A stretch of 64,000 nt of DNA from NCBI GenBank assembly GCA_902788175.1, contig CADAJF010000010.1, forward strand, positions 1 through 64,000, read 5' to 3'. Positions within the stretch are counted from its first letter, which is position 1, and every line of letters begins with the position of its first letter. A program made the position numbers and the translations under genes. Shown one piece after another: positions 1 to 64,000 of this stretch. The notes under the pieces are model-generated. The model worked only from the letters and a program-made list of their open reading frames with translations. It had not been told where the DNA came from and made no database searches. The stretch is from an uncultured Bacteroidia bacterium (GTDB lineage Bacteria > Bacteroidota > Bacteroidia > Bacteroidales > UBA932).

Positions 1-100
<100 letters not shown>

Positions 101-102
101 GA

Positions 103-139
103 AGCCCCGAGCCTGAAGTCAGGCCCGGGGCTTTTTTTT
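103..139 (+). terminator. Intrinsic terminator of the rRNA operon
   Basis: A hairpin with arms AGCCCCGaGCCTGA and TCAGGCcCGGGGCT (one mismatch, 2-nt loop) is followed by eight T residues. It lies directly behind the 5S gene. Confidence 0.9.
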
Positions 140-257
140 CGAAGAACCGCAATCAGGCTGCATCCACGTTACCCCCTCCCGAAACCCCTCCCCTCGGGGG
201 AGGGACTTTTTTCGAAGAACCGCAATCAGGCTGCATCCACGTTACCCCCTCCCGAAA
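134..257 (+). repeat. Two 51-bp direct repeats behind the 5S gene
   Basis: The 51 bases at 134-184 recur exactly at 207-257. Each copy begins with the T tract and CGAAGAACCGCA, which is the reverse complement of the 5S 3' end (90-101). The copies are separated by a second GC-rich hairpin. This looks like a local duplication of rRNA operon trailer sequence. Confidence 0.85.
186..212 (+). terminator. Second terminator-like hairpin in the rRNA trailer
   Basis: Arms CCCTCCCC (186-193) and GGGGAGGG (197-204) with a 3-nt loop are followed by six T residues (207-212). It sits between the two 51-bp repeats and would back up the first terminator. Confidence 0.6.
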
Positions 258-264
258 TTTTTCG

Positions 265-272
265 TATCTTTG
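265..272 (+). promoter_or_regulatory. Bacteroidetes -7 box TATCTTTG, 6 nt before a start codon
   Basis: A perfect TAnnTTTG box. Only six bases separate it from the TTG start at 279, so the transcript would have almost no leader. Confidence 0.65.
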
Positions 273-278
273 TAAGAT

Positions 279-1475
279 TTGAGAAAAAGTTTGGTCATAG
301 TTTTTGCGTTGCTGTTTGGCTTCTTGGGGGGTAGGGCCCAGGAGGTGGGGGAGCAGTATGCGGAACTCTCGGCCCTGGTGAGGGAATTGTCGGGCTATGG
401 ACCGGTGGGGGGGAATAAGCTGCGCAGTACGCAGGACGGCGGGCAGTACATTCAATGGCTCCTGGAGGATATCCGCGCTGCCCGGGAATCGGTGGACATT
501 GAGTATTACTGGTTCCAGGACGACGATGTGGGAGAAATCCTCAGGGAAGAACTGCTGAAAAAGACGCAAGAGGGAATCAAGGTAAGAATCCTGATGGACA
601 ACCTGGTCACACCCTTCGCCATGGAGCTTTTTTACCAGAAGATGCGAAAGGGCGGGGTGGAAGTCCTCTACTTCCATGACCTGGAGCGGATGTCTTTCTT
701 CCAGACCTTCGGGCGCATACTCGGGATGCGGGACCACCGGAAAATCGTAATCATTGACGGCCGTATAGTTTATACGGGCGGCATCAATTTCTGCCATAAA
801 ACCATCTATGACTGGAAGGATACACAGATAAGGCTGGAAGGCCCTGTGGCAGCATCTTTCCTGGCCGCATTCCAAGCCGAGTGGGTCCTGGCAGGCGGAG
901 GGGAGTCAGCGCCCCCAAGCCAGCCTGACGGGGAAGGCTCCCTGCTGATGCAGGCGATGGTTTCCACGCAGTCCGGCCATTTCGAGCAGTGCTATGTGCA
1001 GGCCCTGGAGAGCGCCCGGCGCTATTTTTACATCCAGACACCTTATTTTTGTCCGCCGGAGGGTATCCTGCAGGCCATTCTGTCGGCCGCCAAAAGGGGC
1101 GTGGACGTGCGCCTGATCTTCCCCTCCAAATGCGACTGGGAATTTATGAACCAGCTTACACAGGACCATTTTGACCTGCTGCTGGAAGCCGGGGTGACCG
1201 TGTTCCTGTACCATGATGTCTATGACCACAGCAAGAGCTTCGTGAGCGACGGCGCGCTAAGCTTTGTGGGAACGGTGAACCTGGACAAGCGCAGCTTTGG
1301 CATCAACCTGGAAGACGGGGTGCTCATCTACGACGCTTCCGTGGCCGAATCTTTAACGGCCCGTTTCCGGGAGCTGGAAGCGCAGTCAGAACGCGTCCGG
1401 CCCGGCGAATATGCGGCCAAGGGCCTTAGAAAAGCCTACCGCAGTTTTCTGCACGCCCTTTCCCCCCTGTTTTAG
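279..1475 (+). CDS. Secreted phospholipase D-like / cardiolipin synthase family protein
   Basis: A 398-residue protein with two HxKxxxxD (HKD) motifs: HRKIVIID in the first half, followed by GGINF, and HSKSFVSD in the second half, followed by GTVNLDKRSF. These paired motifs define the phospholipase D superfamily and form one active site using a phospho-histidine intermediate. The N-terminus (MRKSLVIVFALLFGFLGG...) reads as a signal peptide rather than the two membrane anchors of classical ClsA, so a periplasmic or envelope phospholipid transferase or hydrolase is likely. The start is TTG, chosen because the signal peptide begins there; no ATG precedes it. It stands alone behind the rRNA operon and ends at a bidirectional terminator. 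The substrate is not visible from sequence. Confidence 0.85.
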   Translation: MRKSLVIVFALLFGFLGGRAQEVGEQYAELSALVRELSGYGPVGGNKLRSTQDGGQYIQWLLEDIRAARESVDIEYYWFQDDDVGEILREELLKKTQEGIKVRILMDNLVTPFAMELFYQKMRKGGVEVLYFHDLERMSFFQTFGRILGMRDHRKIVIIDGRIVYTGGINFCHKTIYDWKDTQIRLEGPVAASFLAAFQAEWVLAGGGESAPPSQPDGEGSLLMQAMVSTQSGHFEQCYVQALESARRYFYIQTPYFCPPEGILQAILSAAKRGVDVRLIFPSKCDWEFMNQLTQDHFDLLLEAGVTVFLYHDVYDHSKSFVSDGALSFVGTVNLDKRSFGINLEDGVLIYDASVAESLTARFRELEAQSERVRPGEYAAKGLRKAYRSFLHALSPLF

Positions 1476-1482
1476 CAAAAAA

Positions 1483-1512
1483 AATCCCCGCTCGGATTAA
1501 CGGACGGGGATT
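1483..1512. terminator. Bidirectional terminator between convergent genes
   Basis: Arms AATCCCCG (1483-1490) and CGGGGATT (1505-1512) lie between an A tract and a T-rich stretch. The hairpin can end both the phospholipase gene and the aquaporin gene. Confidence 0.7.
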
Positions 1513-1531
1513 GTCTTTACTTGCAAAGCGT

Positions 1532-2206
1532 TTACTGAGCCTTGGGCGTGAAATACTTCCAGACCAGGGCGCTGAGTGCGCCACCCACAAGCGGAGCGCA
1601 GATGAATACCCACACATCCTTGAGGGCCTGACCGCCGGCGAAGATGGCGGGACCGATAGAACGGGCAGGGTTCACGGAAGTGCCGGTGAGGTTGATGCAC
1701 ACCAGGTGAACGAGGATGAGGGTGAGGCCGATGGCAAGGCCGGCGAAGTTGCCTGCGCCGATTTTACCGTCCGTGGCACCCAGGACCACCAGCACGAAGA
1801 TGAAGGTGGCGATGACCTCCACGAGGAATGCGCCGCCTACGCCGCCGGCATTGGCAACACCGTTGGAGCCCAGGCCGCCGGTAAGATCCGGAGCAGTAAC
1901 CACGTTGGCCACCAGAAGGAGCAGGGCGCCGGCGATGATACCGCCAATGATCTGGCCAGCCCAGTAACCCATGGCTTCTTTCCAGCTCATGCGGCCGGAC
2001 AGGGCCACGGCCAGGGTGATGGCCGGATTGATGTGGCATCCGCTGACGCCGCCGATGGTGTAAGCCATGGCGACCACCGTGAGACCGAAAGCTATGGCAA
2101 CGCCCACCACGCCGGCAGGCTCACCGCAGCCAATGAACATGGCCGATGCGCAACCCAGGAAGGTTAGCACGAACGTGCCCAAACATTCTGCAATGTACTT
2201 TTTCAT
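1532..2206 (-). CDS. aqpZ: Aquaporin Z-type water channel
   Basis: A 224-residue, very hydrophobic protein with the two NPA boxes of the MIP family: HINPAITLAV in the first half and SVNPARSIGP in the second, matching the inverted-repeat fold of six helices. The SVNPARS form and the short length match AqpZ water channels rather than glycerol facilitators. The start MKKYIAECLGT is typical of the family. A -7 box lies 28 nt upstream. It is transcribed convergently with the phospholipase D-like gene and is a single-gene unit. Expected role: rapid water flux across the inner membrane under osmotic change. Confidence 0.93.
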   Translation of the reverse strand: MKKYIAECLGTFVLTFLGCASAMFIGCGEPAGVVGVAIAFGLTVVAMAYTIGGVSGCHINPAITLAVALSGRMSWKEAMGYWAGQIIGGIIAGALLLLVANVVTAPDLTGGLGSNGVANAGGVGGAFLVEVIATFIFVLVVLGATDGKIGAGNFAGLAIGLTLILVHLVCINLTGTSVNPARSIGPAIFAGGQALKDVWVFICAPLVGGALSALVWKYFTPKAQ

Positions 2207-2233
2207 TACGTAATTTTTTAGGATTTAGTGTCT

Positions 2234-2241
2234 CAAAAATA
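2234..2241 (-). promoter_or_regulatory. -7 box for aqpZ
   Basis: On the minus strand the bases read TATTTTTG, a match to TAnnTTTG, 28 nt before the aqpZ start. Confidence 0.6.
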
Positions 2242-2365
2242 AGGATTCCCTCCGAAAAAAGCAAACATCCGGGCCGATTCCTGCATCAGAGCATTGGAAA
2301 TTGCAAAACCTTTAGTAAATTTGTGCGGCCAATAATGACCATTTGCAATTTTTAATTTGTAAAAT

Positions 2366-3181
2366 GTGAGTCCTGCTAGTACCAGGTTCAAACGTTGGTT
2401 CTTTTCCCGGGAAAACGCCATCCTGGGACGTCAGAGACTGCTTTTCTTTGCCTCTGTCGCCCTCATCGGCTTCGTGCTCACAGCTGGCAGTCTTTTAACG
2501 GTTCCCAAAAGGCCCATCCTGCAGCTTACGGCCAGCCTTACCCTTGTGTCCACCGTCATCCTTGTTCACCTGTACTGGCTGCGCAAGTTGCGCATCCGTT
2601 GGGCGGCCGCAGCGCTTTACATCATCCTCCAGCTGGCGCTCAGCGTTCAGAAACTCTCCCTGGCCTTTGACCGGACGCCTGAAAGCGCCGGCTTCATCTT
2701 GCAGGGGTCTTTCCTGTCCCTGCTCCTGATCATGGCGTCCATCCTTTCCCTCCTGCGCTATGCCCCTACGATTATCAGCGCCATCTCCATGTTCACCTTC
2801 TGCTGCTGTGTCATCATCTTCCCCAGCAAGATCCTGCACACCTTCGCTCCGGTGTACCTGATTGTGCTGCTGGGCGTTATCATCTATGACATGACTTCCA
2901 TCAGGCCCCTGTTGAACATAGAAGACAGCAAGCATAGCAAGCATGCGCTCAGCGACTCCGTGCTTACGCTCTCTTTCCCGGACCTTACTCCCACGCAGGT
3001 GGCCATCTGCCATCTGGCTCTCCAGGGCAAGAAGCATGCAGATATTTGCCACATCCTTCACAAAAGCGTAACCCAGATTTCTACCCAGAGTTCCCAAATC
3101 CGCACCGTGCTGGGTATTCCCCAGGATGTCCCCCTGAAAGAAGCCCTGGAGCACAAACTGGGCATTGACCATCAAGCCTAA
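2366..3181 (+). CDS. Membrane protein with C-terminal LuxR-like helix-turn-helix
   Basis: A 271-residue protein. Residues about 20-190 hold several hydrophobic helices, probably five or six. The C-terminal 65 residues, starting near LTPTQVAICHLALQGKKHADIC, look like the four-helix LuxR/GerE DNA-binding domain, where 'LTPTQ...A...G....I' is the usual opening. The likely role is a membrane-bound one-component regulator; target and signal are unknown. The GTG start gives a basic N-terminus before the first helix. A perfect -7 box TAAATTTG lies at 2316-2323, and an imperfect one ends 6 nt before the start, so the transcript start is uncertain. It is divergent from aqpZ. Confidence 0.7.
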   Translation: MSPASTRFKRWFFSRENAILGRQRLLFFASVALIGFVLTAGSLLTVPKRPILQLTASLTLVSTVILVHLYWLRKLRIRWAAAALYIILQLALSVQKLSLAFDRTPESAGFILQGSFLSLLLIMASILSLLRYAPTIISAISMFTFCCCVIIFPSKILHTFAPVYLIVLLGVIIYDMTSIRPLLNIEDSKHSKHALSDSVLTLSFPDLTPTQVAICHLALQGKKHADICHILHKSVTQISTQSSQIRTVLGIPQDVPLKEALEHKLGIDHQA

Positions 3182-3192
3182 ATTTTTTTCAC

Positions 3193-3200
3193 TATCTTTG
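3193..3200 (+). promoter_or_regulatory. -7 box TATCTTTG, 6 nt before a GTG start
   Basis: A perfect TAnnTTTG box placed exactly six bases before the start of the DUF4199 gene, implying a leaderless or near-leaderless mRNA. Confidence 0.7.
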
Positions 3201-3206
3201 TAGATT

Positions 3207-3779
3207 GTGAAAAAGAGCATTGACAATAACATACTTTGGAACGAGGCAGCGAAGGCTGGCCTCTTCTTTGGCCTTGTGTCTATCGGCTGCCTGGCGTTGA
3301 AGGAGCTGGCCACCCTGTCCGGGAGTTCTTTCCTTCTTCAGGCGGCGGCCGTGATTCTTTGGTCGCTGGAGTTTTTCGGTTGCATCCTTCTGATGAAAAA
3401 CGTGCAGCTGGGGCTGCGGGACAAGTACGAGGGCGTAAAGATGGAGCACACCTACCGTCTTGGCCGACGGGCGGCGCTGCTGAGCGGCCTGCTGCTGGCA
3501 TCGGCCCAGGCGCTGATTCTGATGAAAATGCCCGCGGAGACCGTAGATTCCATGGTGAACCAGCTCTCAGACGCCATGAGCATGAGCTCCTCCCAGCGGG
3601 AAGCCGTGGATGGCGTAGCGGGCAAACTGCCGCTGTACACCTTCCTTTTCCAGTGGTTCTACTGCTTTATATATGGCACCCTGCTCTCCAGCATCATGTC
3701 CCGCTATATCTTCCTGAAGAAAATCATGGACGGGCCCTTCAACCCTCCAACCGACGATAATACCCCCGACGAGCAATAG
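3207..3779 (+). CDS. DUF4199 family membrane protein
   Basis: A 190-residue protein with about four membrane segments: two near the N-terminus (around 17-65), one around 90-110 and one around 145-170. This organisation and the C-terminal segment LYTFLFQWFYCFIYGTLLSSI fit the Bacteroidetes family DUF4199, whose function is unknown. It lies 8 nt before a family 2 glycosyltransferase, and such pairs are common in Bacteroidetes, so a shared envelope-glycan role is a reasonable inference. The start is GTG; the -7 box ends six bases before it. The C-terminal tail is polar and acidic. Confidence 0.75.
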   Translation: MKKSIDNNILWNEAAKAGLFFGLVSIGCLALKELATLSGSSFLLQAAAVILWSLEFFGCILLMKNVQLGLRDKYEGVKMEHTYRLGRRAALLSGLLLASAQALILMKMPAETVDSMVNQLSDAMSMSSSQREAVDGVAGKLPLYTFLFQWFYCFIYGTLLSSIMSRYIFLKKIMDGPFNPPTDDNTPDEQ

Positions 3780-3787
3780 TAGTAGTT

Positions 3788-4726
3788 ATGGACCTTTCTG
3801 TCATTATTCCCCTCTACAACGAGGCCGATTCCCTTCCGGAACTCAAGGCCTGGATAGACCGCTCCCTGAAGGATTACAGCTATGAGATCATCTTCGTGGA
3901 CGACGGCTCCACCGACAACTCCTGGGAAGTGATCCGGCAGCTGGCCGGTCCAGCCGTAAGAGCCATCCGTTTTCGGCGGAATTACGGAAAATCGGCGGCC
4001 CTGTACGAGGGCTTTGCCGCTGCGGAAGGGGAAGTGGTGGTGACAATGGATGCGGACCTGCAGGACTCGCCGGAGGAAGTCCCGGAGATGGTGCGGATGA
4101 TCCGGGAGGAAGGCTATGACCTTGTCTCCGGCTGGAAGCAGCACCGCAAGGACAATGCCCTTACCAAAAACCTCCCTTCCAAGCTGTACAACTGGGCCGC
4201 CCGCAAGGTCACCGGCATCAAGCTGCATGACATGAACTGCGGCCTCAAGGCCTATCGGGCCGATGTAGTGAAGAACATCGAGGTGTACGGCGAGATGCAC
4301 CGCTACATCCCTTACCTGGCGAAAAACGCCGGTTTCAAAAAAATTGGGGAGAAGCGCGTGGCGCACCAGAAACGCAAGTACGGCAGCTCCAAATTCGGGA
4401 TGGACCGTTTTGTGAACGGCCTGCTGGACCTGATGAGCCTTTGGTTCCTGTCGCGTTTCGGGGGCAAGCCCATGCACTTTTTCGGCACCAGCGGCATCCT
4501 GATGTTCCTGGTGGGCTTTGTCATGACTGCCTGGATCATCGCCGCCAAGCTGGTGTACCAGGCCAGGGGCCTGAAGTTCCGTGCAGTCACGGACCAGCCC
4601 CTCTTCTACCTGGCCCTTGTGGCCGTAGTGCTGGGCGTCATCCTCTTCCTGGCCGGATTTATCGGCGAGATGGTCTCCCGCAGCGCAGAGGGTCGCAATG
4701 ATTACCAGGTAAAAGAACGGATTTAA
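3788..4726 (+). CDS. Family 2 glycosyltransferase, polyprenyl-phosphate sugar transferase type
   Basis: A 312-residue protein. The GT-A nucleotide-sugar fold is visible as LSVIIPLYNEADSLPEL at the N-terminus, FVDDGSTDNSW, and the metal-binding region MDADLQDSPEE. After about residue 235 come two membrane helices, as in DPM/GtrB-like enzymes that move a sugar from a nucleotide donor to undecaprenyl phosphate. It follows the DUF4199 gene by 8 nt, so the two form an operon. Sugar and acceptor cannot be read from sequence. The gene ends 42 nt before thrS, with a fresh -7 box in between. Confidence 0.88.
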   Translation: MDLSVIIPLYNEADSLPELKAWIDRSLKDYSYEIIFVDDGSTDNSWEVIRQLAGPAVRAIRFRRNYGKSAALYEGFAAAEGEVVVTMDADLQDSPEEVPEMVRMIREEGYDLVSGWKQHRKDNALTKNLPSKLYNWAARKVTGIKLHDMNCGLKAYRADVVKNIEVYGEMHRYIPYLAKNAGFKKIGEKRVAHQKRKYGSSKFGMDRFVNGLLDLMSLWFLSRFGGKPMHFFGTSGILMFLVGFVMTAWIIAAKLVYQARGLKFRAVTDQPLFYLALVAVVLGVILFLAGFIGEMVSRSAEGRNDYQVKERI

Positions 4727-4738
4727 GAGATTATTTTG

Positions 4739-4746
4739 TAACTTTG
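4739..4746 (+). promoter_or_regulatory. -7 box TAACTTTG for the thrS-infC operon
   Basis: A perfect TAnnTTTG box 22 nt before the ATG of thrS. Confidence 0.65.
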
Positions 4747-4768
4747 CAGGCTATAAAAAAGTTTGGTT

Positions 4769-6730
4769 ATGATTAACATCAAGTTCCCCGACGGAAGTGT
4801 ACGCCAGTATCCCTCTGGCGTGAACGGCTATGACGTGGCCATGAGTATCAGCCCGCGTCTGGCAGAGCAGATTCTTGCAGTCAACATTAAGCGCCCCGAA
4901 GAGCCCGAAACTTCCCGCGGAACCACCATAGACCTTACACGTCCCATTACGGAGGACGTAGAGATCCGCCTCCTCAAATGGGAAGACGAGGAAGCCCGTA
5001 AGGTGTTCTGGCACAGCTCTTCCCACCTTTTGGCAGAGGCCCTGGAAGCTCTCTTCCCGGGTGTGAAGTTCGGTATCGGCCCCGCCATCGAGAACGGTTT
5101 TTACTATGACGTGGACCTGGGCGGCCGCACCCTCTCGGACGCAGACTTCAAGGCCATCGAAGACAAGATGATGGAGTTTGCCCGCCAGAAGCAGGAATTC
5201 CAGCGCATAGAGGTTCCCAAGGCGGAAGCCCTGCGTTATTTCACGGAAAAAGGGGACCAGTACAAGCAGGAGCTGATCTCGGAGCTGGAAGACGGCACCA
5301 TCACCTATTATACCAACGGTCAGTTCACGGACCTTTGCCGCGGCCCGCACCTGCGCTCCACGGAAGTGATCAAGGCCGTGAAGGTGCTCTCCCTTGCCGG
5401 CGCCTACTGGAGGGGCGACGAAACCCGCCAGCAGCTCACCCGCGTCTATGGCATCACCTTCCCCAAGAAGAGCCTCCTGGACGAGTACCTCCAGATGCTG
5501 GAAGAGGCCAAAAAGCGCGACCACCGCAAGATAGGCAAGGAGATGGAACTCTTCACCTTCTCCCAGCGCGTGGGCTCCGGCCTGCCGCTGTGGCTGCCCC
5601 GCGGCGCCGCCCTTCGCAATACGCTCCAGACTTTCCTTCAGAAAAAGCAGGCCCAGTACGGCTACCTGCCGGTGGTGACGCCCCATATCGGCGGCAAGGA
5701 GCTTTATGTGACTTCCGGGCATTATGCCAAATACGGCAAGGACTCCTTCCAGCCCATCCACACCCCCCAGGAAGGCGAGGAATACCTCCTCAAACCCATG
5801 AACTGCCCCCATCACTGTGAGATTTACCGCAGCGCCCCCCGCAGTTACAGGGACCTTCCCCTGCGTTTTGCAGAGTTCGGCACCGTGTACCGCTATGAGC
5901 AGTCCGGAGAGCTGCACGGCCTTACCCGCGTGCGCAGCTTCACCCAGGACGACGCCCATCTTTTCTGCCGCCAGGACCAGCTCCAGGAGGAATTCGAGAA
6001 GGTGATTGACCTGATCCTCTACGTGTTCAAGACCCTCAAATTTGACAAGTTCACCGCCCAGGTCTCCCTGCGGGACCCCAAGAACCCGACCAAGTATATC
6101 GGCAGCGACGAGAACTGGAACAAGGCGGAGCAGGGCATCATCGACGCCGCCAAAAAGAAGGGTCTTCCCTATGTGGTGGAAACCGGAGAGGCTGCCTTCT
6201 ACGGCCCCAAGCTGGACTTCATGGTGAAGGACGCCATCGGCCGAAGCTGGCAGCTGGGCACCATCCAGGTGGACTACAACCTCCCGGAGCGCTTTGAACT
6301 GGAATACGTGGACAGCGACGGCTCCCGCCAGCGTCCGGTGATGATTCACCGCGCCCCCTTCGGCTCGCTGGAGCGCTTTGTGGCCGTGCTGCTGGAGCAC
6401 ACCGCCGGACACCTCCCGCTGTGGCTGCATCCGGACCAGGTGAAAGTGCTGCCCGTGAGTGAAAAATATGCGGATTATGCGAAAAAAGTTGTAAATCTGC
6501 TAAATAATTCCGAAATTCGCGCCTCTATAGACGACCGGAACGAAACGCTGGGTAAGAGAATCCGTGAGACTTCCCTTATGCGCGTGCCGCTTCTGGTAAT
6601 CGTCGGCGAAAAAGAAGTGGCCGACGAAACCGTGTCTGTACGCCGTGGAGCCGTGGACCAGGGTTCCATGAGCGTGCCCGCTTTTGTGGACTACGTCCAT
6701 CAGGCAGTGGCAGAGGATCTGGACCAGTAA
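4769..6730 (+). CDS. thrS: Threonyl-tRNA synthetase
   Basis: About 653 residues, normal for bacterial ThrRS. Domains in order: N-terminal TGS domain ([15 protein letters not shown]), editing domain, class II catalytic core and C-terminal anticodon-binding domain. Visible core elements are MNCPHH (zinc cysteine), the motif 2 region [20 protein letters not shown], and motif 3 [11 protein letters not shown]. It charges tRNA-Thr, and the editing domain removes mischarged serine. An in-frame TTG exists two codons earlier (4763), but ATG at 4769 gives the family's usual N-terminus. infC follows after 27 nt, the gene order thrS-infC-rpmI-rplT known from many bacteria. Confidence 0.97.
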
Positions 6731-6742
6731 GTTTAACGTTTT

Positions 6743-6749
6743 AAAGGAG
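6743..6749 (+). promoter_or_regulatory. Strong Shine-Dalgarno before the ATC start of infC
   Basis: AAAGGAG lies eight bases before ATC at 6758. Strong Shine-Dalgarno sequences are scarce in this window, which supports ATC as the real start. Confidence 0.7.
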
Positions 6750-6757
6750 TAAAAACT

Positions 6758-7348
6758 ATCGCAACGCCTTTCAGACCGAGACCAGGTGGTCTCAAAAAGA
6801 AAAAGCCCATGCAGGTGCAGGGCGTCCAGAAGGACGAAAACGCCCTTCGGACTAATCGTGAAATCACCGCCTCCCAGGTGCGCCTGGTAGGGGACAACAT
6901 CCCCGAGCCGGGTATCTACCCTTTTACCAAGGCCCTGGCCCTGGCACAGGAGCTGGAGCTGGACCTGGTGGAAATCAGCGCCAAGGCAGACCCGCCGGTG
7001 TGCAAGATCCTGGATTACCAGAAGTACCTGTACCAGCAGCGCAAGAAAGCCAAGGAGATGAAAGCCAACGCTGCGAAGATTGTCATCAAGGAAATCCGCT
7101 TCGGCCCCAACACCGACGAGCATGACTTCCAGTTCAAGCTCAAGCACGCCCAGGAGTTCCTGCAGGAAGGGTCCAAGGTCAAGGCCTCCATCTTCTTCCG
7201 CGGACGCTCCATCCAGTTTGCAGAGCAAGGGGAGAAGCAGCTGCTTCGCTTCGCCGTGGAGCTGGAGGAATTCGGCCGCCCGGAGAACATGCCCACCCTG
7301 GAAGGGAAGCGCATGACCATGATGCTGGCTCCTATCAAAAAGAAATAA
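6758..7348 (+). CDS. infC: Translation initiation factor IF-3, probable ATC start
   Basis: From ATC at 6758 the product is 196 residues. The first ATG in frame (6809) would drop 17 residues (ATPFRPRPGGLKKKKP...), a basic leader that belongs to the protein. The IF-3 N-domain is seen as TNREITASQVRLVGDN and the C-domain as KEIRFGPNTDEHDFQFKLKHA, with VFF-like SIFFRGRSI and LEGKRMTMMLAP at the end. IF-3 prevents premature subunit joining and rejects non-AUG starts. infC of E. coli starts with AUU, which lets IF-3 repress its own mRNA; an ATC start here would serve the same purpose. It belongs to the thrS-infC-rpmI-rplT operon. Confidence 0.93.
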   Translation: MATPFRPRPGGLKKKKPMQVQGVQKDENALRTNREITASQVRLVGDNIPEPGIYPFTKALALAQELELDLVEISAKADPPVCKILDYQKYLYQQRKKAKEMKANAAKIVIKEIRFGPNTDEHDFQFKLKHAQEFLQEGSKVKASIFFRGRSIQFAEQGEKQLLRFAVELEEFGRPENMPTLEGKRMTMMLAPIKKK

Positions 7349-7411
7349 GGCCAAGATTCCCCCTCAAGCGGGGATGAAGCTTTAATGTATAATTATTAAT
7401 TGTTTAACGCA

Positions 7412-7606
7412 ATGGCAAAACTCAAAACCAACTCCGGTGCCAAAAAGCGCTTCACGCTTACCGGATCGGGAAAGATCAAGAGGAAGCACGCTTACCACAG
7501 CCACATCCTCACCAAGAAGACCAAGAAACAGAAACGCAACCTGGATCACTTCGCCATCCTGGAGAAGGACGATGTCCGCCGCGTGAAGGAACTTCTTGTA
7601 ATGTAA
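7412..7606 (+). CDS. rpmI: Large ribosomal subunit protein bL35
   Basis: A 64-residue, strongly basic protein starting [14 protein letters not shown] with the typical [17 protein letters not shown] segment of L35. ATG at 7412 is the family start; upstream in-frame TTG at 7400 is not needed. It lies between infC and rplT as expected. A small hairpin (CCCC...GGGG, about 7358-7374) in the 63-nt spacer may take part in the L20-mediated feedback known for this operon in other bacteria, but this is only inference. Confidence 0.95.
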
Positions 7607-7684
7607 TTATTGTTTAACTGGAACGCAGTTTGAAAGCGCCCCCCGGCCAGCCGGAAGCCACTGCCTCCAAAAAAGAAAAAATGT

Positions 7685-8029
7685 ATGCCTAGATCAGTTA
7701 ATTCTGTTGCCTCAAGGGCACGCCGCAAGAAGATTCTCTCCAGAACCCGCGGCAACTTCCTGTCCCGCAAGAATGTCTGGACAGTAGCCAAGAACACCTA
7801 CGAAAAAGGTCTTACCTACGCCTACCGTGACCGTCGCGCCAAGAAGCGTGAGTTCCGTTCCCTGTGGATTCAGCGTATCAACGCTGCCGCCCGCCAGTAC
7901 GGTCTCAGCTATTCCCAGCTGATGGGTCGTCTTGCCAAGCAGAATATCGGCCTCAACCGCAAGGTTCTGGCAGATCTTGCCATGAACAACCCCCAGGCTT
8001 TCGAGGCCATCGTCAATTCCGTAAAGTAG
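7685..8029 (+). CDS. rplT: Large ribosomal subunit protein bL20
   Basis: A 114-residue basic protein starting [20 protein letters not shown], with [23 protein letters not shown] and the C-terminal globular part, all standard for L20. L20 is an early assembly protein and in some bacteria a translational repressor of rpmI-rplT. A 78-nt spacer separates it from rpmI. lepB follows 10 nt later, so the operon probably continues into it. Confidence 0.96.
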
Positions 8030-8039
8030 CCTTTGCCCC

Positions 8040-9371
8040 GTGAGCTGGAAGGAAATCATCCAAAACAAGTGGCTGAAGCTGGGATTCTGGTCCCTGCTTT
8101 ACGTCGCGTGGGTGATCTGGCTGGGGAACTATTGGTGGCTCCTGGGCCTCGGCGTCCTGTTCGACTACTTCATCACCAAAAAGGTGAAGTGGCTCTTCTG
8201 GAAAAAAGAGTACGCCCCCGGAGAGAAACACAACTTTTGGCTGGACTGGCTGGACGCCATCATCTTCGCCGTGGTTGTAGTGACGTTCATCAATATCTTC
8301 TTCTTCCAGGCCTTCAGGATTCCTTCCTCCTCCATGGAAAGTACGCTGTACACCGGAGACCATCTCTTCGTGTCCAAGCTCACTTACGGGCCCCGTCTTC
8401 CCCAGACACCCCTCACCGTCCCCTTCACGCACAACCGGCTGTTCAATGGAGAGTCCTATTCTACGCTCATCCAAAACAAGTACCGCAGGCTCAAGGGCTT
8501 CCGTGAGGTCAGAAGGGGGGATATCGTGGTATTCGGCTTCCCCAATGGAGATACGGTCCTTACCCGCCGCCCCGCAGACGACTACTACGCCTGGGTGCGC
8601 GCCCTGGGAAGGGAACAGACCATTGACCAGTTCGGCCCCATCATCGTCCGTCCCGCAGACAAGAAAGACCACTATGTCAAGCGCTGTGTTGCCGTTGCCG
8701 GCGACACCCTGGAAATCCGCGACGGCCTTGTATGGGTGAACGGGGAAAAGGAAGCAGACTATCCCGGCCGCCAGCTCACTTATCAGGTGATTACAAGCGG
8801 CTCCCGTATCAACCAGCTCAAGCTGGAGGAACTGGGCCTGAACCTTGGTGAACTGTATTTCGACACCCGTCTTCCCGGCTATCCCCAGATGCCCCTGACG
8901 GAGCAGATGCTGGAGACAGTGAAGGACATACCGGCCGTGGTGGACATTTCCCCCAACCTGGAGAAATATCCCCTCACCGGCGCAGATGCCCTCATTTTCC
9001 CCTTCACCAAGCCCTGGACCAGTGATTACTTCGGCCCGCTCTGGATCCCGCAAAAAGGCGCCACCGTGGCCCTGGATACGGAAAGCCTGCCCCTGTATGA
9101 GCGCATTATCCGTGACTATGAGCACAACACGCTGAAGGTGGAGGGTGAGCGCATCCTCATCAACGGAGAGCCCGTTACGGAGTACACTTTCCAGCAAGAC
9201 TACTATTTCATGATGGGCGACAACCGCCACAACTCCCTGGATTCCCGTTACTGGGGTTTTGTCCCGGAAGATCATATAGTCGGCACCCCGTCCATCATCT
9301 GGCTTTCCACTGATGCCACCAAGGCTTTCCCCAAGAGCATTCGCTGGAAACGCTTCCTAAAACTTGTATAA
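8040..9371 (+). CDS. lepB: Signal peptidase I, long Bacteroidetes form
   Basis: A 443-residue membrane protein. Two or more N-terminal hydrophobic helices lead to IPSSSMESTL, holding the nucleophilic serine (about residue 98). The general-base lysine lies in DHYVKRCVAVAGD, and the C-terminal box is MMGDNRHNSLDSRYWG. The protein is longer than E. coli LepB because of insertions between the Ser and Lys boxes and before the last box, a form common in Bacteroidetes. It removes signal peptides on the periplasmic face. The start is GTG at 8040, ten bases behind rplT, so it is probably co-transcribed with the ribosomal genes. Confidence 0.95.
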   Translation: MSWKEIIQNKWLKLGFWSLLYVAWVIWLGNYWWLLGLGVLFDYFITKKVKWLFWKKEYAPGEKHNFWLDWLDAIIFAVVVVTFINIFFFQAFRIPSSSMESTLYTGDHLFVSKLTYGPRLPQTPLTVPFTHNRLFNGESYSTLIQNKYRRLKGFREVRRGDIVVFGFPNGDTVLTRRPADDYYAWVRALGREQTIDQFGPIIVRPADKKDHYVKRCVAVAGDTLEIRDGLVWVNGEKEADYPGRQLTYQVITSGSRINQLKLEELGLNLGELYFDTRLPGYPQMPLTEQMLETVKDIPAVVDISPNLEKYPLTGADALIFPFTKPWTSDYFGPLWIPQKGATVALDTESLPLYERIIRDYEHNTLKVEGERILINGEPVTEYTFQQDYYFMMGDNRHNSLDSRYWGFVPEDHIVGTPSIIWLSTDATKAFPKSIRWKRFLKLV

Positions 9372-9392
9372 CAATAAAAAAAGTTCAATATT

Positions 9393-9635
9393 ATGTCAAA
9401 GGTTTGTCAGATAACCGGTAGGAAAAGAATGATTGGCAACAATGTTGCCCATTCCAAGCTGCGCACCAAGCGCGCTTTCTCCCTCAACCTCAAGACCAAG
9501 AAGTTCTGGTCCGAGTCCGAACAACGTTTCATTACCCTGAAGGTCACCACCAAGGGCATGCGCATCATCGAGAAGAATGGTCTCGACGCTACCCTCAAGG
9601 CCGCCCAGGAGAAAGGTTACGTGAACCTTGTTTAA
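9393..9635 (+). CDS. rpmB: Large ribosomal subunit protein bL28
   Basis: An 80-residue basic protein starting MSKVCQITGRKRMIGNNVAHS with the R/K-rich middle TKRAFSLNLKTKKFWSE, typical of L28. It is followed by rpmG after 21 nt, the usual rpmB-rpmG arrangement, then by a DUF4295 gene. Confidence 0.96.
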   Translation: MSKVCQITGRKRMIGNNVAHSKLRTKRAFSLNLKTKKFWSESEQRFITLKVTTKGMRIIEKNGLDATLKAAQEKGYVNLV

Positions 9636-9656
9636 CCCTTTAATCCTTAGATAGTT

Positions 9657-9845
9657 ATGGCAAAGAAACAGAAAGGAAACAGGGTGCAGGTCATCCTGGA
9701 GTGCACGGAGCAGAAGGCCAGCGGTGTTCCTGGTATGTCCCGTTACATCACCACCAAGAACAAGAAGAACACCCCGGACCGCCTTGAGCGCATGAAATTC
9801 AACCCCTACCTCAAGAAAGTAACCCTCCACCGTGAGATTAAATAA
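9657..9845 (+). CDS. rpmG: Large ribosomal subunit protein bL33
   Basis: A 62-residue basic protein starting [20 protein letters not shown] and ending [12 protein letters not shown], a clear L33. It lacks the two CxxC zinc pairs, so it is the zinc-independent form. It lies between rpmB and the DUF4295 gene. Confidence 0.96.
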
Positions 9846-9857
9846 AACGTTTGAACT

Positions 9858-10016
9858 ATGGCAAAGAAAGCAGTTGCAACCTTCGACGCTAAAGCCGGTG
9901 CAAAGCACATGGTGAAGGTGATCCGCATGGAAAAGAGCCCCAAGACCGGTGCCTACGTTTTCGTAGAGCAGCTGGTGGAAGAGGGTAAGGAAAAGGGATT
10001 TTTTGAAAAGAAATAA
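9858..10016 (+). CDS. DUF4295 small ribosome-operon protein
   Basis: A 52-residue protein starting MAKKAVATFDAKAGAKHMVKV and ending GFFEKK. Short basic proteins of this kind follow rpmG in nearly all Bacteroidetes and form family DUF4295; the role is unknown, probably ribosome-linked. It starts 12 nt after rpmG and is followed by a strong terminator. Confidence 0.85.
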   Translation: MAKKAVATFDAKAGAKHMVKVIRMEKSPKTGAYVFVEQLVEEGKEKGFFEKK

Positions 10017-10028
10017 ATTCCCCGCTTG

Positions 10029-10062
10029 AAAAAATCCGCCCCTTGCAAAGGGGCGGATTTTT
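10029..10062 (+). terminator. Intrinsic terminator behind the rpmB-rpmG-DUF4295 operon
   Basis: A near-perfect hairpin: AAAAATCCGCCCCTT pairs with AAGGGGCGGATTTTT around a 3-nt loop, with the T run forming the tail. Confidence 0.93.
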
Positions 10063-10065
10063 GTG

Positions 10066-10073
10066 TAACTTTG
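10066..10073 (+). promoter_or_regulatory. -7 box TAACTTTG, 6 nt before the ftsY ATG
   Basis: A perfect TAnnTTTG box packed between the terminator above and the ftsY start; the leader can be at most a few bases. Confidence 0.75.
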
Positions 10074-10079
10074 CATGAT

Positions 10080-11009
10080 ATGGGAATATTCGACAAAGGA
10101 TTCAAGAAAACCAACCTGAGTTTCTTCCAGAAACTTGGACGGGCCATCACGGGCAAGTCCAAAGTGGACGAGGAAGTGCTGGACGCCCTGGAAGAAGCAC
10201 TCCTTGGCTCGGACATGGGCGTGGACACCACCCTCAAGCTCATTGACAACATCGAGGAGCGCGTAGAGAGGGACAAATATGTGGATATGGAGGAGCTGGT
10301 GGCCCTGATCCGCGACGAGATTTCCCTGCTGGTCGGGGAGGACGATTCCCCGGTACAGCCCTTCGATTTTTCCCACAAACCCTACGTGATGCTCATCGTG
10401 GGCGTGAACGGGGTGGGGAAGACCACCACTATAGGCAAACTGGCCGCCAGGCTGGTCCGGGACGGAAAAAAGGTCACCATCGGTGCGGCCGATACCTTCC
10501 GCGCCGCAGCCGTGGAGCAGCTGTGCGTCTGGGCCCAGCGTGCTGGCGCCGATATAGTGAAGCAGCCCATGGGCGCAGACCCTGCCTCCGTAGCCTTCGA
10601 TACGGTGAAAAGCGCCGTGGCCAAGGGCTCGGATGTGGTGCTCATAGACACCGCCGGCCGCCTGCACAACCGGGTGGACCTGATGAATGAACTCACCAAA
10701 ATCCGCAATGTGATTCGCCGGGTGGTCCCGGACGGGCCGCATGAGGTCCTGCTGGTGCTGGACGGCTCCACCGGACAGAATGCCTTTGTCCAGGCCAAGG
10801 AGTTCTCCCGCGCCACGGATGTGACCGCCCTCGCCGTTACCAAACTGGACGGCAGCGCCAAGGGCGGTGTGGTGGTGGGTATCGTGGATACCTTCAACAT
10901 CCCTATCAAGTTTATCGGCATAGGGGAAGGCATCGAAGACCTCAAAGTCTTTGACAAGAAAGAATTCGTAGAGTCCCTCTTCAGCATGGCGGACTTGGAA
11001 AAGGAATAA
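10080..11009 (+). CDS. ftsY: Signal recognition particle receptor FtsY
   Basis: A 309-residue SRP-type GTPase: a short N-domain (MGIFDKGFKKTNLSFFQKLG...), then the G domain with P-loop GVNGVGKTTT (about 108-117), DTFRAAAVEQL, DTAGR and TKLDGSAKGG. The acidic A-domain of E. coli FtsY is absent, as is common in Bacteroidetes. It brings ribosome-SRP complexes to the Sec translocon. ATG at 10080 is chosen because the sequence before it lies inside the terminator and -7 box. pheT follows after 19 nt. Confidence 0.96.
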   Translation: MGIFDKGFKKTNLSFFQKLGRAITGKSKVDEEVLDALEEALLGSDMGVDTTLKLIDNIEERVERDKYVDMEELVALIRDEISLLVGEDDSPVQPFDFSHKPYVMLIVGVNGVGKTTTIGKLAARLVRDGKKVTIGAADTFRAAAVEQLCVWAQRAGADIVKQPMGADPASVAFDTVKSAVAKGSDVVLIDTAGRLHNRVDLMNELTKIRNVIRRVVPDGPHEVLLVLDGSTGQNAFVQAKEFSRATDVTALAVTKLDGSAKGGVVVGIVDTFNIPIKFIGIGEGIEDLKVFDKKEFVESLFSMADLEKE

Positions 11010-11028
11010 ACTTTAAACGTTTCACGCA

Positions 11029-13473
11029 ATGAAGCTTTCGTATAGCTGGTTAAAAGAGTATCTTAAGTGTTCCCTCACACCTGAACAGGTGGCAGAGGCC
11101 ATGACTTCTATTGGCATTGAGGTGGATTCAGTCCAGATGCAGGAAGTGATTCCCGGCGGTCTGGCCGGCGTGGTGGTGGCCCGGGTCCTTACCTGCGAGC
11201 CCCATCCGGACAGCGACCACCTGCATGTGACTACCGTGGACGACGGCTCCCCGGAGCCCGTTCAGGTGGTGTGCGGCGCGCCCAACGTGGCGGCGGGCCA
11301 GAAGGTGCTCTTCGCACGTATCGGCACGGTCCTTCCCGGCGATTTCAAGATCAAAAAGTCCAAAATCCGCGGCGTGGAAAGCCTGGGCATGATTTGCGCG
11401 GAGGATGAACTGGGCATCGGCACCAGCCATGCCGGTATCATGGTACTGCCGGAAGAGGCTGTGGTGGGTACCCCCGCCAAGGAATACCTCCAGCTCAAGG
11501 ACGAGGCAGTGATAGAATATGAGATAACCGCCAACCGCATAGACGCCGCGTCTCACCTGGGTGTAGCCAGGGACTTGTACGCGTACCTCTACAGCAAGGA
11601 CCTTCCCGCCCTGCTGGTGCTCCCTTCGGTGGATGCATTCTGCGAGGGTCCCGGGGAGTCCATCCCCGTCCAGGTACTGGATACCGCCGGTGCTCCCCGC
11701 TACTGCGGCATCACCGTAGAGGGTGTCAAGGTGGGGCCCAGCCCGGAGTGGCTGCAGGAAAGGCTGCTTTCCATAGGCCTCAAGCCCATCAATAACGTGG
11801 TGGATATCAGTAACTTCATCCTTTTCGAGACCGGCCAGCCCCTGCACACCTTCGACGCAGATAAAATCCGCGGCGGCAAGGTCATCGTGCGCCGCGCCGG
11901 GGAAGGGGAGCTTATCCGCACGCTGGACGGCATGGAGCGCAAGCTGGCTGCCTGTGACATGGTCATTGCCAATGAGGAAGGCCCCATGTGCATTGCCGGT
12001 GTGTTCGGCGGGGACGATTCGGGCGTAAGCGAAAGCACCGTGAACGTGTTCATCGAGGGTGCATACTTTGACCCTGCCAGCGTTCGCCGTACGGCCAAGG
12101 GCCAGCAGCTTTCCACAGACGCCAGCTTCCGCTTCGAGCGAGGCGCAGACCCTGATGCAGCCCTCTTTGCTGCCAAACGTGCGGCCCTTCTTATCCAGGA
12201 AGTCGCCGGCGGCAAGGTGGTGGGCACGGTCCGTGAGGTATATCCCCAGCCCATCGGCCGCGCGAAGGTGCAGCTGGATTATGGCCGCATGGAGCGTTTC
12301 ATTGGCAAGAAAATTGGTGCAGCTAACATCGAAAAGATACTGCAAGGACTTAATTACCAATTCCTTGAAAAAAAGGAAGACGGTGCGCTGGTTTCCATTC
12401 CCACTTACATGGTGGACGTTACCCGCGAATGTGACGTAGTGGAGGAAATCCTCCGTATCTACGGCTACAACAATATCGAGCTGCCGGGCAGCCTGCGCAT
12501 GAGCGTCAACCCCTCCCAGCAGCCGGATCCGGAGGCCACCCGCAATGCCATTTCCAACTGGCTGGCGGCCAACGGTTTTGTGGAAACCATGAACAACTCC
12601 CTCACCAAGGAGGATTATTATAACGGCCTGGAAACCTTCCCTGTAAGCCGCTGCGCCCGCATCGTGAATCCCCTCAGCCAGGATCTGAACGTAATGCGCC
12701 AGACCCTGCTCCTGAGCGGCCTGGAGGTAGTGGCCTACAACCTGAACAGGCAGGCAACTTCCCTCCGTTTCTTTGAATACGGATCTGTATATCAGCGCCT
12801 TCCGGAAGGTGACGGTACCACCCTCAAAAGCTATGAGGAACACCGCTGCTTCTCCCTCTTCCTCAGTGGAACCCCGGACAAAGTCTGGCGCAGCCCGGCC
12901 AGCAAGTCCAGCTTCTTCCAGCTCAAAGGTTACGTGGAGGCCCTGATGGCCCGCTACCGGATAGACGTCCAAAGCCTGGCCCTGGGCACAGCCCCGGCCG
13001 ATATTTTCTCCGAGGGCATCACCTACAGCCTGCCCGGCAGGGAGCCCAAACTCCTGGCCACGCTGGGTTGCATGAACCCTGCCCTTTGCAAGCGTTTTGG
13101 CATCAAGCAGCCGGTCTATGCCGCAGAGATCAACTGGGAGGTTCTTTTCACCCTTATCAAGCGGGATAAATTCTCCTTCAAGGAGCTGCCCCGCTTCCCG
13201 GAGGTCCGCCGTGACCTGGCCCTTCTGCTGGACGAGTCAGTGAGCTACGCTTCCGTGCGCCGCACTGCCATGCAGGCGGGCAAGAAGTTTGTCAAGGGCG
13301 TTACCCTCTTTGACGTTTACAGAGGGGACAAGATTCCCGCCGGCAAAAAGCAGTATGCCCTTAACTTCGTGCTCCAGGACCTGGAGCGCACGCTCACGGA
13401 TGTAGAGGTAGAAAAGACCATGGAACGCATCCTGCAGGCCCTGCAGAATGACTGTGGCGCTGTTTTAAGATAA
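11029..13473 (+). CDS. pheT: Phenylalanyl-tRNA synthetase beta subunit
   Basis: An 814-residue protein with the standard layout: MKLSYSWLKEYL opening, the EMAP-like tRNA-binding domain (ARVLTCEPHPDSDHLHVTTVD, about 50-160), B3/B4 editing region, B5 (DYGRMERFIGKKI), the inactive class II-like domain and the C-terminal anticodon-binding FDX-ACB domain (FPEVRRDLALLLD... GVTLFDVYRG). With PheS, which is not in the window, it charges tRNA-Phe. The downstream lipoprotein gene starts 1 nt after the stop codon. Confidence 0.97.
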   Translation: MKLSYSWLKEYLKCSLTPEQVAEAMTSIGIEVDSVQMQEVIPGGLAGVVVARVLTCEPHPDSDHLHVTTVDDGSPEPVQVVCGAPNVAAGQKVLFARIGTVLPGDFKIKKSKIRGVESLGMICAEDELGIGTSHAGIMVLPEEAVVGTPAKEYLQLKDEAVIEYEITANRIDAASHLGVARDLYAYLYSKDLPALLVLPSVDAFCEGPGESIPVQVLDTAGAPRYCGITVEGVKVGPSPEWLQERLLSIGLKPINNVVDISNFILFETGQPLHTFDADKIRGGKVIVRRAGEGELIRTLDGMERKLAACDMVIANEEGPMCIAGVFGGDDSGVSESTVNVFIEGAYFDPASVRRTAKGQQLSTDASFRFERGADPDAALFAAKRAALLIQEVAGGKVVGTVREVYPQPIGRAKVQLDYGRMERFIGKKIGAANIEKILQGLNYQFLEKKEDGALVSIPTYMVDVTRECDVVEEILRIYGYNNIELPGSLRMSVNPSQQPDPEATRNAISNWLAANGFVETMNNSLTKEDYYNGLETFPVSRCARIVNPLSQDLNVMRQTLLLSGLEVVAYNLNRQATSLRFFEYGSVYQRLPEGDGTTLKSYEEHRCFSLFLSGTPDKVWRSPASKSSFFQLKGYVEALMARYRIDVQSLALGTAPADIFSEGITYSLPGREPKLLATLGCMNPALCKRFGIKQPVYAAEINWEVLFTLIKRDKFSFKELPRFPEVRRDLALLLDESVSYASVRRTAMQAGKKFVKGVTLFDVYRGDKIPAGKKQYALNFVLQDLERTLTDVEVEKTMERILQALQNDCGAVLR

Positions 13474-13474
13474 G

Positions 13475-14080
13475 ATGCGAAGCTGGGTCCTCATAGTGCT
13501 TTTGCTGCTCGCGGTTTCCTGCCGGGGACCGCACAGGATGGAGCGCAAGGATATGGAGCAGGCTATGTACCTGATTCTCCTGCAGGACCAACAGATCAAA
13601 CTGGGCAGCTACCTCAAGCAGCAGGCCGATACTTCCCTTGTCTATGAGGGCATTTTCCAGTCCCTGGGCTATACCACGGACGATTTCCTATATAGCATGG
13701 AGTACTACCTGGAGGAACCTGCCCGCTTCGAGAAAGTGATGGAGAGTGTGGCGAATCGCCTTGAAAAGGAAGAGGCCCAGGCCCAGATCCAAATGGACCT
13801 TTCCAACTGGCGGGATGGTATGCTGCGCATTTACTGGCTGACACCAGACACCCTTTCCATGCCCCAGCCGGGGCCGCGCGCCATAGACAGCCTCCTGCTA
13901 CGTTTTCAAGGAGACTCCCTGTACCTTGTCAGAGAGGATACTTTCCCGTACTACCCCAAGGACTCCCTCCTGTTTTTACGGGATTCCTTATCGTTTAAAC
14001 GGGATTCCCTGTCTGTTAAGCGGGACTCCCTCCGGTTCTATCCCAAGGATTCCCTTACTTCTGTAAAAGATTTGCGATGA
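13475..14080 (+). CDS. DUF4296 lipoprotein with a C-terminal DSL heptad repeat
   Basis: A 201-residue predicted lipoprotein: the signal peptide ends in LLAVSCRG, with Cys16 as lipid anchor. Residues 20-110 match the helical DUF4296 family, whose function is unknown. The C-terminal 45 residues carry Asp-Ser-Leu triplets at 163, 170, 177 and 184, one every seven residues (DxxLxxR/K spacing), encoded by a 21-bp tandem repeat at about 13961-14044. The tail is probably an extended or amphipathic segment. The gene overlaps the amidohydrolase by 4 nt and follows pheT directly. Confidence 0.75.
   Translation: MRSWVLIVLLLLAVSCRGPHRMERKDMEQAMYLILLQDQQIKLGSYLKQQADTSLVYEGIFQSLGYTTDDFLYSMEYYLEEPARFEKVMESVANRLEKEEAQAQIQMDLSNWRDGMLRIYWLTPDTLSMPQPGPRAIDSLLLRFQGDSLYLVREDTFPYYPKDSLLFLRDSLSFKRDSLSVKRDSLRFYPKDSLTSVKDLR
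13961..14050 (+). repeat. 21-bp tandem repeat inside the DUF4296 gene
   Basis: Units beginning GA[CT]TCC[CT]T start at 13961, 13982, 14003 and 14024, with a further looser unit at 14048. Each of the first three is 21 bp and encodes Asp-Ser-Leu plus four residues ending in Arg. Confidence 0.75.
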
Positions 14081-15252
14081 GGCGTCTGACGGCCCAATAT
14101 CTCTATACGCTCACTTCCCGGGAGCCGCTTTGCGGCGGCTTTGTGGAGGTGGAGGAAGACGGTACCATCCTGCGTACGGGCCCCCTTGCGACCGGGGAGC
14201 AGGCCTGCTATGAGGTGATTGCCCCCGGCTTTGTGAATGCCCACTGCCATGTGGAGCTCTCCTATCTTAAGGGGAAGTTCCGCAAAGGAACGGGCATGGC
14301 AGGTTTTATCGACCAGATCAACGCTCTCAGGGACAGCTCTACGCCGCAGGAAAAAAACCAGGCGCTCATGGACGCCATGGACAGCCTCTGGCAGCAGGGC
14401 GTAGTAGCCATGGCCGATATTTCCAACTGCGCAGACTCCTTTGCCGTCAAGGCCACCCATCCCCTGTACACCCGCACCTTCCTGGAGGTTTTCGGCGCAG
14501 AGCCTTCGGCCTGTGAAGGCGTAATGGCCGATGTAAAGGCCCTGCAGAAGAAGGCCCGGGCCCTGGGGCTGGATGCTGCCCCTACTCCGCATGCCTGCTA
14601 TACCACCAGCGTGCAGCTCCTTACCGCCGCTTCCCTTGCCGGACTGGAAAGCGGTTACCTGTCCTATCACAGCGAGGAGTCCAGCGAGGAGCAGGAAATG
14701 ATGATGCAGGGCAGCGGTCCCATGTGGGACAACCGCATTGCCAATGGCATCCCTACGCCTCCGGTTACCGGAACCTCTTCGCTGCAATACTTCCTGGATA
14801 CTTTGCTGGCAGCCGGTTTGCCCCGGCCCGTCCCCGGGCATGTGTTGCTGGTGCATGAGTGCTGCCTTACGCGGGAGGGTGCCCGTGCGGCCCAGGAGGT
14901 GCTGGAAAGCCCTTTTCTGGCGCTTTGCCCGCTATCGAACCTGTTTATTCACCATACTTTACCGCCGGTTCCGCTGATGCAGGAAAGCGGCATTCCCATC
15001 TGCGTGGGAACGGATTCCCTCTCTTCCAACGACAAGCTTTGCATGGTGGAAGAGCTCTTTTGCCTGCAGCAGGCATTCCCGGAAGTAAGCCTTGGGGAAC
15101 TGCTGGAATGGGCCTGCCTGAACGGTGCCCGTTTCCTTGGCAAGGAGGCCACGCTGGGCACCATCGAGCCCGGGAAAAAGCCCGGTCTGGTGCATATCAC
15201 CCACTGTCAGGACGGACGTCTCAGCGCCCGCAGTCAATCTTTTCGCCTATGA
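14077..15252 (+). CDS. Amidohydrolase (cytosine/guanine-deaminase-like)
   Basis: A 391-residue metal-dependent hydrolase. The first metal motif is PGFVNAHCHVEL, then HACYTTSVQLL, LSYHSEESSEEQE, LLVHECCLT and the aspartate motif CVGTDSLSSND near the C-terminus, with a closing composite beta-sandwich (GTIEPGKKPGLVHI). This order is that of the chlorohydrolase/nucleobase deaminase branch. The substrate is unknown. Its ATG overlaps the DUF4296 stop (ATGA), and its own stop overlaps the radical SAM start, so the three are translated together. Confidence 0.85.
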   Translation: MRRLTAQYLYTLTSREPLCGGFVEVEEDGTILRTGPLATGEQACYEVIAPGFVNAHCHVELSYLKGKFRKGTGMAGFIDQINALRDSSTPQEKNQALMDAMDSLWQQGVVAMADISNCADSFAVKATHPLYTRTFLEVFGAEPSACEGVMADVKALQKKARALGLDAAPTPHACYTTSVQLLTAASLAGLESGYLSYHSEESSEEQEMMMQGSGPMWDNRIANGIPTPPVTGTSSLQYFLDTLLAAGLPRPVPGHVLLVHECCLTREGARAAQEVLESPFLALCPLSNLFIHHTLPPVPLMQESGIPICVGTDSLSSNDKLCMVEELFCLQQAFPEVSLGELLEWACLNGARFLGKEATLGTIEPGKKPGLVHITHCQDGRLSARSQSFRL

Positions 15253-15998
15253 TGCGTGAAACTACGGTATTTGGGCCCATTTTTAGCCGAAGGCTGGGCA
15301 GCTCACTGGGTATCAATCTGTTACCCCAGCAGGGCAAGGTGTGTAACTTCGACTGCGTTTACTGCGAATGCGGCTGGAACAAGGACGGCCTGGAAGACAC
15401 GCTACTCCCTACAGCAGAGGATGTAAGGGCGGCGCTGTCCCAGAAACTGTCCCAGTGCGTGGCATCCGGTATTCCCATCGATTCCATCACCTTCTCCGGT
15501 GACGGCGAGCCCACACTGAATCCCGCCTTCCCGGAAATCATTGACCTTACCCTGGAACTGCGGGACCGTTATTATCCGCAGGCCAAGGTGTCGGTGCTGT
15601 CCAACGCCACCAGGGCGGGGCAGGAGGGCATTTTCCAGGCACTCCGGAAGGTGGATAACGCCATCCTCAAACTGGATGCTCCCACAGAGGCCCAAGTAGC
15701 GCTGGTGAACAAGCCGGTAGGGAAGTATCGCGTAGAGGATGTGGTGAATGCCATGCTGCGCTTCGAAGGAGACTTTGTCCTCCAGACCATGTTCCTGCGT
15801 GGTCCCGGCTGGGCCACGGAGGACTGGGTAGAACCCTGGATGGAGATTGTGCGACGCGTGCGCCCCCGCACAGTGATGGTCTATACCATAGACCGTGAAA
15901 CGCCCATGAAGGGCCTTGGAAAATATACGGAAGAGGAAATGCGCCACCTGGTGCAACCGCTTCTTGATGAAGGATTTAATGTACAAATAAAAGGATAA
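15249..15998 (+). CDS. Radical SAM protein, COG0731-like
   Basis: About 249 residues. The [4Fe-4S] cluster motif CNFDCVYCECG (CxxxCxxC) lies in the first 40 residues, preceded by GSSLGINLLP; SGDGEPTLNP and LSNATR follow, as in the COG0731 branch. Two adjacent ATG codons (15249 and 15252) precede the conserved region; either may be used, and both overlap the amidohydrolase stop. Function of this branch in Bacteroidetes is not established; the eukaryal/archaeal relatives modify tRNA. Confidence 0.82.
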   Translation: MMRETTVFGPIFSRRLGSSLGINLLPQQGKVCNFDCVYCECGWNKDGLEDTLLPTAEDVRAALSQKLSQCVASGIPIDSITFSGDGEPTLNPAFPEIIDLTLELRDRYYPQAKVSVLSNATRAGQEGIFQALRKVDNAILKLDAPTEAQVALVNKPVGKYRVEDVVNAMLRFEGDFVLQTMFLRGPGWATEDWVEPWMEIVRRVRPRTVMVYTIDRETPMKGLGKYTEEEMRHLVQPLLDEGFNVQIKG

Positions 15999-16001
15999 GA
16001 T

Positions 16002-16892
16002 ATGTCGTTAGCTAGCAAATACGGCTATACGCCGGACAAAGATAGCATCTCCCGCCACCTGAATCTGATTGCCGGCGGCCTGGAGGAGATTGCCTCCGAA
16101 AAAGTATATAAGCAGTGCTTCGGCCTCATGGACCAGACCACCCTTGCCAACGAGGACACCCCCGCGAGTGTACGTGCCCTGGTAGGGAAGGTGAATGCTT
16201 TCAAGCGGGATTACCCTTCCTGGCCGCTACCCGCCTCCATCTGCGTGTATCCCAATTTTGCAGGCCTGGTGGCATCGGAGCGCGAGGACAAGGAACTGCA
16301 TGTGACCACTGTGGCCGGCTGCTTCCCCACGTCCCAGAGCTTCCTGGAGGTAAAACTCCATGAGATTGAGCTCGCGGTCCGCGGCGGCGCCGATGAAATC
16401 GATATCGTTCTGGCCCTGAACAGCTTCCTCGCCGGAGATTATGAGACGGCCGGCGCAGAGATCAAGGCCGCCCGCGAGCGGATAGACAGCGTGGCTGCGC
16501 AGCTGGGCCGTCCCGTTGTGCTCAAGGTGATTCTGGAAACCGGCCTGCTGGTAACGCCTGAAGCCATCGCGGACGCCTCTTTCCTGGCCATGGAAAACGG
16601 CGCGGACTTCATCAAGACTTCCACCGGGAAGGTAAAGGTGAACGCTACGCCCCTGGCCGCCTATGTGATGTGCGAGTGTATAGGCAAGTTCTATGAGGCA
16701 ACGGGCCGCAAGGTGGGCTTCAAGGCCGCCGGTGGCATTGCCTCTGCCCTGGATGCCGTTTGCTACTATTCCATTGTCCGTACGCTTCTTGGGGCGGAAT
16801 GGATAGACAAGACACTCTTCCGTTTTGGCGTTTCCAGCCTGGCCAACAAGCTCCTGAGCGCCGTGGAACAAAAGACAGTAGCCTACTTCTAA
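16002..16892 (+). CDS. deoC: Deoxyribose-phosphate aldolase
   Basis: A 296-residue class I aldolase. The Schiff-base lysine lies in FIKTSTGK (Lys205), with supporting lysines in VVLKVILETG (Lys175) and GFKAAGGI (Lys241), and GADEIDIVLALN in the barrel. It cleaves 2-deoxyribose-5-phosphate into glyceraldehyde-3-phosphate and acetaldehyde during deoxynucleoside salvage. It starts 3 nt behind the radical SAM gene and ends at a clear terminator, so it is the last gene of the pheT-region operon. Confidence 0.96.
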   Translation: MSLASKYGYTPDKDSISRHLNLIAGGLEEIASEKVYKQCFGLMDQTTLANEDTPASVRALVGKVNAFKRDYPSWPLPASICVYPNFAGLVASEREDKELHVTTVAGCFPTSQSFLEVKLHEIELAVRGGADEIDIVLALNSFLAGDYETAGAEIKAARERIDSVAAQLGRPVVLKVILETGLLVTPEAIADASFLAMENGADFIKTSTGKVKVNATPLAAYVMCECIGKFYEATGRKVGFKAAGGIASALDAVCYYSIVRTLLGAEWIDKTLFRFGVSSLANKLLSAVEQKTVAYF

Positions 16893-16899
16893 GGGAAAC

Positions 16900-16932
16900 A
16901 AAAAAGGCCGGAAGAAATTCCGGTCTTTTTTG
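16900..16932 (+). terminator. Intrinsic terminator behind deoC
   Basis: Arms GGCCGGAA and TTCCGGTC around a short GAAA loop, flanked by A and T tracts, so it may also serve the convergent tRNA-Leu gene. Confidence 0.88.
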
Positions 16933-17016
16933 TGCGCGAAATCAGAGTCGAACTGACACGTCCTTTCGGACACTACCTCCTGAGAGTAGCGCGTCTACCA
17001 ATTCCGCCATCCGCGC
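16933..17016 (-). tRNA. tRNA-Leu, anticodon CAG
   Basis: On the minus strand an 84-base class II tRNA folds: acceptor GCGCGGA/TTCGCGC, D-arm GGCGGAATTGGTAGACGC, anticodon loop CTCAGGA (CAG), a long variable arm (GTCCGAAAGGAC) and T-arm with GTTCGACTC. No CCA is encoded. The D-arm and variable arm are those of tRNA-Leu. A TATATTTG box lies 14 nt upstream. Confidence 0.93.
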
Positions 17017-17030
17017 ATCGTTTGGGACTG

Positions 17031-17038
17031 CAAATATA
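17031..17038 (-). promoter_or_regulatory. -7 box TATATTTG for tRNA-Leu
   Basis: A perfect TAnnTTTG box on the minus strand, 14 nt before the tRNA 5' end. Confidence 0.65.
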
Positions 17039-17071
17039 CGTGTTTTTTTTGAAAAGCCAAACAATTCGCCG

Positions 17072-17839
17072 CTAAATTTCTACCTCCAGCGGAATAACGG
17101 TGGACCACCGCCCGGTGCGGAAAGAGATATTGGTGACGGAAAGGTCAATTTGCAGGGGCTGGTCCTCCAGGTCCGGGGCCGTCCAGTCATAACCTGCCTG
17201 CAGCAGGTAATTTCCCAGGGCGAAAGAGCGTACCACGCGGTCCGGCATGGCGATGTCCAGCCACAGCTCTTCCTGCGGGGATTGGCGTGGAAGGCGGACG
17301 CTTCCGCCCCTGTCCAGGCGGCAGGAAAAATCGCCTTCAATGGGTTCCCCGTCCAGCGACAGCCCTTCCACCCGTCCGCGAAGCTCTGTCCAATAGGGCT
17401 CGCCCCAGCCCGGGGGTCCGTCAAAGGTCAGTGACAATTTGCAGAAGTGCTTGTGCAGCTGTACTTTCACCCGCGCCGAGTCCCCGGGCGTTTCCAGCCA
17501 TTCCGTGTGCAGGTACAGGGGCGGACAGTCAAAGCCCCGGGGAATCTGTATGTCCTTTCCCTGGGGAAGGGACGTTCCGGAGAGCGCCAGCATCTGCACG
17601 CCGGACTTGGGCACCATCACCAGGAGGGTGGTGTCGCCGCCCACTTCCATCTGTTCCCTGAAGTTTTCCCCGCTGAAGGAAAGGGAGACGGGCCAGGAGG
17701 GGAGGCCGCTCACCTCTACTGTAAGTGCGCAGGGGCAGTCTGTCCGGTCTTCCTTGACCACGCTGCAGGATGAATAAAGGATCAGGCCCAGAAAGGCCGG
17801 ACAGAGCAGCCCGCTACGCGCATGAAGCCTACTTGCCAT
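17072..17839 (-). CDS. FimB/Mfa2-like lipoprotein
   Basis: A 255-residue predicted lipoprotein: MASRLHARSGLLCPAFLGLILYSSC ends the signal peptide. Straight behind the anchor cysteine comes KEDRTDCPC, resembling the 'DRxxCP' opening of the FimB/Mfa2 fimbrial anchor family, followed by a beta-rich domain (VEVSGLPSWPVSLSFSG, LHKHFCKLSLTFD). Family members cap or anchor fimbriae at the outer membrane, but no fimbrillin gene is here, so only the fold is claimed. The start at 17839 is chosen because the lipobox follows properly. It overlaps the upstream zincin-like lipoprotein gene by 11 nt, so the two are co-expressed. Confidence 0.6.
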   Translation of the reverse strand: MASRLHARSGLLCPAFLGLILYSSCSVVKEDRTDCPCALTVEVSGLPSWPVSLSFSGENFREQMEVGGDTTLLVMVPKSGVQMLALSGTSLPQGKDIQIPRGFDCPPLYLHTEWLETPGDSARVKVQLHKHFCKLSLTFDGPPGWGEPYWTELRGRVEGLSLDGEPIEGDFSCRLDRGGSVRLPRQSPQEELWLDIAMPDRVVRSFALGNYLLQAGYDWTAPDLEDQPLQIDLSVTNISFRTGRWSTVIPLEVEI

Positions 17840-19397
17840 AGCTTCGGAAGGTGTCCCGGAAGGTCTTTTCCCGTTCCGGATACAGGTTGATAAGCTCTTC
17901 CAGCAGGTCTTCCATGCTGGTGACATCCGCGTGCAGGGCACGGAAGATTTCCCCGCGGGACATTCCGCGCTGGTACAGGTAGGTGAAGATGTCCGGCTTG
18001 AACCAGAAGCGGTTTCCGTAGGTGGGGAGGTTGCCGCCGTAGCGGTCCTTATACAGAGTGGCCTGCATGAAGTAGCCCCACATCTCTCCCAGCTCGCAGC
18101 AGCCGCTGCCGTCCCCGCCCGAGCCATAAGGGTCTCCCCCTTGGGTGACGATGGATTTGATGACGTAGTCTATGTAGGGATTCCAGAAACCGTCTCCCAC
18201 CTGGGCATAGTGGCTGGCGTGGGAGAGCTCATGCATGGTGATGGAATAGATGCCCTCATAGTCCTGCTCTTTGGTGCCCAGGGTAATGTCCGGGGCGAAG
18301 AGCTTGACCAGGAAAACATAGGCGCCCAGATAGGTTTGGATGAGCGTATGGCTCAGGAAGGCACCGTGGTGGAGCATGCTGGCGCTGGAGGAAGTGAGAC
18401 CCGGGAAAATCCAGATGCGAAGGTCTGTGGGCGGCTGGGGGATGTCCAGGTCTGTCTCCGTGCAGCGGGAATAGTAGTCATAGGCGGCATTGTTCACCGC
18501 GCAGCGCCGGAAAAGGGAAGCGTCGCTTTCCGTATCCACATGCATGTCAATCCCTTCCGGGCCTCCCTTTCCCAGCGTGCTCACGGACGCGGGTATGATA
18601 ATCCAGTTGAAACCTATGTTAAAACCCTTTTCGTTCTGGAAAACCAGGCGGTAGCGGGGGTTGCCGTTGAAACTCTTATCCATCTTGTAATAGCCGTCCC
18701 GGTTGGTGTAGCAGGAAGCAATTTTCACAAAGACATTGCATACTACCTTCACCCCGGCTACGCCGAAAGGCTTTCCGCCGCTGAACAGCGGGTCTTCGAT
18801 GGTAATGCGCCCTTCCGGGAAGATGGCCTCCGCCTTGGTGGAGGGAATCCAGAGGTCCTGATTGCCGGTGAGACGGAAGGCTTCCTCCTCTACCCGTGCC
18901 CAGTCTATGTCCGTGTCTGCGCGGGTGACGGGGTCATGTTCCGCGATGTAGCACTCGTCCAGCAGCTCATAGTGGATACCGTCCGGGAAAACGAAGCCCT
19001 GCGGTACCACAGCGTACTGCCAGGTGATGGACTCCTCTTCCAGGTCAGGGTCCTGGTAATAGTCTCCTTCCCGCGCAATGCTGTAGTCCATGGGATGGTC
19101 CATCAGGTAAATGTCCTTGGCTTTGAGCCGCTGCAGCTGCGTGTCGTCCTTTGGCAGGAAACGGACATACAGGTCCGTTGCGGTGATATCATAGCGGCCA
19201 GCCTTGGTGGGGTACACCTTGGCAAGGGCCTCCTTCATGTTCTCTACCGTGTAAGGGTCTTCCAACTTTTCTCCCAGCTGGATCATCCCGTGGTAGAGAT
19301 TCTGGTCCGGGGTGCGGGAAGCGTCTCCCGGCCTCTCTTCGCGTTCACATGCTCCCAGCATGAGAAGCGGTACAATCAATAAGACAAATCGCTTCAT
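17829..19397 (-). CDS. Lipoprotein with HExxH zinc-metallopeptidase motif
   Basis: A 522-residue predicted lipoprotein (MKRFVLLIVPLLMLGAC, Cys17). The C-terminal third has ITMHELSHASHY, an HExxH motif at residues 389-393, and GEMWGYFMQ at 437-445, whose glutamate could be the third zinc ligand of a gluzincin. Residues 200-270 include a small beta domain (GVKVVCNVFV...GYYKMD) like the peptidase-associated or carboxypeptidase regulatory folds. I do not recognise the family. It likely sits on the outer membrane and forms a two-gene unit with the FimB/Mfa2-like lipoprotein behind it. The upstream region shows only a weak -7 box (AGCTTTG, 19421-19428). Confidence 0.7.
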   Translation of the reverse strand: MKRFVLLIVPLLMLGACEREERPGDASRTPDQNLYHGMIQLGEKLEDPYTVENMKEALAKVYPTKAGRYDITATDLYVRFLPKDDTQLQRLKAKDIYLMDHPMDYSIAREGDYYQDPDLEEESITWQYAVVPQGFVFPDGIHYELLDECYIAEHDPVTRADTDIDWARVEEEAFRLTGNQDLWIPSTKAEAIFPEGRITIEDPLFSGGKPFGVAGVKVVCNVFVKIASCYTNRDGYYKMDKSFNGNPRYRLVFQNEKGFNIGFNWIIIPASVSTLGKGGPEGIDMHVDTESDASLFRRCAVNNAAYDYYSRCTETDLDIPQPPTDLRIWIFPGLTSSSASMLHHGAFLSHTLIQTYLGAYVFLVKLFAPDITLGTKEQDYEGIYSITMHELSHASHYAQVGDGFWNPYIDYVIKSIVTQGGDPYGSGGDGSGCCELGEMWGYFMQATLYKDRYGGNLPTYGNRFWFKPDIFTYLYQRGMSRGEIFRALHADVTSMEDLLEELINLYPEREKTFRDTFRSYGK

Positions 19398-19622
19398 AGT
19401 GCATCAGTTTTGTTCCACTGCAAAGCTGGGAAAACTTATCCGTGTAAAGAAAAAAGAAACGTTTAATTGCAAAATCGGCAATGGGCGCTCTTCAGCGGCC
19501 GATTTTTGAAGTCGCCAAAACGGATAAATGCGTCAAAACCGCTTTGCGGAGGGTGGAAAATCGGCCCTGGAGGAGCCTATGACCGGGAAAAGCCGTTTTT
19601 TGCGCGGGTGCAAAAATATGAG

Positions 19623-19630
19623 TATATTTG
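19623..19630 (+). promoter_or_regulatory. -7 box TATATTTG for typA
   Basis: A perfect TAnnTTTG box 23 nt before the typA ATG. Confidence 0.65.
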
Positions 19631-19653
19631 CAAGTTTTTTCGACAGACGTATT

Positions 19654-21459
19654 ATGCAGGAAATCAGAAACATCGCCATTATAGCCCACGTGGACCACGG
19701 CAAAACCACGCTGGTGGACCGGATGATTTACCAGGCCAACCTGGTACGCCGCCCGGAAGACCTTGGCAACCTTATCCTGGACAACAATGACCTTGAACGC
19801 GAGCGGGGCATCACCATCCTCGCCAAGAACGTCTCGGTAACTTATAAAGGAGTCAAAATCAATATTATAGACACTCCCGGCCACAGTGACTTCGGCGGAG
19901 AGGTAGAGCGCGTCCTGAATATGGCCGACGGCGTGCTCCTGCTGGTAGATGCCTTCGAAGGCTGCATGCCGCAGACGCGTTTCGTCCTGAACAAGGCCAT
20001 CGAGATGGGGAAAAAGCCCATTGTGGTCATCAACAAGGTGGACAAGCCCAACTGCCGCCCGGACGAGGTACAGGAAGAAGTCTTCGACCTCATGTTCAAC
20101 CTGGGCGCCAACGAGGACCAGCTGGAATTCAAAACTATCTACGGCAGTGCCAAGCAAGGGTGGATGTCGCTGGACTGGAAAAAGCCCTGCGGTGATATCA
20201 CGGCCCTGCTGGATACCATTCTGGAAGAGATTCCCGCCCCTCAGGTGAAGGAAGGAACGCCGCAGATGCTGGTTTCCTCCCTGGAGTACAGTCCCTATGT
20301 GGGCCGGATCGCCGTGGGACGCATCACCCGCGGAACCCTCAAAACCGGCATGCCGGTAAGCCTTTGCAAGCGCTACGATATCATCGACAAGAGCAAAATC
20401 AAGCAGCTGATGGTCTTTGAGGGCCTGGGCAAGGCCAACGTGGAAGAGGTCCAGTGCGGGGATATTTGCGCCGTAGTGGGCATAGAGGGCTTCGAAATCG
20501 GCGACACCATCGCCGACATCGAGCATCCCGAGCCCCTGCCGCCCATCGCCGTGGACGAGCCCACCATGAGCATGCTCTTCCTTATCAACAATTCGCCTTT
20601 CTTCGGCAAGGACGGCAAATTTGTGACGTCGCGTCATATCAAGGAGCGCCTGGAGAAGGAGCTGGAAAAGAACCTTGCGCTACGTGTCAAGCCCGGTATC
20701 AACGCCGACAGTTTTGTAGTGTACGGCCGAGGCGTGCTGCACCTGTCGGTGCTGATAGAGACCATGCGCCGCGAAGGCTTTGAACTGCAGGTGGGGCAGC
20801 CCAAGGTGCTGGACAAGACCATCGGCGGGAAACGCTGCGAGCCTATTGAGGAGCTTTCCATCGAGGTGCCGGAGCAGTTTGTGGGCGCGGCTATAGAACT
20901 TTCCACCCGCAGGAAGGGTGCCCTGGTGCGCATGGAGCCCCGCGGAGACCGTACGCTGCTGGAGTTCGAGATCCCCACCCGCGGCCTCATGGGCCTACGC
21001 TCGAACCTTCTTACCGCTACGCAAGGAGAGGCTGTTGTGGCCCATCGTTTCAAGGATTACCAGCCCTACAAAGGGGATATCGAGATGCGTACCAACGGTT
21101 CCCTGGTGTCGCTGGAAACGGGAGAGGCCATCGCTTATTCCATGAACAAGCTGCTGGACCGCGGCCGATTCTTTGTGGAACCCGGCGAGGAGATTTACGG
21201 CGGCCAGGTGGTGGGCGAGCACACCCGCGAGCGTGACCTGAACATCAATATCTGCAAGACCAAGAAGCTTACCAACGTGCGGGCTTCCGGCTCAGACGAG
21301 AAGGTGGCGCTCCCTCCGGCTATCAAGTTTTCACTGGAAGAGGCGCTGGAATATATCCAGGAAGATGAAATGGTGGAGATTACGCCCCACCACATGCGCA
21401 TGCGCAAGATTCAGCTGGATCCCCTGGACAGAAAGAGAAATTCCGCCACGGAAGATTGA
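19654..21459 (+). CDS. typA: Ribosome-associated translational GTPase TypA/BipA
   Basis: A 601-residue protein starting MQEIRNIAIIAHVDHGKTTL (P-loop), then the switch region RERGITILAKN, DTPGHSDFGGEVER, NKVDKPN, the beta-barrel domain, two EF-G-like domains and the BipA C-terminal domain (ALEYIQEDEMVEITP). These are diagnostic of TypA/BipA, which binds 70S ribosomes and acts under cold or stress and in 50S assembly. The reading frame is open further upstream, but ATG at 19654 gives the family N-terminus and lies behind the -7 box. Confidence 0.97.
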   Translation: MQEIRNIAIIAHVDHGKTTLVDRMIYQANLVRRPEDLGNLILDNNDLERERGITILAKNVSVTYKGVKINIIDTPGHSDFGGEVERVLNMADGVLLLVDAFEGCMPQTRFVLNKAIEMGKKPIVVINKVDKPNCRPDEVQEEVFDLMFNLGANEDQLEFKTIYGSAKQGWMSLDWKKPCGDITALLDTILEEIPAPQVKEGTPQMLVSSLEYSPYVGRIAVGRITRGTLKTGMPVSLCKRYDIIDKSKIKQLMVFEGLGKANVEEVQCGDICAVVGIEGFEIGDTIADIEHPEPLPPIAVDEPTMSMLFLINNSPFFGKDGKFVTSRHIKERLEKELEKNLALRVKPGINADSFVVYGRGVLHLSVLIETMRREGFELQVGQPKVLDKTIGGKRCEPIEELSIEVPEQFVGAAIELSTRRKGALVRMEPRGDRTLLEFEIPTRGLMGLRSNLLTATQGEAVVAHRFKDYQPYKGDIEMRTNGSLVSLETGEAIAYSMNKLLDRGRFFVEPGEEIYGGQVVGEHTRERDLNINICKTKKLTNVRASGSDEKVALPPAIKFSLEEALEYIQEDEMVEITPHHMRMRKIQLDPLDRKRNSATED

Positions 21460-21477
21460 TTTTCAGAAAAAAATTTG

Positions 21478-21485
21478 TATCTTTG
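21478..21485 (+). promoter_or_regulatory. -7 box TATCTTTG for the DUF177-rpmF operon
   Basis: A perfect TAnnTTTG box 25 nt before the ATG at 21511. Confidence 0.65.
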
Positions 21486-21510
21486 CACCCCTTAATCGGT
21501 TTTTGTGGAG

Positions 21511-21990
21511 ATGAAAACATTTGTCATACCGCTGAACGGTTGGGCTGCAGGAGAGCGCAAGTTTGCCTTTCACGCAGGTTTAGAGTTCTTTCAACAGTTT
21601 GACAACACGGAAATCCTGGACGCCGGAGTAAACGTGGAAGTTACGGTGGTCAAAGATGGCCGGAACAAGGTGGAGGGGAGTCTCCACCTGGAGGGTACCG
21701 TTACCGTACCCTGTGACCGCTGCCTGGACCCTGTTACCCTTCCCGTGGAAAGCACCCCCTCCGAAACCCTCACCCCGGGCGGGACAGAGGTAGATTGGGA
21801 CCTGAGCCAGGCGGTGTATGACTTTGTCTGTCTGTCACTGCCCCTGCAAAGGTCGCATCCGGAAGGAGCGTGTGACCCCGATACCGTCCGTTTCCTGAGT
21901 CGCGGGGAGCGTGGGAACGAGGAGGCTGGGACTGCAACTGAAGTGAACAGCCCGTTCGCCGCCCTGAAAGGACTTTTAGACAGTAAATAA
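21511..21990 (+). CDS. DUF177 (YceD-type) protein upstream of rpmF
   Basis: A 159-residue protein with the DUF177 hallmark VPCDRCLDPV (CxxC) in the middle and the acidic block TEVDWDLSQAVYDFVCLSLPL. YceD/DUF177 genes lie in front of rpmF in most bacteria and are linked to 23S rRNA or 50S biogenesis. ATG at 21511 follows a GTG at 21505 in frame; the ATG is preferred. rpmF follows after 19 nt. Confidence 0.88.
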   Translation: MKTFVIPLNGWAAGERKFAFHAGLEFFQQFDNTEILDAGVNVEVTVVKDGRNKVEGSLHLEGTVTVPCDRCLDPVTLPVESTPSETLTPGGTEVDWDLSQAVYDFVCLSLPLQRSHPEGACDPDTVRFLSRGERGNEEAGTATEVNSPFAALKGLLDSK

Positions 21991-22009
21991 ACAATTAAAA
22001 ATATAAACA

Positions 22010-22192
22010 ATGGCACATCCGAAACATAAAATCTCCAAGCAGAGAAGAGACAAGCGTCGCACGCACGACTTTGCTCCCGTCCCCACGCTGAGCGTCTGCC
22101 CCAACTGCGGCGCCACCGTGATGTATCACCGCGTTTGCCCCGAGTGCGGCTTCTATCGCGGTCGTCAGATCATCGAAAAGAGCGCCGAGTAA
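22010..22192 (+). CDS. rpmF: Large ribosomal subunit protein bL32
   Basis: A 60-residue basic protein starting MAHPKHKISKQRRDKRRTH, with CPNCG and CPECG forming the zinc ribbon (four cysteines), so the zinc-binding form of L32. It pairs with the DUF177 gene ahead. No convincing long terminator was found in the 48 nt before tRNA-Arg; a small GCGCTCC/GGAGCGC palindrome lies at 22214-22229. Confidence 0.96.
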   Translation: MAHPKHKISKQRRDKRRTHDFAPVPTLSVCPNCGATVMYHRVCPECGFYRGRQIIEKSAE

Positions 22193-22240
22193 TCAGCGCT
22201 TTTTTAGTCCCCCGCGCTCCCCGGAGCGCTCGGTATTGAT

Positions 22241-22312
22241 GGCCCGGTAGTTCAACGGATAGAACGGAAGTTTCCTAAACTTTAAATAGAGGTTCGATTC
22301 CCCTCCGGGCTA
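22241..22312 (+). tRNA. tRNA-Arg, anticodon CCU, integration site of a genomic island
   Basis: A full cloverleaf: acceptor GGCCCGG/CCGGGCT, D-arm GTTCAACGGATAGAAC, anticodon loop TTCCTAA (CCT), T-arm with GGTTCGATTCC, discriminator A, no encoded CCA. The last 51 bases of the gene plus one more base (22262-22313) recur perfectly at 26137-26188, so the tRNA is the left attachment site of an inserted element. Confidence 0.94.
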
Positions 22313-22313
22313 C
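22262..22313 (+). repeat. attL: 52-bp tRNA-Arg 3' segment
   Basis: Identical over 52 bases to 26137-26188. It starts in the D-arm (GAACGG) and runs to the tRNA end (GGGCTAC). Matching stops sharply at both edges. This is the classic footprint of a tyrosine integrase acting at a tRNA 3' end. Confidence 0.9.
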
Positions 22314-22354
22314 GAAAAAAGGATTGGCAGACGCCAATCCTTTTTTCGTAGCCC
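22307..22354 (+). terminator. 22-bp perfect palindrome, tRNA terminator
   Basis: GGGCTACGAAAAAAGGATTGGC (22307-22328, first arm; named here by ends only) pairs perfectly with 22333-22354 around AGAC. The inner part, with its T run, is a strong terminator; the outer seven pairs reuse the tRNA 3' strand. It is the first sequence inside the left edge of the island. Confidence 0.8.
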
Positions 22355-22444
22355 AATAGTCTTCGACTCACTGGGGGCCTAATCCCCCAGACCCCCTGGG
22401 TCGCTTCGCTCCGAAATAAGGCCGGCCGGAGGAGAAAGCCGACT
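22355..22444. repeat. REP-like GC-rich spacer at the island's left edge
   Basis: The 90 bases after the palindrome carry a TGGGGG...CCCCCA hairpin (about 22372-22389) and CGCTTCGCTCCG, similar to the CCGCTTCGCT element inside the E2 gene (56271-56383). No gene fits here. Interpretation as a repetitive palindromic element is tentative. Confidence 0.4.
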
Positions 22445-23086
22445 CTACAGGGCAAATCCCGCGTGCGCTCCAATGGTGGGGCCGATGCTGAGGCCGATGA
22501 AGAAGTTGGACTTGCCCCACAAATGGAACGCAATGCCCGGTTGCCAGGACCCCCAGAACTTCCAGTCTCCGGGCAGGACAGGAAATACAGGTTCCGCTCC
22601 TGGGGATCGCACAACGCCGTTTTCCATATAGTAGTCGCTCATCTTGTAGACGCAGCGCGCTCCGAGCAGGATATCGCTGTACAGGGAGAAATTCTTTCTG
22701 TGCCCTAAAGGAATATAGTGCCGATGGTAGGCAACTATATTGAAGCGCTGCCCTGTGAAATGGGCCTCGGGGCCGAAGATGAAGAACCTTTGTCCCCATC
22801 CTATGCCCAGTCCGAACACTTTGTTCTGACTGGTGCGGACTCCGCCTGTAAGGATGAGGGATCCGTCCAGAAACTCTGCGTTGGCACGAAGACTGAATTC
22901 CGGTTTCCACCCCTTTTGCCCTTCCTTGGAGAGATGGGCCTTCACGCTGCTGAAATAATCGGAAACCAGAAAACGGGGCTGTTCAAAATTGAGCTTGTCT
23001 CCCTTTGCGGCGGTGGTATCGGCCTCCTGCGCGGCGGCGGAAATGGAGAACAGGATGGATAATATGGTGATTGTCAAGTGCTTCAT
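22445..23086 (-). CDS. Secreted beta-barrel-like outer-membrane protein, unknown
   Basis: A 213-residue protein with a clear signal peptide (MKHLTITILSILFSISAAAQ). The rest alternates short hydrophobic and polar stretches with many glycines and aromatics (SLILTGGVRTSQNKVFGLGIGWGQRFFIF) and ends in Leu after ...GAHAGFAL, as in small outer-membrane beta-barrels. I do not recognise the family. It is the last gene of the sigma factor operon, 4 nt behind the secreted 147-residue protein. The frame is open upstream to 23218, but the signal peptide fixes the start at 23086. Confidence 0.65.
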   Translation of the reverse strand: MKHLTITILSILFSISAAAQEADTTAAKGDKLNFEQPRFLVSDYFSSVKAHLSKEGQKGWKPEFSLRANAEFLDGSLILTGGVRTSQNKVFGLGIGWGQRFFIFGPEAHFTGQRFNIVAYHRHYIPLGHRKNFSLYSDILLGARCVYKMSDYYMENGVVRSPGAEPVFPVLPGDWKFWGSWQPGIAFHLWGKSNFFIGLSIGPTIGAHAGFAL

Positions 23087-23090
23087 GGGA

Positions 23091-23534
23091 CTATTGTTTT
23101 TCAAACATGGAACGTAAGTCATCAAGGGTGGCGCTGCCCTCCAGATAAAGGATGGTAATGATCCAGGCGGCTCCGACGGGTCTGGCCTGGTAGCAAAGAT
23201 AGCGGCGTACCCGTGCAAAGGGAGCGGGCTGTATCAAGGCGTATGTCAAGAGTTTGCCCGTCATTTCCGTTTCGGCCGATTGTGCTTCGGCTGCATCGGC
23301 CTGAATCAACTCCGCCACTTCTAAGGCAGTCTTCTCATCGACCTGGAACTGAACACTATGGTAATAATCCAATTTATAAGTGGCCATGCTTTCGCCGCGA
23401 GCCTGAGTGATTACCATCCGTTTTGTAGGAACAATCTTCCCTTTGAAGACGGGATAGCAGTTCAGCCCCCGCTGGGCAAAGGCCGCCCCAGAAAACAGGA
23501 GCAAGGCCATTATGCACAACAATAACCTTTTCAT
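23091..23534 (-). CDS. Small secreted protein in ECF sigma operon (DUF6108-like?)
   Basis: A 147-residue protein with signal peptide MKRLLLCIMALLLFSGAAFA, then QRGLNCYPVFKGKIVPTKRMVITQ. The layout (short secreted protein, conserved 'F.GK..P...MV.T...G' segment, then 'K..YY.SV.F') resembles Bacteroides proteins of the DUF6108 type that travel with sigma factor genes; this family name is from memory and uncertain. It overlaps the anti-sigma-like gene by 4 nt. Confidence 0.55.
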   Translation of the reverse strand: MKRLLLCIMALLLFSGAAFAQRGLNCYPVFKGKIVPTKRMVITQARGESMATYKLDYYHSVQFQVDEKTALEVAELIQADAAEAQSAETEMTGKLLTYALIQPAPFARVRRYLCYQARPVGAAWIITILYLEGSATLDDLRSMFEKQ

Positions 23535-23953
23535 CGCTCGAACATTTCGAATAAGTTAATTTCGGCAGGAGAACCGCCGCCAAAGAAATCGGCAAGGGAT
23601 GACGCGACTGATGCCATAACCTGCTGATTGTCGGTGGTTTTCTCCCCATATGAGTAACAGACATAGAGCTCTTCACCTGTTTGGGTCCCGCTATTCCTGA
23701 TGGTAAAGCCGATGGCAACGACAGCGGCGATACTGGCGGCAGCGGCAAACACAGGGATGAGGCGGATGGTATTTGCTCTCCGGGCCTTTTTCTCTTTGCC
23801 GATGGAGAGATAACCCAAAACGCCCCTGAGTTCATCGAACTCAGGATCGTCCGCCCGTGCAACATACCGGGCCAGTTCCCACTCCTCTTTGGAAGTGGTT
23901 TCGGCATCCCAGTACCGCTGCATAAGGTCCAAGTATTTTTCTTTATCTGTCAT
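23531..23953 (-). CDS. Probable transmembrane anti-sigma factor
   Basis: A 140-residue protein. The N-terminal half is charged and helical (MTDKEKYLDLMQRYWDAETTSKEEWELARYV), typical of the cytoplasmic sigma-binding part. One membrane helix follows at about 84-104 (LIPVFAAAASIAAVVAIGF), then a short periplasmic tail. Position straight after, and overlapping by 11 nt, the ECF sigma gene supports an anti-sigma role. It has no visible zinc motif. Confidence 0.68.
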   Translation of the reverse strand: MTDKEKYLDLMQRYWDAETTSKEEWELARYVARADDPEFDELRGVLGYLSIGKEKKARRANTIRLIPVFAAAASIAAVVAIGFTIRNSGTQTGEELYVCYSYGEKTTDNQQVMASVASSLADFFGGGSPAEINLFEMFER

Positions 23954-24419
23954 CTTTCAAAGCGTCTCTAAGTGTTTTGCGGGCGCGGGAGAGTTGCATC
24001 CTTACTGCCGTCGCGTTCATTCCCAACTCCGCCGCTATCTCTTCCAGGGTTCGTCCTCCGTATTCTTTCTCCTCCAGTATGTATCGTTGTGTGTCTGTTA
24101 ACTCCGCTTGAATCTTATCCTTCATCTGGGCGAAGGCCCGTTCTTTTTCCTGCGTATCGGAACTGTCATCAGCATAGTCCCTTTCCAAGGGAACTGACCG
24201 GACTCGTCGGCGTTCATTCAGGCTGGCATTCCGGACCGTCCGGGTGAGCAGCGCTTCGGCTTCCTTTTCCGACTGCAGCGGATACTGCCGGCGCCAGAGC
24301 CTCACGAAGCTGTCCTGCAGGATATCCTCCGCGCCATCGGCATCCGGCAAGATCCTGCCGGAAACCCTTTTAAGCTTCTGCCGAAGCCGAATGAACGCAT
24401 CTGTCAGGTAATCAGCCAA
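23943..24419 (-). CDS. ECF-type RNA polymerase sigma factor
   Basis: A 158-residue sigma-70 family protein. Region 2 is visible as DAFIRLRQKLKRVSG...DGAEDILQDSFVRLWRR (the DxxQ[ED]xFxRLW signature), and region 4 as LTDTQRYILEEKEYGGRTLEEIAAELGMNATAVRMQLSRARKTL. It is the first gene of a four-gene operon: sigma, anti-sigma, secreted protein, barrel-like protein. It probably directs its own operon. No TAnnTTTG box was found in the AT-rich 189-nt gap upstream, as expected if an ECF promoter is used. Confidence 0.9.
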   Translation of the reverse strand: MADYLTDAFIRLRQKLKRVSGRILPDADGAEDILQDSFVRLWRRQYPLQSEKEAEALLTRTVRNASLNERRRVRSVPLERDYADDSSDTQEKERAFAQMKDKIQAELTDTQRYILEEKEYGGRTLEEIAAELGMNATAVRMQLSRARKTLRDALKDDR

Positions 24420-24608
24420 TGCTGTGGTTATTTCACATTCTCTCTATGTCGTCTATCTATATAACACACGACCACTAAGAATGTAACATAGATTCACTGT
24501 ACTTCTTTGTATATAACTCAGCCAAAATGGGCTATTGCTGTTGGTTTTGGCTGAATTTCAAAATGTTGATTAGGCATTATTGTTATGCAGCAAGATAAAT
24601 GCAACCAT

Positions 24609-25382
24609 TCATTTCCACAGAGCAGGGAAATCCAAAATGCGGGAGGCGTTTTCCGGGTGAAATAGCAAGTACTTGAAATCCTGTGCTTTGAGGCGAAAAT
24701 CCGTCCTGTCGCACACCTGCATCATCCGGCATCTCAGCTGCTCGCCGGTTGCAATGCCCTCCCGTTGCGAAAGATAGTTCATATCCGGTTCACTTCTGGA
24801 GCGCAGAAACATGGCATCGTAGAAATCCCGGCCTTTTCCGCGGTGGAGAATGGTTGAAAGTTTCATTGCATACAGCGTGGCGTCTGAAGGTGAGGGTATC
24901 CTGAAATAGAATCCGTCTCTGTTCACAGTGAACATCTCTCGCTGATAATCCACTCCCTGGTCCTGAGCCTCAATCTTCAACACGAACTTCTTTTCCCGGT
25001 AAGGGGACAATCCCAGGTCGTAAAGCAGCTGCGGGAACTGAATGGTCCTGCGGAAAGCCGTCAGGGCATCACTCTCCTTTTCCTTGGCGACAGCAGGAAG
25101 ACCGTTCCGCCTTAGAAAGCGGACGACATCATCTGTGAGGCTTACGAACTCCTCCTGCGAGAGATTCTTGCAATCAAAGTCCAAATCTTCGGAAAACCGG
25201 TCTATCTGCCTGAGGAGTCGTAGGGCAGTACCGCCGATAAAAGTCAGTTTTCCAATCTGAGAGTGGGAGGATAAATAGTCCAGGACCATCAGCTCCAGGT
25301 ATTCCTTATAGAGTTGGATGTCCGTATCCGGACTTTCTGGAAAACCGGGATAAAAGGCTCTGATGTTTTGCAGGTCAAGCAT
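24609..25382 (-). CDS. abiEii: AbiEii-type nucleotidyltransferase toxin
   Basis: A 257-residue protein of the DUF1814/AbiEii nucleotidyltransferase family: GGTALRL (50-56), SEDLDFD with the DxD metal pair (64-70), VLKIEAQ further on, and the C-terminal KLSTILHRGKGRDFYD block. AbiEii toxins transfer nucleotides to tRNA acceptor ends and stop growth during phage infection or loss of antitoxin. Its start overlaps the AbiEi gene stop by 8 nt, the normal order antitoxin then toxin. It is cargo of the tRNA-Arg island. Confidence 0.9.
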   Translation of the reverse strand: MLDLQNIRAFYPGFPESPDTDIQLYKEYLELMVLDYLSSHSQIGKLTFIGGTALRLLRQIDRFSEDLDFDCKNLSQEEFVSLTDDVVRFLRRNGLPAVAKEKESDALTAFRRTIQFPQLLYDLGLSPYREKKFVLKIEAQDQGVDYQREMFTVNRDGFYFRIPSPSDATLYAMKLSTILHRGKGRDFYDAMFLRSRSEPDMNYLSQREGIATGEQLRCRMMQVCDRTDFRLKAQDFKYLLFHPENASRILDFPALWK

Positions 25383-25989
25383 AAGTATTCTCCATTACTG
25401 CGGCTCTTTGTGAGAGAGCCCTATTGTCAAATCGCTCTAAAAAGGCATGGAAACGCTTCCAGTCAAACTCTTCACGCATGGCATCCCTGTCGAGGCGAAG
25501 ATTCTCCATATCGTGATCCGACTTGTATTCGGGGTGGAAGTAAAGCAGGTCCAGCAGGGCTTTCTCCGGGGTTGCCATAAGAGAAGGCAAACCGTCCCTC
25601 GGCTGGAGGGGCTTATACCCGAAAAACAGGTTCGGGGAAACGTGCCGATAGGAATAATAACCGATCGGGGTGTCAAATACGGCGGTCTTCAGCGTACTCA
25701 CGGATGTAAGCGCAAGGACAGTTTCAGGGATTATTTCGTGCCACGAGAGGACATACTCCAGGCTGAGGTAGGACGGGCAATAGATTTTACCGGCCGCTGC
25801 CATACGCACGTCCGCCCTTCCTGCCTCATCGGGGAAAAGGTACCATCCCTGGCGGATGCGCAGGATTTTTCCCTCACCCTTCCAGCGCCTGAGATTGGAG
25901 GAAAGGCTGTTGTCGCTGCTTCTCTCTATACTGTTTAAGGAAAAAACACCTTGCCCCGAGTATAGCTTTTTGAATTCGTAATAGTTCAT
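25375..25989 (-). CDS. abiEi: AbiEi-type antitoxin / transcriptional regulator
   Basis: A 204-residue protein. The N-terminal winged helix-turn-helix (MNYYEFKKLYSGQGVFSLNSIERSS...LSSNLRRWKGEGKILRIRQGWYLFPDE) and the AbiEi C-domain (YCPSYLSLEYVLSWHEIIPETV...ATPEKALLDLLYFHP) are both evident. AbiEi represses its own promoter and counteracts AbiEii. ATG at 25989 is chosen over an upstream ATG at 26055 because the -7 box lies between them at 26008-26015. Confidence 0.9.
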   Translation of the reverse strand: MNYYEFKKLYSGQGVFSLNSIERSSDNSLSSNLRRWKGEGKILRIRQGWYLFPDEAGRADVRMAAAGKIYCPSYLSLEYVLSWHEIIPETVLALTSVSTLKTAVFDTPIGYYSYRHVSPNLFFGYKPLQPRDGLPSLMATPEKALLDLLYFHPEYKSDHDMENLRLDRDAMREEFDWKRFHAFLERFDNRALSQRAAVMENTYA

Positions 25990-26007
25990 TATATTTCTAA
26001 AACTGTG

Positions 26008-26015
26008 CAAATATA
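26008..26015 (-). promoter_or_regulatory. -7 box TATATTTG for abiEi-abiEii
   Basis: A perfect TAnnTTTG box on the minus strand, 18 nt before the abiEi ATG; a TTG lies a few bases upstream in the AATTGTG context. Confidence 0.65.
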
Positions 26016-26055
26016 CACAATTTCGGAAATAAAACAAAGGGTTAGACATAGACAA

Positions 26056-26136
26056 TCACTGATAATGTTGTCCCATAGTTGTACCCAAATTTACAAAGGA
26101 GTCGTAAAGTATTGAGACACAGATACTTCTAAATAT
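26056..26136. other. Non-coding right end of the first island
   Basis: The bases between the abiEi promoter region and the right attachment copy are AT-rich and hold no gene. No integrase gene is present anywhere between the two 52-bp repeats, so the element is not self-mobile as seen. Confidence 0.5.
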
Positions 26137-26188
26137 GAACGGAAGTTTCCTAAACTTTAAATAGAGGTTCGATTCCCCTCCGGGCTAC
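26137..26188 (+). repeat. attR: perfect copy of the tRNA-Arg 3' segment
   Basis: Identical over 52 bases to 22262-22313. The acceptor 5' strand and most of the D-arm are missing, so it is not a tRNA gene. It closes a 3,875-bp insert and is followed by a terminator-like hairpin, as expected for the displaced original flank of the tRNA gene. Confidence 0.9.
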
Positions 26189-26230
26189 CGAAGTGGAATT
26201 TTCAGATTTTTCTGGAGATTCTACTTTTTT
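26189..26230 (+). terminator. Terminator-like hairpin behind the attR copy
   Basis: GTGGAATTTTCAGA and TCTGGAGATTCTAC pair with some G-T pairs around a T loop, followed by six T. The first bases (ACCGAAGTGGAATT) match those behind the diverged tRNA end at 47988-48001 with one change, so both are likely relics of the original tRNA-Arg terminator. Confidence 0.6.
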
Positions 26231-26272
26231 CTGTCCTTGTAAGTGCTTGGTTTCGTGGAAGATAACACTGAG

Positions 26273-27128
26273 TTAATGATTGAACCGGGAGGTTCGATAA
26301 TTTTTTTCATCAAAATATATTTTTTCGGGAAAAATCGAACCTAATAGTTTAATTTTTACCTCTGGGTCTCCTAAACGAAAGAACATAGAGATGTTTCCGA
26401 TAATGTTCATGGAGTAGTCAAGCTTCTGCCGAATGTTAAGATCGGTGCTTAGGCGTAACACTTCCATCCTGTCCTGTAGTTCGGCCAAATCCTTCTTATA
26501 ACGGGTTACATTCTCGTCCTTGTCATTTCTAGAGATTTCGCCGTCAAAATACATGTCATTCACTTTTTGGATTCGGAGTTTTATTTTCTCTTCCTCCGCT
26601 GCCAGGTTATCTGCTTCCTTGCGGTTAACGCGAACAGCATCTCCACGAATTTCCATTATCACTTCATTATAGAGCGCGAGAACTGCTTTGTTGGGATGCA
26701 GCTTACCAACATATTCCAAAAAGCCCTCATTTACTCTCTCTGCCCTCATATTTAAGTGCGAGTGGTCATGATTGCAACAATAATATGGGTAGAAACCTCC
26801 ATGCCCCTTGCTGACAGCGCCTGTGAGTCTATATCCACAAACCGGACAGTAGAGAAACTTCCGAAGGTATAAATCGGGATTCCGGTTCATCTTCGTAAGC
26901 TGGGACCTTGATTATCCCAATTTAAAACTTATTTCGAAGGAGTTTGAAAAAAGCAGTGGAACCAATTTGGGGGCACAAGCGTTTTCGTATGCAATTTGGT
27001 TTTTCAACACCCTTTGCCACTTCCCTGAAGATTCTCCTAATCAAAGCAGCTTTCCCCTCGTCTACTTCAATGTGGCATTCGCTCCTGAAAATCCAATAAT
27101 GCGTTGAGCAAAGTGCTTTGATTTGCAT
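26273..27128 (-). pseudogene. Broken serine recombinase remnant
   Basis: Two minus-strand pieces in different frames. Piece 1 (27128-26922) has VDEGKAALIRRIFREVAKGV...FFKLLRNKF, the 'recombinase' domain of large serine recombinases. Piece 2 (26890-26273) has the zinc ribbon FLYCPVCGYRLTG...YYCC and a long coiled coil with KLDYSMNIIGNISMFF, the normal C-terminal part. The N-terminal catalytic domain with the active serine is missing entirely, and a frameshift or small deletion separates the pieces. It cannot be active. It marks an older mobile element next to the attR copy. Confidence 0.8.
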
Positions 27129-27145
27129 TTTTTGTGAATTCTTTA

Positions 27146-27153
27146 TACTTTTG
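27146..27153 (+). promoter_or_regulatory. -7 box TACTTTTG for the SARP-like regulator
   Basis: A TAnnTTTG match 25 nt before the ATG at 27179. Confidence 0.5.
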
Positions 27154-27178
27154 AAGTCCTGTAAACGATGGTGTACTT

Positions 27179-29587
27179 ATGAAGCGTCCGGGATTCATTC
27201 TCTCGCTCATTATGCTTTTGAGCAGTTCGGTTGTCAGCAATGCCGCGACGCCGGGCGGGATGGCATTCCGTTCCTACGAGTCTCCAGTGCAAGATAGGAC
27301 TTCGCTGTCTTTCGGGGATAAACACGGCGAGATGTCATTCAGGGATAGCCTCTCGCTGGATTTCCTCATGAGGATCGATCCGGAGCGCGAGCCATTCGGT
27401 TCTATTTGCCATATCCTGACAGACTCCTCCAATACACTCAACCTTGTCTTGATTCACGACCGTGACAAGGAGCCGGGAATGATAGTCAATCTTGGCACCA
27501 ACATTTCCAAGCCACTATCGCTGGACCATTCCCTGAATGAGTTGAACCGGATCTCCCTTGGAATAAAGAGCGTCCGAGATTCACTTCGGTTCTACGCCAA
27601 TGGGGTTTTGCTGGCCAGTTGCCCGGCAAGTGGCCGCAAGCATACCGCCCGCATTGTTTTCGGCACATCCGACGATATCACTGAAATAGCTCCTATCGTC
27701 CTCTACGAGGTCTCATTGCGGCGCGACGGTTCGCGTGCCGATATCTGGAACTTTGAGAGCGCCTGGCAGTTCGCACAAATCGCGCGAAAGGGTCCCAGGA
27801 TGGTGGCTTCCGTCTCGAATCCGCTTTGGAAGGAAGAGCAGGATGCCAGGTGGCAGCTTGGCCCTTCTTTCCAGATATCCTTGCCCTTCCGCCTTGCCTA
27901 TGGCGATTCTTCCGCCGGTGTGACCTTCGTCAGCGCCAATGAAATCGTCCGTTTCCACCCGGAGAGGGGTGAAGCTCAGCGTTATCCGTTCCAAGATACG
28001 CTGCCGATAGAGGCCATGGGCGACGACTTCATCCAGGAGTCTGACGGCGGGTTATATATCATCGACCTTGAAGCGGCCCATCCCAGCCCCAACCGTTTCG
28101 ATTTCGAAGCCCTGCATTGGGAGCGTCAGGAGCGGCGCGAGGCTTATTCACGCAGTTTTGAGGCTGCTTTGCTGCGCAATCCCATCGATGGTTCCATTGT
28201 CCGCCTGTTCGGCTACGGCTACCATCGTTTCCTCAACGAAATGGTGCGTTGGCAGTCTGGCGAAGAGACGGTAAAAACGGCGCTCGATGGCGCCGAGCCA
28301 AGGAGGAGGGCGGTGTTCTGTGTCAGGGATTCACTTGTTTTCATTTACGGAGGAGATGGCAATGAAAGCGGCCGTCAAGACCTTCCGATACGCTTCTATC
28401 CCGAAATCCTTACATTCAACCTCAGTGATTATTCCGTCCAAAAAGTCGCTATCTCCGAGGCTGTCCCTCCGGCCTCTCCGGACTTGATTTATCACGAAGG
28501 CAGGTTCAACCTCCTTGCTTTTGACTCGGGCAATATCGTCCTTGTTGGCATCGATCCGGAAACGGGGATATGTCGGAAAAGTCCCGTTCTGGTCTCTGGC
28601 ATGACTGTTTATTGGGGCAGTAGGCTCCTGCGCGCCGGAAACTGCTGGTTTGTCTGTCTTGCAGGTGTCGCTCCAGGAGGCAACGGCCTTGTCAAATGCT
28701 TCAGTATCAAGGATCCTTTCCGTGAAGTGGCCCCAGTAGTAGAAAAACGGAGGCCTTGGTGGCCATGGTTGCTACTTTCCGCGTTGGTGCTTGGAGCGTT
28801 GGCTTTTGTCATTATGCGGCGCAAGCGTCTTGAACCGGTGTTTACGGATGAATCCGCCGACGAGTCGTCTCCCGACACGCGCCAGATCCGCCTTCTTGGC
28901 TTTTTCAAGGTATCCGACCGCAGCGGACAGGACCTTACCAAGGAGTTCTCTCCAATGATGCAGCAGGTTCTGGCGTTCCTGCTCCTGCATTGCAGTGAAG
29001 ATGGGCGGGTATCAAATGCCCAGTTGCGTGAAAACCTCTGGTTCGATAAGAGCGAAGAAAGTTTCAACAATAACAGGGCGGTTTACTTCAACCGTATCCG
29101 CGCCCAGCTGGAAAAGTTGGGATCGGTCGCCATTTCCAGCAGTGCAGGCAACTGGACTATGGAGCTTTCGGATGTCCCGTGTGATTATTACAGGGCGTTG
29201 GAGCTTGCGGAGTCCGTCCAGTCCGGTCTGGCCGACCAGTCACTTACGCGCGAATTCGTTCATCTTGCCGGCAATGGGCCGTTGCTGCCCGGAATTGAAG
29301 CCGAATGGCTCGACCGATTCAAAGCTGAATATGCTGAGAAAATGATAACGGCGCTTTCCGCCCTTTCCCAGCACCCCCTGTCCGCATCTGACAGGATTCT
29401 TCTTGGAGAGCTGATCCTTGGTTTCGATTCCCTGGACGAGGAAGCCGTGAGGATGAAATGTGGTGCTCTGATGGAAAGCAAACGCTATGGAGCGGCCCAG
29501 GACTGCTACAAAGCCTTCGTCCAGCGCTACGTACAGATGATGGGAGAGGAATTCCGCACCCCGTTCTCGGATTTCATAAAAAAGTAA
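27179..29587 (+). CDS. Transmembrane one-component regulator with SARP/OmpR-type winged helix
   Basis: An 802-residue protein. Signal peptide at 1-22; residues about 30-190 resemble a LamG/concanavalin-like beta-sandwich (FGDKHGEMSFRDSLSLDFLMR, ISLGIKSVRDSLRFYANG); about 230-510 look like a kelch or propeller sensor (GGLYIIDLEA, SLVFIYGGDGN); one membrane helix at about 526-546 (WPWLLLSALVLGALAFVIM); then a cytoplasmic winged helix at about 568-665 (QIRLLGFFKV...LREN LWFDKSEESFNNNRAVYFNRIRAQLEKLG) and a helical, BTAD/TPR-like C-terminus. This is the SARP layout placed behind a membrane sensor. It sits at the head of the PUL and is the only regulator in it, so it very likely senses the glycan product and switches the locus. 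Confidence 0.78.
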   Translation: MKRPGFILSLIMLLSSSVVSNAATPGGMAFRSYESPVQDRTSLSFGDKHGEMSFRDSLSLDFLMRIDPEREPFGSICHILTDSSNTLNLVLIHDRDKEPGMIVNLGTNISKPLSLDHSLNELNRISLGIKSVRDSLRFYANGVLLASCPASGRKHTARIVFGTSDDITEIAPIVLYEVSLRRDGSRADIWNFESAWQFAQIARKGPRMVASVSNPLWKEEQDARWQLGPSFQISLPFRLAYGDSSAGVTFVSANEIVRFHPERGEAQRYPFQDTLPIEAMGDDFIQESDGGLYIIDLEAAHPSPNRFDFEALHWERQERREAYSRSFEAALLRNPIDGSIVRLFGYGYHRFLNEMVRWQSGEETVKTALDGAEPRRRAVFCVRDSLVFIYGGDGNESGRQDLPIRFYPEILTFNLSDYSVQKVAISEAVPPASPDLIYHEGRFNLLAFDSGNIVLVGIDPETGICRKSPVLVSGMTVYWGSRLLRAGNCWFVCLAGVAPGGNGLVKCFSIKDPFREVAPVVEKRRPWWPWLLLSALVLGALAFVIMRRKRLEPVFTDESADESSPDTRQIRLLGFFKVSDRSGQDLTKEFSPMMQQVLAFLLLHCSEDGRVSNAQLRENLWFDKSEESFNNNRAVYFNRIRAQLEKLGSVAISSSAGNWTMELSDVPCDYYRALELAESVQSGLADQSLTREFVHLAGNGPLLPGIEAEWLDRFKAEYAEKMITALSALSQHPLSASDRILLGELILGFDSLDEEAVRMKCGALMESKRYGAAQDCYKAFVQRYVQMMGEEFRTPFSDFIKK

Positions 29588-29593
29588 AGATAA

Positions 29594-29642
29594 GCGTTAA
29601 CCTTTCATTAAGTCGACCTTTAATGGCCGCCTTTTATTTTTG
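29594..29642 (+). promoter_or_regulatory. PUL promoter A: phased TTAA repeats plus -7 box
   Basis: TTAA cores start at 29597, 29608 and 29620 (steps of 11 and 12 bp) and a -7 box TATTTTTG starts at 29635, 15 bp after the last core. The 38 bases from 29605 match the susC promoter (from 30593) at 32 positions with identical spacing. A likely operator for the neighbouring SARP-like regulator. Confidence 0.68.
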
Positions 29643-29656
29643 CAAATAAAAGAAAT

Positions 29657-30559
29657 ATGAAATATCCTTTGTTTTGCACAGCCGTTAGCGTACTGCTTCT
29701 GTCGTGCATTCCTTCTTCATCCGTGGAAATCCAGCCGCAGATGCCTTCTCAAAATCCCGAAAAAGAAGGCTCAGGTAGTATGGAAGATCCCGTTACTCCG
29801 CCCGCGAAGACTTTCGACCCGTCCCAGGCCGAAAAGGCCTTTGGCGTCGGAGTTCATTCCCACAATGATTACGCCCAGAAAAGGCCCTTCTGGGGTGCAT
29901 ACGAGGCCGGGGCAATATCGATGGAAGCTGATATATGGATGGTCAACCGCAAGTTATATGTAGCTCACTATAGGGAAGAGATTACGGAAGATGCCCTTAT
30001 CACCCAACTCTATCTTGACCCAATAAAGAAGGTGATGGCCGACAACGGTGGCCGCGCATATGCAGACGGGCGCCCGTTGCAGCTACTCGTTGACTTGAAA
30101 AATGGTAAGGCCGGGCTTGATAAACTCGTGGATATCATCCAGTCCGGAGGATATGCCCAGTGTTTCGACCGCGTTCACAATCCATATGCCGTGCGCTTAC
30201 TCGTCTCCGGCGACGCCGTAGAAGCAAAGGATTTCACTTCGTATCCGGATTTCGTTTTCTTCGACGGGCGCCCGGGAAGGGATTATACGGCCGGACAGCT
30301 TGCCCGCGTGCCACTTATCAGTCAGGCTAAATCGAACTACACCTCCTGGTCGGGAATCATTCTTCCGCTGCCTGAGACCGCTGCCCAAAAGATACGTGCC
30401 GACGTAGAAGCCGCCGCGAAACTTGGTTGCGGATTCCGCATATGGAGTTTCCCGGATACGGAGCTTGGATGGAAGACTGCCTTGTCGCTCGGAGTCTCAT
30501 ACATCAATTCCGACAAGCCGGCGGATGCGGTAAAATGGTTGGCCAAACAAAAAAAATAA
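29657..30559 (+). CDS. PI-PLC/GDPD-superfamily lipoprotein
   Basis: A 300-residue predicted lipoprotein (SVLLLSCIPS; Cys17). After a Pro/Ser-rich linker comes VGVHSHNDYAQKRPFWGAYEAGAISMEADIWM, the HxHNDY and ExD motifs of the PI-specific phospholipase C / glycerophosphodiester phosphodiesterase TIM barrel, then LYVAHYREE, QLLVDLKNG and FRIWSFPD. Expected chemistry: cleavage of a phosphodiester next to a sugar or inositol at the cell surface. It has its own copy of the PUL promoter and lies between the regulator and susC. Confidence 0.83.
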   Translation: MKYPLFCTAVSVLLLSCIPSSSVEIQPQMPSQNPEKEGSGSMEDPVTPPAKTFDPSQAEKAFGVGVHSHNDYAQKRPFWGAYEAGAISMEADIWMVNRKLYVAHYREEITEDALITQLYLDPIKKVMADNGGRAYADGRPLQLLVDLKNGKAGLDKLVDIIQSGGYAQCFDRVHNPYAVRLLVSGDAVEAKDFTSYPDFVFFDGRPGRDYTAGQLARVPLISQAKSNYTSWSGIILPLPETAAQKIRADVEAAAKLGCGFRIWSFPDTELGWKTALSLGVSYINSDKPADAVKWLAKQKK

Positions 30560-30581
30560 AAATTTTATATAATTCCGACTC

Positions 30582-30630
30582 TCATTAAGAATTCATTAAG
30601 GCGGCCGTTAAAGGTCGCCTTTTAATTTTG
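30582..30630 (+). promoter_or_regulatory. PUL promoter B (susC): phased TTAA repeats plus -7 box
   Basis: TCATTAAG occurs at 30582 and again at 30593, 11 bp apart; TTAA cores start at 30585, 30596 and 30608, and the -7 box TAATTTTG starts at 30623. Core and box spacing equals that of promoter A. There is no good -33 TTTG, which suits an activator-dependent promoter. GGCGGCC/GGTCGCC also forms an imperfect inverted repeat at 30600-30619. Confidence 0.7.
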
Positions 30631-30653
30631 TCCCAGCCAATAACAGTGCGTTT

Positions 30654-33600
30654 ATGAGAAATATGAAAATCCTAAAAGCAACAATCCTTCTCCTGCTGGC
30701 TTTCTTACTGGTTGTGGAGCCGGCAGCGGCCCAGCAGGCAGGCAAGCTTGTCAAGGGACGTGTTCTGGATGAGGCCGGCGCGCCGCTCCCCGGAGCGGTG
30801 GTGTTCAGCACCCGTTCCAAGACCTCCACTACGACTGATATCGATGGGCAATTTGAGATGAAGGCCCTTCCAGAAGATGTGCTTGGCTTCAGTTTCCTGG
30901 GGTTCAAGGACTATTCTGCGCACGCACGCGACGTGGATGGGAAAACGGTCACGCTGCAGACAGATTCTGAGCGTCTGGACGATGCCGTCGTCATCGGCTA
31001 CGGAGTCCGCAAGAGAGAAAACCTCACTGGCGCCGTCTCCAGCATCGGTGGCGGAAAAGAACTAAAGACCGCAACCAGTTCTTCCCTTGCCCAAGATCTG
31101 GCCGGAAAGGTAGCCGGTCTGCAGATCCGTCAGGAAAATGGTGAGCCCGGCTCCTTCGCCACCAGCATCAACATTCGTGGCTTCGGCAACCCGCTTTACG
31201 TTGTGGATGGTATCCCACAGGTGTCCGGTAACAATATTTTCCAGCGACTTGACCCCAATGACATCGAGAGCATTTCCGTCATCAAGGATGCACTTGGTGC
31301 GGTCTACGGCCGTCGTGGCGCCAACGGCGTCGTTATTGTAACGACAAAGACAGGCAGTTCCAAGCGCCCCGTCCTGTCTTTCGAAGCAGTGGCCGGTATC
31401 CAGATGCCTACCGACATGCCGACCATGAGCAATCGTAAGCAATGGACGGAACTTTACAACGAAGCCACCATCTATAATACCGGAACGCCCGCCTATACTC
31501 GCGAGCAGCTGGCCGCCGAAGCTGTCGCCCCTTCGACCGACTGGTACAATGCCGTCATTAAGCCGTTCTCGACCCAGCAGCAATATCACCTCTCGGTTGA
31601 GGGCGCCACTCAGCGCGCGAAATACTACGTCGGCGCGGGTTATGTGACCGATGAGGGCCTCCTCCGCAGTGGCGACCTCGGATACAACAAGGTCGATTTC
31701 CGTTCCAACATCAACGTTGACGTCACCGATAATCTCCACGTGGACTTCCAGCTCTCCGGTTCGTCCGACAAGAAGACAGGCACGGCAGGCGGCTTCTACG
31801 ACGTGTTTTTCGCATCCCGCACGGCCCTTCCGACGGAAAAGATCTATGCCAACGACAACACCGATTATATGGCCGTGACCTCATTCGGCCATGCCCTGGC
31901 AAAATCGATGTCCGAAATTTCCGGCTACAACAACACCGACGACCGCATTTTCAACGGATCGGCCGCCATTCGTTACGATTTCCCTTTCCTTGAAGGCCTC
32001 TATGCCAAGGTCAACTACAGCTACAACTTCCGTTACATCTCCAACAAAACTCTCAACAAGGCCTACAACCTCTATGTCTACGACGAGGCGGCAGACATTC
32101 CGTACACACCCAAGGAGATGAACGGGCCGTCTACGATCAGTAACGACTATACGACATCCGGCCTTTCCACGCTGCAAGCGACTCTGGCATACTCTCATCT
32201 TTTCGGCGGTAAACACCGGACCGAAGCCACGTTGGTGTATGAGCAGACCGGCTATCACAGCCGCTACAGCCGTCTACTTCGCGAGTATTCCTTCTATACC
32301 GGAGACCAGGTCGACCTTGCCAGCGAAAACAACATGAAAACGGGAGGTATAGAGAACGACGAGACGAGTATGTCCTATATCGGCCGTCTGTCCTATGCCT
32401 ATCGCGACCGTTACCTGGTCGATGCATCCTTCCGCTACGACGGCTCCTGCCTCTATAGCCCGCAGATGCGTTGGGGTTTCTTCCCCGTTGTTTCCGCCGG
32501 TTGGCGCGTGTCCGAAGAGAATTTCATGAAACGTCAGCGGGTCATCTCATACCTCAAGCTTCGCGCTTCCTACGGTTTGGTCGGTGAAGACAACGGCAAG
32601 CCTTTCCAGTATGTTCCCGGCTTCAGTGTGACTGGTGGCGGCGGTTACGAGTTCACCGACGGTTCATGGACTACCGGAGCGGCTTCTCCTGCGCTCGTCA
32701 ATGATCGCCTGACGTGGTTCACTTCCAGAATGGCGGATGCCGGTATCGATTTCGGTTTCCTCCGCAGCAATCTCACGTTCTCGGTCGACGTGTACAAGCG
32801 CGATCGCTCCGGACTTCTTGGCACCCGTTCCCTCTCGCTTCCTAACACCTTCGGAGCATCGCTTCCGCAGGAGAACCTCAACAGCGACCGTACTTTCGGC
32901 GTTGATTTCACGGCGGCGTGGAGCGGACACTTCGGTGACTTCTACTACAACATTACCGGCAACTTTAACTATGCCCGTTCCCAGAACCTGTATGTGGAAG
33001 AGTCCGAATTCTCAAGCACCCGGGCCAAGTGGCTTTCCGGACGGACCAACCGCTACAATGACGTCTACTGGGGCTATGTCGTCCTCGGCCAGTTCCAAAC
33101 CGAGCAGGAAATCCTCGATGCGCCCGTACAGAACGGCGCCCGTGGCAACGGCAAAATCCTCCCCGGCGACTATATCTACAAGGACATGAACGAAGACGGC
33201 ATTATCAACGGCAACGACATGGTGCCCCTGTTCTTCAGCGGATATCCGAAACTCTTCTACGGCCTGAGTCTGTCCGGTTCATGGAAGGGTCTGGATTTCT
33301 CCATGGTGTTCCACGGCTCCGGATTCAACACCATCAGGTTCCAGGAGATGTATGCTGAGGTGCTCGCCTACAACCTCAACACACCTGCTTATTTCTATGA
33401 CCGATGGCACAGGACCGACATTTATGACGAAAACAGCGAGTGGGTTCCTGGCAAATGGCCGTCGACACGTCTTATCAACGATGCGGGCTCAAATTACAAC
33501 GAGAGTTCCGTATGGCGCCGCGATGTCACCTACCTCCGCTTGAAGAACCTGACCATAGGTTACACGCTGCCACAGCGATGGACGGCCAAGGTCGGTATCA

Positions 33601-33758
33601 GCAAGGCGCGCGTCTACGTCAATGGCAACAACGTTTTCACGATCTGTGATCCGTTCGTGAAGCCTTTCGACCCTGAGAAGACTGTTGGAACCAGCAGTAT
33701 GGGGTGTAATTACCCTCTGATGCAAAGTTGGAACTTTGGTGTAAACATTTCATTCTAA
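30654..33758 (+). CDS. SusC-like TonB-dependent outer-membrane transporter
   Basis: A 1,034-residue protein. Signal peptide (MRNMKILKATILLLLAFLLVVEPAAAQ), carboxypeptidase-regulatory-like domain (VKGRVLDEAGAPLPGAVVFS, about 35-110), TonB plug (DDAVVIGYGVRKRENLTGAVSSI, NIRGFGNPLYVVDGIPQ, NGVVIVTTK), then a long beta-barrel ending in a C-terminal Phe (NFGVNISF). This is the SusC layout: it imports oligosaccharides captured by the SusD partner, driven by TonB. susD follows after 7 nt. It is the second gene with the phased-TTAA promoter. Confidence 0.95.
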   Translation: MRNMKILKATILLLLAFLLVVEPAAAQQAGKLVKGRVLDEAGAPLPGAVVFSTRSKTSTTTDIDGQFEMKALPEDVLGFSFLGFKDYSAHARDVDGKTVTLQTDSERLDDAVVIGYGVRKRENLTGAVSSIGGGKELKTATSSSLAQDLAGKVAGLQIRQENGEPGSFATSINIRGFGNPLYVVDGIPQVSGNNIFQRLDPNDIESISVIKDALGAVYGRRGANGVVIVTTKTGSSKRPVLSFEAVAGIQMPTDMPTMSNRKQWTELYNEATIYNTGTPAYTREQLAAEAVAPSTDWYNAVIKPFSTQQQYHLSVEGATQRAKYYVGAGYVTDEGLLRSGDLGYNKVDFRSNINVDVTDNLHVDFQLSGSSDKKTGTAGGFYDVFFASRTALPTEKIYANDNTDYMAVTSFGHALAKSMSEISGYNNTDDRIFNGSAAIRYDFPFLEGLYAKVNYSYNFRYISNKTLNKAYNLYVYDEAADIPYTPKEMNGPSTISNDYTTSGLSTLQATLAYSHLFGGKHRTEATLVYEQTGYHSRYSRLLREYSFYTGDQVDLASENNMKTGGIENDETSMSYIGRLSYAYRDRYLVDASFRYDGSCLYSPQMRWGFFPVVSAGWRVSEENFMKRQRVISYLKLRASYGLVGEDNGKPFQYVPGFSVTGGGGYEFTDGSWTTGAASPALVNDRLTWFTSRMADAGIDFGFLRSNLTFSVDVYKRDRSGLLGTRSLSLPNTFGASLPQENLNSDRTFGVDFTAAWSGHFGDFYYNITGNFNYARSQNLYVEESEFSSTRAKWLSGRTNRYNDVYWGYVVLGQFQTEQEILDAPVQNGARGNGKILPGDYIYKDMNEDGIINGNDMVPLFFSGYPKLFYGLSLSGSWKGLDFSMVFHGSGFNTIRFQEMYAEVLAYNLNTPAYFYDRWHRTDIYDENSEWVPGKWPSTRLINDAGSNYNESSVWRRDVTYLRLKNLTIGYTLPQRWTAKVGISKARVYVNGNNVFTICDPFVKPFDPEKTVGTSSMGCNYPLMQSWNFGVNISF

Positions 33759-33765
33759 TGGCCTT

Positions 33766-35652
33766 ATGAGAAAATACACTATACTTTCAGTCCTGTTCGC
33801 AGCATTCGTGCTGACCTCCTGTGCAGACTATCTGAACATCCAGCCCAAGGATAAAATCAGTCAGGAAAACCTGTTTTCTTCAGCTGCCGGCGTGGAACTG
33901 TATATGGCCAATCTCTACTCGCAGTTGCCAGTTGAGGACTTTAACTACATGCGTGACGGCTTCGACCAGCACTATACACACTCCAACATGGTTCCCGCCA
34001 TGTTTACCGAAGAAGCGACCCATTCCCAGTATGCCGACCACTATAGTGTCAATTATTTCCGTTGGTGGAATTCGGCATTCAGGCTGTTGCGCGACGTGAA
34101 TATCCTCTCGGACGCCATTCCGAACCTTCCCATCCGTGACGACGAGAAGGCTGCTCTCGAAGGCGAGGTGTCATTCATCAGGTGCTATACTTACTTCGGC
34201 CTGGCCAAGCGTTATGGCGGTGTACCTATCATCACTTCGACGCAGCAATGGGAAGGAGACGTGGATGCCCTGAAAGTCCCCCGTGCGACGGAAAAGGAGA
34301 CGTGGGAATATGCCATCTCGATGGGAAAAAATGCAATGGAAAAGCTTCCTGCCGTGGGTAATTCAGACCGTCGCGCCAATAAATATGTAGCAGCCGCCCT
34401 TACGTCCCGCGTCGCGCTTTTTGCCGCTTCAGTGGCAAAGTACGGCGAAAACGTCGCATTGGCCGGCAAAGCGGTAACTGACGGTTTGGTCGGAGTCGAG
34501 GCATCCGCTGCCGAAGGTTGGTACAAAGATGCCATAGAAGCAGCTGAGATGGTAATCCTTTCCGGTCGCTACGGCCTCTACATGCCCAATCCGGCCTCCC
34601 CGGAAGAAGCGGCCGAGAATTACTATAAACTCTTCACCCAGCCCAACAGCGCCAGCCCTGAGGTTATCTTCATCAAGGGCTACACTGTCAAGGGGACGGG
34701 CAGCAACTATCCCATCTTCTTCCAGCCCAAACAGACCTGTAGCAGCTGGCCGCACCCTGGCCGAATGAATCCCAACCTTGAGCTCGTTGACCTCTACGAA
34801 AGCTATGGTTCTCACGGCGAAAGCACGCCTATACGTACTTCCAATGCCGCTAACGACCTAACCGACTACACCGGTTACTCTGCGACGAAGGACTACTTCA
34901 AGTTTGACAATCCCACGGATATATTCGCTGACAAGGATGCCCGCCTAAGGGCAACCGTCATCCTTCCGGGAGACGAGTTCAAGAAGACTAAGATCATCAT
35001 ACAGGCCGGTCTTATTCAACAGGACGGCAAGGTGAAGATCAAGAGCGGTACGCCATACACATGGCCGGTCGATGGCAAGACATACTACATCTACGGCGCA
35101 GCTGACGATACGCAGTATTCCGGTTTCGACCCGTATGGCGGCAACTACACCAGAACGGGCTTCCTCCTGCGTAAATTCATGGAAGATACGCCCATAGACC
35201 CCAACTGGGATTCCGGGATGCTGGACTGGATCGACATTCGCTACGCCGAGGTACTTCTGAATTATATCGAAGCCGTATGGGAAAGTGAAGATGCGTCCCG
35301 CATGTCCAAGGCGCTGGGCTATCTGAACGACATTCGCCGCCGCGCAGCATTCACGGAGGAAATCTCCGCCCTGTCGACCGAGGTCATCATGCGCGAGCGT
35401 CTGGTGGAACTGGCCTTCGAAAACCAGCGTTTCTGGGACCTGATCCGCCGCCGCGAGTTCACCCAGACACGCCAGAACAGCCAATACCATGCGCTGCTCC
35501 CGATTCTGGACCTGCGCGGAACGGAACCGAAATATATTTTCATCCGCTCCAAGATTGACAATCTCATCGACTTTTCTTTCCAGGATTATATGTATTACAA
35601 GGCCATCCCGGAAACCGGTACCAACGGCCTCGTTCAGAACCCTAATTTCTGA
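33766..35652 (+). CDS. SusD/RagB-like glycan-binding lipoprotein
   Basis: A 628-residue lipoprotein (AAFVLTSCADYLNIQPKDKISQENLF). The 'CxxYLxxxPxDxxS' opening, the early helices (EGEVSFIRCYTYFGLAKRYGGVPI) and the C-terminal RYAEVLLNYIEAVWE...LGYLNDIRRRA...ERLVELAFENQRFWDLIRRREF block are diagnostic of RagB/SusD. It forms the lid of the SusC transporter. At 628 residues it is longer than many SusD proteins. Its stop overlaps the DUF3823 start by one base (TGATG). Confidence 0.95.
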   Translation: MRKYTILSVLFAAFVLTSCADYLNIQPKDKISQENLFSSAAGVELYMANLYSQLPVEDFNYMRDGFDQHYTHSNMVPAMFTEEATHSQYADHYSVNYFRWWNSAFRLLRDVNILSDAIPNLPIRDDEKAALEGEVSFIRCYTYFGLAKRYGGVPIITSTQQWEGDVDALKVPRATEKETWEYAISMGKNAMEKLPAVGNSDRRANKYVAAALTSRVALFAASVAKYGENVALAGKAVTDGLVGVEASAAEGWYKDAIEAAEMVILSGRYGLYMPNPASPEEAAENYYKLFTQPNSASPEVIFIKGYTVKGTGSNYPIFFQPKQTCSSWPHPGRMNPNLELVDLYESYGSHGESTPIRTSNAANDLTDYTGYSATKDYFKFDNPTDIFADKDARLRATVILPGDEFKKTKIIIQAGLIQQDGKVKIKSGTPYTWPVDGKTYYIYGAADDTQYSGFDPYGGNYTRTGFLLRKFMEDTPIDPNWDSGMLDWIDIRYAEVLLNYIEAVWESEDASRMSKALGYLNDIRRRAAFTEEISALSTEVIMRERLVELAFENQRFWDLIRRREFTQTRQNSQYHALLPILDLRGTEPKYIFIRSKIDNLIDFSFQDYMYYKAIPETGTNGLVQNPNF

Positions 35653-36344
35653 TGAAGACAATGAAAGCAAGATTTCTCCTTGCGGGACTGGTCCTTACCT
35701 GCCTTTCCTGCACTCTTGACAACTACGAATATCCCGACAGCGGCTTGTACGGGTCCATTATCGACGACGAGACCGGCGAGCTGGTCCAGCAGGATATCTT
35801 CATGGGGACGGTTATCTACTTCACTGAGCAGGGATATGCCAACCCCGCCCTGCAGTCCATGGTGATAAAGAACAACGGCGAATATCGCAACACGATGATG
35901 TTCCGTGGCTCTTATGAGGTGTACACGAGCATTGAGAGTAATTTCGAGCCGGTCGAACCCTTCATCATCAACATCGACGGCCTGCGCAAATACGATTTCC
36001 GCGTAACGCCTTTCATCCGTATTTCCAACGCCAGGGTCAATCGCACCGGCCGCAAGATCAAGGCCGCATGCACCGTCCAGCAGGTCAGTACCGACAGCAA
36101 TGTCAAGACGCTCGGTCTGTTCGTTTCGACGCAGCCCACTGTCGGGAAATACCTCAACGATGCACTGGTGGAAATCAATGTCGGCACAAAATGCTTGAAT
36201 CCTACCGATTTGACCGTGGAACTGAACCTCGAAGAGTTCCCCGACCTCAAGGAAGGCAAGACATACTACTTCAGGATCGGAGCCCTTTCCGGTCGCGGCG
36301 GTGCAAAATACAACTATGCGCCTGCCATAAAATTGCAACTTTAA
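35652..36344 (+). CDS. DUF3823 surface lipoprotein
   Basis: A 230-residue lipoprotein (LAGLVLTCLSCTLDNYEYPD). The 'DNYEYPDSGLYGSIIDDETGELVQ' opening is that of DUF3823, a two-domain beta-sandwich family encoded behind SusD genes. Probably a surface glycan-binding or scaffold protein. The start overlaps the susD stop. Confidence 0.82.
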   Translation: MKTMKARFLLAGLVLTCLSCTLDNYEYPDSGLYGSIIDDETGELVQQDIFMGTVIYFTEQGYANPALQSMVIKNNGEYRNTMMFRGSYEVYTSIESNFEPVEPFIINIDGLRKYDFRVTPFIRISNARVNRTGRKIKAACTVQQVSTDSNVKTLGLFVSTQPTVGKYLNDALVEINVGTKCLNPTDLTVELNLEEFPDLKEGKTYYFRIGALSGRGGAKYNYAPAIKLQL

Positions 36345-36366
36345 TAACACTTAATTTCATCCGATC

Positions 36367-37872
36367 ATGAAAAAAGCAACCATTCTGCTTCTGTCTTCAT
36401 TGACAGTGCTGGCATTCTCCTGCAAACCGGAGAACGCCAATCAAAACAACACTCCGGATGAGCCTGAGAAGTCCTCTGACTGCTCAATAAAGGACATCAC
36501 CGCTTATGCCGAGAGTGCGGACCGCGAGAAAGACGAACTTGAAATCGACTTCTCAGCTGACGGAAAAACCATTTCCCTGACTGCTCCCGAGACCTTCTCC
36601 TACGAGGCCCCCGTCGACCCGACCAAGGTCCATGTGACAGTGACTCCAGCCGATAAGGCTACCAGCAGCATTGCCGCGACCGATGTTGTTGACCTTACCA
36701 ACGACGTAACCCTCACCATTACGGCAGAAGACGGCACCACGGCCGCGTATACGCTCCATTTTGTCCAGACCCCGCAGACTGAGGTGAAACCTTCCTACAA
36801 AGTCACCGCGGAAGAAAAGTGGGTCAAGGAGGGCGCTGAACTCCACCTCGAGAAGACCGGCGGTTATGCCAACGGCCTTACCGTCCTCGGAGAGAACGTC
36901 TACTATCTGGACGGATGGATTCTCGACAACTGCCTTATCAAGGCCCTCAAGGTCTCCGACGGCTCTTATGCCGGTGCGGTCGAGAAGTATATCGGTTCGG
37001 CTGCCACTGCGACCGAGACCTGCGTCACTTCCCTCTTTACCGACCAGAACGGCCACTTCGCCACTGGAAAGCACAATTGGAACGGCGGCGCCGGCATCCG
37101 CATCGATATCTATGACGGACTTGCCGCCCAGCCTTCCTATATATTCCATACAGACACTCATCCCGTGACCGCGCTTACCTCTCAGGAAGGACGCTACTTC
37201 ACCGTAGTCGGCGACCTCAAGGGCGACGCCATCGTCACGACGACAACTGCCGACTGGGGCGGATTCAATGCGGCGATCCCCGGTGTATATGTCAAGTATG
37301 AGGTAAAGGGCGGTAAATACGTTGACGGTTCCCGCGAAGAGGTCAGCGTCGTCAACAACTGGTCCCTTGGTAAGGTTCAGCGTGCTTCCATAGAAGATCC
37401 GACCTGCTATATCGTCTACAACGAAGGTGATCAGGAAGGTACCGAGGACGGCACCCAGTTCATCCATTTCAAGATTTCCACACCTGGCGAAAGCGATGTC
37501 GAGATGAACCGCGCCTGCCTGATGAACCGCTTCCTCGACATGCAGGTCTTCGAGGTCAACGGCGTGAAGTTTGCAGCGATCATGCAGCAGGGATGGGCCG
37601 CCAACAGCCAGGTCGAAACCAGGATTTACAACATCTCCGACCCGGAAAAAGTGAAGTATGCGACCCCCGAGGACGAGGACTACGCCGCATTCCAGGTGTT
37701 CAGCTATGCCCACAATCCGGAAGCAGCCATGCCCAACAGTGGCCGTACCGGCCGTCTGTGTGTGACAGTCGATGGCAACGTCGCCTACCTCTACACCTAC
37801 ACGGTGGCAGCAGAAGGCTTCGGAGCCCGTATTATTTGCAACAAACTTACGTTCAATGAAGTTTACGAGTAA
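36367..37872 (+). CDS. PUL surface lipoprotein with N-terminal DUF5018-like domain
   Basis: A 501-residue lipoprotein (SLTVLAFSCKPENANQNN). Residues about 38-140 form a Bacteroidetes DUF5018/Ig-like domain (IKDITAYAES...ISLTAPETFSYEAPVDPTKVHVTVTPADKATS...YTLHFVQTP). The remaining 350 residues look like a beta-propeller or DUF4623-like domain (GGYANGLTVLGENVYYLDGW, KALKVSDGSYAGAVEKY). It has the position of a SusE/SusF-type surface glycan-binding protein. Substrate unknown. Its last 17 bases overlap the next gene. Confidence 0.7.
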   Translation: MKKATILLLSSLTVLAFSCKPENANQNNTPDEPEKSSDCSIKDITAYAESADREKDELEIDFSADGKTISLTAPETFSYEAPVDPTKVHVTVTPADKATSSIAATDVVDLTNDVTLTITAEDGTTAAYTLHFVQTPQTEVKPSYKVTAEEKWVKEGAELHLEKTGGYANGLTVLGENVYYLDGWILDNCLIKALKVSDGSYAGAVEKYIGSAATATETCVTSLFTDQNGHFATGKHNWNGGAGIRIDIYDGLAAQPSYIFHTDTHPVTALTSQEGRYFTVVGDLKGDAIVTTTTADWGGFNAAIPGVYVKYEVKGGKYVDGSREEVSVVNNWSLGKVQRASIEDPTCYIVYNEGDQEGTEDGTQFIHFKISTPGESDVEMNRACLMNRFLDMQVFEVNGVKFAAIMQQGWAANSQVETRIYNISDPEKVKYATPEDEDYAAFQVFSYAHNPEAAMPNSGRTGRLCVTVDGNVAYLYTYTVAAEGFGARIICNKLTFNEVYE

Positions 37873-39349
37873 GGTGTATTTCTGTTCAGTACTACTGACT
37901 GTTTTTATTGTCGTTTCTCCGCTTCTCGCCTCGTGCGGGAAGCGGGATGACGGCTGGAAAACAGACAACGGGTTCGCCGCCGAGATCGCCTTGCCAAGCC
38001 ATCTGACCAGCGGCATGGTGCTTCAGCACAATGCAAAGGCCCGCATCTGGGGTACTGCGCTCGAGGCTGGGGCGGAGGTGCACGTGCTTCCGTCGTGGAC
38101 TGACCAAGACGTGATGGCCGTAGCCGGGGACGACCGGCGCTGGGTGGCCGAGATTCCGACCGGAGATACCGGCGGTCCTTATACCATATCCATCTATTGC
38201 AACGGTTGTACTACGCTCGAAGATATATGGCTCGGTGAGTTGTGGCTTTGCAGCGGGCAGTCAAATATGGAGATGCCGGTAAATGGATTCGACGGCCAGC
38301 CGACCCCCGATACCCAGACCCTCATTGACGATGCCGATCCTTCGGTGCCGCTTCGTATATTCTTGATGGATAATGAGAACGGTGTGTGGTTTCGTCAATA
38401 CAGCAAGGAGCCAAAAGACCGTCTCAAGGGGCGTTGGGCCAACAATACACCCGATAATGTACGCTATTCCAGCGCCACGGCATATGCTTTCGGAACCTAT
38501 CTGCAAAAGCAGCTCGGAGTTCCCGTCGGTCTTATCGTAGCCTCCATGGGTTCGACGAAAATCGAGTCCTGGATGAGCGAGGAAGCCGCGACTGCTTTCA
38601 GCGACATCGATATTGCCGCCATGAAGTCAGCCAATATCACGGACGGCAATTTTACTGAATTTCCCTGCGTGGAATACAATGCCAAACTGGCTCCATGGCG
38701 TGGCATGTCGATCGCGGGCATGATATGGTACCAGGGCGAAAGCAACAGCAGCGCCGCAAGTTCATATGCCGCCCGCCAGAAAGCATTTGTTGAGGATATG
38801 CGTGCAAAGTGGGACTGCGGTCAATTCCCGTTCTATTACGTGCAAATCGCTCCATACAGCTATGGTAATTCCAAGGGACTCGCTGCCGCCCAATTGCGTG
38901 AAGCTCAGGAGAAATGTCTTGAAACCATCCCCAATTGCGGGATGGTCTGCACACTCGACCTCGGCGAGGAAAACAATATCCATCCCACCCGGAAAATCGA
39001 AGTTGGCAAGCGTCTTGGCGACCTCGCGTTAGCAAAAACCTACGGACGTGACATCAGTGCGCTTTCACCGCGCTACGCTTCCATGGAAGTTTCCGGAGGG
39101 AAGATTCTTATCACGACCAAGGACGAGCCTCTCGCCGCTTCGTCATCAGCCTTGACCGGCTTCGAGATCTGCGGGGCCGACAAGGTATTCAAAGCGGCAA
39201 ACGCCACTATCGAGGGCGGCAGGATCGCTGTGAGCAGCGCTTCCGTTTCTGCGCCCGTTGCGGTACGTTATTGTTTTCACAATTATCAGGAAGGTAATGT
39301 CAAAGGGGCCAACGGCCTGCCTCTGATGCCATTCAGGACAGAAAAATGA
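37856..39349 (+). CDS. SGNH-type sialate O-acetylesterase family lipoprotein
   Basis: A 497-residue protein with a lipoprotein signal (VVSPLLASCGKRDDG). The SGNH esterase signs are WLCSGQSNMEMPV (Ser nucleophile), MIWYQGESNSS and NIHPTRK (Asp/His region replaced by N-x-HP). The N-terminal beta domain (SHLTSGMVLQHNAKARIWG) and a C-terminal beta domain are standard for the sialate 9-O-acetylesterase family, which removes acetyl groups from sugars. ATG at 37856 inside the previous gene gives the proper signal peptide. Confidence 0.85.
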   Translation: MKFTSKVYFCSVLLTVFIVVSPLLASCGKRDDGWKTDNGFAAEIALPSHLTSGMVLQHNAKARIWGTALEAGAEVHVLPSWTDQDVMAVAGDDRRWVAEIPTGDTGGPYTISIYCNGCTTLEDIWLGELWLCSGQSNMEMPVNGFDGQPTPDTQTLIDDADPSVPLRIFLMDNENGVWFRQYSKEPKDRLKGRWANNTPDNVRYSSATAYAFGTYLQKQLGVPVGLIVASMGSTKIESWMSEEAATAFSDIDIAAMKSANITDGNFTEFPCVEYNAKLAPWRGMSIAGMIWYQGESNSSAASSYAARQKAFVEDMRAKWDCGQFPFYYVQIAPYSYGNSKGLAAAQLREAQEKCLETIPNCGMVCTLDLGEENNIHPTRKIEVGKRLGDLALAKTYGRDISALSPRYASMEVSGGKILITTKDEPLAASSSALTGFEICGADKVFKAANATIEGGRIAVSSASVSAPVAVRYCFHNYQEGNVKGANGLPLMPFRTEK

Positions 39350-40863
39350 GAAGAAGGATATATTATTATTTCGGGCTGATCTGCCTGATGCTTTATAATT
39401 GTTCCTGCAAGCCCGTGAAACTGACTCCGGACTTGCCGAAAGAGACAACCGGAGAGCAGATGAATGAAGTTACATTTCCGCTCCACAAGGACGGGGAGCC
39501 TTATGATACCTACCGCGGACTCGTCATGGCAGGCTATCAAGGTTGGTTCGGTACGCCAGGTGATGGCTCTCCCCTGACTTCAGGTGGTGCCTGGTACCAT
39601 TATCAGCTCAATGGACAGTTCGGCCCGGGTGTCCTTCGCAATTCCATCGATTTCTGGCCCGACCTCAGCGAATATGAAAAGAAATATGAAGTCGGGAGTA
39701 CGGGGAAGAGCGCAGTATTCAAGCTTCCCGACGGCTCCGATGCCTCCGTGTTCAGTTCATACGACGAGGAGACGGTCATGCTTCATTTCAAGTGGATGCA
39801 GGAATACGGACTTGACGGAGTATGGATGCAGCGTTTCGTAAGCGAAATCCGCACGGCAAGTCACAAAGACCATTTCGACAAGGTCCTCCGCAACGCCATG
39901 AAAGCCTCTAACAAATACCAGAGGGCCATTGCCGTCATGTACGACATGAGTAGTTGGACCACTGCCGAAGGACTTGAGCCTATCGTGGCAGATGCGGCCG
40001 CTCTTATGGAAGAATACAAGCTCAAGGACCGTTCCGTGCAGAAATACTATCTTCATGAAAACGGAAAGCCGATGCTCGCGCTTTGGGGCGTCGGGCTGTC
40101 GGGCAACAACCATCCGCGTCCTTCCGTCGTGAAGCCTCTGATGGAGAAGTTGCAGGAGCAGGGCTGGAGCATATTCCTAGGCGTCCCGGGCTACTGGCGC
40201 GACGGTACTGCCGATTGCGTCTCTGGCAATGAGCATAAGATCCTGCTCGATCTGATCAAGGCCAGCTCCGGGTTCTTTCCGTGGATGGCCGGGCGCTACG
40301 ACTATTCTTCATACACCTCCGAACAGTGGCAGAACCGTTTGAAAAACGATATCGAAGCGGCCAAGGGCTATTCGACCAAAGACCATACGGTGACATATGC
40401 CATTGATATTTTCCCGGGCTTCAGCGATCGCAACATGTACCCCAATACGTACAAAGGCAACCCGGACCCGACCAGGACAGGATTCCGCTACGGCGGTCAA
40501 TTTTACTGGAATCAGTTCTACTATGGAATAAAGGCTGGCGCCGAGGCCGTCTATATCGGCATGTTCGACGAACTGGACGAGGGTACTGCCATCTTCAAGC
40601 AACTCCAGGTGAGCGACGTTCCGTCTAACGTCTATGCCGGCGCTGATTATTGGGTCAATTTCACTGCCTCCGGCGGTTATTCCATTTCTGTGACCAAGCC
40701 CTCCGGTAATTTTGTATGGAGCGAAAAGGCCAGTGACCTGGATGTGACCTTCCAGGGCATCGACGACGGCAAGGGTACCGACTGGTATCTGTGGCTGACC
40801 GGTCAGGCCCGTAAAATGTTCCGGGGCGAAGCCCCCTTGACGCAAAGATTGCCTTCGCGATGA
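39346..40863 (+). CDS. GH71/GH99-like glycoside hydrolase lipoprotein
   Basis: A 505-residue lipoprotein (LICLMLYNCSC). RGLVMAGYQGWFGTPGDG opens the barrel, then TVMLHFKWMQEYGLDGVWMQRF, AVMYDMSS, ALWGVGLSGN and the C-terminal AVYIGMFDELDEGTAIFK. This set is that of the GH71/99-like proteins common in Bacteroidetes; GH99 enzymes are endo-acting on alpha-mannosides, GH71 on alpha-1,3-glucan, and this branch is not well characterised. A C-terminal beta module (NFVWSEKASDLDVTFQ) follows. It overlaps its neighbours by 4 nt on both sides, so it is tightly coupled. Confidence 0.78.
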   Translation: MRRRIYYYFGLICLMLYNCSCKPVKLTPDLPKETTGEQMNEVTFPLHKDGEPYDTYRGLVMAGYQGWFGTPGDGSPLTSGGAWYHYQLNGQFGPGVLRNSIDFWPDLSEYEKKYEVGSTGKSAVFKLPDGSDASVFSSYDEETVMLHFKWMQEYGLDGVWMQRFVSEIRTASHKDHFDKVLRNAMKASNKYQRAIAVMYDMSSWTTAEGLEPIVADAAALMEEYKLKDRSVQKYYLHENGKPMLALWGVGLSGNNHPRPSVVKPLMEKLQEQGWSIFLGVPGYWRDGTADCVSGNEHKILLDLIKASSGFFPWMAGRYDYSSYTSEQWQNRLKNDIEAAKGYSTKDHTVTYAIDIFPGFSDRNMYPNTYKGNPDPTRTGFRYGGQFYWNQFYYGIKAGAEAVYIGMFDELDEGTAIFKQLQVSDVPSNVYAGADYWVNFTASGGYSISVTKPSGNFVWSEKASDLDVTFQGIDDGKGTDWYLWLTGQARKMFRGEAPLTQRLPSR

Positions 40864-41939
40864 AAAAATCCGTTCTTCTCTTTCTTGCCTTCCTGCTCCT
40901 GGCCTCGTCCTGCCGGCGGGGGGACAATGACCCCCGCCTGATTGTCATTTCCTTCGACGGTTTGCGCTGGTCCGAAGTTTTCGGCGGCGCCGACTCCGCG
41001 ATGCTGGCCCGTCCGGATTATGTGAAAGACAGACATGCCGCGGAGAAGTATTGGCGCCAGACGCCTGCCGAGCGGCGGGAGGCCCTTCTTCCCTTCATCT
41101 GGAGTTATGTCCCCGGGCATGGCTATCTGGTCGGCAACCGCTGGCTGGGCAGCCGGATGGACATGGCCAACAGGATGTGGTTCTCCTATCCGGGCTACAA
41201 CGAGATGTTCTGCGGTTTTCCCGACGACGAAAGGATTACCAGCAACAAGGCCGAGATGAACGCCAATACCAGCGTCTTCGAAGTGGCCAACCGCGATCCG
41301 CGCTATGCCGGCCGCGTTGCGGTGTACGGTTCCTGGACGATTATCAAATATGCCCTCAACTGCGAGCGGGGTGCTTTCCCCGCCAGTACGGGATATGACA
41401 AAAGCGTCGCCAGGCATCCGTCCGAGGCGATCCGCCTGGTGGACGAGATGCTGGAAGGCATGCCTGTCGTATGGCCGAGGGACCGCTACGATGCCTTTAC
41501 CTATGCCTATGCGAAAGAGACGCTCAGGAGCGACCATCCCAAGGTGATGTATATCTCTTTCTGCGAGACGGATGCATGGCCGCACGAAAAGCGCTATGAC
41601 CGCTATCTGGATGCGGCCCGGAAGACGGATACCTTTATCCGGAACATCGTGGAGACCTGTGAGTCCGATCCTTTCTACAGAGGGAAGACCACATACATCC
41701 TCCTGACCGACCACGGCCGGGGCAGCGGGGATGATTTCAAGGACCACGGTTCGGGAGCGGCCGGCTCCGGCGAACTCTTCTTCGCCGCGTTCGGCAAGGG
41801 GATTCCCGCCCTCGGCGAGGTCGAAAATACGCCTGATTATAAAGGAATGCAGGTTGCCGCCACCATTTCCGAGATCCTTGGTCTGGATTTTGTTCCTGAT
41901 AACGGTGTCAAACAGGACGCAATCCACCCCGAACAATGA
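40860..41939 (+). CDS. Alkaline-phosphatase-superfamily lipoprotein, copy 1
   Basis: A 359-residue lipoprotein (LAFLLLASSCRRGDND). Metal motifs of the alkaline phosphatase/NPP fold: VISFDGLRW (Asp33), a likely Ser nucleophile in WFSYPGYNE (about 109), ETDAWPHEKRYD, LTDHGRG and DHGSG near the end. Members hydrolyse phosphomonoesters or phosphodiesters, including NPP- and phosphoethanolamine-linked substrates. It is about half identical by eye to the product of 42964-43995, so the pair arose by duplication. It overlaps both neighbours by 4 nt. Confidence 0.78.
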   Translation: MKKSVLLFLAFLLLASSCRRGDNDPRLIVISFDGLRWSEVFGGADSAMLARPDYVKDRHAAEKYWRQTPAERREALLPFIWSYVPGHGYLVGNRWLGSRMDMANRMWFSYPGYNEMFCGFPDDERITSNKAEMNANTSVFEVANRDPRYAGRVAVYGSWTIIKYALNCERGAFPASTGYDKSVARHPSEAIRLVDEMLEGMPVVWPRDRYDAFTYAYAKETLRSDHPKVMYISFCETDAWPHEKRYDRYLDAARKTDTFIRNIVETCESDPFYRGKTTYILLTDHGRGSGDDFKDHGSGAAGSGELFFAAFGKGIPALGEVENTPDYKGMQVAATISEILGLDFVPDNGVKQDAIHPEQ

Positions 41940-42946
41940 AAGGAAAGGCAATTCTGGCATTTCTGCTGCTCAGCCAATTCGTTTTTGCGCAGCAAAGTCA
42001 TTTACCCCTGCAATATTGGAATGACGTTCCCCGTTACATGGCTGTGCAGGACAGCCTCCTGCTCCTTGCCATCGACAAGGCGATGGACGCCCGCCCTCCG
42101 GTCGTGTCCCATGGGAAGCAGGATGCGGCCCGCCAACTGATTCTGTGCAGCCTGGATGCGTTCCTCCACACGCCCCGCCCGGATACGACGGCGGCTTTCC
42201 GGGACTTTGTCGACAGCCGGATGGGCAAGGTCCTGCAGGACTTGGAGCGCCCCCTGCGCGGGAAAGTCCGCATCTACAAGATTTACAACGACGGATTCAT
42301 CGTCCGGACCAGAAAGGCGACCGTCGCCGTCGATCTCAACGGACGTGAGGGCCGCTTTGTCCCGGCCGCCCGTCTCCGGGCGCTGAGCGCGCACTGCGAC
42401 GCCCTGCTGGTGACGCACCGGCATCCCGACCATCTGGACAGGATCGTCGTCGAGGCCTTCCTGGAGGCAGGAAAGCCGGTCTGTATGCCGGAGGATGCCT
42501 GGGTGGACGACAGCCGGATTCTCCACCTCGACGGCGGAGTGCATCCGCTTGCCGGGGTACAGGTCCGTGTGCTGCCCGGACATCAGGATGAAACGCCCAC
42601 ACGGGCCATCCGCAACAATATCTACCAACTGACGTTTCCCGGCGGTTTTACGGTCACGCATACCGGGGATCAGGCCCATCAGGCCGATCTGGATTGGATC
42701 GGCCGCCTGTCCGGAACCCTCCCTCCCAGCGATGTGCTGCTGATGAACGGATGGACCCCCTCAATGGAACAGTTCGTCTCCGCCTTCGCTCCGCGCCTGA
42801 TCCTTTCCGGCCATGAAAACGAAATGGGCCATTCGACCGGGCACAGGGAGGCTTTCTGGCTGAGCGACTATAAATTGCGCCAAGTCATCCGCCCGGACTG
42901 CCCCTTCTCCGTCCTGGGCTGGGGCGAATGGATCGACTGCCGCTGA
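41936..42946 (+). CDS. Secreted metallo-beta-lactamase-fold hydrolase
   Basis: A 336-residue protein with a signal peptide (MKGKAILAFLLLSQFVFAQ). The MBL-fold metal motif is LLVTHRHPDHLDR (HxHxDH), followed by VRVLPGHQDETP, TVTHTGDQAHQAD and RLILSGHENEMGHS. The family covers many hydrolases, so the substrate is open; a phosphodiester, lactone or ester bond in the glycan is possible. The N-terminal 100 residues are helical and unassigned. It lies between the duplicated phosphatase genes. Confidence 0.75.
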   Translation: MKGKAILAFLLLSQFVFAQQSHLPLQYWNDVPRYMAVQDSLLLLAIDKAMDARPPVVSHGKQDAARQLILCSLDAFLHTPRPDTTAAFRDFVDSRMGKVLQDLERPLRGKVRIYKIYNDGFIVRTRKATVAVDLNGREGRFVPAARLRALSAHCDALLVTHRHPDHLDRIVVEAFLEAGKPVCMPEDAWVDDSRILHLDGGVHPLAGVQVRVLPGHQDETPTRAIRNNIYQLTFPGGFTVTHTGDQAHQADLDWIGRLSGTLPPSDVLLMNGWTPSMEQFVSAFAPRLILSGHENEMGHSTGHREAFWLSDYKLRQVIRPDCPFSVLGWGEWIDCR

Positions 42947-42963
42947 TCAATCACTGACAACCT

Positions 42964-43995
42964 ATGAAAAGAATCATTTTTCCCGTCCTGCTTTCTCTCC
43001 TGCTCGCCGTGGTGTCCTGCGAAAAGAAGGACAACGCCCCCCGGCTGGTCATCATCACTTTCGACGGCCTGCGCTGGGTCGAACTGTTCGGCGGGGCGGA
43101 CTCCACGCTGACCGACCGGACCGAGCCGCGTGACTCCATTTTCCCCTTTATCTGGTCCTATGTGCCGGAACATGGTTACCTGCTCGGAAACCGTCTTCTC
43201 GGCAGCAAAGTGGACATGAGCAACCGCTTCTGGTTCTCTTATCCCGGATATAGCGAGATTTTCTGCGGCTATGCCGATGACGGGCGGATCACCAGCAATG
43301 ATGCGGTCCCGAATCCCAATACAAGCGTCCTGGAGGTGGCCGGCCGCGATCCCCGCTATGCCGGGCGTGTCATGGTGTATGCTTCCTGGAGGCAGGTTAA
43401 GCATGCCGTCGGCTGCGAAAGGGGCGTCATCCCCGGCAGTTCGGCCTACGATCCGGGCCTGTCCGACACCGAATTTACCCGGCTGCTGGATAAGATGCAG
43501 GAAGGGATGCCGCGCATCTGGGGCGGCGAGCGCTTCGATGCCTTTACCTATGCCTATGCGCTGGAATCCCTGCGCAAGGACCATCCCAAAGTCCTGTACG
43601 TCTCCCTCGGCGAGACGGATGAATGGGCGCATGCCAGGCGTTATGACCGTTATCTGTCCTCGGCTCGGGCGACGGACGCTTTCATCCGCGGCATCGTGGA
43701 AACCTGCGAGGCGGATCCCTTCTACAAAGGCAGGACCACTTATCTGGTGACGACGGACCATGGACGGGGATATGGAAACGATTTCCCGCTTCACGGTGAC
43801 GGCTCTCCCGGATCCGGAGAGACGTTTTTCCTGGCCTTCGGCCGGGGGATTCCCGTGCTGGGCGAGGTTTCGGACGCCCCGGACTACAAGAACCGGCAGA
43901 TTGCCGCCACCATCGCCGAAATCCTGGACATTGACTTTGTCCCGGACAACGGTATCCGGCAGGAGGCCATCCATCCTGAAAGACCCATCGAATAA
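42964..43995 (+). CDS. Alkaline-phosphatase-superfamily lipoprotein, copy 2
   Basis: A 343-residue lipoprotein (LSLLLAVVSCEKKDN) closely similar to copy 1 throughout: VIITFDGLRWVELFGGAD, WFSYPGYSEIFCG, ETDEWAHARRYDRYL, TTDHGRG and LHGDGSPGSGETF. Copy 1 has about 16 extra residues after the first motif. Both keep all expected metal ligands, so both are probably active, perhaps on different phosphoesters. The GH92 gene follows after 9 nt. Confidence 0.78.
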   Translation: MKRIIFPVLLSLLLAVVSCEKKDNAPRLVIITFDGLRWVELFGGADSTLTDRTEPRDSIFPFIWSYVPEHGYLLGNRLLGSKVDMSNRFWFSYPGYSEIFCGYADDGRITSNDAVPNPNTSVLEVAGRDPRYAGRVMVYASWRQVKHAVGCERGVIPGSSAYDPGLSDTEFTRLLDKMQEGMPRIWGGERFDAFTYAYALESLRKDHPKVLYVSLGETDEWAHARRYDRYLSSARATDAFIRGIVETCEADPFYKGRTTYLVTTDHGRGYGNDFPLHGDGSPGSGETFFLAFGRGIPVLGEVSDAPDYKNRQIAATIAEILDIDFVPDNGIRQEAIHPERPIE

Positions 43996-44004
43996 TAATA
44001 CCGC

Positions 44005-46221
44005 ATGCGAAAATTCTTTCTCTTCTCCATTCTTTTGGCCGCGGTGACGGCCTGTACCGGGGTTGTCCCGCAGGAAAACATTGTCAATCAAGTTGATCCG
44101 CGTATTGGAAGCGGTGGTCACGGACATGTGTTTGTCGGGGCGGGCGTGCCCTTCGGCATGGTCCAACTCGGGCCGACCAGCATTCCGCAGGCCTGGGACT
44201 GGTGCTCCGGCTACCACAGTTCCGACTCGACCGTCATCGGCTTCAGCCACACTCACTTGAGCGGCACCGGTATCGGCGACCTGTGCGATATAAACGTCAT
44301 GCCTGTCGTGGGGAAGGGCCTGGTCTACGCCCGTGGCACCGAAACCGAGCCCGGCAGCGGTCTGTGGTCATATGCCGACCGTAGCAGGGAAGTCGTCGAG
44401 CCGGGATATTACAGCGTACCCCTGCTCCGATACGGGGTTACGGCGGAGCTTACAGCCACCGAACGCGTTGGTATGCACCGATATACGTTCCCGCAGAGCG
44501 ACGAGTCTGCGCTGGTTTTCGACCTCGACAACGGTGGCAATTTCGAAAGCCCGTTCGATACAGGGATCGAGGTGCTGGACAGCTGCACTGTCCGCGGATG
44601 GCGCCATTCCAGCGGCTGGGCGAAGAACCAGAAGCTGTTTTTCTATGCAAAATTCTCAAAGCCATTTATTTACACCGCTGTTCCGTCGGGACGTGCCACC
44701 GGCTTGACGGGCTACGGTCGCTTCTCCTTCCGTACCTCCGAAGGGGAGCAGGTCCTCCTTAAGGTCGCCCTTTCGTCCACCGGTGTGGCTGGGGCGCAGA
44801 AGGCGATGGAGGCGGAACTTCCCGGCTGGGATTTCGATGCCACCCGCGCCGCTGCCCGTGACAGTTGGAACAAGGCTCTGTCGGTCGTGAAGATAGAGTC
44901 GTCCGACACGGAGGTCCGCAAGATATTCTACACGGCGCTGTACCATACGATGATAGCTCCGTCGCTGTTCTGCGATGTCGACGGGACGTACCGTGGTGCC
45001 GACGATGCGGTCCATCCCGGCCCGGGCTACCGCACGGCTACAACCTTCTCGCTTTGGGATACTTACAGGGCCGCCCAGCCCCTCTACAGCATCATCCTGC
45101 CCGATCGCCGGGCCGATTTCATCAACACGATGCTGGCGATTTTCGACGAGCAGGGCAAGCTTCCCGTCTGGCACCTGATGGCCAATGAGACCGACTGCAT
45201 GGTTGGAAATCCCGGTGTCATCGCCGTGGCGGAGGCTATCGTCAAGGGCTATCCCGGTTTCGACCGCGAGCGGGCCTACCGTGCCTGCAAGGCTTCCGTG
45301 ATGCTCGATGAGCGCGGGCAGGACCTTCGCAAGCAGTATGGCTACATCCCCTGCGACCTTTGTCCGGAGGCATGTGCCAAGGATATGGAATATGCCATCG
45401 CAGATGCTGCCGTAGCGGAAGCCGCGCGTGTCCTCGGCCACGATGAAGATGCCGCCTTCTTTACGGAACGCAGCCACAGCTGGCGCAATTTCTTCGATCC
45501 GGAGACCGGTTTCGTGCGCGGACGCACCTCCGACGGGGGATGGCGCACGCCGTTCAACCCCTTCTACGCGCCCCACAGGGCCAATGACTATTGCGAGGGC
45601 AACGCCTGGCAATACACCTGGCTTGCGCCTCACGACCTGCAGGGCCTGATCGATTGTTTCGGCAGCCGCGAGGCTATGATATCACGTCTGGATTCGCTGT
45701 TCACCGCCTCATCTGCGCTTGGAGCCGAGGCTTCTCCTGACATGTCAGGCCTCATCGGCCAGTATGTCCATGGAAACGAGCCCAGCCACCATATCGTCTA
45801 TCTCTACACCATGGCAGGCGAGCCCTGGAAGACGGCGGACAAGGTGCGCCAGATCCTTTCGGAGCAGTACAGTGCAGGCCCTGACGGCCTTTCAGGCAAT
45901 GAGGATGTGGGGCAGATGTCGGCATGGTACATCCTTTCGGCACTTGGCTTCTATCAGGTTGAACCGGCCTCCACCCGCTACTGGTTCGGCTCGCCCATCG
46001 TCGACAAGGCCACCATCGCCGTCGGCGGCGGCAAGACCTTCACGGTCGAGGCCCTGGGCAACAGCCCGGCCAACCGCTACATTCAGGAAGTCCGGCTCAA
46101 CGGCAAGCCCTGGGACCGCCCGTATATCGATTTCGAAGATATCCGCTCCGGAGCAAGCCTGACTTTCCGGATGGGTCCTGAACCGGCCCTCTGGTACGAA
46201 TGGGACAAGTCTTTCCAATAA
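44005..46221 (+). CDS. GH92 exo-alpha-mannosidase lipoprotein
   Basis: A 738-residue lipoprotein (SILLAAVTACTGVV). It has the GH92 set: VDPRIGSGGHGHVFVGAGVPFGMVQLGP at the N-terminus, FSHTHLSGTG, the (alpha/alpha)6 part with LPVWHLMANETDCMVGN, and the catalytic C-terminal GNEPSHHIVYLY and GLSGNEDVGQMSAWYI. GH92 enzymes are calcium-dependent exo-alpha-mannosidases, mostly alpha-1,2 but with several linkages known. It points to alpha-mannose in the target glycan. Linkage cannot be read here. Confidence 0.94.
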   Translation: MRKFFLFSILLAAVTACTGVVPQENIVNQVDPRIGSGGHGHVFVGAGVPFGMVQLGPTSIPQAWDWCSGYHSSDSTVIGFSHTHLSGTGIGDLCDINVMPVVGKGLVYARGTETEPGSGLWSYADRSREVVEPGYYSVPLLRYGVTAELTATERVGMHRYTFPQSDESALVFDLDNGGNFESPFDTGIEVLDSCTVRGWRHSSGWAKNQKLFFYAKFSKPFIYTAVPSGRATGLTGYGRFSFRTSEGEQVLLKVALSSTGVAGAQKAMEAELPGWDFDATRAAARDSWNKALSVVKIESSDTEVRKIFYTALYHTMIAPSLFCDVDGTYRGADDAVHPGPGYRTATTFSLWDTYRAAQPLYSIILPDRRADFINTMLAIFDEQGKLPVWHLMANETDCMVGNPGVIAVAEAIVKGYPGFDRERAYRACKASVMLDERGQDLRKQYGYIPCDLCPEACAKDMEYAIADAAVAEAARVLGHDEDAAFFTERSHSWRNFFDPETGFVRGRTSDGGWRTPFNPFYAPHRANDYCEGNAWQYTWLAPHDLQGLIDCFGSREAMISRLDSLFTASSALGAEASPDMSGLIGQYVHGNEPSHHIVYLYTMAGEPWKTADKVRQILSEQYSAGPDGLSGNEDVGQMSAWYILSALGFYQVEPASTRYWFGSPIVDKATIAVGGGKTFTVEALGNSPANRYIQEVRLNGKPWDRPYIDFEDIRSGASLTFRMGPEPALWYEWDKSFQ

Positions 46222-46232
46222 CGAAAGCCGCC

Positions 46233-47462
46233 ATGAAAAGAGTTTTGACCTGTGCCTTGCTCCTGTGTCTGGCGCTGCTCTGCCAGGCAAAGGGGAAGAA
46301 AGCCGTTTTCATCATTATCGACGGCGTCCCCGCCGACATGGTGGAGCGTCTTGACCTGCCCGTCCTGCGGGAAATCGCCGCACAGGGGGCCTACGCCCGC
46401 ATCTTTGTCGGCGGCACCCGCGGGGATTATGACGAAACGCCGACCATTTCCGCGGTGGGTTATACCGACCTGCTGACGGCAACCTGGGTCAACAAGCACA
46501 ATGTCTGGGGCAACCACGATCTTCACCCGAACTACAATTACTGGACGATCTTCCGGATTGCCAGGGAGCAGAAGAAGTCCTTTACCACCGGTCTGTTTTC
46601 CAGTTGGACCGACAACCGTACGGTCCTGGTCGGCGAGGGGAAGCCGGAGACGGGTAACCTGCGGCTGGACTATGTCCGGGACGGCTATGACCTGGACCGG
46701 GAGGCTTTCCCCCGGAAGCCGGACGACCTGCATATCTTTGATATCGACGAGCATGTATCCCGGGAGGCGGCTTCGTGCATCCGGACGGATGCCCCGGACT
46801 TGAGCTGGGTCTATCTCTGGTACACCGACGATGCCGGGCATCACTATGGAAACGGCGACGTTTTCGACCATGCGGTTGAAATGGCGGACAAGCAGATCGG
46901 CCGCGTCTGGGAAGCCGTCAAGTACCGCCGGGACCATTTTGGCGAGGACTGGATGGTGGTTGTGACCACGGACCAAGGCCGTACCGACAACGGCCTCTAC
47001 CATGGCGCCCAGAGTGACCGCGAGCGGACGACCTGGGTGGTTACCAACCGGAAGGTGAACGAGCGGCTCCTCGGCGGAGGCGGCGCCATTGTGGACATCG
47101 CGCCGTCCATCTGCCGCTTCATGGGATTTGAAATACCCCGCGACCGGCGCTGGGAGCAGGATGGGACGCCCTTCATCGGGAAAGTCGACATCCTGGATCT
47201 GACAACGGAACCGGCCGGAGACAAGCAGGTGACTCTCCACTGGAAAAGCGTCCGGAACCAGGCCCGGGTGCGGGTCTGGGCTTCGCTCAGCAATCATTTC
47301 AAGGAGGGCGGAAAAGACGTGTGGGTTCCCGTCGGCATCGTCCGGGCCGGAGCGGAGTCTTTCACGGTCGATCTGTCCCGTCTCCCGGAATCATCTTTCT
47401 GCAAATTCGTCCTCGAGGCTCCGCACAACCACATCGGTCGCTGGTACCTTCCGGCACAGTAG
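46233..47462 (+). CDS. Nucleotide-pyrophosphatase/phosphodiesterase-like secreted enzyme
   Basis: A 409-residue protein with signal peptide MKRVLTCALLLCLALLCQA, then the NPP/type I phosphodiesterase fold: VFIIIDGVPADM (metal Asp), DETPTISAVGYTDLL (Thr/Ser nucleophile), WYTDDAGHHYG (Asp and His), TTDQGRTD, and GLYHGAQ (His). The fifth motif is usually S/T-D-H-G; here the His is Gln, so one metal site may be altered. A C-terminal beta domain (KQVTLHWKSVRNQARVRVW) ends the protein. The ATG at 46233 is preferred over 46200 since it opens the signal peptide. Last gene of the PUL. Confidence 0.78.
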   Translation: MKRVLTCALLLCLALLCQAKGKKAVFIIIDGVPADMVERLDLPVLREIAAQGAYARIFVGGTRGDYDETPTISAVGYTDLLTATWVNKHNVWGNHDLHPNYNYWTIFRIAREQKKSFTTGLFSSWTDNRTVLVGEGKPETGNLRLDYVRDGYDLDREAFPRKPDDLHIFDIDEHVSREAASCIRTDAPDLSWVYLWYTDDAGHHYGNGDVFDHAVEMADKQIGRVWEAVKYRRDHFGEDWMVVVTTDQGRTDNGLYHGAQSDRERTTWVVTNRKVNERLLGGGGAIVDIAPSICRFMGFEIPRDRRWEQDGTPFIGKVDILDLTTEPAGDKQVTLHWKSVRNQARVRVWASLSNHFKEGGKDVWVPVGIVRAGAESFTVDLSRLPESSFCKFVLEAPHNHIGRWYLPAQ

Positions 47463-47940
47463 TTCCGAAACGGCGGTCCGCCCCGTTCCGTATTCATACG
47501 GTGCGGGGCGGACTGTCTGCGTTGCGCCGCAGACTCGCCGTGCGTTGCCGCCAGCCGTGGCTCTCAGAGCCTTATTTCCGCCACTTGACCGCACGGCATG
47601 CGCCATTATTTTCTTCTGCCTCACCGTCGCCGTCTGCAGGAACGACGACACGGCCTTGATGTCTGCGTTGGAACGCGACCGAATCTCTCGTACTTTTTCT
47701 AATGAAAGCCCCATCGTCTCCGCTACAGTTTGCATACGGATGCCCGATTCAATCGCTCGGATAACCTTGATTTTCACTAGAGTACTCACGACTCTCTTTA
47801 AATCTGGCATCATCCTTTCGGTTTATGTCCAAGTTTTTCGGGGCACCCCAAAGGTTAAATATCTTTCTTTGACCTACAGTTTTACTTCTTTTTAGCCATT
47901 GTATTTTGAATAGGAATATAGTGCCTCAACTCCCAAATTC
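47463..47940. other. Intergenic remnant zone at the PUL's right edge
   Basis: The stretch holds the hairpin above and one weak minus-strand reading frame (47813 down to about 47600) with a good AAAGG ribosome site and an HTH-like segment VAETMGLSLEKVREIRSRS. Beyond that the frame runs through the hairpin and into the PUL gene's antisense strand, so the reading frame is probably a gene remnant. No other gene is visible. Confidence 0.4.
47476..47513 (+). terminator. Long hairpin behind the PUL
   Basis: GTCCGCCCCG and CGGGGCGGAC enclose a second stem CCGTAT/ATACGG. It starts 14 nt after the last PUL stop codon. No T run follows, so it may act as a factor-dependent terminator or mRNA end. Confidence 0.65.
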
Positions 47941-47990
47941 TTTCTAAATCCTTAAGAAATTGGTTCGATAATAGTTTCTCTAGCGCTACC
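47941..47990 (+). repeat. Diverged third copy of the tRNA-Arg 3' end
   Basis: TTTCTAAATCCTTAAGAAAT, TGGTTCGAT and GCGCTACC line up in order with the anticodon arm, T-arm and acceptor end of tRNA-Arg(CCU), with small gaps. It is followed by CGAAGCGGAATT, as the 26137-26188 copy is followed by CGAAGTGGAATT. It probably marks the far end of the older, 21.8 kb insert. Confidence 0.6.
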
Positions 47991-48034
47991 GAAGCGGAAT
48001 TATCTGAAAAATCAGATAGTTCCGCTTTCGTTTT
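47990..48034 (+). terminator. Terminator hairpin behind the diverged tRNA end
   Basis: CGAAGCGGAATTATCTGA pairs with TCAGATAGTTCCGCTTTCG (one mismatch, one bulge) around AAAA, and TTTTG follows. Likely the original terminator of the tRNA-Arg gene. Confidence 0.8.
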
Positions 48035-48061
48035 GCCTTAGGATTTTTGTGTAAAATAAGG

Positions 48062-48069
48062 TATCTTTG
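48062..48069 (+). promoter_or_regulatory. -7 box TATCTTTG for the histidine phosphatase gene
   Basis: A perfect TAnnTTTG box 20 nt before the ATG at 48090. Confidence 0.65.
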
Positions 48070-48089
48070 CTATCATTTATGGTTTAAAG

Positions 48090-49385
48090 ATGAATCTTAA
48101 ATACGTAATTTTTTACTTCATCGGCCTGCTGGCTTTAGTAGCATTTGCCTGCCGTCCGGCCAATGTCCCGGAACCGCAGACAGAATGGATATCCAGAGCC
48201 GACGGGTTCCAGCAGAATTATACCCTGGATCAGATGGTGGTCCTGAGCCGCCACAACATCCGCTCCCCGCTTGTGAGCAAGAACTCGGTTCTTACCAGGC
48301 TTACCAACAGCAATTACCAGTGGTTTCAGTGGGAAGGACAACCCAGTCACCTCACTGCCAAAGGCGGCAGACTGGAGGAAAAAATGGGCATATTCTTTAG
48401 AGAATGGCTTCAGAAAAAGGATTTCATATCCAGGTATTCTCCAAGCAGCGGGTCCTTCCGTTTCTATGCGAATGCAAAACAGCGCTGCCAGACAACGGCC
48501 AGGAGTTTTGCCGATGCCCTTCTTCCCGGCCTCGATGCCAAGGTGGAGATGAATGTAGAGTACGACACGATGGACCCCGTATTCAATCCCCGGATTACCA
48601 AGTTGTCTGACTCTTTTGTTGCCAAGGCCCTGAGCGAGATTGCCGAGAGATTCGGGGACCTGAACACACCCATTGCCAGCTCTTTTGCCCTGTTGGAGCG
48701 CGTCATCGACATTAGCAGTTCCCCGGCATATCCGGACACCACTTCTTTCAGCCAGTTCCCGTCGGCGGTTTCCTTCAAAATGAACGCCGAGCCTTCTATG
48801 ACCGGAGGCCTGAAGATGGCCTGCACGGTATCTGACGCCCTCTCCCTTCAGTATTACGAGGAAACCGACGATTACAAAGCTTCGTTCGGCCACAGCCTCA
48901 CTTTCGGCGACTGGGTTCAGATTTCATCCGTGAAGGAGTGGTATGGAGACGTCCTTTTCACCGCACCTTCCGTATCGGTTAACGTTGCGCATCCCCTTCT
49001 GCAGGAAATCCTCAGCGAGATGCAGAACGAAAATCGCATCTTCACTTTGCTTTGTGGTCACGACTCCAATGTGGGAAGCGTCCTTGCGGCACTTGAAGCG
49101 GAAGAGGTGGACCTTCCCGGTTCCATCGAGAAGCGTACGCCAATCGGCTGCAAGCTGGTATTCGAAACCTTCACCGGCAAAGACGGCATCAAGTATGCAG
49201 AGATTCTGCTGGTCTATGCAACGGCGTCCCAACTTCGCTCCGAGGCATCTCTCTCCTATTCCAACCCTCCCACTGGAGTGAGAATCCCGCTTAAAGGGCT
49301 CAAGGCCAATGCCGATGGTTTGTACCGCCTCTCCGACGTGTACGGGCGTCTGTCCCGGGCTATCAACGCATATGACACCCTTTAA
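48090..49385 (+). CDS. Histidine acid phosphatase (phytase/MINPP-like) lipoprotein
   Basis: A 431-residue lipoprotein (LVAFACRPANVPEP; Cys21). VVLSRHNIRSP (54-60) is the RHGxRxP active-site motif in the RHN form seen in Bacteroidetes, and LLCGHDSNVGSVL is the HD motif that donates a proton. The branch includes phytases, MINPP and glucose-1-phosphatase. It could release phosphate from inositol phosphates or sugar phosphates in the periplasm. It lies just outside the island's right edge with its own promoter. Confidence 0.87.
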   Translation: MNLKYVIFYFIGLLALVAFACRPANVPEPQTEWISRADGFQQNYTLDQMVVLSRHNIRSPLVSKNSVLTRLTNSNYQWFQWEGQPSHLTAKGGRLEEKMGIFFREWLQKKDFISRYSPSSGSFRFYANAKQRCQTTARSFADALLPGLDAKVEMNVEYDTMDPVFNPRITKLSDSFVAKALSEIAERFGDLNTPIASSFALLERVIDISSSPAYPDTTSFSQFPSAVSFKMNAEPSMTGGLKMACTVSDALSLQYYEETDDYKASFGHSLTFGDWVQISSVKEWYGDVLFTAPSVSVNVAHPLLQEILSEMQNENRIFTLLCGHDSNVGSVLAALEAEEVDLPGSIEKRTPIGCKLVFETFTGKDGIKYAEILLVYATASQLRSEASLSYSNPPTGVRIPLKGLKANADGLYRLSDVYGRLSRAINAYDTL

Positions 49386-49551
49386 AGGGCATTGCCAGGG
49401 CGGCGAAAGCGCTACTTTTTCCTTTTCTTCTGGAGGCCCATTTTCCTGAAGCATCTTCCCAAAGAAGAGTCCTGGAACCGTAGCCGGCAAATAACGCCAA
49501 AAGTGCTGGCGGGGACTTCTGCGCGACTCGATTACCCACAGATGCGGTCCA

Positions 49552-50820
49552 CTATAGCTCCGAGGCGTGGCTGAGGAGGTAGTTCTCTGCTTCTACGTTC
49601 CATAAGCCATTGTGTTCCTTGCAGATACGGTCCAGCGTGTCATACACGGGATTTCCCATTTTGCCGAAGTCGGCGATGGCCGTGAGGGGCATCTCGATGT
49701 GCGTGTAAATCAGTTTCTTGCCGCCGGGGATGGATGGAAGGTTGAGGGTGGTTTCGATAACGGCGTTCAGGCCGCCCACGTGGGTAACCAGCCCGGCCGG
49801 ATCCATTCCCTTGCCCATGTAGTGGAGCGCTTCCTTCATGTCGTCGGTGTTGCCGCCGGAGGTGCCCACCACGTGGGTGGAAGCGTAATGCACGTTGTAA
49901 AAGTTGAGCGGAGCCTTGAAATCGGACCGTCCGGGGCCGGAGAAGAAGTTGAGGCAACCGTCGAAGGCCAGAATGTCATCGGCCTGGGTTACCACGGCGG
50001 GAACTGGTGCCATCACCACTACTTCGTCGTAGCCGCTGCCGCCGGAGATTTCCCGTAGCAGGGCGGCCGGATCCTCCACCTCACCGGTGTTCACATACCG
50101 CAGGTCTATGCCACGGGAAGCGGCGAACTCCTTGGTGTAGAGACAGGCAGCCCGGTCCAAGCGGGCCTGGTCAATGTCCGTGACCACAAAGAGGCCGGGA
50201 CGCCTGTCTTCCCGGTGCAGCACATAGTTGATGCAGGCAAGTCCCATGGGCCCCACACCGGCCAGAAGGGCCATCTTGCCCCCGTCCTTGATATCCATCG
50301 AATGCACATAGCTGCCGGGGGTAGTGTGGTAGCAGGCGTGCATGGCGCCAATCACGCAGGAAAGGGGCTCGCTCAGGGCAGCCGGGTAAAAGCCTTCTCC
50401 CCGATAGGGCAGCAGGCAGCCCTGCTCCATCACCTCTGCAGGAATCACCACATAGGTGGCATCTCCGCCTATGTACCGGTAAGAATAGCCGGGAGCGGAA
50501 AGCACTCCCACAGGGCCGCCCTCATAGGAAAGAGCCGGCTGGATGGAGAATTTGTCGCCTTTTTTGAACTGCTCCTGCCACCGGGCGCCCACTTCCAGGA
50601 TTTCCCCGGCAAACTCATGGCCGATGATGACAGGGTTCCGGTCCACGTCGTCGGGCACCCGCTTGTGTTCGGGGCCCTGGTGGGCGGCCTTGTAAGAGGA
50701 CATGCATATACTGTCGCTCACTACCTTGGCCAGAATCTGGTCTTGCTGAATCTGCGGAAGTTCAAACTCTTCCAGCCTTAAGTCGTCTTTTCCATAAAGA
50801 CGTACAGCCTTGGTTTTCAT
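49552..50820 (-). CDS. Zinc-binding alcohol dehydrogenase (sorbose-1-phosphate reductase-like)
   Basis: A 422-residue MDR-type dehydrogenase: GHEFAGEILEVG for the zinc-binding part, SEPLSCVIGAMHA, then the Rossmann motif LLAGVGPMGLACINYV and VVTDIDQARLDRA. The closest type I know is the SorE-like sugar-phosphate reductase group. As the last gene of the rhamnose operon it probably handles L-lactaldehyde or a related product of rhamnulose-1-phosphate cleavage. That role is inferred from position. Confidence 0.78.
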   Translation of the reverse strand: MKTKAVRLYGKDDLRLEEFELPQIQQDQILAKVVSDSICMSSYKAAHQGPEHKRVPDDVDRNPVIIGHEFAGEILEVGARWQEQFKKGDKFSIQPALSYEGGPVGVLSAPGYSYRYIGGDATYVVIPAEVMEQGCLLPYRGEGFYPAALSEPLSCVIGAMHACYHTTPGSYVHSMDIKDGGKMALLAGVGPMGLACINYVLHREDRRPGLFVVTDIDQARLDRAACLYTKEFAASRGIDLRYVNTGEVEDPAALLREISGGSGYDEVVVMAPVPAVVTQADDILAFDGCLNFFSGPGRSDFKAPLNFYNVHYASTHVVGTSGGNTDDMKEALHYMGKGMDPAGLVTHVGGLNAVIETTLNLPSIPGGKKLIYTHIEMPLTAIADFGKMGNPVYDTLDRICKEHNGLWNVEAENYLLSHASEL

Positions 50821-50833
50821 AAGCTTATCATGA

Positions 50834-52771
50834 TTAACTTAACATGATCTGGCCTCCGGTGACGGGGATGGCCTGACCGGTTTCGCCGCTTTGTTCAATG
50901 GCATAGAGGATGGCCTTGGTAACATCCGCGGGGTTGCAGCCCTTGCGCATGGGGACCTGGGAGAGGTAGTAATCCTTCACATCCTGCACCGTCTTGGCAC
51001 CCGGCACCTTGCCTGCGGCCAGGTACTGCACAAAGAGGCCGTTTTCGGGGTTGCTCCACAGCGGTCCGTCGTAGAAGTTCCCGGGGCAGATGCTGTTCAC
51101 CTTCACGCGGAAAGGCGCCAGTTCCAGGGCGAAGCTCTGGGTGAGGCCTATTCCGCCGAATTTGCCGCCGGCATAGGCAAAATTGGCTTTGGAGCCGCGC
51201 AGGCCGCTCTTGGAGTTGACCTGCACAATGTCTGCAAAATAGTCAGGGTCCGCTGCGGTCTCTATCTTCATGATGTGGGAAGCCACCTTGGCGCAGTAGA
51301 AGTAGGCGTTGTAGTTGATGTCGGTGACAAAGGAGAAGTTCTCCGGGGTCATGTCCTCCAGGCCGCCCGCCCGGAGCACGCCGGCATTGGACACAAACAC
51401 ATCCAGGGCCCCGAAGGCGCAGATGGTCTGCTTCATAAGTTCCTGGAGGCTGTCCATATCGGCCACGTTGGTCTTTACAAAGATGGCGCGGTTGTTCTTG
51501 CCGTCGGCCGAGAGGCTTTCTGCTGTCCGGGTGCCCATGGACTCGTTCAGGTCGGCCACCACTATGTTGGCCCCTTCGCACATCAGTTCCCTGGCGATGC
51601 CTTCGCCAAAGCCCTGGGCGGCACCGGTAACGACGATGGTCCTGCCTTCCACCCGGCCCCTGGCAGCGGCAGAAGCCACTTGGCGGCGGTAATTCTCCAC
51701 TTCCCAGTTGTCGATGAAATGGCTCCATGCCGGCTCCATCCCGTGCTCTCCGCCAAAACTCCCTGCCAGGAAAGCAATCTTGATGGCGTCCAGGAAAACC
51801 TCGGTGATGATACCCGCCTGGGCAGCGTGATCTCCCACTGCCACCAGGCCGATTCCCTTGACCATCAGCACTTTGGGCGTATGGCCGCGACGAGCCACGT
51901 AAGCTTCAATCTGCTCCTCGGCCTCGGCTACATCGGCCTCCAGCACCAGGTACTCGCTTTTGCAATAGACGATGATGTCCGGGGTGAAAGGCACCGCTAT
52001 GCGGGAAAGGTTTTCCAGCGCCCAGTCCGTGAGGGCATTGGAGGTGATTCTGAGAGTTTTGAGGCCCCGGCCCTTCCGGGAAAGGAACTGGCGAACGGCC
52101 GGAATGAATTCCGTCACATGGCCGGCTATGGCCCTTTCTCCTTCGGGGAGCGGCTTCACCCGGGCCTCCAACTTGGCCATGATGCCCGCATACAGGGAGT
52201 CAATTTCCTCGGTGGTATCCGCTCCCACAAAAACGCCGTGGTTCTGAAGGAAAATCACCTGGGGCTCCCTATCGTACTCTTTTTTATACGCCTGGATGCG
52301 GTCATACACCTTCTTGAACAAGGTATAACCGGGGTCTGTGTATTCAATGTAAAGCGCCTCAGGGAACATTTCCCGGCAGGTTTCGGCCGCTTTCACAGAG
52401 CACATGAGCGCATTGACCAGCGTGGGGTGCAGGTGCACCACATAGGAAAAGCCCATGGCATTGTGCAGGGAGGTTTCCACGGAAGGGCGGCGGTCCGGGG
52501 TAAGATTGGCGGCCGAGAGGTCACGCTTCACTTCTTTCTCGCGGACATCCGTTCGGGAGCTGTACTGCCTGGTGCCCATCGGGGCCAAAAGCGTGCGGTC
52601 CAGGACGGCAAAGCCTTCTTCGCCGATACTGGCCAGGGCATGCCCGCTGGCCTTCACCCACAGGTGCTTCCCGTCCTTATAAGAAGTGTTGCCGCCGCCG
52701 GCTATCACATAACGGGCGTCGCTGCCATATCTACGGGAAACTGCAACCAGTTTTTCTATTGCGTTCATCAT
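50834..52771 (-). CDS. Bifunctional class II aldolase / short-chain dehydrogenase (rhamnulose-1-phosphate type)
   Basis: A 645-residue fusion. The N-terminal class II aldolase/epimerase domain shows AGGGNTSYKDG, HNAMGFSYVVHLHPTLVNAL (zinc histidines) and NHGVFVGADT; the C-terminal SDR domain shows VTGAAQGFGEGIA, NAGVLRAGG, and YAGGKFGGIG (the YxxxK site). This layout matches RhaE/YuxG-like proteins that cleave L-rhamnulose-1-phosphate to DHAP and L-lactaldehyde and oxidise the latter. It fits the missing aldolase step of the operon. Confidence 0.92.
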   Translation of the reverse strand: MMNAIEKLVAVSRRYGSDARYVIAGGGNTSYKDGKHLWVKASGHALASIGEEGFAVLDRTLLAPMGTRQYSSRTDVREKEVKRDLSAANLTPDRRPSVETSLHNAMGFSYVVHLHPTLVNALMCSVKAAETCREMFPEALYIEYTDPGYTLFKKVYDRIQAYKKEYDREPQVIFLQNHGVFVGADTTEEIDSLYAGIMAKLEARVKPLPEGERAIAGHVTEFIPAVRQFLSRKGRGLKTLRITSNALTDWALENLSRIAVPFTPDIIVYCKSEYLVLEADVAEAEEQIEAYVARRGHTPKVLMVKGIGLVAVGDHAAQAGIITEVFLDAIKIAFLAGSFGGEHGMEPAWSHFIDNWEVENYRRQVASAAARGRVEGRTIVVTGAAQGFGEGIARELMCEGANIVVADLNESMGTRTAESLSADGKNNRAIFVKTNVADMDSLQELMKQTICAFGALDVFVSNAGVLRAGGLEDMTPENFSFVTDINYNAYFYCAKVASHIMKIETAADPDYFADIVQVNSKSGLRGSKANFAYAGGKFGGIGLTQSFALELAPFRVKVNSICPGNFYDGPLWSNPENGLFVQYLAAGKVPGAKTVQDVKDYYLSQVPMRKGCNPADVTKAILYAIEQSGETGQAIPVTGGQIMLS

Positions 52772-52787
52772 GAAATACGTTTAAGTA

Positions 52788-55268
52788 TCAGACTCCCTTT
52801 TTGGCCCTCAGGATTTGCTGGGCACCGCTTTGGTTGGTCACGGGAACATAGTCCTTCAGAGGGAACATCTTCTGGTGAATGGCATCCAGGAACCACTCCG
52901 GCTGCGGGAAGAAGGCTTCTTCCAGTTCATGGCTGGGGGTAATCCAGTTGCGGGAACCCAGCACCACCGGTGCGGCATCCAGGTAGTCGAAGCAAAGGTC
53001 GGCGACAGAAGCGGCTAAATCATTAAGGAAACTGCCCCGGGCCGATGCATCACCGGCAATGATGATACGGCCGGTCTTCTTCACGGATTCCACCACTTTC
53101 TCGTAGTTGAACGGCACCAGGGAACGGGCATCAATTACCTCGGCCTCCAGGCCATACCTTTCCTTGAGCAGATCGGCCGCCTTCAGGGCCCGGTACAGCG
53201 TGGCGCCGATGGTAAGGAACGTGACGTCCTTGCCGGCACGCTTGATATCGGGCTCTCCCAGCGGAATCTCATAGTACCCGGCCGGCACGCCTTCCTCATG
53301 GAACTGCTCGCCGATGCCGTACAGGCGCTGGCTCTCGAAGAAGATGACCGGATCCGTGCCCTGCAATGCGCTGTTCATCAGGCCCTTGGCATCGTAGGGC
53401 GTTACAGGGAACACCACCTTGAGGCCGGGGATGTGGGTGCACAGGGACGTCCAGTCCTGGCTATGCTGGGCGCCGTACTTGCTTCCCACGGAAACGCGCA
53501 CCACCACGGGCATTTTGAGGATGTTGCCGCTCATGGCCTGCCACTTGGGCAGCTGGTTGAAAATCTCGTCGCCGCAGCAGCCCAGGAAGTCGCAGTACAT
53601 GATTTCCGGAATCACGCGTCCGCCGCACATGGCATAGCCAATGGCCGTGCCGATAATGGCAGCCTCCGCAATGGGGCTGTTGAAGAGCCGATGGTAGGGC
53701 AGGGCCTCCGTGAGGCCGCGATAAACGGCGAAAGCGCCGCCCCACTCGCGGTTCTCCTCACCGTAGGCGATGAGGGTGGAATCCTTATAGAAACGGTCCG
53801 CGATGGCCTCGAATACGCCGTCGCGGAAGTTGTACATCTTCATGCTGCTCACCGGCTTGCCCTCTGCATCCAGGAAGAAGCGGGTTTTGCCGGCAATCTG
53901 CTTCACGCGCGGATTCTCCTCCATGGGGTGGTTCACCTCCGGGGTGGCATCGCCCAGGGAGTCTGCGCTGCCGTTGGAGAACATCATCTCTCCCAGCAGT
54001 TCGTTGTCCTTCACCAGGTCCATGCGCGGTGACAGGGTTTCGTTGATGGCCAGTTTGTACATGGCAAAGATCACCTCCTTCACCCAGGCCTGGATGCCGT
54101 CCAGGTCCTCCTGGGTGGCTACGCCGGCCTCGATGAGCTTGCGGCCGAAGCCCAGGATGCAGTCCTCGGCCTGCCAGGCATCCTGCTCCTCCTTGGTACG
54201 GTAGCTGGACTGGTCGGAGGGGGAATGTCCGCTGTAGCGGTAGGTTACCACATCCAGCAGGCAGGGGCCTTCCTTCTTTTCCAGCAGGGCCTTCTTGCGG
54301 CGGAAGGCGTCTATTACGGCCAGCGGGTTGTATCCGTCCACGCGCTCTGCGTGCCAGGATTCCGGGTTGAAACCGGCACCCAGGCGGGCGGGATAGGTGT
54401 AGCCCATGGTCTCTCCGCGGGTCTGGCCGCCCATGGCGTACTGGTTGTCCATCACGCACAGAAGGAAAGGAAGCCCTCCCTTCATGTCGCCTTCCCAGAG
54501 GGTGTGGAACTGGTCCATGGAGGCGAAGGTCATGCCTTCCAGCACCGGGCCGCGGGCCATGGCGCCATCTCCCAGATTGGCCACCACGATGCCCTTTTTG
54601 CGGTTCACCTTTTTATAGAGGGCGGCGCCCACGGCAATGGAGCCGGAACCGCCCACAATGGCGTTGTTGGGATAAATGCCAAAGGGAGTGAAGAAGGTGT
54701 GCATACTGCCGCCCAGTCCCTTGTTGAAGCCGGTGGAACGGGCAAAGATTTCTGCCATGGCTCCGTACAGCAGGAAGCGCACGCCCAGCTCCTTGGTGCT
54801 GCCCTGGAAATCTTTTCCGGCCACGGCAAGGGTTGCGCCGCCCCAGAATTCCTCCATAACCTGCCTGAGACGTTCTTCAGGAAGGATTTCGATGGAACGC
54901 AGACCCTTGGCCAGGATTTCCCCGTGGCTGCGGTGGCTGCCGAAGATAAAGTCGTCGGTGGTGAGGTGCCAGGCCATCCCCACGGCTGCGGCTTCCTGGC
55001 CGGCAGAGAGGTGGGCGGGACCCGGATTGCTGTATTCCACGCCGTTGTAGCCGCCGGTGGTCTTCACCAGGTTGAGCATGGTTTCGAATTCGCGGATCAC
55101 GAACATGTCGCGATAGATGCGCTTGAGGTCCTCGGGGGTGAAGTTGCCATTGGCAAGCTCCTCTTTCACGGATTTGCCGTACTGCATCACCGGAATGGCG
55201 GGGAACGCTATTTCGTGCTCCTTGGGGCGAAGCACCTCATTGGGATCGATAAATAAAGACTTAGGCAT
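52788..55268 (-). CDS. 2-oxoacid dehydrogenase E1, alpha-beta fusion
   Basis: An 826-residue thiamine-diphosphate enzyme. The alpha half starts with RIYRDMFVIREFETML and has LSAGQEAAAVG, SHRSHGEILAKG and the TPP motif VVANLGDGAMARG...MDNQYAMGG. The beta half follows from about residue 500 (GVFEAIADRFYKDSTLIAYGEENREWGG) with EIMYCDFLG and DARSLVPFN. Fused E1 chains of this kind are common in Bacteroidetes. It forms a pair with the E2 gene 5 nt upstream. Which 2-oxo acid it uses is not clear; pyruvate, acetoin and branched-chain substrates are all possible. Confidence 0.9.
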   Translation of the reverse strand: MPKSLFIDPNEVLRPKEHEIAFPAIPVMQYGKSVKEELANGNFTPEDLKRIYRDMFVIREFETMLNLVKTTGGYNGVEYSNPGPAHLSAGQEAAAVGMAWHLTTDDFIFGSHRSHGEILAKGLRSIEILPEERLRQVMEEFWGGATLAVAGKDFQGSTKELGVRFLLYGAMAEIFARSTGFNKGLGGSMHTFFTPFGIYPNNAIVGGSGSIAVGAALYKKVNRKKGIVVANLGDGAMARGPVLEGMTFASMDQFHTLWEGDMKGGLPFLLCVMDNQYAMGGQTRGETMGYTYPARLGAGFNPESWHAERVDGYNPLAVIDAFRRKKALLEKKEGPCLLDVVTYRYSGHSPSDQSSYRTKEEQDAWQAEDCILGFGRKLIEAGVATQEDLDGIQAWVKEVIFAMYKLAINETLSPRMDLVKDNELLGEMMFSNGSADSLGDATPEVNHPMEENPRVKQIAGKTRFFLDAEGKPVSSMKMYNFRDGVFEAIADRFYKDSTLIAYGEENREWGGAFAVYRGLTEALPYHRLFNSPIAEAAIIGTAIGYAMCGGRVIPEIMYCDFLGCCGDEIFNQLPKWQAMSGNILKMPVVVRVSVGSKYGAQHSQDWTSLCTHIPGLKVVFPVTPYDAKGLMNSALQGTDPVIFFESQRLYGIGEQFHEEGVPAGYYEIPLGEPDIKRAGKDVTFLTIGATLYRALKAADLLKERYGLEAEVIDARSLVPFNYEKVVESVKKTGRIIIAGDASARGSFLNDLAASVADLCFDYLDAAPVVLGSRNWITPSHELEEAFFPQPEWFLDAIHQKMFPLKDYVPVTNQSGAQQILRAKKGV

Positions 55269-55273
55269 GGGGG

Positions 55274-56674
55274 TTATATAGTTACTTCCAGGTTTTCAAT
55301 TTCTTGGGCTATCTGTTTCAGGAAACGGGTAGCTTCTCCGCCGTCGACGGCGCGGTGGTCGTAGGTGAGGCTCAGGCCCAGATAGGGTACAATGGCATAC
55401 TCCCCGCCGCCCAGGTCCTTGGGACGGGGCACCAGGGTTCCTACGCCCAGAATGGCGCTCTGCGGCACATTGATGATGGGGGTGAACCATTCTACGCCGA
55501 ATCCGCCCAGGTTGCTCACGGTGAAGGAGGCTGCCTCGGGGGAGAGGAGGTCCGGGTTGATGCTGCCCTTCTTGCTGTCGTCGGCCAGCTTTTTGAGTTG
55601 CTTGGAGAGGTCGGTGATGCCAAGCTCATCGGCGTGCAGGAGGGCGGGTACCATCAGGCCCCGTTCCGTATCCACCGCAATGCCCAGGTTCACGCTGGAG
55701 AAAAGGCGCAAGGCGTCTCCCAGGCAGTGGCTGTTGAGGTTGGGGAACTTCTTAAGGGCCTGGATGACGGCGTAGCAGACAAAATCGTTGATGGTGATGT
55801 TCACATCGATCTTTCCCTCCTCCAGGGCTTTCTTGGCCTCTTTGCGGAGGGCCTGGATGCGGCGGGCATCGGCCCCCAGCATGTGGGTGAGCTGGGCGGA
55901 GTTCTGCAGGGAATGGTACATGCTCTTGGCAATGAGCTTGCGCATGTTGCTCATTTTAACCACCTGGAATTCAGAACCTTCTCCGGCCAGTCCCTCCGTA
56001 TGGCTGGGCTTCCAGACCTTCAGGTCTGCGGCTTTGACGGCTCCTGCCAGGCCGGAACCTGTGCCCGGAGATGCCACTCCGCCCTGGGCCATCTTGGCCT
56101 TGGCCAGGCCTGTGAGCTTGCCCTGGGCTGCTGCGGCGGCCTCCACGTCACGGGCGATGATACGGCCCCCGGGACCGCTCCCTGCCACCTGCGCTGTTTG
56201 GACGCCTTTTTCGGCCGCTAACATACGCGCCCTGGGCGATACCGGCGCTCCGGGAGTAACGGCTGCGGACAGCATACCCTCTGAAACCGCCTCCGCTTCG
56301 CTGCGGCCCCTCCCACTGCCTTCGGCAGCGGGCCCCTCCCTCTTATCCGGCCGAGGGTGGCCAGAGGTTTCAGAGGGTATGCTCTCCTCCGCCTTGGAAC
56401 CGGCAGCGGAAGGCTTGAACTCCTCGAAACTCTCCCCGGGCTGGCCGATGACCATTACATTCTGGAGCACGGGAATCTCGTCCCCGTCGGCCCAGAAAAT
56501 GGCCAGGACAGTGCCGTCAAACTGGGACACTTCCTCGAAGGTGGCTTTATCTGTTTCGTAGCCGAAGAGGACATCGCCGGCCTTGACGCTGTCACCCACT
56601 TTTACATTGAATTGGGAGATGATGCAGCTCTCCACGGACTGGCCCTGTTTGGGCATGATCACAACATTTGCCAT
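55274..56674 (-). CDS. 2-oxoacid dehydrogenase E2 (dihydrolipoamide acyltransferase)
   Basis: A 466-residue protein: one lipoyl domain at 1-76 (ETDKATFEE, lipoyl Lys43), a flexible linker (77-145), the E1/E3-binding domain (about 146-185, VSPRARMLAAEKGV) and the catalytic domain ending in LTYDHRAVDGGEA, with the acyltransferase His. Residues 98-135 of the linker are encoded by a palindromic insert (see separate entry). It lies between rhaT and E1; no E3 gene is in the operon, so lipoamide dehydrogenase must come from elsewhere. Confidence 0.93.
   Translation of the reverse strand: MANVVIMPKQGQSVESCIISQFNVKVGDSVKAGDVLFGYETDKATFEEVSQFDGTVLAIFWADGDEIPVLQNVMVIGQPGESFEEFKPSAAGSKAEESIPSETSGHPRPDKREGPAAEGSGRGRSEAEAVSEGMLSAAVTPGAPVSPRARMLAAEKGVQTAQVAGSGPGGRIIARDVEAAAAAQGKLTGLAKAKMAQGGVASPGTGSGLAGAVKAADLKVWKPSHTEGLAGEGSEFQVVKMSNMRKLIAKSMYHSLQNSAQLTHMLGADARRIQALRKEAKKALEEGKIDVNITINDFVCYAVIQALKKFPNLNSHCLGDALRLFSSVNLGIAVDTERGLMVPALLHADELGITDLSKQLKKLADDSKKGSINPDLLSPEAASFTVSNLGGFGVEWFTPIINVPQSAILGVGTLVPRPKDLGGGEYAIVPYLGLSLTYDHRAVDGGEATRFLKQIAQEIENLEVTI
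56271..56383 (-). repeat. 113-bp palindromic element inside the E2 linker coding region
   Basis: 18-bp perfect inverted repeats (56271-56288 and 56366-56383, AGCATACCCTCTGAAACC and its complement) enclose a GC-rich core with CCGCTTCGCTGCGG and ACTGCCTTCGGCAG hairpins. It is read in frame as part of the Ala/Pro/Glu-rich linker. The style is that of REP/BIME-like palindromic elements. Confidence 0.72.
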
Positions 56675-56689
56675 GTTATCAAAGTTCTC

Positions 56690-57721
56690 CTATGCCAATA
56701 GCTGAGGAAGGAAAGTACTGAAAATAAGGACGGCCAGGCCGCAAAGCAGCACCACGATAGCCTTTCTGGAAACGCCCTTCCATTCCTTGAGGATGATACC
56801 CCAGACATTGCTGAAAGTAACGTTCAGGGCCATCAGGATGCACCAGCTGAAGGTGATGAGCACGGGGTACTGGGTAAGGAAGCCCTTGCCCAGGCTGAGG
56901 CCGAAGAACTGGCTGTACCACAAAAGGCCGGCCAGGCAGCAAAACAGGAGGTTGCTTTTCCAGAGGGAACCCTCCTTGTAGTCACCCCAGGTCTTGTTCC
57001 TGTTATTCTGGTAGAAGCAGTACGCCGCATTGGTGAGGAAGCCGCCGAAGGTAACCAGCATGGTGGCGGGAAGGGTTTGGAAAATGGGTTTGGTGCCCGG
57101 CAGGTACAGCCCTTCCCCAAAGCTGAGGCCGATATTGAAACAGGCGCTCATAAAGCCCGCCATGATGGCCACAAACAGGCCTTTCCCGAAGTTGAAGTCC
57201 TTCACGGCCTTCTTCTTTTCTTCTTCGGGGAGGGCCTGGGCCTTCATCCAGCCGGCCACGCCGATGATAGCGATACCGATAAGGGTAACCACCACGCCGA
57301 TGATGACGGCACTGGTAAGGTCCCCGGTTTTGCCGGTGAAAACCGGACCCAGGATGGCACCGAGGCCCGAGCAGGTTCCCAGGGCTATGCTTTGGCCCAG
57401 GGCCACGCCCAGGTAGCGCATGCTAAGGCCGAAGGTAAGACCCCCAACGCCCCAGAGGACACCGAAAAGGATGGTCATCCAGGTGGCTTTGGGATTTGCG
57501 CTGATAAGGGCCATCAGGTCGCTGAAGCTGCCGTCGGTACCCGACAGGGACAGCAAGGTGCCCACCAGCGGGAACAGGAGCCAGGCAAACACGCCCTGCA
57601 CAATCCAGTAACTTTCCCAACTCCACTTTTTGATCTTATTAATAGGAACATAGCTGCTGGACTGGCAGAATGCCCCAACAGCTATAATAAGAAGTCCGAT
57701 AATCAGGTTCATGGGAGACAC
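56690..57721 (-). CDS. rhaT: L-rhamnose-proton symporter
   Basis: A 343-residue protein with ten hydrophobic segments, starting MSPMNLIIGLLIIAVGAFCQSSSYVPINKIKKWSWESYW, as in RhaT. Typical loops are LSMRYLGVALGQSIALG and KDFNFGKGLFVAIMAGFMSACF. It takes up L-rhamnose with a proton across the inner membrane. Its start codon touches the rhaA stop, so the two are translationally linked. Confidence 0.93.
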   Translation of the reverse strand: MSPMNLIIGLLIIAVGAFCQSSSYVPINKIKKWSWESYWIVQGVFAWLLFPLVGTLLSLSGTDGSFSDLMALISANPKATWMTILFGVLWGVGGLTFGLSMRYLGVALGQSIALGTCSGLGAILGPVFTGKTGDLTSAVIIGVVVTLIGIAIIGVAGWMKAQALPEEEKKKAVKDFNFGKGLFVAIMAGFMSACFNIGLSFGEGLYLPGTKPIFQTLPATMLVTFGGFLTNAAYCFYQNNRNKTWGDYKEGSLWKSNLLFCCLAGLLWYSQFFGLSLGKGFLTQYPVLITFSWCILMALNVTFSNVWGIILKEWKGVSRKAIVVLLCGLAVLIFSTFLPQLLA

Positions 57722-58971
57722 TAGCGCTTGGAAGTGACGTTTTTCTCGTATTGCTCAATCTCGGGGATGAAGGCCTCGCCTACAGGTACGCCATTGCGGT
57801 AGTTGAAATAATCGAACACGGCGCCGAAAGGCAGCGTTTTGGCCTCTTCCAGCAGGGCCAGCTTCTGGAAACCCTTGCCGGCGTCTTCGTATTCGCGGAG
57901 CTTGGCAAGCGGCTCCAGCAGGGCGCTGAGCAGGCACTTTTGCGTGGCGCGGGTGCCGATGACATAAGCGCCGATGCGGTTGATGGCGGCATCGAAGTAA
58001 TCCAGGCCGATATGGGAACGCTCCAGGGCATCTGCGCGGACAATCTCCTTGAACAGGTCCAGGGTCTGGTCGTTCATGATGGTCACGTGGTCGGAGTCCC
58101 AGCGGATGGGGCGGGACACGTGCAGCATCAGCTCCGGCACGTACAGCAGCAGGGAAGCTACCATGTCGGCGACATTCTCCGTCATCTCATAGTGCCCCGT
58201 ATCCAGCGTGTACATCAGCTTGCGGGTAGCGCAGTAGCCGGCAACAAAATCGTGGGAACCCACGGTATAGCTTTCCAGGCCAATCCCGAAGAGCTTGGCT
58301 TCCAGGCAGGTTTTCATGCCGGGAAGGTCTTCCTGGAGAATCTGGTCCAGGGACTGGGCAAAGATTTCGCGGTAGCGCTTGCGCTCTACGGTCTGGTCCT
58401 TGGAACCGTCGTGTACCCAGATGTTCATGATGCAGGGGTCTCCCTGGGCCTTGCCCATGGCATCTGCGATGCGGCGGCAGCGCTTGGTGTGCTCAATCCA
58501 GAATGCGCGGATGGCGGGATCCGGGTTGCTCAGTGAAAGGTCTCCGCTTTTGGCGTGGCCGAAGGAAGTGGAGTTGAAGTCCAGCTTGAGCCGGTTCTCC
58601 CCGGCCCACTGGATCCAGCTTTCGAAGTGCTTGACTTCAACCTGGTCGCGGTCAACGAACTTGCCGCCGAAGTCCCCGTAAATTTCATGCAGGTTCAGGC
58701 GGTGGTTGCCGGCAATCAGGCTCTTGGCAAAGAGGACGTCCTGGCGAACCTCATCGATGTTGCGGGCGCGGCCAGGATAGTTGCCGGTGGTCTGGATGCC
58801 GCCGGAAAGGCCTGCGGCGCTCTCGAAACCCATCACGTCGTCGGTTTGCCAGCAGTGGAGGGAGATGGGGGTCTTCTCCAGGATTTCAATGGCTTTGTCA
58901 GTGTCAACGCCCAGGGCGGCATAACGCTCACGGGCCATTTCATAGGAGGAGAGAATCTGTGCTTCTTTCAT
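57721..58971 (-). CDS. rhaA: L-rhamnose isomerase
   Basis: A 416-residue protein with the RhaA N-terminus (SYEMARERYAALGVDTDKAIEILEKTPISLHCWQTDDV) and metal-binding segments LKLDFNSTSFGHAK, NIWVHDGSKD, ESYTVGSHDFVAGYCA and YTLDTGHYE. It converts L-rhamnose to L-rhamnulose with Mn2+ or a similar ion. It lies between rhaB and rhaT. Confidence 0.96.
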   Translation of the reverse strand: MKEAQILSSYEMARERYAALGVDTDKAIEILEKTPISLHCWQTDDVMGFESAAGLSGGIQTTGNYPGRARNIDEVRQDVLFAKSLIAGNHRLNLHEIYGDFGGKFVDRDQVEVKHFESWIQWAGENRLKLDFNSTSFGHAKSGDLSLSNPDPAIRAFWIEHTKRCRRIADAMGKAQGDPCIMNIWVHDGSKDQTVERKRYREIFAQSLDQILQEDLPGMKTCLEAKLFGIGLESYTVGSHDFVAGYCATRKLMYTLDTGHYEMTENVADMVASLLLYVPELMLHVSRPIRWDSDHVTIMNDQTLDLFKEIVRADALERSHIGLDYFDAAINRIGAYVIGTRATQKCLLSALLEPLAKLREYEDAGKGFQKLALLEEAKTLPFGAVFDYFNYRNGVPVGEAFIPEIEQYEKNVTSKR

Positions 58972-59013
58972 GGTATATCAGTGTTCAATATTTCCTGCAA
59001 TTGTCGTGCCCGT

Positions 59014-60411
59014 TCAGGCCGGGAAGGCCGGTGTAAAAGTCTTGACGGAAAAGGTATTGGCAATCATGCGGCGCATTTCCCAGCGGTCCTTCACCAGGCC
59101 GGCAGCCTTGGCCTGGATCATGACATTGCCGATGGCGGTGGCTTCGGTGGGACCGGCCACAACGGGAAGGCCCGTGGCATCTGCAGTCCACTGGTTCAGG
59201 AGCCCGTTGGCGCTGCCGCCGCCGATAATATGCAGCTTCTCAATCTTATAGGGCGCAAAGCTTTGCAGGCTCACAAGAACCTCTGCGTATTTGTCTGCCA
59301 GGGAATGGTAGATGCAGCTGACAACTTGGGCGTCAGATGCCCGGTCAGTGAGGGGCATGAGGGCTCGCTTGATCTCCTCCACCATGTTGGCGGGGTTGGC
59401 AAAGCGGGGATCGTCGGGGTCTATGCGGCCAGCGAAGGAGGCTTCCTGGCGGGCCATCTCCATCAGCTCTGCATAAGAGTAATCCTTACCTTCGGCTTTC
59501 CAGACCTTGCGGCACTGCTCCAGCAACCACATGCCGGTGATGTTCTTGAGAAAGCGCGTAGTGCCTTCGATGCCGCCTTCGTTGGTGAAGTTGAGGCGGG
59601 CGCTTTCCCCGTTGATGATGGGGGCGGCCACCTCGATGCCCATCAGGCTCCATGTGCCGCTGGAAAGGTAGGCGAACTTTTCATCGGCGGCCGGTACGGC
59701 GGCAATGGCAGATGCCGTGTCATGACCCGCCACGGCCACTACCGGAATGCCTTCGAATGTCCCGATCCTTGTTCCGGGCTGTACCACGGGCAGCAGGACG
59801 TCCGTCCGGATACCCAGCTTTTGCAGCAGTTGCAAGTTGAACTGGCGGCTGCCCTGGTCCATCATGCCGGAGGTGGAGGCGATGGTGTATTCGCACACCT
59901 TATTGCCTGTGAGCATGTAGGACAACAGGTCCGGCACAAAGAGGATTTCCCGGGCATGGCGCAGCGGGGCAAAGCCTTCCTGCGTCTGGGCATAAAGCTG
60001 GAAGATGGAATTGAAATTCATGATCTGGATGCCGGTGGCGGCGTACAGCTCCTTCCGGGGTACTGTCTGATAGACCTTTTCCGGGATGCCCTCTGTATAA
60101 GGGTCACGGTAAGCGCGGGGATTTCCCAGCAGGGAGCCTTCATCGGCCACAAAGCCAAAGTCCACGCCCCAGGTGTCAATGCCGATGGAATCTATCCGTA
60201 CTCCCTCCTGCTTTAACTGGGAGAGGCACTTTCTGAAATGCTCATAGATGGCTACGATGTCCCAGTAGTACTTGCCCTGCAGCTCGATGATGCCGCTGGG
60301 GAAGCGGTAAACCTCCTTCATCTGGAAAGAACCGCCTTCGAATGTGGCCAGAACGGCGCGGCCGGAGGTGGCGCCGCAGTCGAATGCCAGGAAAGTGTGC
60401 GCGTTGGTCAT
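59014..60411 (-). CDS. rhaB: Rhamnulokinase
   Basis: A 465-residue FGGY-type sugar kinase: FLAFDCGATSGRAVLA (phosphate-1 motif), DSIGIDTWGVDFGFV, VAVAGHDTASAIAA, YLSSGTWSLMG and LHIIGGGSANGLLNQ. The DTWGVDFG segment is typical of RhaB. It phosphorylates L-rhamnulose at O1. First gene of the operon; ATG at 60411 follows a -7 box at 60428-60435, excluding the longer upstream reading. Confidence 0.95.
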   Translation of the reverse strand: MTNAHTFLAFDCGATSGRAVLATFEGGSFQMKEVYRFPSGIIELQGKYYWDIVAIYEHFRKCLSQLKQEGVRIDSIGIDTWGVDFGFVADEGSLLGNPRAYRDPYTEGIPEKVYQTVPRKELYAATGIQIMNFNSIFQLYAQTQEGFAPLRHAREILFVPDLLSYMLTGNKVCEYTIASTSGMMDQGSRQFNLQLLQKLGIRTDVLLPVVQPGTRIGTFEGIPVVAVAGHDTASAIAAVPAADEKFAYLSSGTWSLMGIEVAAPIINGESARLNFTNEGGIEGTTRFLKNITGMWLLEQCRKVWKAEGKDYSYAELMEMARQEASFAGRIDPDDPRFANPANMVEEIKRALMPLTDRASDAQVVSCIYHSLADKYAEVLVSLQSFAPYKIEKLHIIGGGSANGLLNQWTADATGLPVVAGPTEATAIGNVMIQAKAAGLVKDRWEMRRMIANTFSVKTFTPAFPA

Positions 60412-60427
60412 GCGTGTTGTCTTTTTG

Positions 60428-60435
60428 CAAATATA
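60428..60435 (-). promoter_or_regulatory. -7 box TATATTTG of the rhamnose operon
   Basis: A perfect TAnnTTTG box, 16 nt before rhaB, with TTTG about 22 bp further upstream (-33 element). No AraC-type RhaR gene was found nearby. Confidence 0.7.
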
Positions 60436-60499
60436 GCGCATAATCCGCAACTTTACGCAAAATACACGCGTGAGACTTGAATAATTCTGAAAAAAATGC

Positions 60500-60507
60500 T
60501 AAGTTTG
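60500..60507 (+). promoter_or_regulatory. -7 box TAAGTTTG, 4 nt before an ATG
   Basis: A perfect TAnnTTTG box four bases before the ATG at 60512, another leaderless layout. Confidence 0.7.
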
Positions 60508-60511
60508 GAAC

Positions 60512-61363
60512 ATGAAGAAAAACAGTTTGATCGCCTGGGCTTTTTGCCTTCTTGTGCTGGCTTCCTGCGGGAAAACGCCTGCCCTTCCTGTCATGTCTTA
60601 CAATATCCGTTACGGCACGGCCGATGACGGTGAAAACAGCTGGCCTCAGCGCCGTGAAGCGGCCTGTGCCATGATCAACGAGCAGCGTCCCGCCGTTTTC
60701 GGCGTCCAGGAGGCGCTGGAAATGCAGCTGGAGTATTTCCAGGAAAACTGCCCGGATTACGCTTATGTCGGCGTAGGACGCGATGACGGCATCCACGAAG
60801 GCGAGCACATGGCAGTATTCTACGATACCAACCGCATAGAGCTGGAAAACTGGGGTACCTACTGGCTGTCGGAAACCCCCTCGGAGCCTTCCCTGGGCTG
60901 GGATGCCGCCTGCAGGCGCACGGCAACCTGGACCCTGATGAAAGACAAGGAGGCCGGCCGGCACTTCTACTTTGTCAATACGCACCTGGACCATGTGGGG
61001 AAGGAGGCACGCCGCCTGGGCCTGCTGCTGGTGGTGGAGCGTATCGGCCAGATGAACCCGGAAGGCTATCCCATGATCCTCACCGGAGACATGAACGTCT
61101 ATCCGGACGACCCTTGCCTTACGCAGCTGCGCACCCTGATGGATGATGCCCGCGTGACAGCTCCGGTAACTGATACCCTGCTCACCTACCATGGCTGGGG
61201 CAGGATAACGGAAGCTCCACCCATTGACTATGTCTTCTACAAGGGATTCGCCTCCTGCGAAAAATTCGAGGCCATTCGGGAGCCCTATCTTGGCGTCCAA
61301 TACATCTCGGACCATTATCCTGTAAAAGCGCTGTTCCGCTACGGCCGGAGTGGCAAAAAATAA
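60512..61363 (+). CDS. Endonuclease/exonuclease/phosphatase family lipoprotein
   Basis: A 283-residue lipoprotein (CLLVLASCGKTPALP). The EEP fold is shown by PVMSYNIRYGT, FGVQEAL (metal Glu), FVNTHLDHVGKEARR, LTGDMNVYPDD and YISDHYPVKA (C-terminal Asp-His). Such secreted Bacteroidetes proteins cleave phosphoesters of unknown substrates (DNA, inositol phosphates or lipids are all possible). Divergent from rhaB; the start is fixed by the -7 box 4 nt before it. Confidence 0.88.
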   Translation: MKKNSLIAWAFCLLVLASCGKTPALPVMSYNIRYGTADDGENSWPQRREAACAMINEQRPAVFGVQEALEMQLEYFQENCPDYAYVGVGRDDGIHEGEHMAVFYDTNRIELENWGTYWLSETPSEPSLGWDAACRRTATWTLMKDKEAGRHFYFVNTHLDHVGKEARRLGLLLVVERIGQMNPEGYPMILTGDMNVYPDDPCLTQLRTLMDDARVTAPVTDTLLTYHGWGRITEAPPIDYVFYKGFASCEKFEAIREPYLGVQYISDHYPVKALFRYGRSGKK

Positions 61364-61549
61364 TTGTTTCAAGCATGCTCACTTCTGTCCGCCTCCGGGG
61401 CCTATTTCCCTGGATGGCGGGTAGATTGCTTTTGTGTAAATTATTGATAACAAGGCATTTACCATGAAATAACATTTCAGGTTCAGGATTTCATACTTCT
61501 TTCCCCCGCAAGTATCTTTGCGAGGGAAAACAACAAACATGAATGAGGT
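61364..61549. other. AT-rich intergenic region
   Basis: No gene. It holds a palindrome with a -7 box (61500-61529) and a five-codon reading frame (61539-61553, MNEV then stop) that overlaps the ATG of the next gene. Confidence 0.5.
61500..61529 (+). promoter_or_regulatory. Palindrome enclosing a -7 box TATCTTTG
   Basis: Arms TTTCCCCCGCAA (61500-61511) and TTGCGAGGGAAA (61518-61529) differ at one position. The box TATCTTTG spans 61513-61520, so a protein on the palindrome would cover the promoter. Confidence 0.6.
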
Positions 61550-62065
61550 ATGAAAAACACCGCCAAACAGGATAGCAAGTACCTGTCTAATAACAACTTG
61601 CGCCGTGCCCAGCGCCGGAGGATGAATGAAGAGACCGTATATTTGTCCATATTTCTGGCCCGCTGGTTCCTGATGGAGGAAATGTGTTACACGGACGAGT
61701 ACCGCCGCAAAAAGTGCATGGAAACCTTGCGGGAAATGTTGGGCGGTCCGGAGGGGCCGGGGCTGCTCCAGCAACGCATCAACGAGGTAATGGACGGCAT
61801 CCTGGACCGCCTGCAGGCCGATTTTCCCGATCTTCATACCGTAGAGCTCCTGGTTTTCTCCTACTCGATGGCCGGCTTCACCAATAATCTGAGCGCCCGC
61901 CTGGCGGGCCTTCGGCGGGACAATGCTGTGAGCGTTATCCGCAACAGGCTCCGCTCGCGCATCCGGCGTTCCGGCTCCCCTTACGTGGAGGAATATCTGA
62001 CATTGTTACCCCATAAAGGTTGCCGATTTGGCAGAGAAATGCTATATTTGCATAATTTGAAGTAA
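61550..62065 (+). CDS. Small helical protein, possibly DNA-binding
   Basis: A 171-residue basic protein, probably all alpha. The C-terminal part [43 protein letters not shown] resembles the HTH at the end of some Bacteroidetes regulators ('FS...IA.L......V..RK.RL..KI'), followed by a short tail. Not otherwise recognised. A palindromic promoter and a tiny upstream reading frame precede it, and asnS follows 8 nt behind with its own -7 box inside this gene. Confidence 0.6.
62043..62050 (+). promoter_or_regulatory. -7 box TATATTTG for asnS
   Basis: A perfect TAnnTTTG box inside the last codons of the upstream gene, 23 nt before the asnS ATG. Confidence 0.6.
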
Positions 62066-62073
62066 AGCGAATT

Positions 62074-63477
62074 ATGGAAACAGTGAAAAGGTCCAAAATC
62101 AAGGCTCTGCTGTGCATGGAGCCGGGCAGGGAAGTCCTGGCCAAAGGCTGGGTACGCACCAAAAGAGGCAATAAACAGGTAAAATTCATCGCCCTCAATG
62201 ACGGCTCCACCATCAATAATATCCAAATCGTAGCCAATACGGAACTCTTCGAAGAGGACCTGATGAAACGGATAACAACGGGTGCTTCGCTCGCCGTCAA
62301 GGGCCAGCTGGTTGCCTCCGTGGGCAGCGGGCAGGCCGTGGAAATCCAGGCCAGCGAGATAGAGGTCCTGGGAGAATGCGACCCCATGCGCTTCCCGCTC
62401 CAGAAAAAGGACACCACCCTGGAGTATCTTCGCAGCGTAGCGCACATGCGCCCCAGGACCAATACCTTCGGGGCCATCCTGCGCATCCGCAACGCCATGG
62501 CTTTCGCCATCCACAAGTTCTTCAATGAGAAAGGCTTCGTGTATCTGCACACCCCCATCATCACGGAGAGCGACGCAGAGGGCGCCGGAGATATGTTCCA
62601 GGTTACCACGATGGACCTGAAAAACATCCCGCTGGACAAAAAGGGAGAGGTGGATTTCTCCAAGGATTTTTTTGGGAAAAAGACTTCCCTCACCGTTTCC
62701 GGCCAGCTGGAGGGTGAGCTGGGTGCCACGGCTGTAGGTGAAATCTACACCTTCGGCCCCACCTTCCGCGCAGAGAATTCCAATACGCCCCGCCACCTGG
62801 CAGAGTTCTGGATGATAGAGCCCGAAATGGCCTTCTACGACATCCACGATGACATGGACCTGGCAGAGGAATTCGTAAAATACCTGGTCCAGTACGCCCT
62901 GGACAACTGCCTGGAAGACCTTCAGTTCCTCAACGACAAATACGACGAAGGCCTTATTGAGCGCATGCGCAGCGTCCTTGGCATCGCCTTCCAGCGCGTC
63001 ACCTACACAGAGGCCGTCCAGATTCTGGAAAAAGCCATCGCCGATGGCATCCAATTCGAGTACCCGGTGCACTGGGGAACAGATTTCCAGAGCGAACATG
63101 AGCGCTACCTGGTAGAAAAATACTTCCAGAAGCCGGTTATCCTCATAGACTTCCCCAAGGACATCAAGGCCTTCTACATGAAGCAGAACGAGGACGGCCG
63201 CACCGTCCGCGGCATGGATGTCCTCTTCCCCAAGATCGGGGAAATCATCGGCGGCAGCGAACGTGAGGCCTCCCTGGAGAAACTGGAAACCCGCATCGCA
63301 GAGCTGGGCATGTCCCGCAAGAACCTGGAGTGGTACATCGATACCCGCCGTTACGGCACTGTTCCGCACAGCGGATTCGGCCTGGGCTTCGAGCGTCTTC
63401 TCCTCTTTGTTACCGGCATGTCCAATATCCGGGATGTCATTCCCTTCCCCCGCACCCCCAAGAACGCAGAGTTTTAA
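62074..63477 (+). CDS. asnS: Asparaginyl-tRNA synthetase
   Basis: A 467-residue class IIb synthetase: N-terminal OB-fold ([24 protein letters not shown]), then the catalytic core with [27 protein letters not shown] (motif 1), [24 protein letters not shown] (motif 2) and [18 protein letters not shown] (motif 3). AEGAGDMF and the length fit AsnRS rather than AspRS. It charges tRNA-Asn, so the organism does not rely on transamidation alone. The uridine kinase gene starts 33 nt later. Confidence 0.96.
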
Positions 63478-63510
63478 GGGCTGGTTTTATTCATTGGAAA
63501 ACTTTCAATT

Positions 63511-64000
63511 ATGCTAGTGATTGGTATTGCCGGAGGTTCCGGTTCGGGAAAAACCACTGTGGTAAGGGCCATTGTGGAACAACTGCAGGGCCGCGTGGTG
63601 GTGATTCCCCAGGATTCCTATTACAAGGATTCCAGCCATGTGCCCGCGGAGGAGCGCAAGAATATCAACTTTGACCACCCGGACGCCATTGACTGGAAAC
63701 TGATGTGCCAGCAAATCCGGGAACTCAAAAGCGGAAAAACCATCGAGCAGCCGGTCTATTCCTATATCACCTGCTCGCGCTCCACAACGGAAACCGTCAC
63801 GGTAGAACCCGCGGAGGTCATCATCGTGGAAGGCATCCTCATCTTCACCTGCAAGGAACTGCGGGACCAGATGAACATCAAGATTTTTGTTGATGCAGAT
63901 GACGATGACCGCCTCATGCGCATCATCGTACGGGATATCGCAGAGCGCGGGAGAACCATCGAGTCGGCCATCGAGCATTACTGCGACACTGTGAAGCCCA
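63511..64000 (+). CDS. udk: Uridine kinase, 3' end cut by window
   Basis: 163 residues are present, all in one open frame to the window edge. MLVIGIAGGSGSGKTTVVRAI has the P-loop; VIPQDSYYKD, NFDHPDAIDW, QPVYSYITCSR and VEPAEVIIVEGILIF are standard uridine/cytidine kinase segments, followed by IFVDADDDDRLMRIIVRDI. It phosphorylates uridine to UMP in pyrimidine salvage. About 40 to 50 residues are missing. Confidence 0.94.
   Translation, partial: MLVIGIAGGSGSGKTTVVRAIVEQLQGRVVVIPQDSYYKDSSHVPAEERKNINFDHPDAIDWKLMCQQIRELKSGKTIEQPVYSYITCSRSTTETVTVEPAEVIIVEGILIFTCKELRDQMNIKIFVDADDDDRLMRIIVRDIAERGRTIESAIEHYCDTVKP

What the first reader, a model, noticed from the sequence alone, without database searches (positions are those of the whole stretch)
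27179..47462. PUL that pairs mannosidases with a PI-PLC-like enzyme and three phosphatase-fold enzymes
Seen: in one co-directional run lie a PI-PLC/GDPD-like lipoprotein, SusC/D, DUF3823, an SGNH acetylesterase, a GH71/99-like hydrolase, two paralogous alkaline-phosphatase-fold lipoproteins, an MBL-fold enzyme, a GH92 mannosidase and an NPP-like phosphodiesterase. Known: GH92 and GH99 enzymes act on alpha-mannosides; PI-PLC/GDPD and NPP/alkaline-phosphatase folds act on phosphoesters. Inference: the target is a phosphorylated, acetylated mannose glycan. Two candidates fit: yeast phosphomannan, and GPI-type glycans, where PI-PLC would free the glycan, phosphatase-fold enzymes would remove phosphoethanolamine and GH92 would trim mannose. 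I know of no described PUL with this set.
Basis: partly seen in the sequence, partly recalled or inferred. Interest (0 to 1): 0.78.

Follow-up and report, generated by a model that had tools for sequence, protein, structure and literature searches.

The report
Mannan-eating locus with phosphate-cap removers
A gene cluster of an uncultured Bacteroidales bacterium puts two mannose-chain-cutting enzyme families in one tightly packed run with several enzymes of phosphate-ester-cutting families, and it likely lets the bacterium strip phosphate-type caps from mannose-rich glycans, probably those of other microbes, before eating the sugar.

Summary
In detail: 27179-47462 is a co-directional SusC/D locus with a GH92, a GH99-like enzyme, a SASA esterase, three alkaline-phosphatase-superfamily (AP) enzymes, an MBL enzyme and a GDPD-type lipoprotein. 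New here: the first gene looks like a membrane regulator (Kelch-TM-SARP type); a 46-bp block is repeated before the GDPD gene and before susC, so both are probably one regulon; a histidine phosphatase follows, probably as a separate unit.

The 'PI-PLC' is GDPD-type, and the sister species' otherwise complete locus lacks it; nothing points to GPI in particular. A phosphate-substituted alpha-mannoside is supported: the GH92 is nearest to alpha-1,3/1,4 enzymes; kin fuse GH92 to the GH99-like domain and GDPD-type domains to alkaline phosphatase, GH97 and EEP domains; elsewhere the GH99-like gene often sits with GH92 or sulfatases, and here phosphoesterase-type enzymes stand in the sulfatases' place. 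In marine kin the same AP enzyme and the GDPD protein are tied to phosphonate catabolism (PbfA). Closest known: sulfated-mannan PULs and Flavobacterium 'PUS' loci; this looks like a hybrid of the two. New variant of a known kind. No activity was tested.

The parts
27179..29587 (+). probable membrane-anchored regulator P0001 (Kelch-like extracellular part, one TM, cytosolic SARP-like winged helix + BTAD)
   Evidence: No usable Pfam hit itself. Its own-genome paralogue (25%) hits, in this order, Kelch PF24681 (37.1 vs cut-off 50 bits), Trans_reg_C (16.1 vs 26.2) and BTAD (21.4 vs 22.1), all under the curated cut-offs. Sister orthologue 67%, directly before susC. TM read by eye.
29597..29642 (+). 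putative operator/promoter block, copy 1 (before the GDPD gene)
   Evidence: 46-bp direct repeat, 80% identical to copy 2; a 39-bp consensus built from the two copies finds these 2 in the window and nothing in 100 shuffles with up to 3 mismatches; ends in TAnnTTTG (recalled Bacteroidetes -7 motif)
29657..30559 (+). GDPD-type lipoprotein P0002 (AIM6-like, recalled; lipobox by eye)
   Evidence: GDPD_2 22.9 bits (below cut-off 27); 50 of 63 homologues carry PF03009 and/or PF13653 by my count; profile hits in PDB at E<=1 are 8 of 8 GDPD-type, best E 0.0011; AF2 pLDDT 86.6; Foldseek best = GDPD-like phospholipases D and GDPDs, with two glucanases among the first nine
30585..30630 (+). putative operator/promoter block, copy 2 (before susC)
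   Evidence: a like block precedes susC in sister G014 (by eye; the exact pattern does not match it)
30654..33758 (+). SusC
   Evidence: TIGR04056 819.8 bits
33766..35652 (+). SusD
   Evidence: PF07980, PF14322
35652..36344 (+). DUF3823 protein
   Evidence: PF12866, PF18003
36367..37872 (+). DUF5018-like lipoprotein, probably surface glycan binding
   Evidence: PF16410 27.7 bits, below cut-off 38.2; role inferred
37772..39349 (+). SASA/SGNH esterase (true start probably near 37856)
   Evidence: PF03629 81 bits; 497 aa in the sister
39346..40863 (+). GH99-like (GH71/99-like) hydrolase P0004
   Evidence: profile E 1.4e-6 to 4acy/4acz; E409 and E412 invariant in 30 close rows; the FDE..EGT motif is in 8 of 10 GH99-like proteins looked at, not in the two of L150
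40860..41939 (+). AP-superfamily phosphoesterase P0005 (NPPa), lipoprotein by eye
   Evidence: PF01663 21.3 bits (below cut-off 23); AF2 pLDDT 95; Foldseek top Xac NPP, TM about 0.5, 15% id
41936..42946 (+). metallo-beta-lactamase-fold hydrolase P0006
   Evidence: PF13483 31.4 bits; HxHxDH motif by eye
42964..43995 (+). AP-superfamily phosphoesterase P0007 (NPPb), lipoprotein by eye
   Evidence: 61% to P0005; PF01676 20.9 bits, below cut-off 24.3
44005..46221 (+). GH92 alpha-mannosidase
   Evidence: 573 bits; nearest solved: 7zgm, BT3130, BT3965; acid Glu in DYCEGNAWQYTW
46200..47462 (+). Phosphodiest-family enzyme P0008 (NPPc)
   Evidence: PF01663 48.9 bits; DQG where the sister has DHG
47991..48028 (+). 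terminator-like hairpin before the histidine phosphatase gene
   Evidence: 17 pairs, the next longest has 9; but 22 such sites in the region against 19.4 expected
48090..49385 (+). histidine phosphatase branch 2 (glucose-1-/inositol-phosphatase-like), probably a separate unit
   Evidence: PF00328 57 bits, NF007553 284 vs cut-off 425; a relative lies near a P0005-type gene in 7 of 77 loci, in 5 of them fused to a GH2-like part

Best explanation
This is a polysaccharide utilization locus that likely degrades an alpha-mannoside carrying phosphate-type caps (phosphomonoester, phosphodiester or phosphonate ester), probably from eukaryotic microbes. Proposed order, all inferred from families and context: the surface esterase (SASA) removes acyl groups; the two lipoprotein AP-fold enzymes (P0005, P0007) remove phospho-caps that would block the mannan chain, the job sulfatases do in sulfated-mannan loci; the GH99-like enzyme then cuts internally; SusC/D imports the pieces; in the periplasm GH92 trims mannose (alpha-1,3/1,4 type) and P0008 with the MBL enzyme finishes remaining phosphoesters; the GDPD-type lipoprotein cleaves glycerol- or head-group phosphodiesters and is an accessory. 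Shown by sequence: the genes, their order, the conserved site residues, the repeated 46-bp block before the GDPD gene and susC, and glycosidase-phosphoesterase fusions in kin. Inferred: that P0001 is the regulator and acts through that block.
For: Operon packing. GH92 lacks the His584/Glu585 pair of the alpha-1,2 enzyme BT3990 and is nearest to alpha-1,3/1,4 enzymes (passages of PMC5930347 and PMC9522356). GH92::GH99-like fusion in genus mate G012. Of ten GH99-like loci fetched from six genomes outside the genus (L144-L153), 3 have GH92 and 6 (four genomes) have sulfatases; here NPP-like enzymes stand in that place, as in the sulfatase/GH195/GH92 mannan PUL (passages of PMC13063451). Fusions in kin: GDPD-type::alkaline phosphatase next to GH92 in G003, G005, G017, G019 and G033 and near it in G012 (domains shown on L072 and L082), GH97::GDPD and EEP::GDPD, GH2-like::histidine phosphatase in 5 loci. 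P0002 and P0005 types co-occur: both in 6 of 37 genus genomes (expected 1.5, p 8e-5; one weak P0005 hit, G020 at E 2.5e-4, was left out) and in 19 of 199 Flavobacteriaceae (expected 3.5, p 4e-15). Two other loci of this genome, one with GH76, GH125 and GH92, one with GH125 and GH92, point to an alpha-mannose eater.
Against: No activity is known for any of these AP enzymes; P0005 is about 15% identical to the nearest solved NPP. The P0005 family is not tied to mannosidases in general: GH92 lies near it in 11 of 77 loci. The full gene set was met in two of the genomes examined (G000, G014). P0008 has Gln at a metal-ligand position where the sister has His. The sister's copy has no GDPD gene. The two GH99-like proteins of L150, one of the three GH92-bearing loci, lack the catalytic motif. 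Four of the ten GH99-like loci (L146, L147, L152, L153) showed no GH92 and were not scanned for sulfatases. Co-occurrence tests ignore shared ancestry.
Confidence: 0.5

Rival explanations
1. GPI-type glycans or lipophospho(no)glycans are the specific target: the GDPD-type protein would free the glycan, AP enzymes would remove ethanolamine phosphate or aminoethylphosphonate, GH92 would trim mannose.
For: The GPI core has an alpha-1,4 mannose and can carry ethanolamine phosphate (passages of PMC3964302); the nearest GH92s include the alpha-1,4 enzyme BT3965. Aminoethylphosphonate is described on a Trypanosoma cruzi GPI anchor, with evidence for Euglena oligomannosides (passages of PMC6994554). 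In marine kin P0005-type genes lie 1.6-1.7 kb from pbfA in 7 of the 9 genomes with both. A G012 protein resembles PI-PLC-X weakly (E 0.043, 13.9 vs cut-off 23.1 bits).
Against: No PI-PLC family member found in the locus; the sister locus lacks the GDPD gene; no hexosaminidase or inositol gene recognised in the locus; PbfA over cut-off in 0 of 61 relatives and PhnX in 0 of 37 genus genomes.
Confidence: 0.12
2. A phosphate-scavenging system (PUS) that happens to carry mannosidases: phosphorus, not sugar, is the prize.
For: PUSII of F. johnsoniae has PusCD and PhoA1 with Pfam pf00245+pf13653, the architecture of the GDPD-type::ALP fusion of kin; a low-Pi-induced putative APase there (Fjoh_2225) is pf01676.
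Against: PUSI/II are described as without the CAZy enzymes of usual PULs; here GH92, GH99-like and an esterase are inside the operon; the ruminant gut is phosphate-rich (recalled).
Confidence: 0.13
3. An ordinary N-glycan or fungal mannan locus in which the AP-fold enzymes act on something minor or on imported products.
For: Nearest GH92 7zgm acts on plant N-glycans; GH99-like proteins are common (6913 found).
Against: No GH76, GH125, PNGase or GH18 family hit in the locus; three AP-superfamily enzymes in one operon seem many for that (not quantified).
Confidence: 0.15

Closest known systems
Phosphate utilisation systems (PUS I/II) of Flavobacterium johnsoniae, PMC8115612 (section 16 and passages seen)
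   Same: SusC/D pair with phosphoesterases; PUSII PhoA1 joins GDPD_2 and alkaline phosphatase domains, as fusion proteins of this genus and of marine kin do; PUS clusters also hold phosphonate-degrading enzymes
   Different: no CAZymes in PUSI/II; FecR/ECF regulators and low-Pi induction there, a Kelch-TM-SARP-like protein here; that paper did not examine gut anaerobes
Sulfated alpha-1,3-mannan PUL of Polaribacter sp. and O. pacifica (Sulf1, GH195, GH92, Sulf2), PMC13063451 (passages seen)
   Same: AP-superfamily cap remover + GH99-related endo-enzyme + GH92; the cap must go before the chain is cut
   Different: sulfatases there, NPP-like enzymes here; whether P0004 is GH195 was not tested (no GH195 sequence at hand)
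Bacteroides alpha-mannan PULs (MAN-PUL1-3; recalled, paper not held)
   Same: SusC/D, GH92, GH99, a phosphatase (recalled)
   Different: GH76 and GH125 are absent from this locus; in this genome GH125 was seen in two other loci and GH76 in one of them

Membership tests
Polysaccharide utilization locus | adjacent SusC/SusD pair with CAZymes in one run | tested here: met
Polysaccharide utilization locus | induction by the target glycan | not testable with these tools
   no expression data
GH92 | both Pfam domains and catalytic acid Glu | tested here: met
GH99 | profile match and the two catalytic Glu | tested here: inconclusive
   A3 profile E 1.4e-6 to 4acy/4acz over its C-terminal 85 positions, E409/E412 aligned; P0004 itself has no Pfam hit; GH195 alternative untested
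Bacterial PI-PLC (PLC-X) | PF00388 match | tested here: not met
   no PF00388 hit for P0002 at E<=0.001; a PI-PLC, 5fyp, only at rank 13 in Foldseek
GDPD | PF03009/PF13653 and His/Glu sites | tested here: inconclusive
   P0002 22.9 vs 27 bits; most homologues carry the domains; H67, H69, E90, H104 invariant in 50 rows
NPP / Phosphodiest (PF01663) | profile over cut-off and two-metal site | tested here: inconclusive
   P0008 over cut-off but with Gln at one ligand; P0005 just below cut-off, P0007 matched only PF01676 (below cut-off), both with all site residues
S1 sulfatase | PF00884 match | tested here: not met
   no PF00884 hit at E<=0.001 among the locus proteins
Phosphate utilisation system (PUS) | SusC/D with phosphoesterases | tested here: met
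Phosphate utilisation system (PUS) | absence of CAZymes | tested here: not met
   GH92 and GH99-like in the operon
Phosphate utilisation system (PUS) | induction by phosphate depletion | not testable with these tools
   no expression data
Bacteroides yeast-mannan PUL | GH76 endo-mannanase (recalled) | tested here: not met
   no PF03663 hit in the locus; one at G000:C1
SARP regulator (P0001) | Trans_reg_C + BTAD | tested here: inconclusive
   only the paralogue's C-terminal part shows both, under the cut-offs (16.1 vs 26.2 and 21.4 vs 22.1 bits); a PDB profile search of three C-terminal parts gave no SARP, only weak hits incl. response-regulator DNA-binding domains at E 0.27 and above

The most novel reading that the evidence does not exclude
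The locus eats zwitterion-capped mannoglycans (phosphoethanolamine or aminoethylphosphonate on mannose, free or on GPI-like anchors) of rumen ciliates and fungi, and the P0005 family with the GDPD-type partner are the first enzymes that cut such caps off glycans, feeding released aminophosphonate to PbfA in marine kin: a whole PUL class in which phospho(no)diesterases replace sulfatases.
Probability: 0.2. Interest if true: 0.85.

Novelty: new variant of a known kind. Interest (0 to 1): 0.6.

Why it matters
Phosphodiester and phosphonate caps on glycans are described for many protists, fungi and invertebrates; a review passage seen here says that the routes that add aminoethylphosphonate are unknown, and a bacterial enzyme set that takes such caps off was not seen in the listings of my searches. 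A PUL that pairs cap removers with mannosidases would show how gut bacteria reach microbial-eukaryote glycans and would give enzymes for phosphoglycan analysis. It also joins two known locus types, sugar PULs and organophosphorus PUS.

Tried and rejected
PI-PLC reading of 29657-30559: rejected. Inositol catabolism downstream (IolM-like hit, 64.6 vs 450 bits): rejected; 49552-60450 is a rhamnose-type operon. Aminophosphonate catabolism in the window's own genus: PbfA over cut-off in 0 of 61 relatives, PhnX in 1 of 61 (G046, outside the genus), so not claimed for this organism. The histidine phosphatase as an operon member: doubtful (627-bp gap, hairpin, no homologue downstream in G014). Mannose-1-phosphate 'uncapping' GH92 (CcMan5 type, acid Glu replaced; recalled): not supported, the acid Glu is present. 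A motif pattern for that acid matched 4 of 9 GH92s tried, the window's among them; the five misses (both of G012, one of C2, L144, L151) were not looked into. Viral contigs held no relative by the patterns used. The neighbourhood scripts picked longest ORFs and so called antisense ORFs as genes in places, in G014 above all; counts use ORFs with homology to the window genes or clusters. Cluster c11 mixed GH2-like and histidine phosphatase proteins until one search showed that 5 of the 7 histidine phosphatase ORFs are long fusions. The promoter scan (sigma-70 consensus) was at chance (9 vs 10.4), not used. The regulator reading was seen by eye first; P0001 itself gives no usable domain hit. Sulfatase genes beside GH99-like genes were chosen by eye; of 10 picks Pfam gave 8 sulfatases, 1 sulfatase C-terminal part and 1 metallophosphatase. 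L132 and L133 (GH99-like loci of G058 and G060) showed no GH92 and were not looked at for sulfatases. Loci around P0005 homologues are 4-21 kb long, so neighbour counts are lower bounds.

Full report
Observation. The run 27179-47462 is as described, with corrections. Genes 30654-47462 are almost gap-free. Pfam/NCBIfam scans place SusC, SusD, DUF3823, SASA, GH92, MBL and a Phosphodiest enzyme. P0004 has no Pfam hit, but many listed homologues carry Glyco_hydro_99, and a 30-row profile hits Bacteroides GH99 structures (organisms recalled) with the two catalytic Glu aligned to E409 and E412. P0005/P0007 score just under the Pfam thresholds, but the seven AP-superfamily site residues are invariant in 44 sequences, and the model (pLDDT 95) has an AP fold whose listed solved relatives (Xac NPP, sulfatases, phosphoethanolamine transferases) are 8-15% identical: in effect a family of its own. 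3431 homologues were found; of the 120 listed, 89 by my count have a C-terminal PA14 domain, which P0005 and P0007 lack.

The 'PI-PLC'. P0002 matches GDPD, not PI-PLC: profile hits in PDB are GDPD-type in 8 of 8, though weak (best E 0.0011), 50 of 63 homologues carry GDPD domains by my count, and the model's nearest folds are GDPD-like phospholipases D and GDPDs, with a PI-PLC at rank 13. In kin a P0002-type domain is fused to alkaline phosphatase, the domain pair called PhoA1 in PUSII of F. johnsoniae (section 16 and passages of PMC8115612). The sister species G014/L014 has the locus from regulator to P0008 at 67-99% protein identity but no GDPD gene, and no room for one between regulator and susC. 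It is thus an accessory. Yet a 46-bp block upstream of it is repeated upstream of susC (80% identity, 988 bp apart; a pattern built from the two finds nothing in 100 shuffles), and a like block precedes susC in G014 (by eye); the gene was therefore probably recruited into the locus's regulon.

Regulator. P0001 (27179-29587) is directly upstream in both species. Its paralogue in the same genome (G000:C1:58214-60670) hits Kelch, then Trans_reg_C and BTAD, all a little or well under the curated cut-offs, and sits beside a GH76/GH125/GH92 SusCD locus. So a Kelch-TM-SARP-like membrane protein probably serves two mannan loci here. P0001-like proteins were met in 4 of 37 genomes searched. One paper search listed nothing that looked like a description of such PUL regulators (8 of 11 papers listed).

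Mannose. The GH92 is nearest to 7zgm (alpha-1,3), BT3130 (alpha-1,3) and BT3965 (alpha-1,4) (passages of PMC9522356 and PMC5930347). At the positions of BT3990 His584/Glu585, two of the three residues held to confer alpha-1,2 specificity, it has Glu/Ala (alignment; numbering offset worked out by hand from the catalytic Glu; the third, Trp88, was not judged). G012, a genus mate, has a GH92::GH99-like fusion in a SusCD locus with a second GH92, the GDPD-type::ALP fusion, an NPP with PA14, GH97::GDPD, EEP and metallophosphatase genes. Of 198 genomes of the order, 9 (own included) have the GH99-like family at E<=1e-60. Of ten loci fetched from six of these genomes (L144-L153), 3 have GH92 and 6 have sulfatases; the other four were not scanned for sulfatases, and L132 and L133 showed no GH92. 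The mix of sulfatase, GH99-like and GH92 is the pattern of the sulfated-mannan PUL, in which a sulfatase must act before a GH99-related endo-enzyme (GH195), followed by GH92 (passages of PMC13063451). In this genus the same chassis carries phosphoesterase-type AP enzymes. This swap is the main argument for phosphate-type caps on an alpha-mannan.

Phospho-coupling in kin. Among 77 loci around P0005 homologues, SusC is found in 20, GH92 in 11, the GDPD-type protein in 9, a histidine phosphatase in 7 (5 of these fused to a GH2-like part), a PbfA-cluster protein in 5, and GH99-like in 1 (L014). 27 of the 77 titles name a ruminant or the rumen by my count; others are marine Flavobacteriia. At genome level P0005-type and P0002-type genes co-occur in the genus (6 with both, of 7 and 8, n = 37, p 8e-5; the weak G020 hit was dropped) and in Flavobacteriaceae (19 with both, of 24 and 29, n = 199, p 4e-15); shared ancestry is not corrected for. 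They lie within 16.2 kb of each other in 7 of the 19. Of 11 marine genomes reached through the loci, 8 have the P0002 type.

Phosphonate link. PbfA, the lyase of (R)-1-hydroxy-2-aminoethylphosphonate (714 bits vs cut-off 525 in L082; role from passages of PMC10590968), occurs over cut-off in 12 of 199 Flavobacteriaceae; 9 of these have the P0005 type and 11 the P0002 type. In 7 of the 9 the P0005-type gene is 1.6-1.7 kb from pbfA. So in marine kin these enzymes probably release aminophosphonates from something larger. The window's genus has no PbfA or PhnX over cut-off, so here the cap may be phosphate-based, or removed and not used. Phosphoethanolamine on mannose (Penicillium, Trichomonas), aminoethylphosphonate on a T. 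cruzi GPI anchor and evidence for it on Euglena oligomannosides are described (passages of PMC6994554); aminoethylphosphonic acid was used as a marker of rumen protozoa, which has been questioned because bacteria and feed hold it too (passage of PMC4659874).

Limits. All functions are inferred. The host of the window's MAG is not told; ruminant origin is inferred from kin. P0008 may be impaired (DQG for DHG). GPI cannot be told from phosphorylated N-glycan or phosphomannan by these data.

Noticed in passing
window 27179-29587; G000:C1:58214-60670 (L154/L155): Two paralogous Kelch-TM-SARP-like membrane proteins, each beside a SusCD mannan locus; a regulator type for PULs that I did not see described (one search).
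   Followed up: partly
window 49552-60450, minus strand: Rhamnose-type operon (RhaT, RhaA, RhaB) that also holds a Zn-dehydrogenase, an aldolase/short-chain dehydrogenase fusion, a fused alpha-beta 2-oxoacid dehydrogenase E1 and an E2: perhaps an unusual rhamnose pathway.
   Followed up: no
L014 against window 30654-47462: Uneven divergence between sister loci: P0005, MBL, P0007 and P0008 96-99% identical, SASA 73%, GH99-like 77%, SusC 88%, which suggests recombination of the phosphatase block.
   Followed up: no
L030, L032, L034, L035, L036: A GH2-like protein (by homology) fused to a histidine acid phosphatase in ORFs of 1558-1622 codons, next to P0005-type genes.
   Followed up: partly
L123 (G012:C1:21147-23924), L127:11503-13230: GH97::GDPD and EEP::GDPD fusion proteins.
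   Followed up: partly
window 46200-47462: Metal-ligand His replaced by Gln (TTDQG) in P0008; the sister has TTDHG.
   Followed up: no
window 24609-26055, minus strand: AbiEii-like nucleotidyltransferase (67.5 bits) with a weak AbiEi-like neighbour (15.6 vs 25 bits): a possible type IV toxin-antitoxin pair just upstream of the locus.
   Followed up: no
G046:C100 and C241: The one relative of 61 with PhnX over cut-off also has a P0002-type gene.
   Followed up: no
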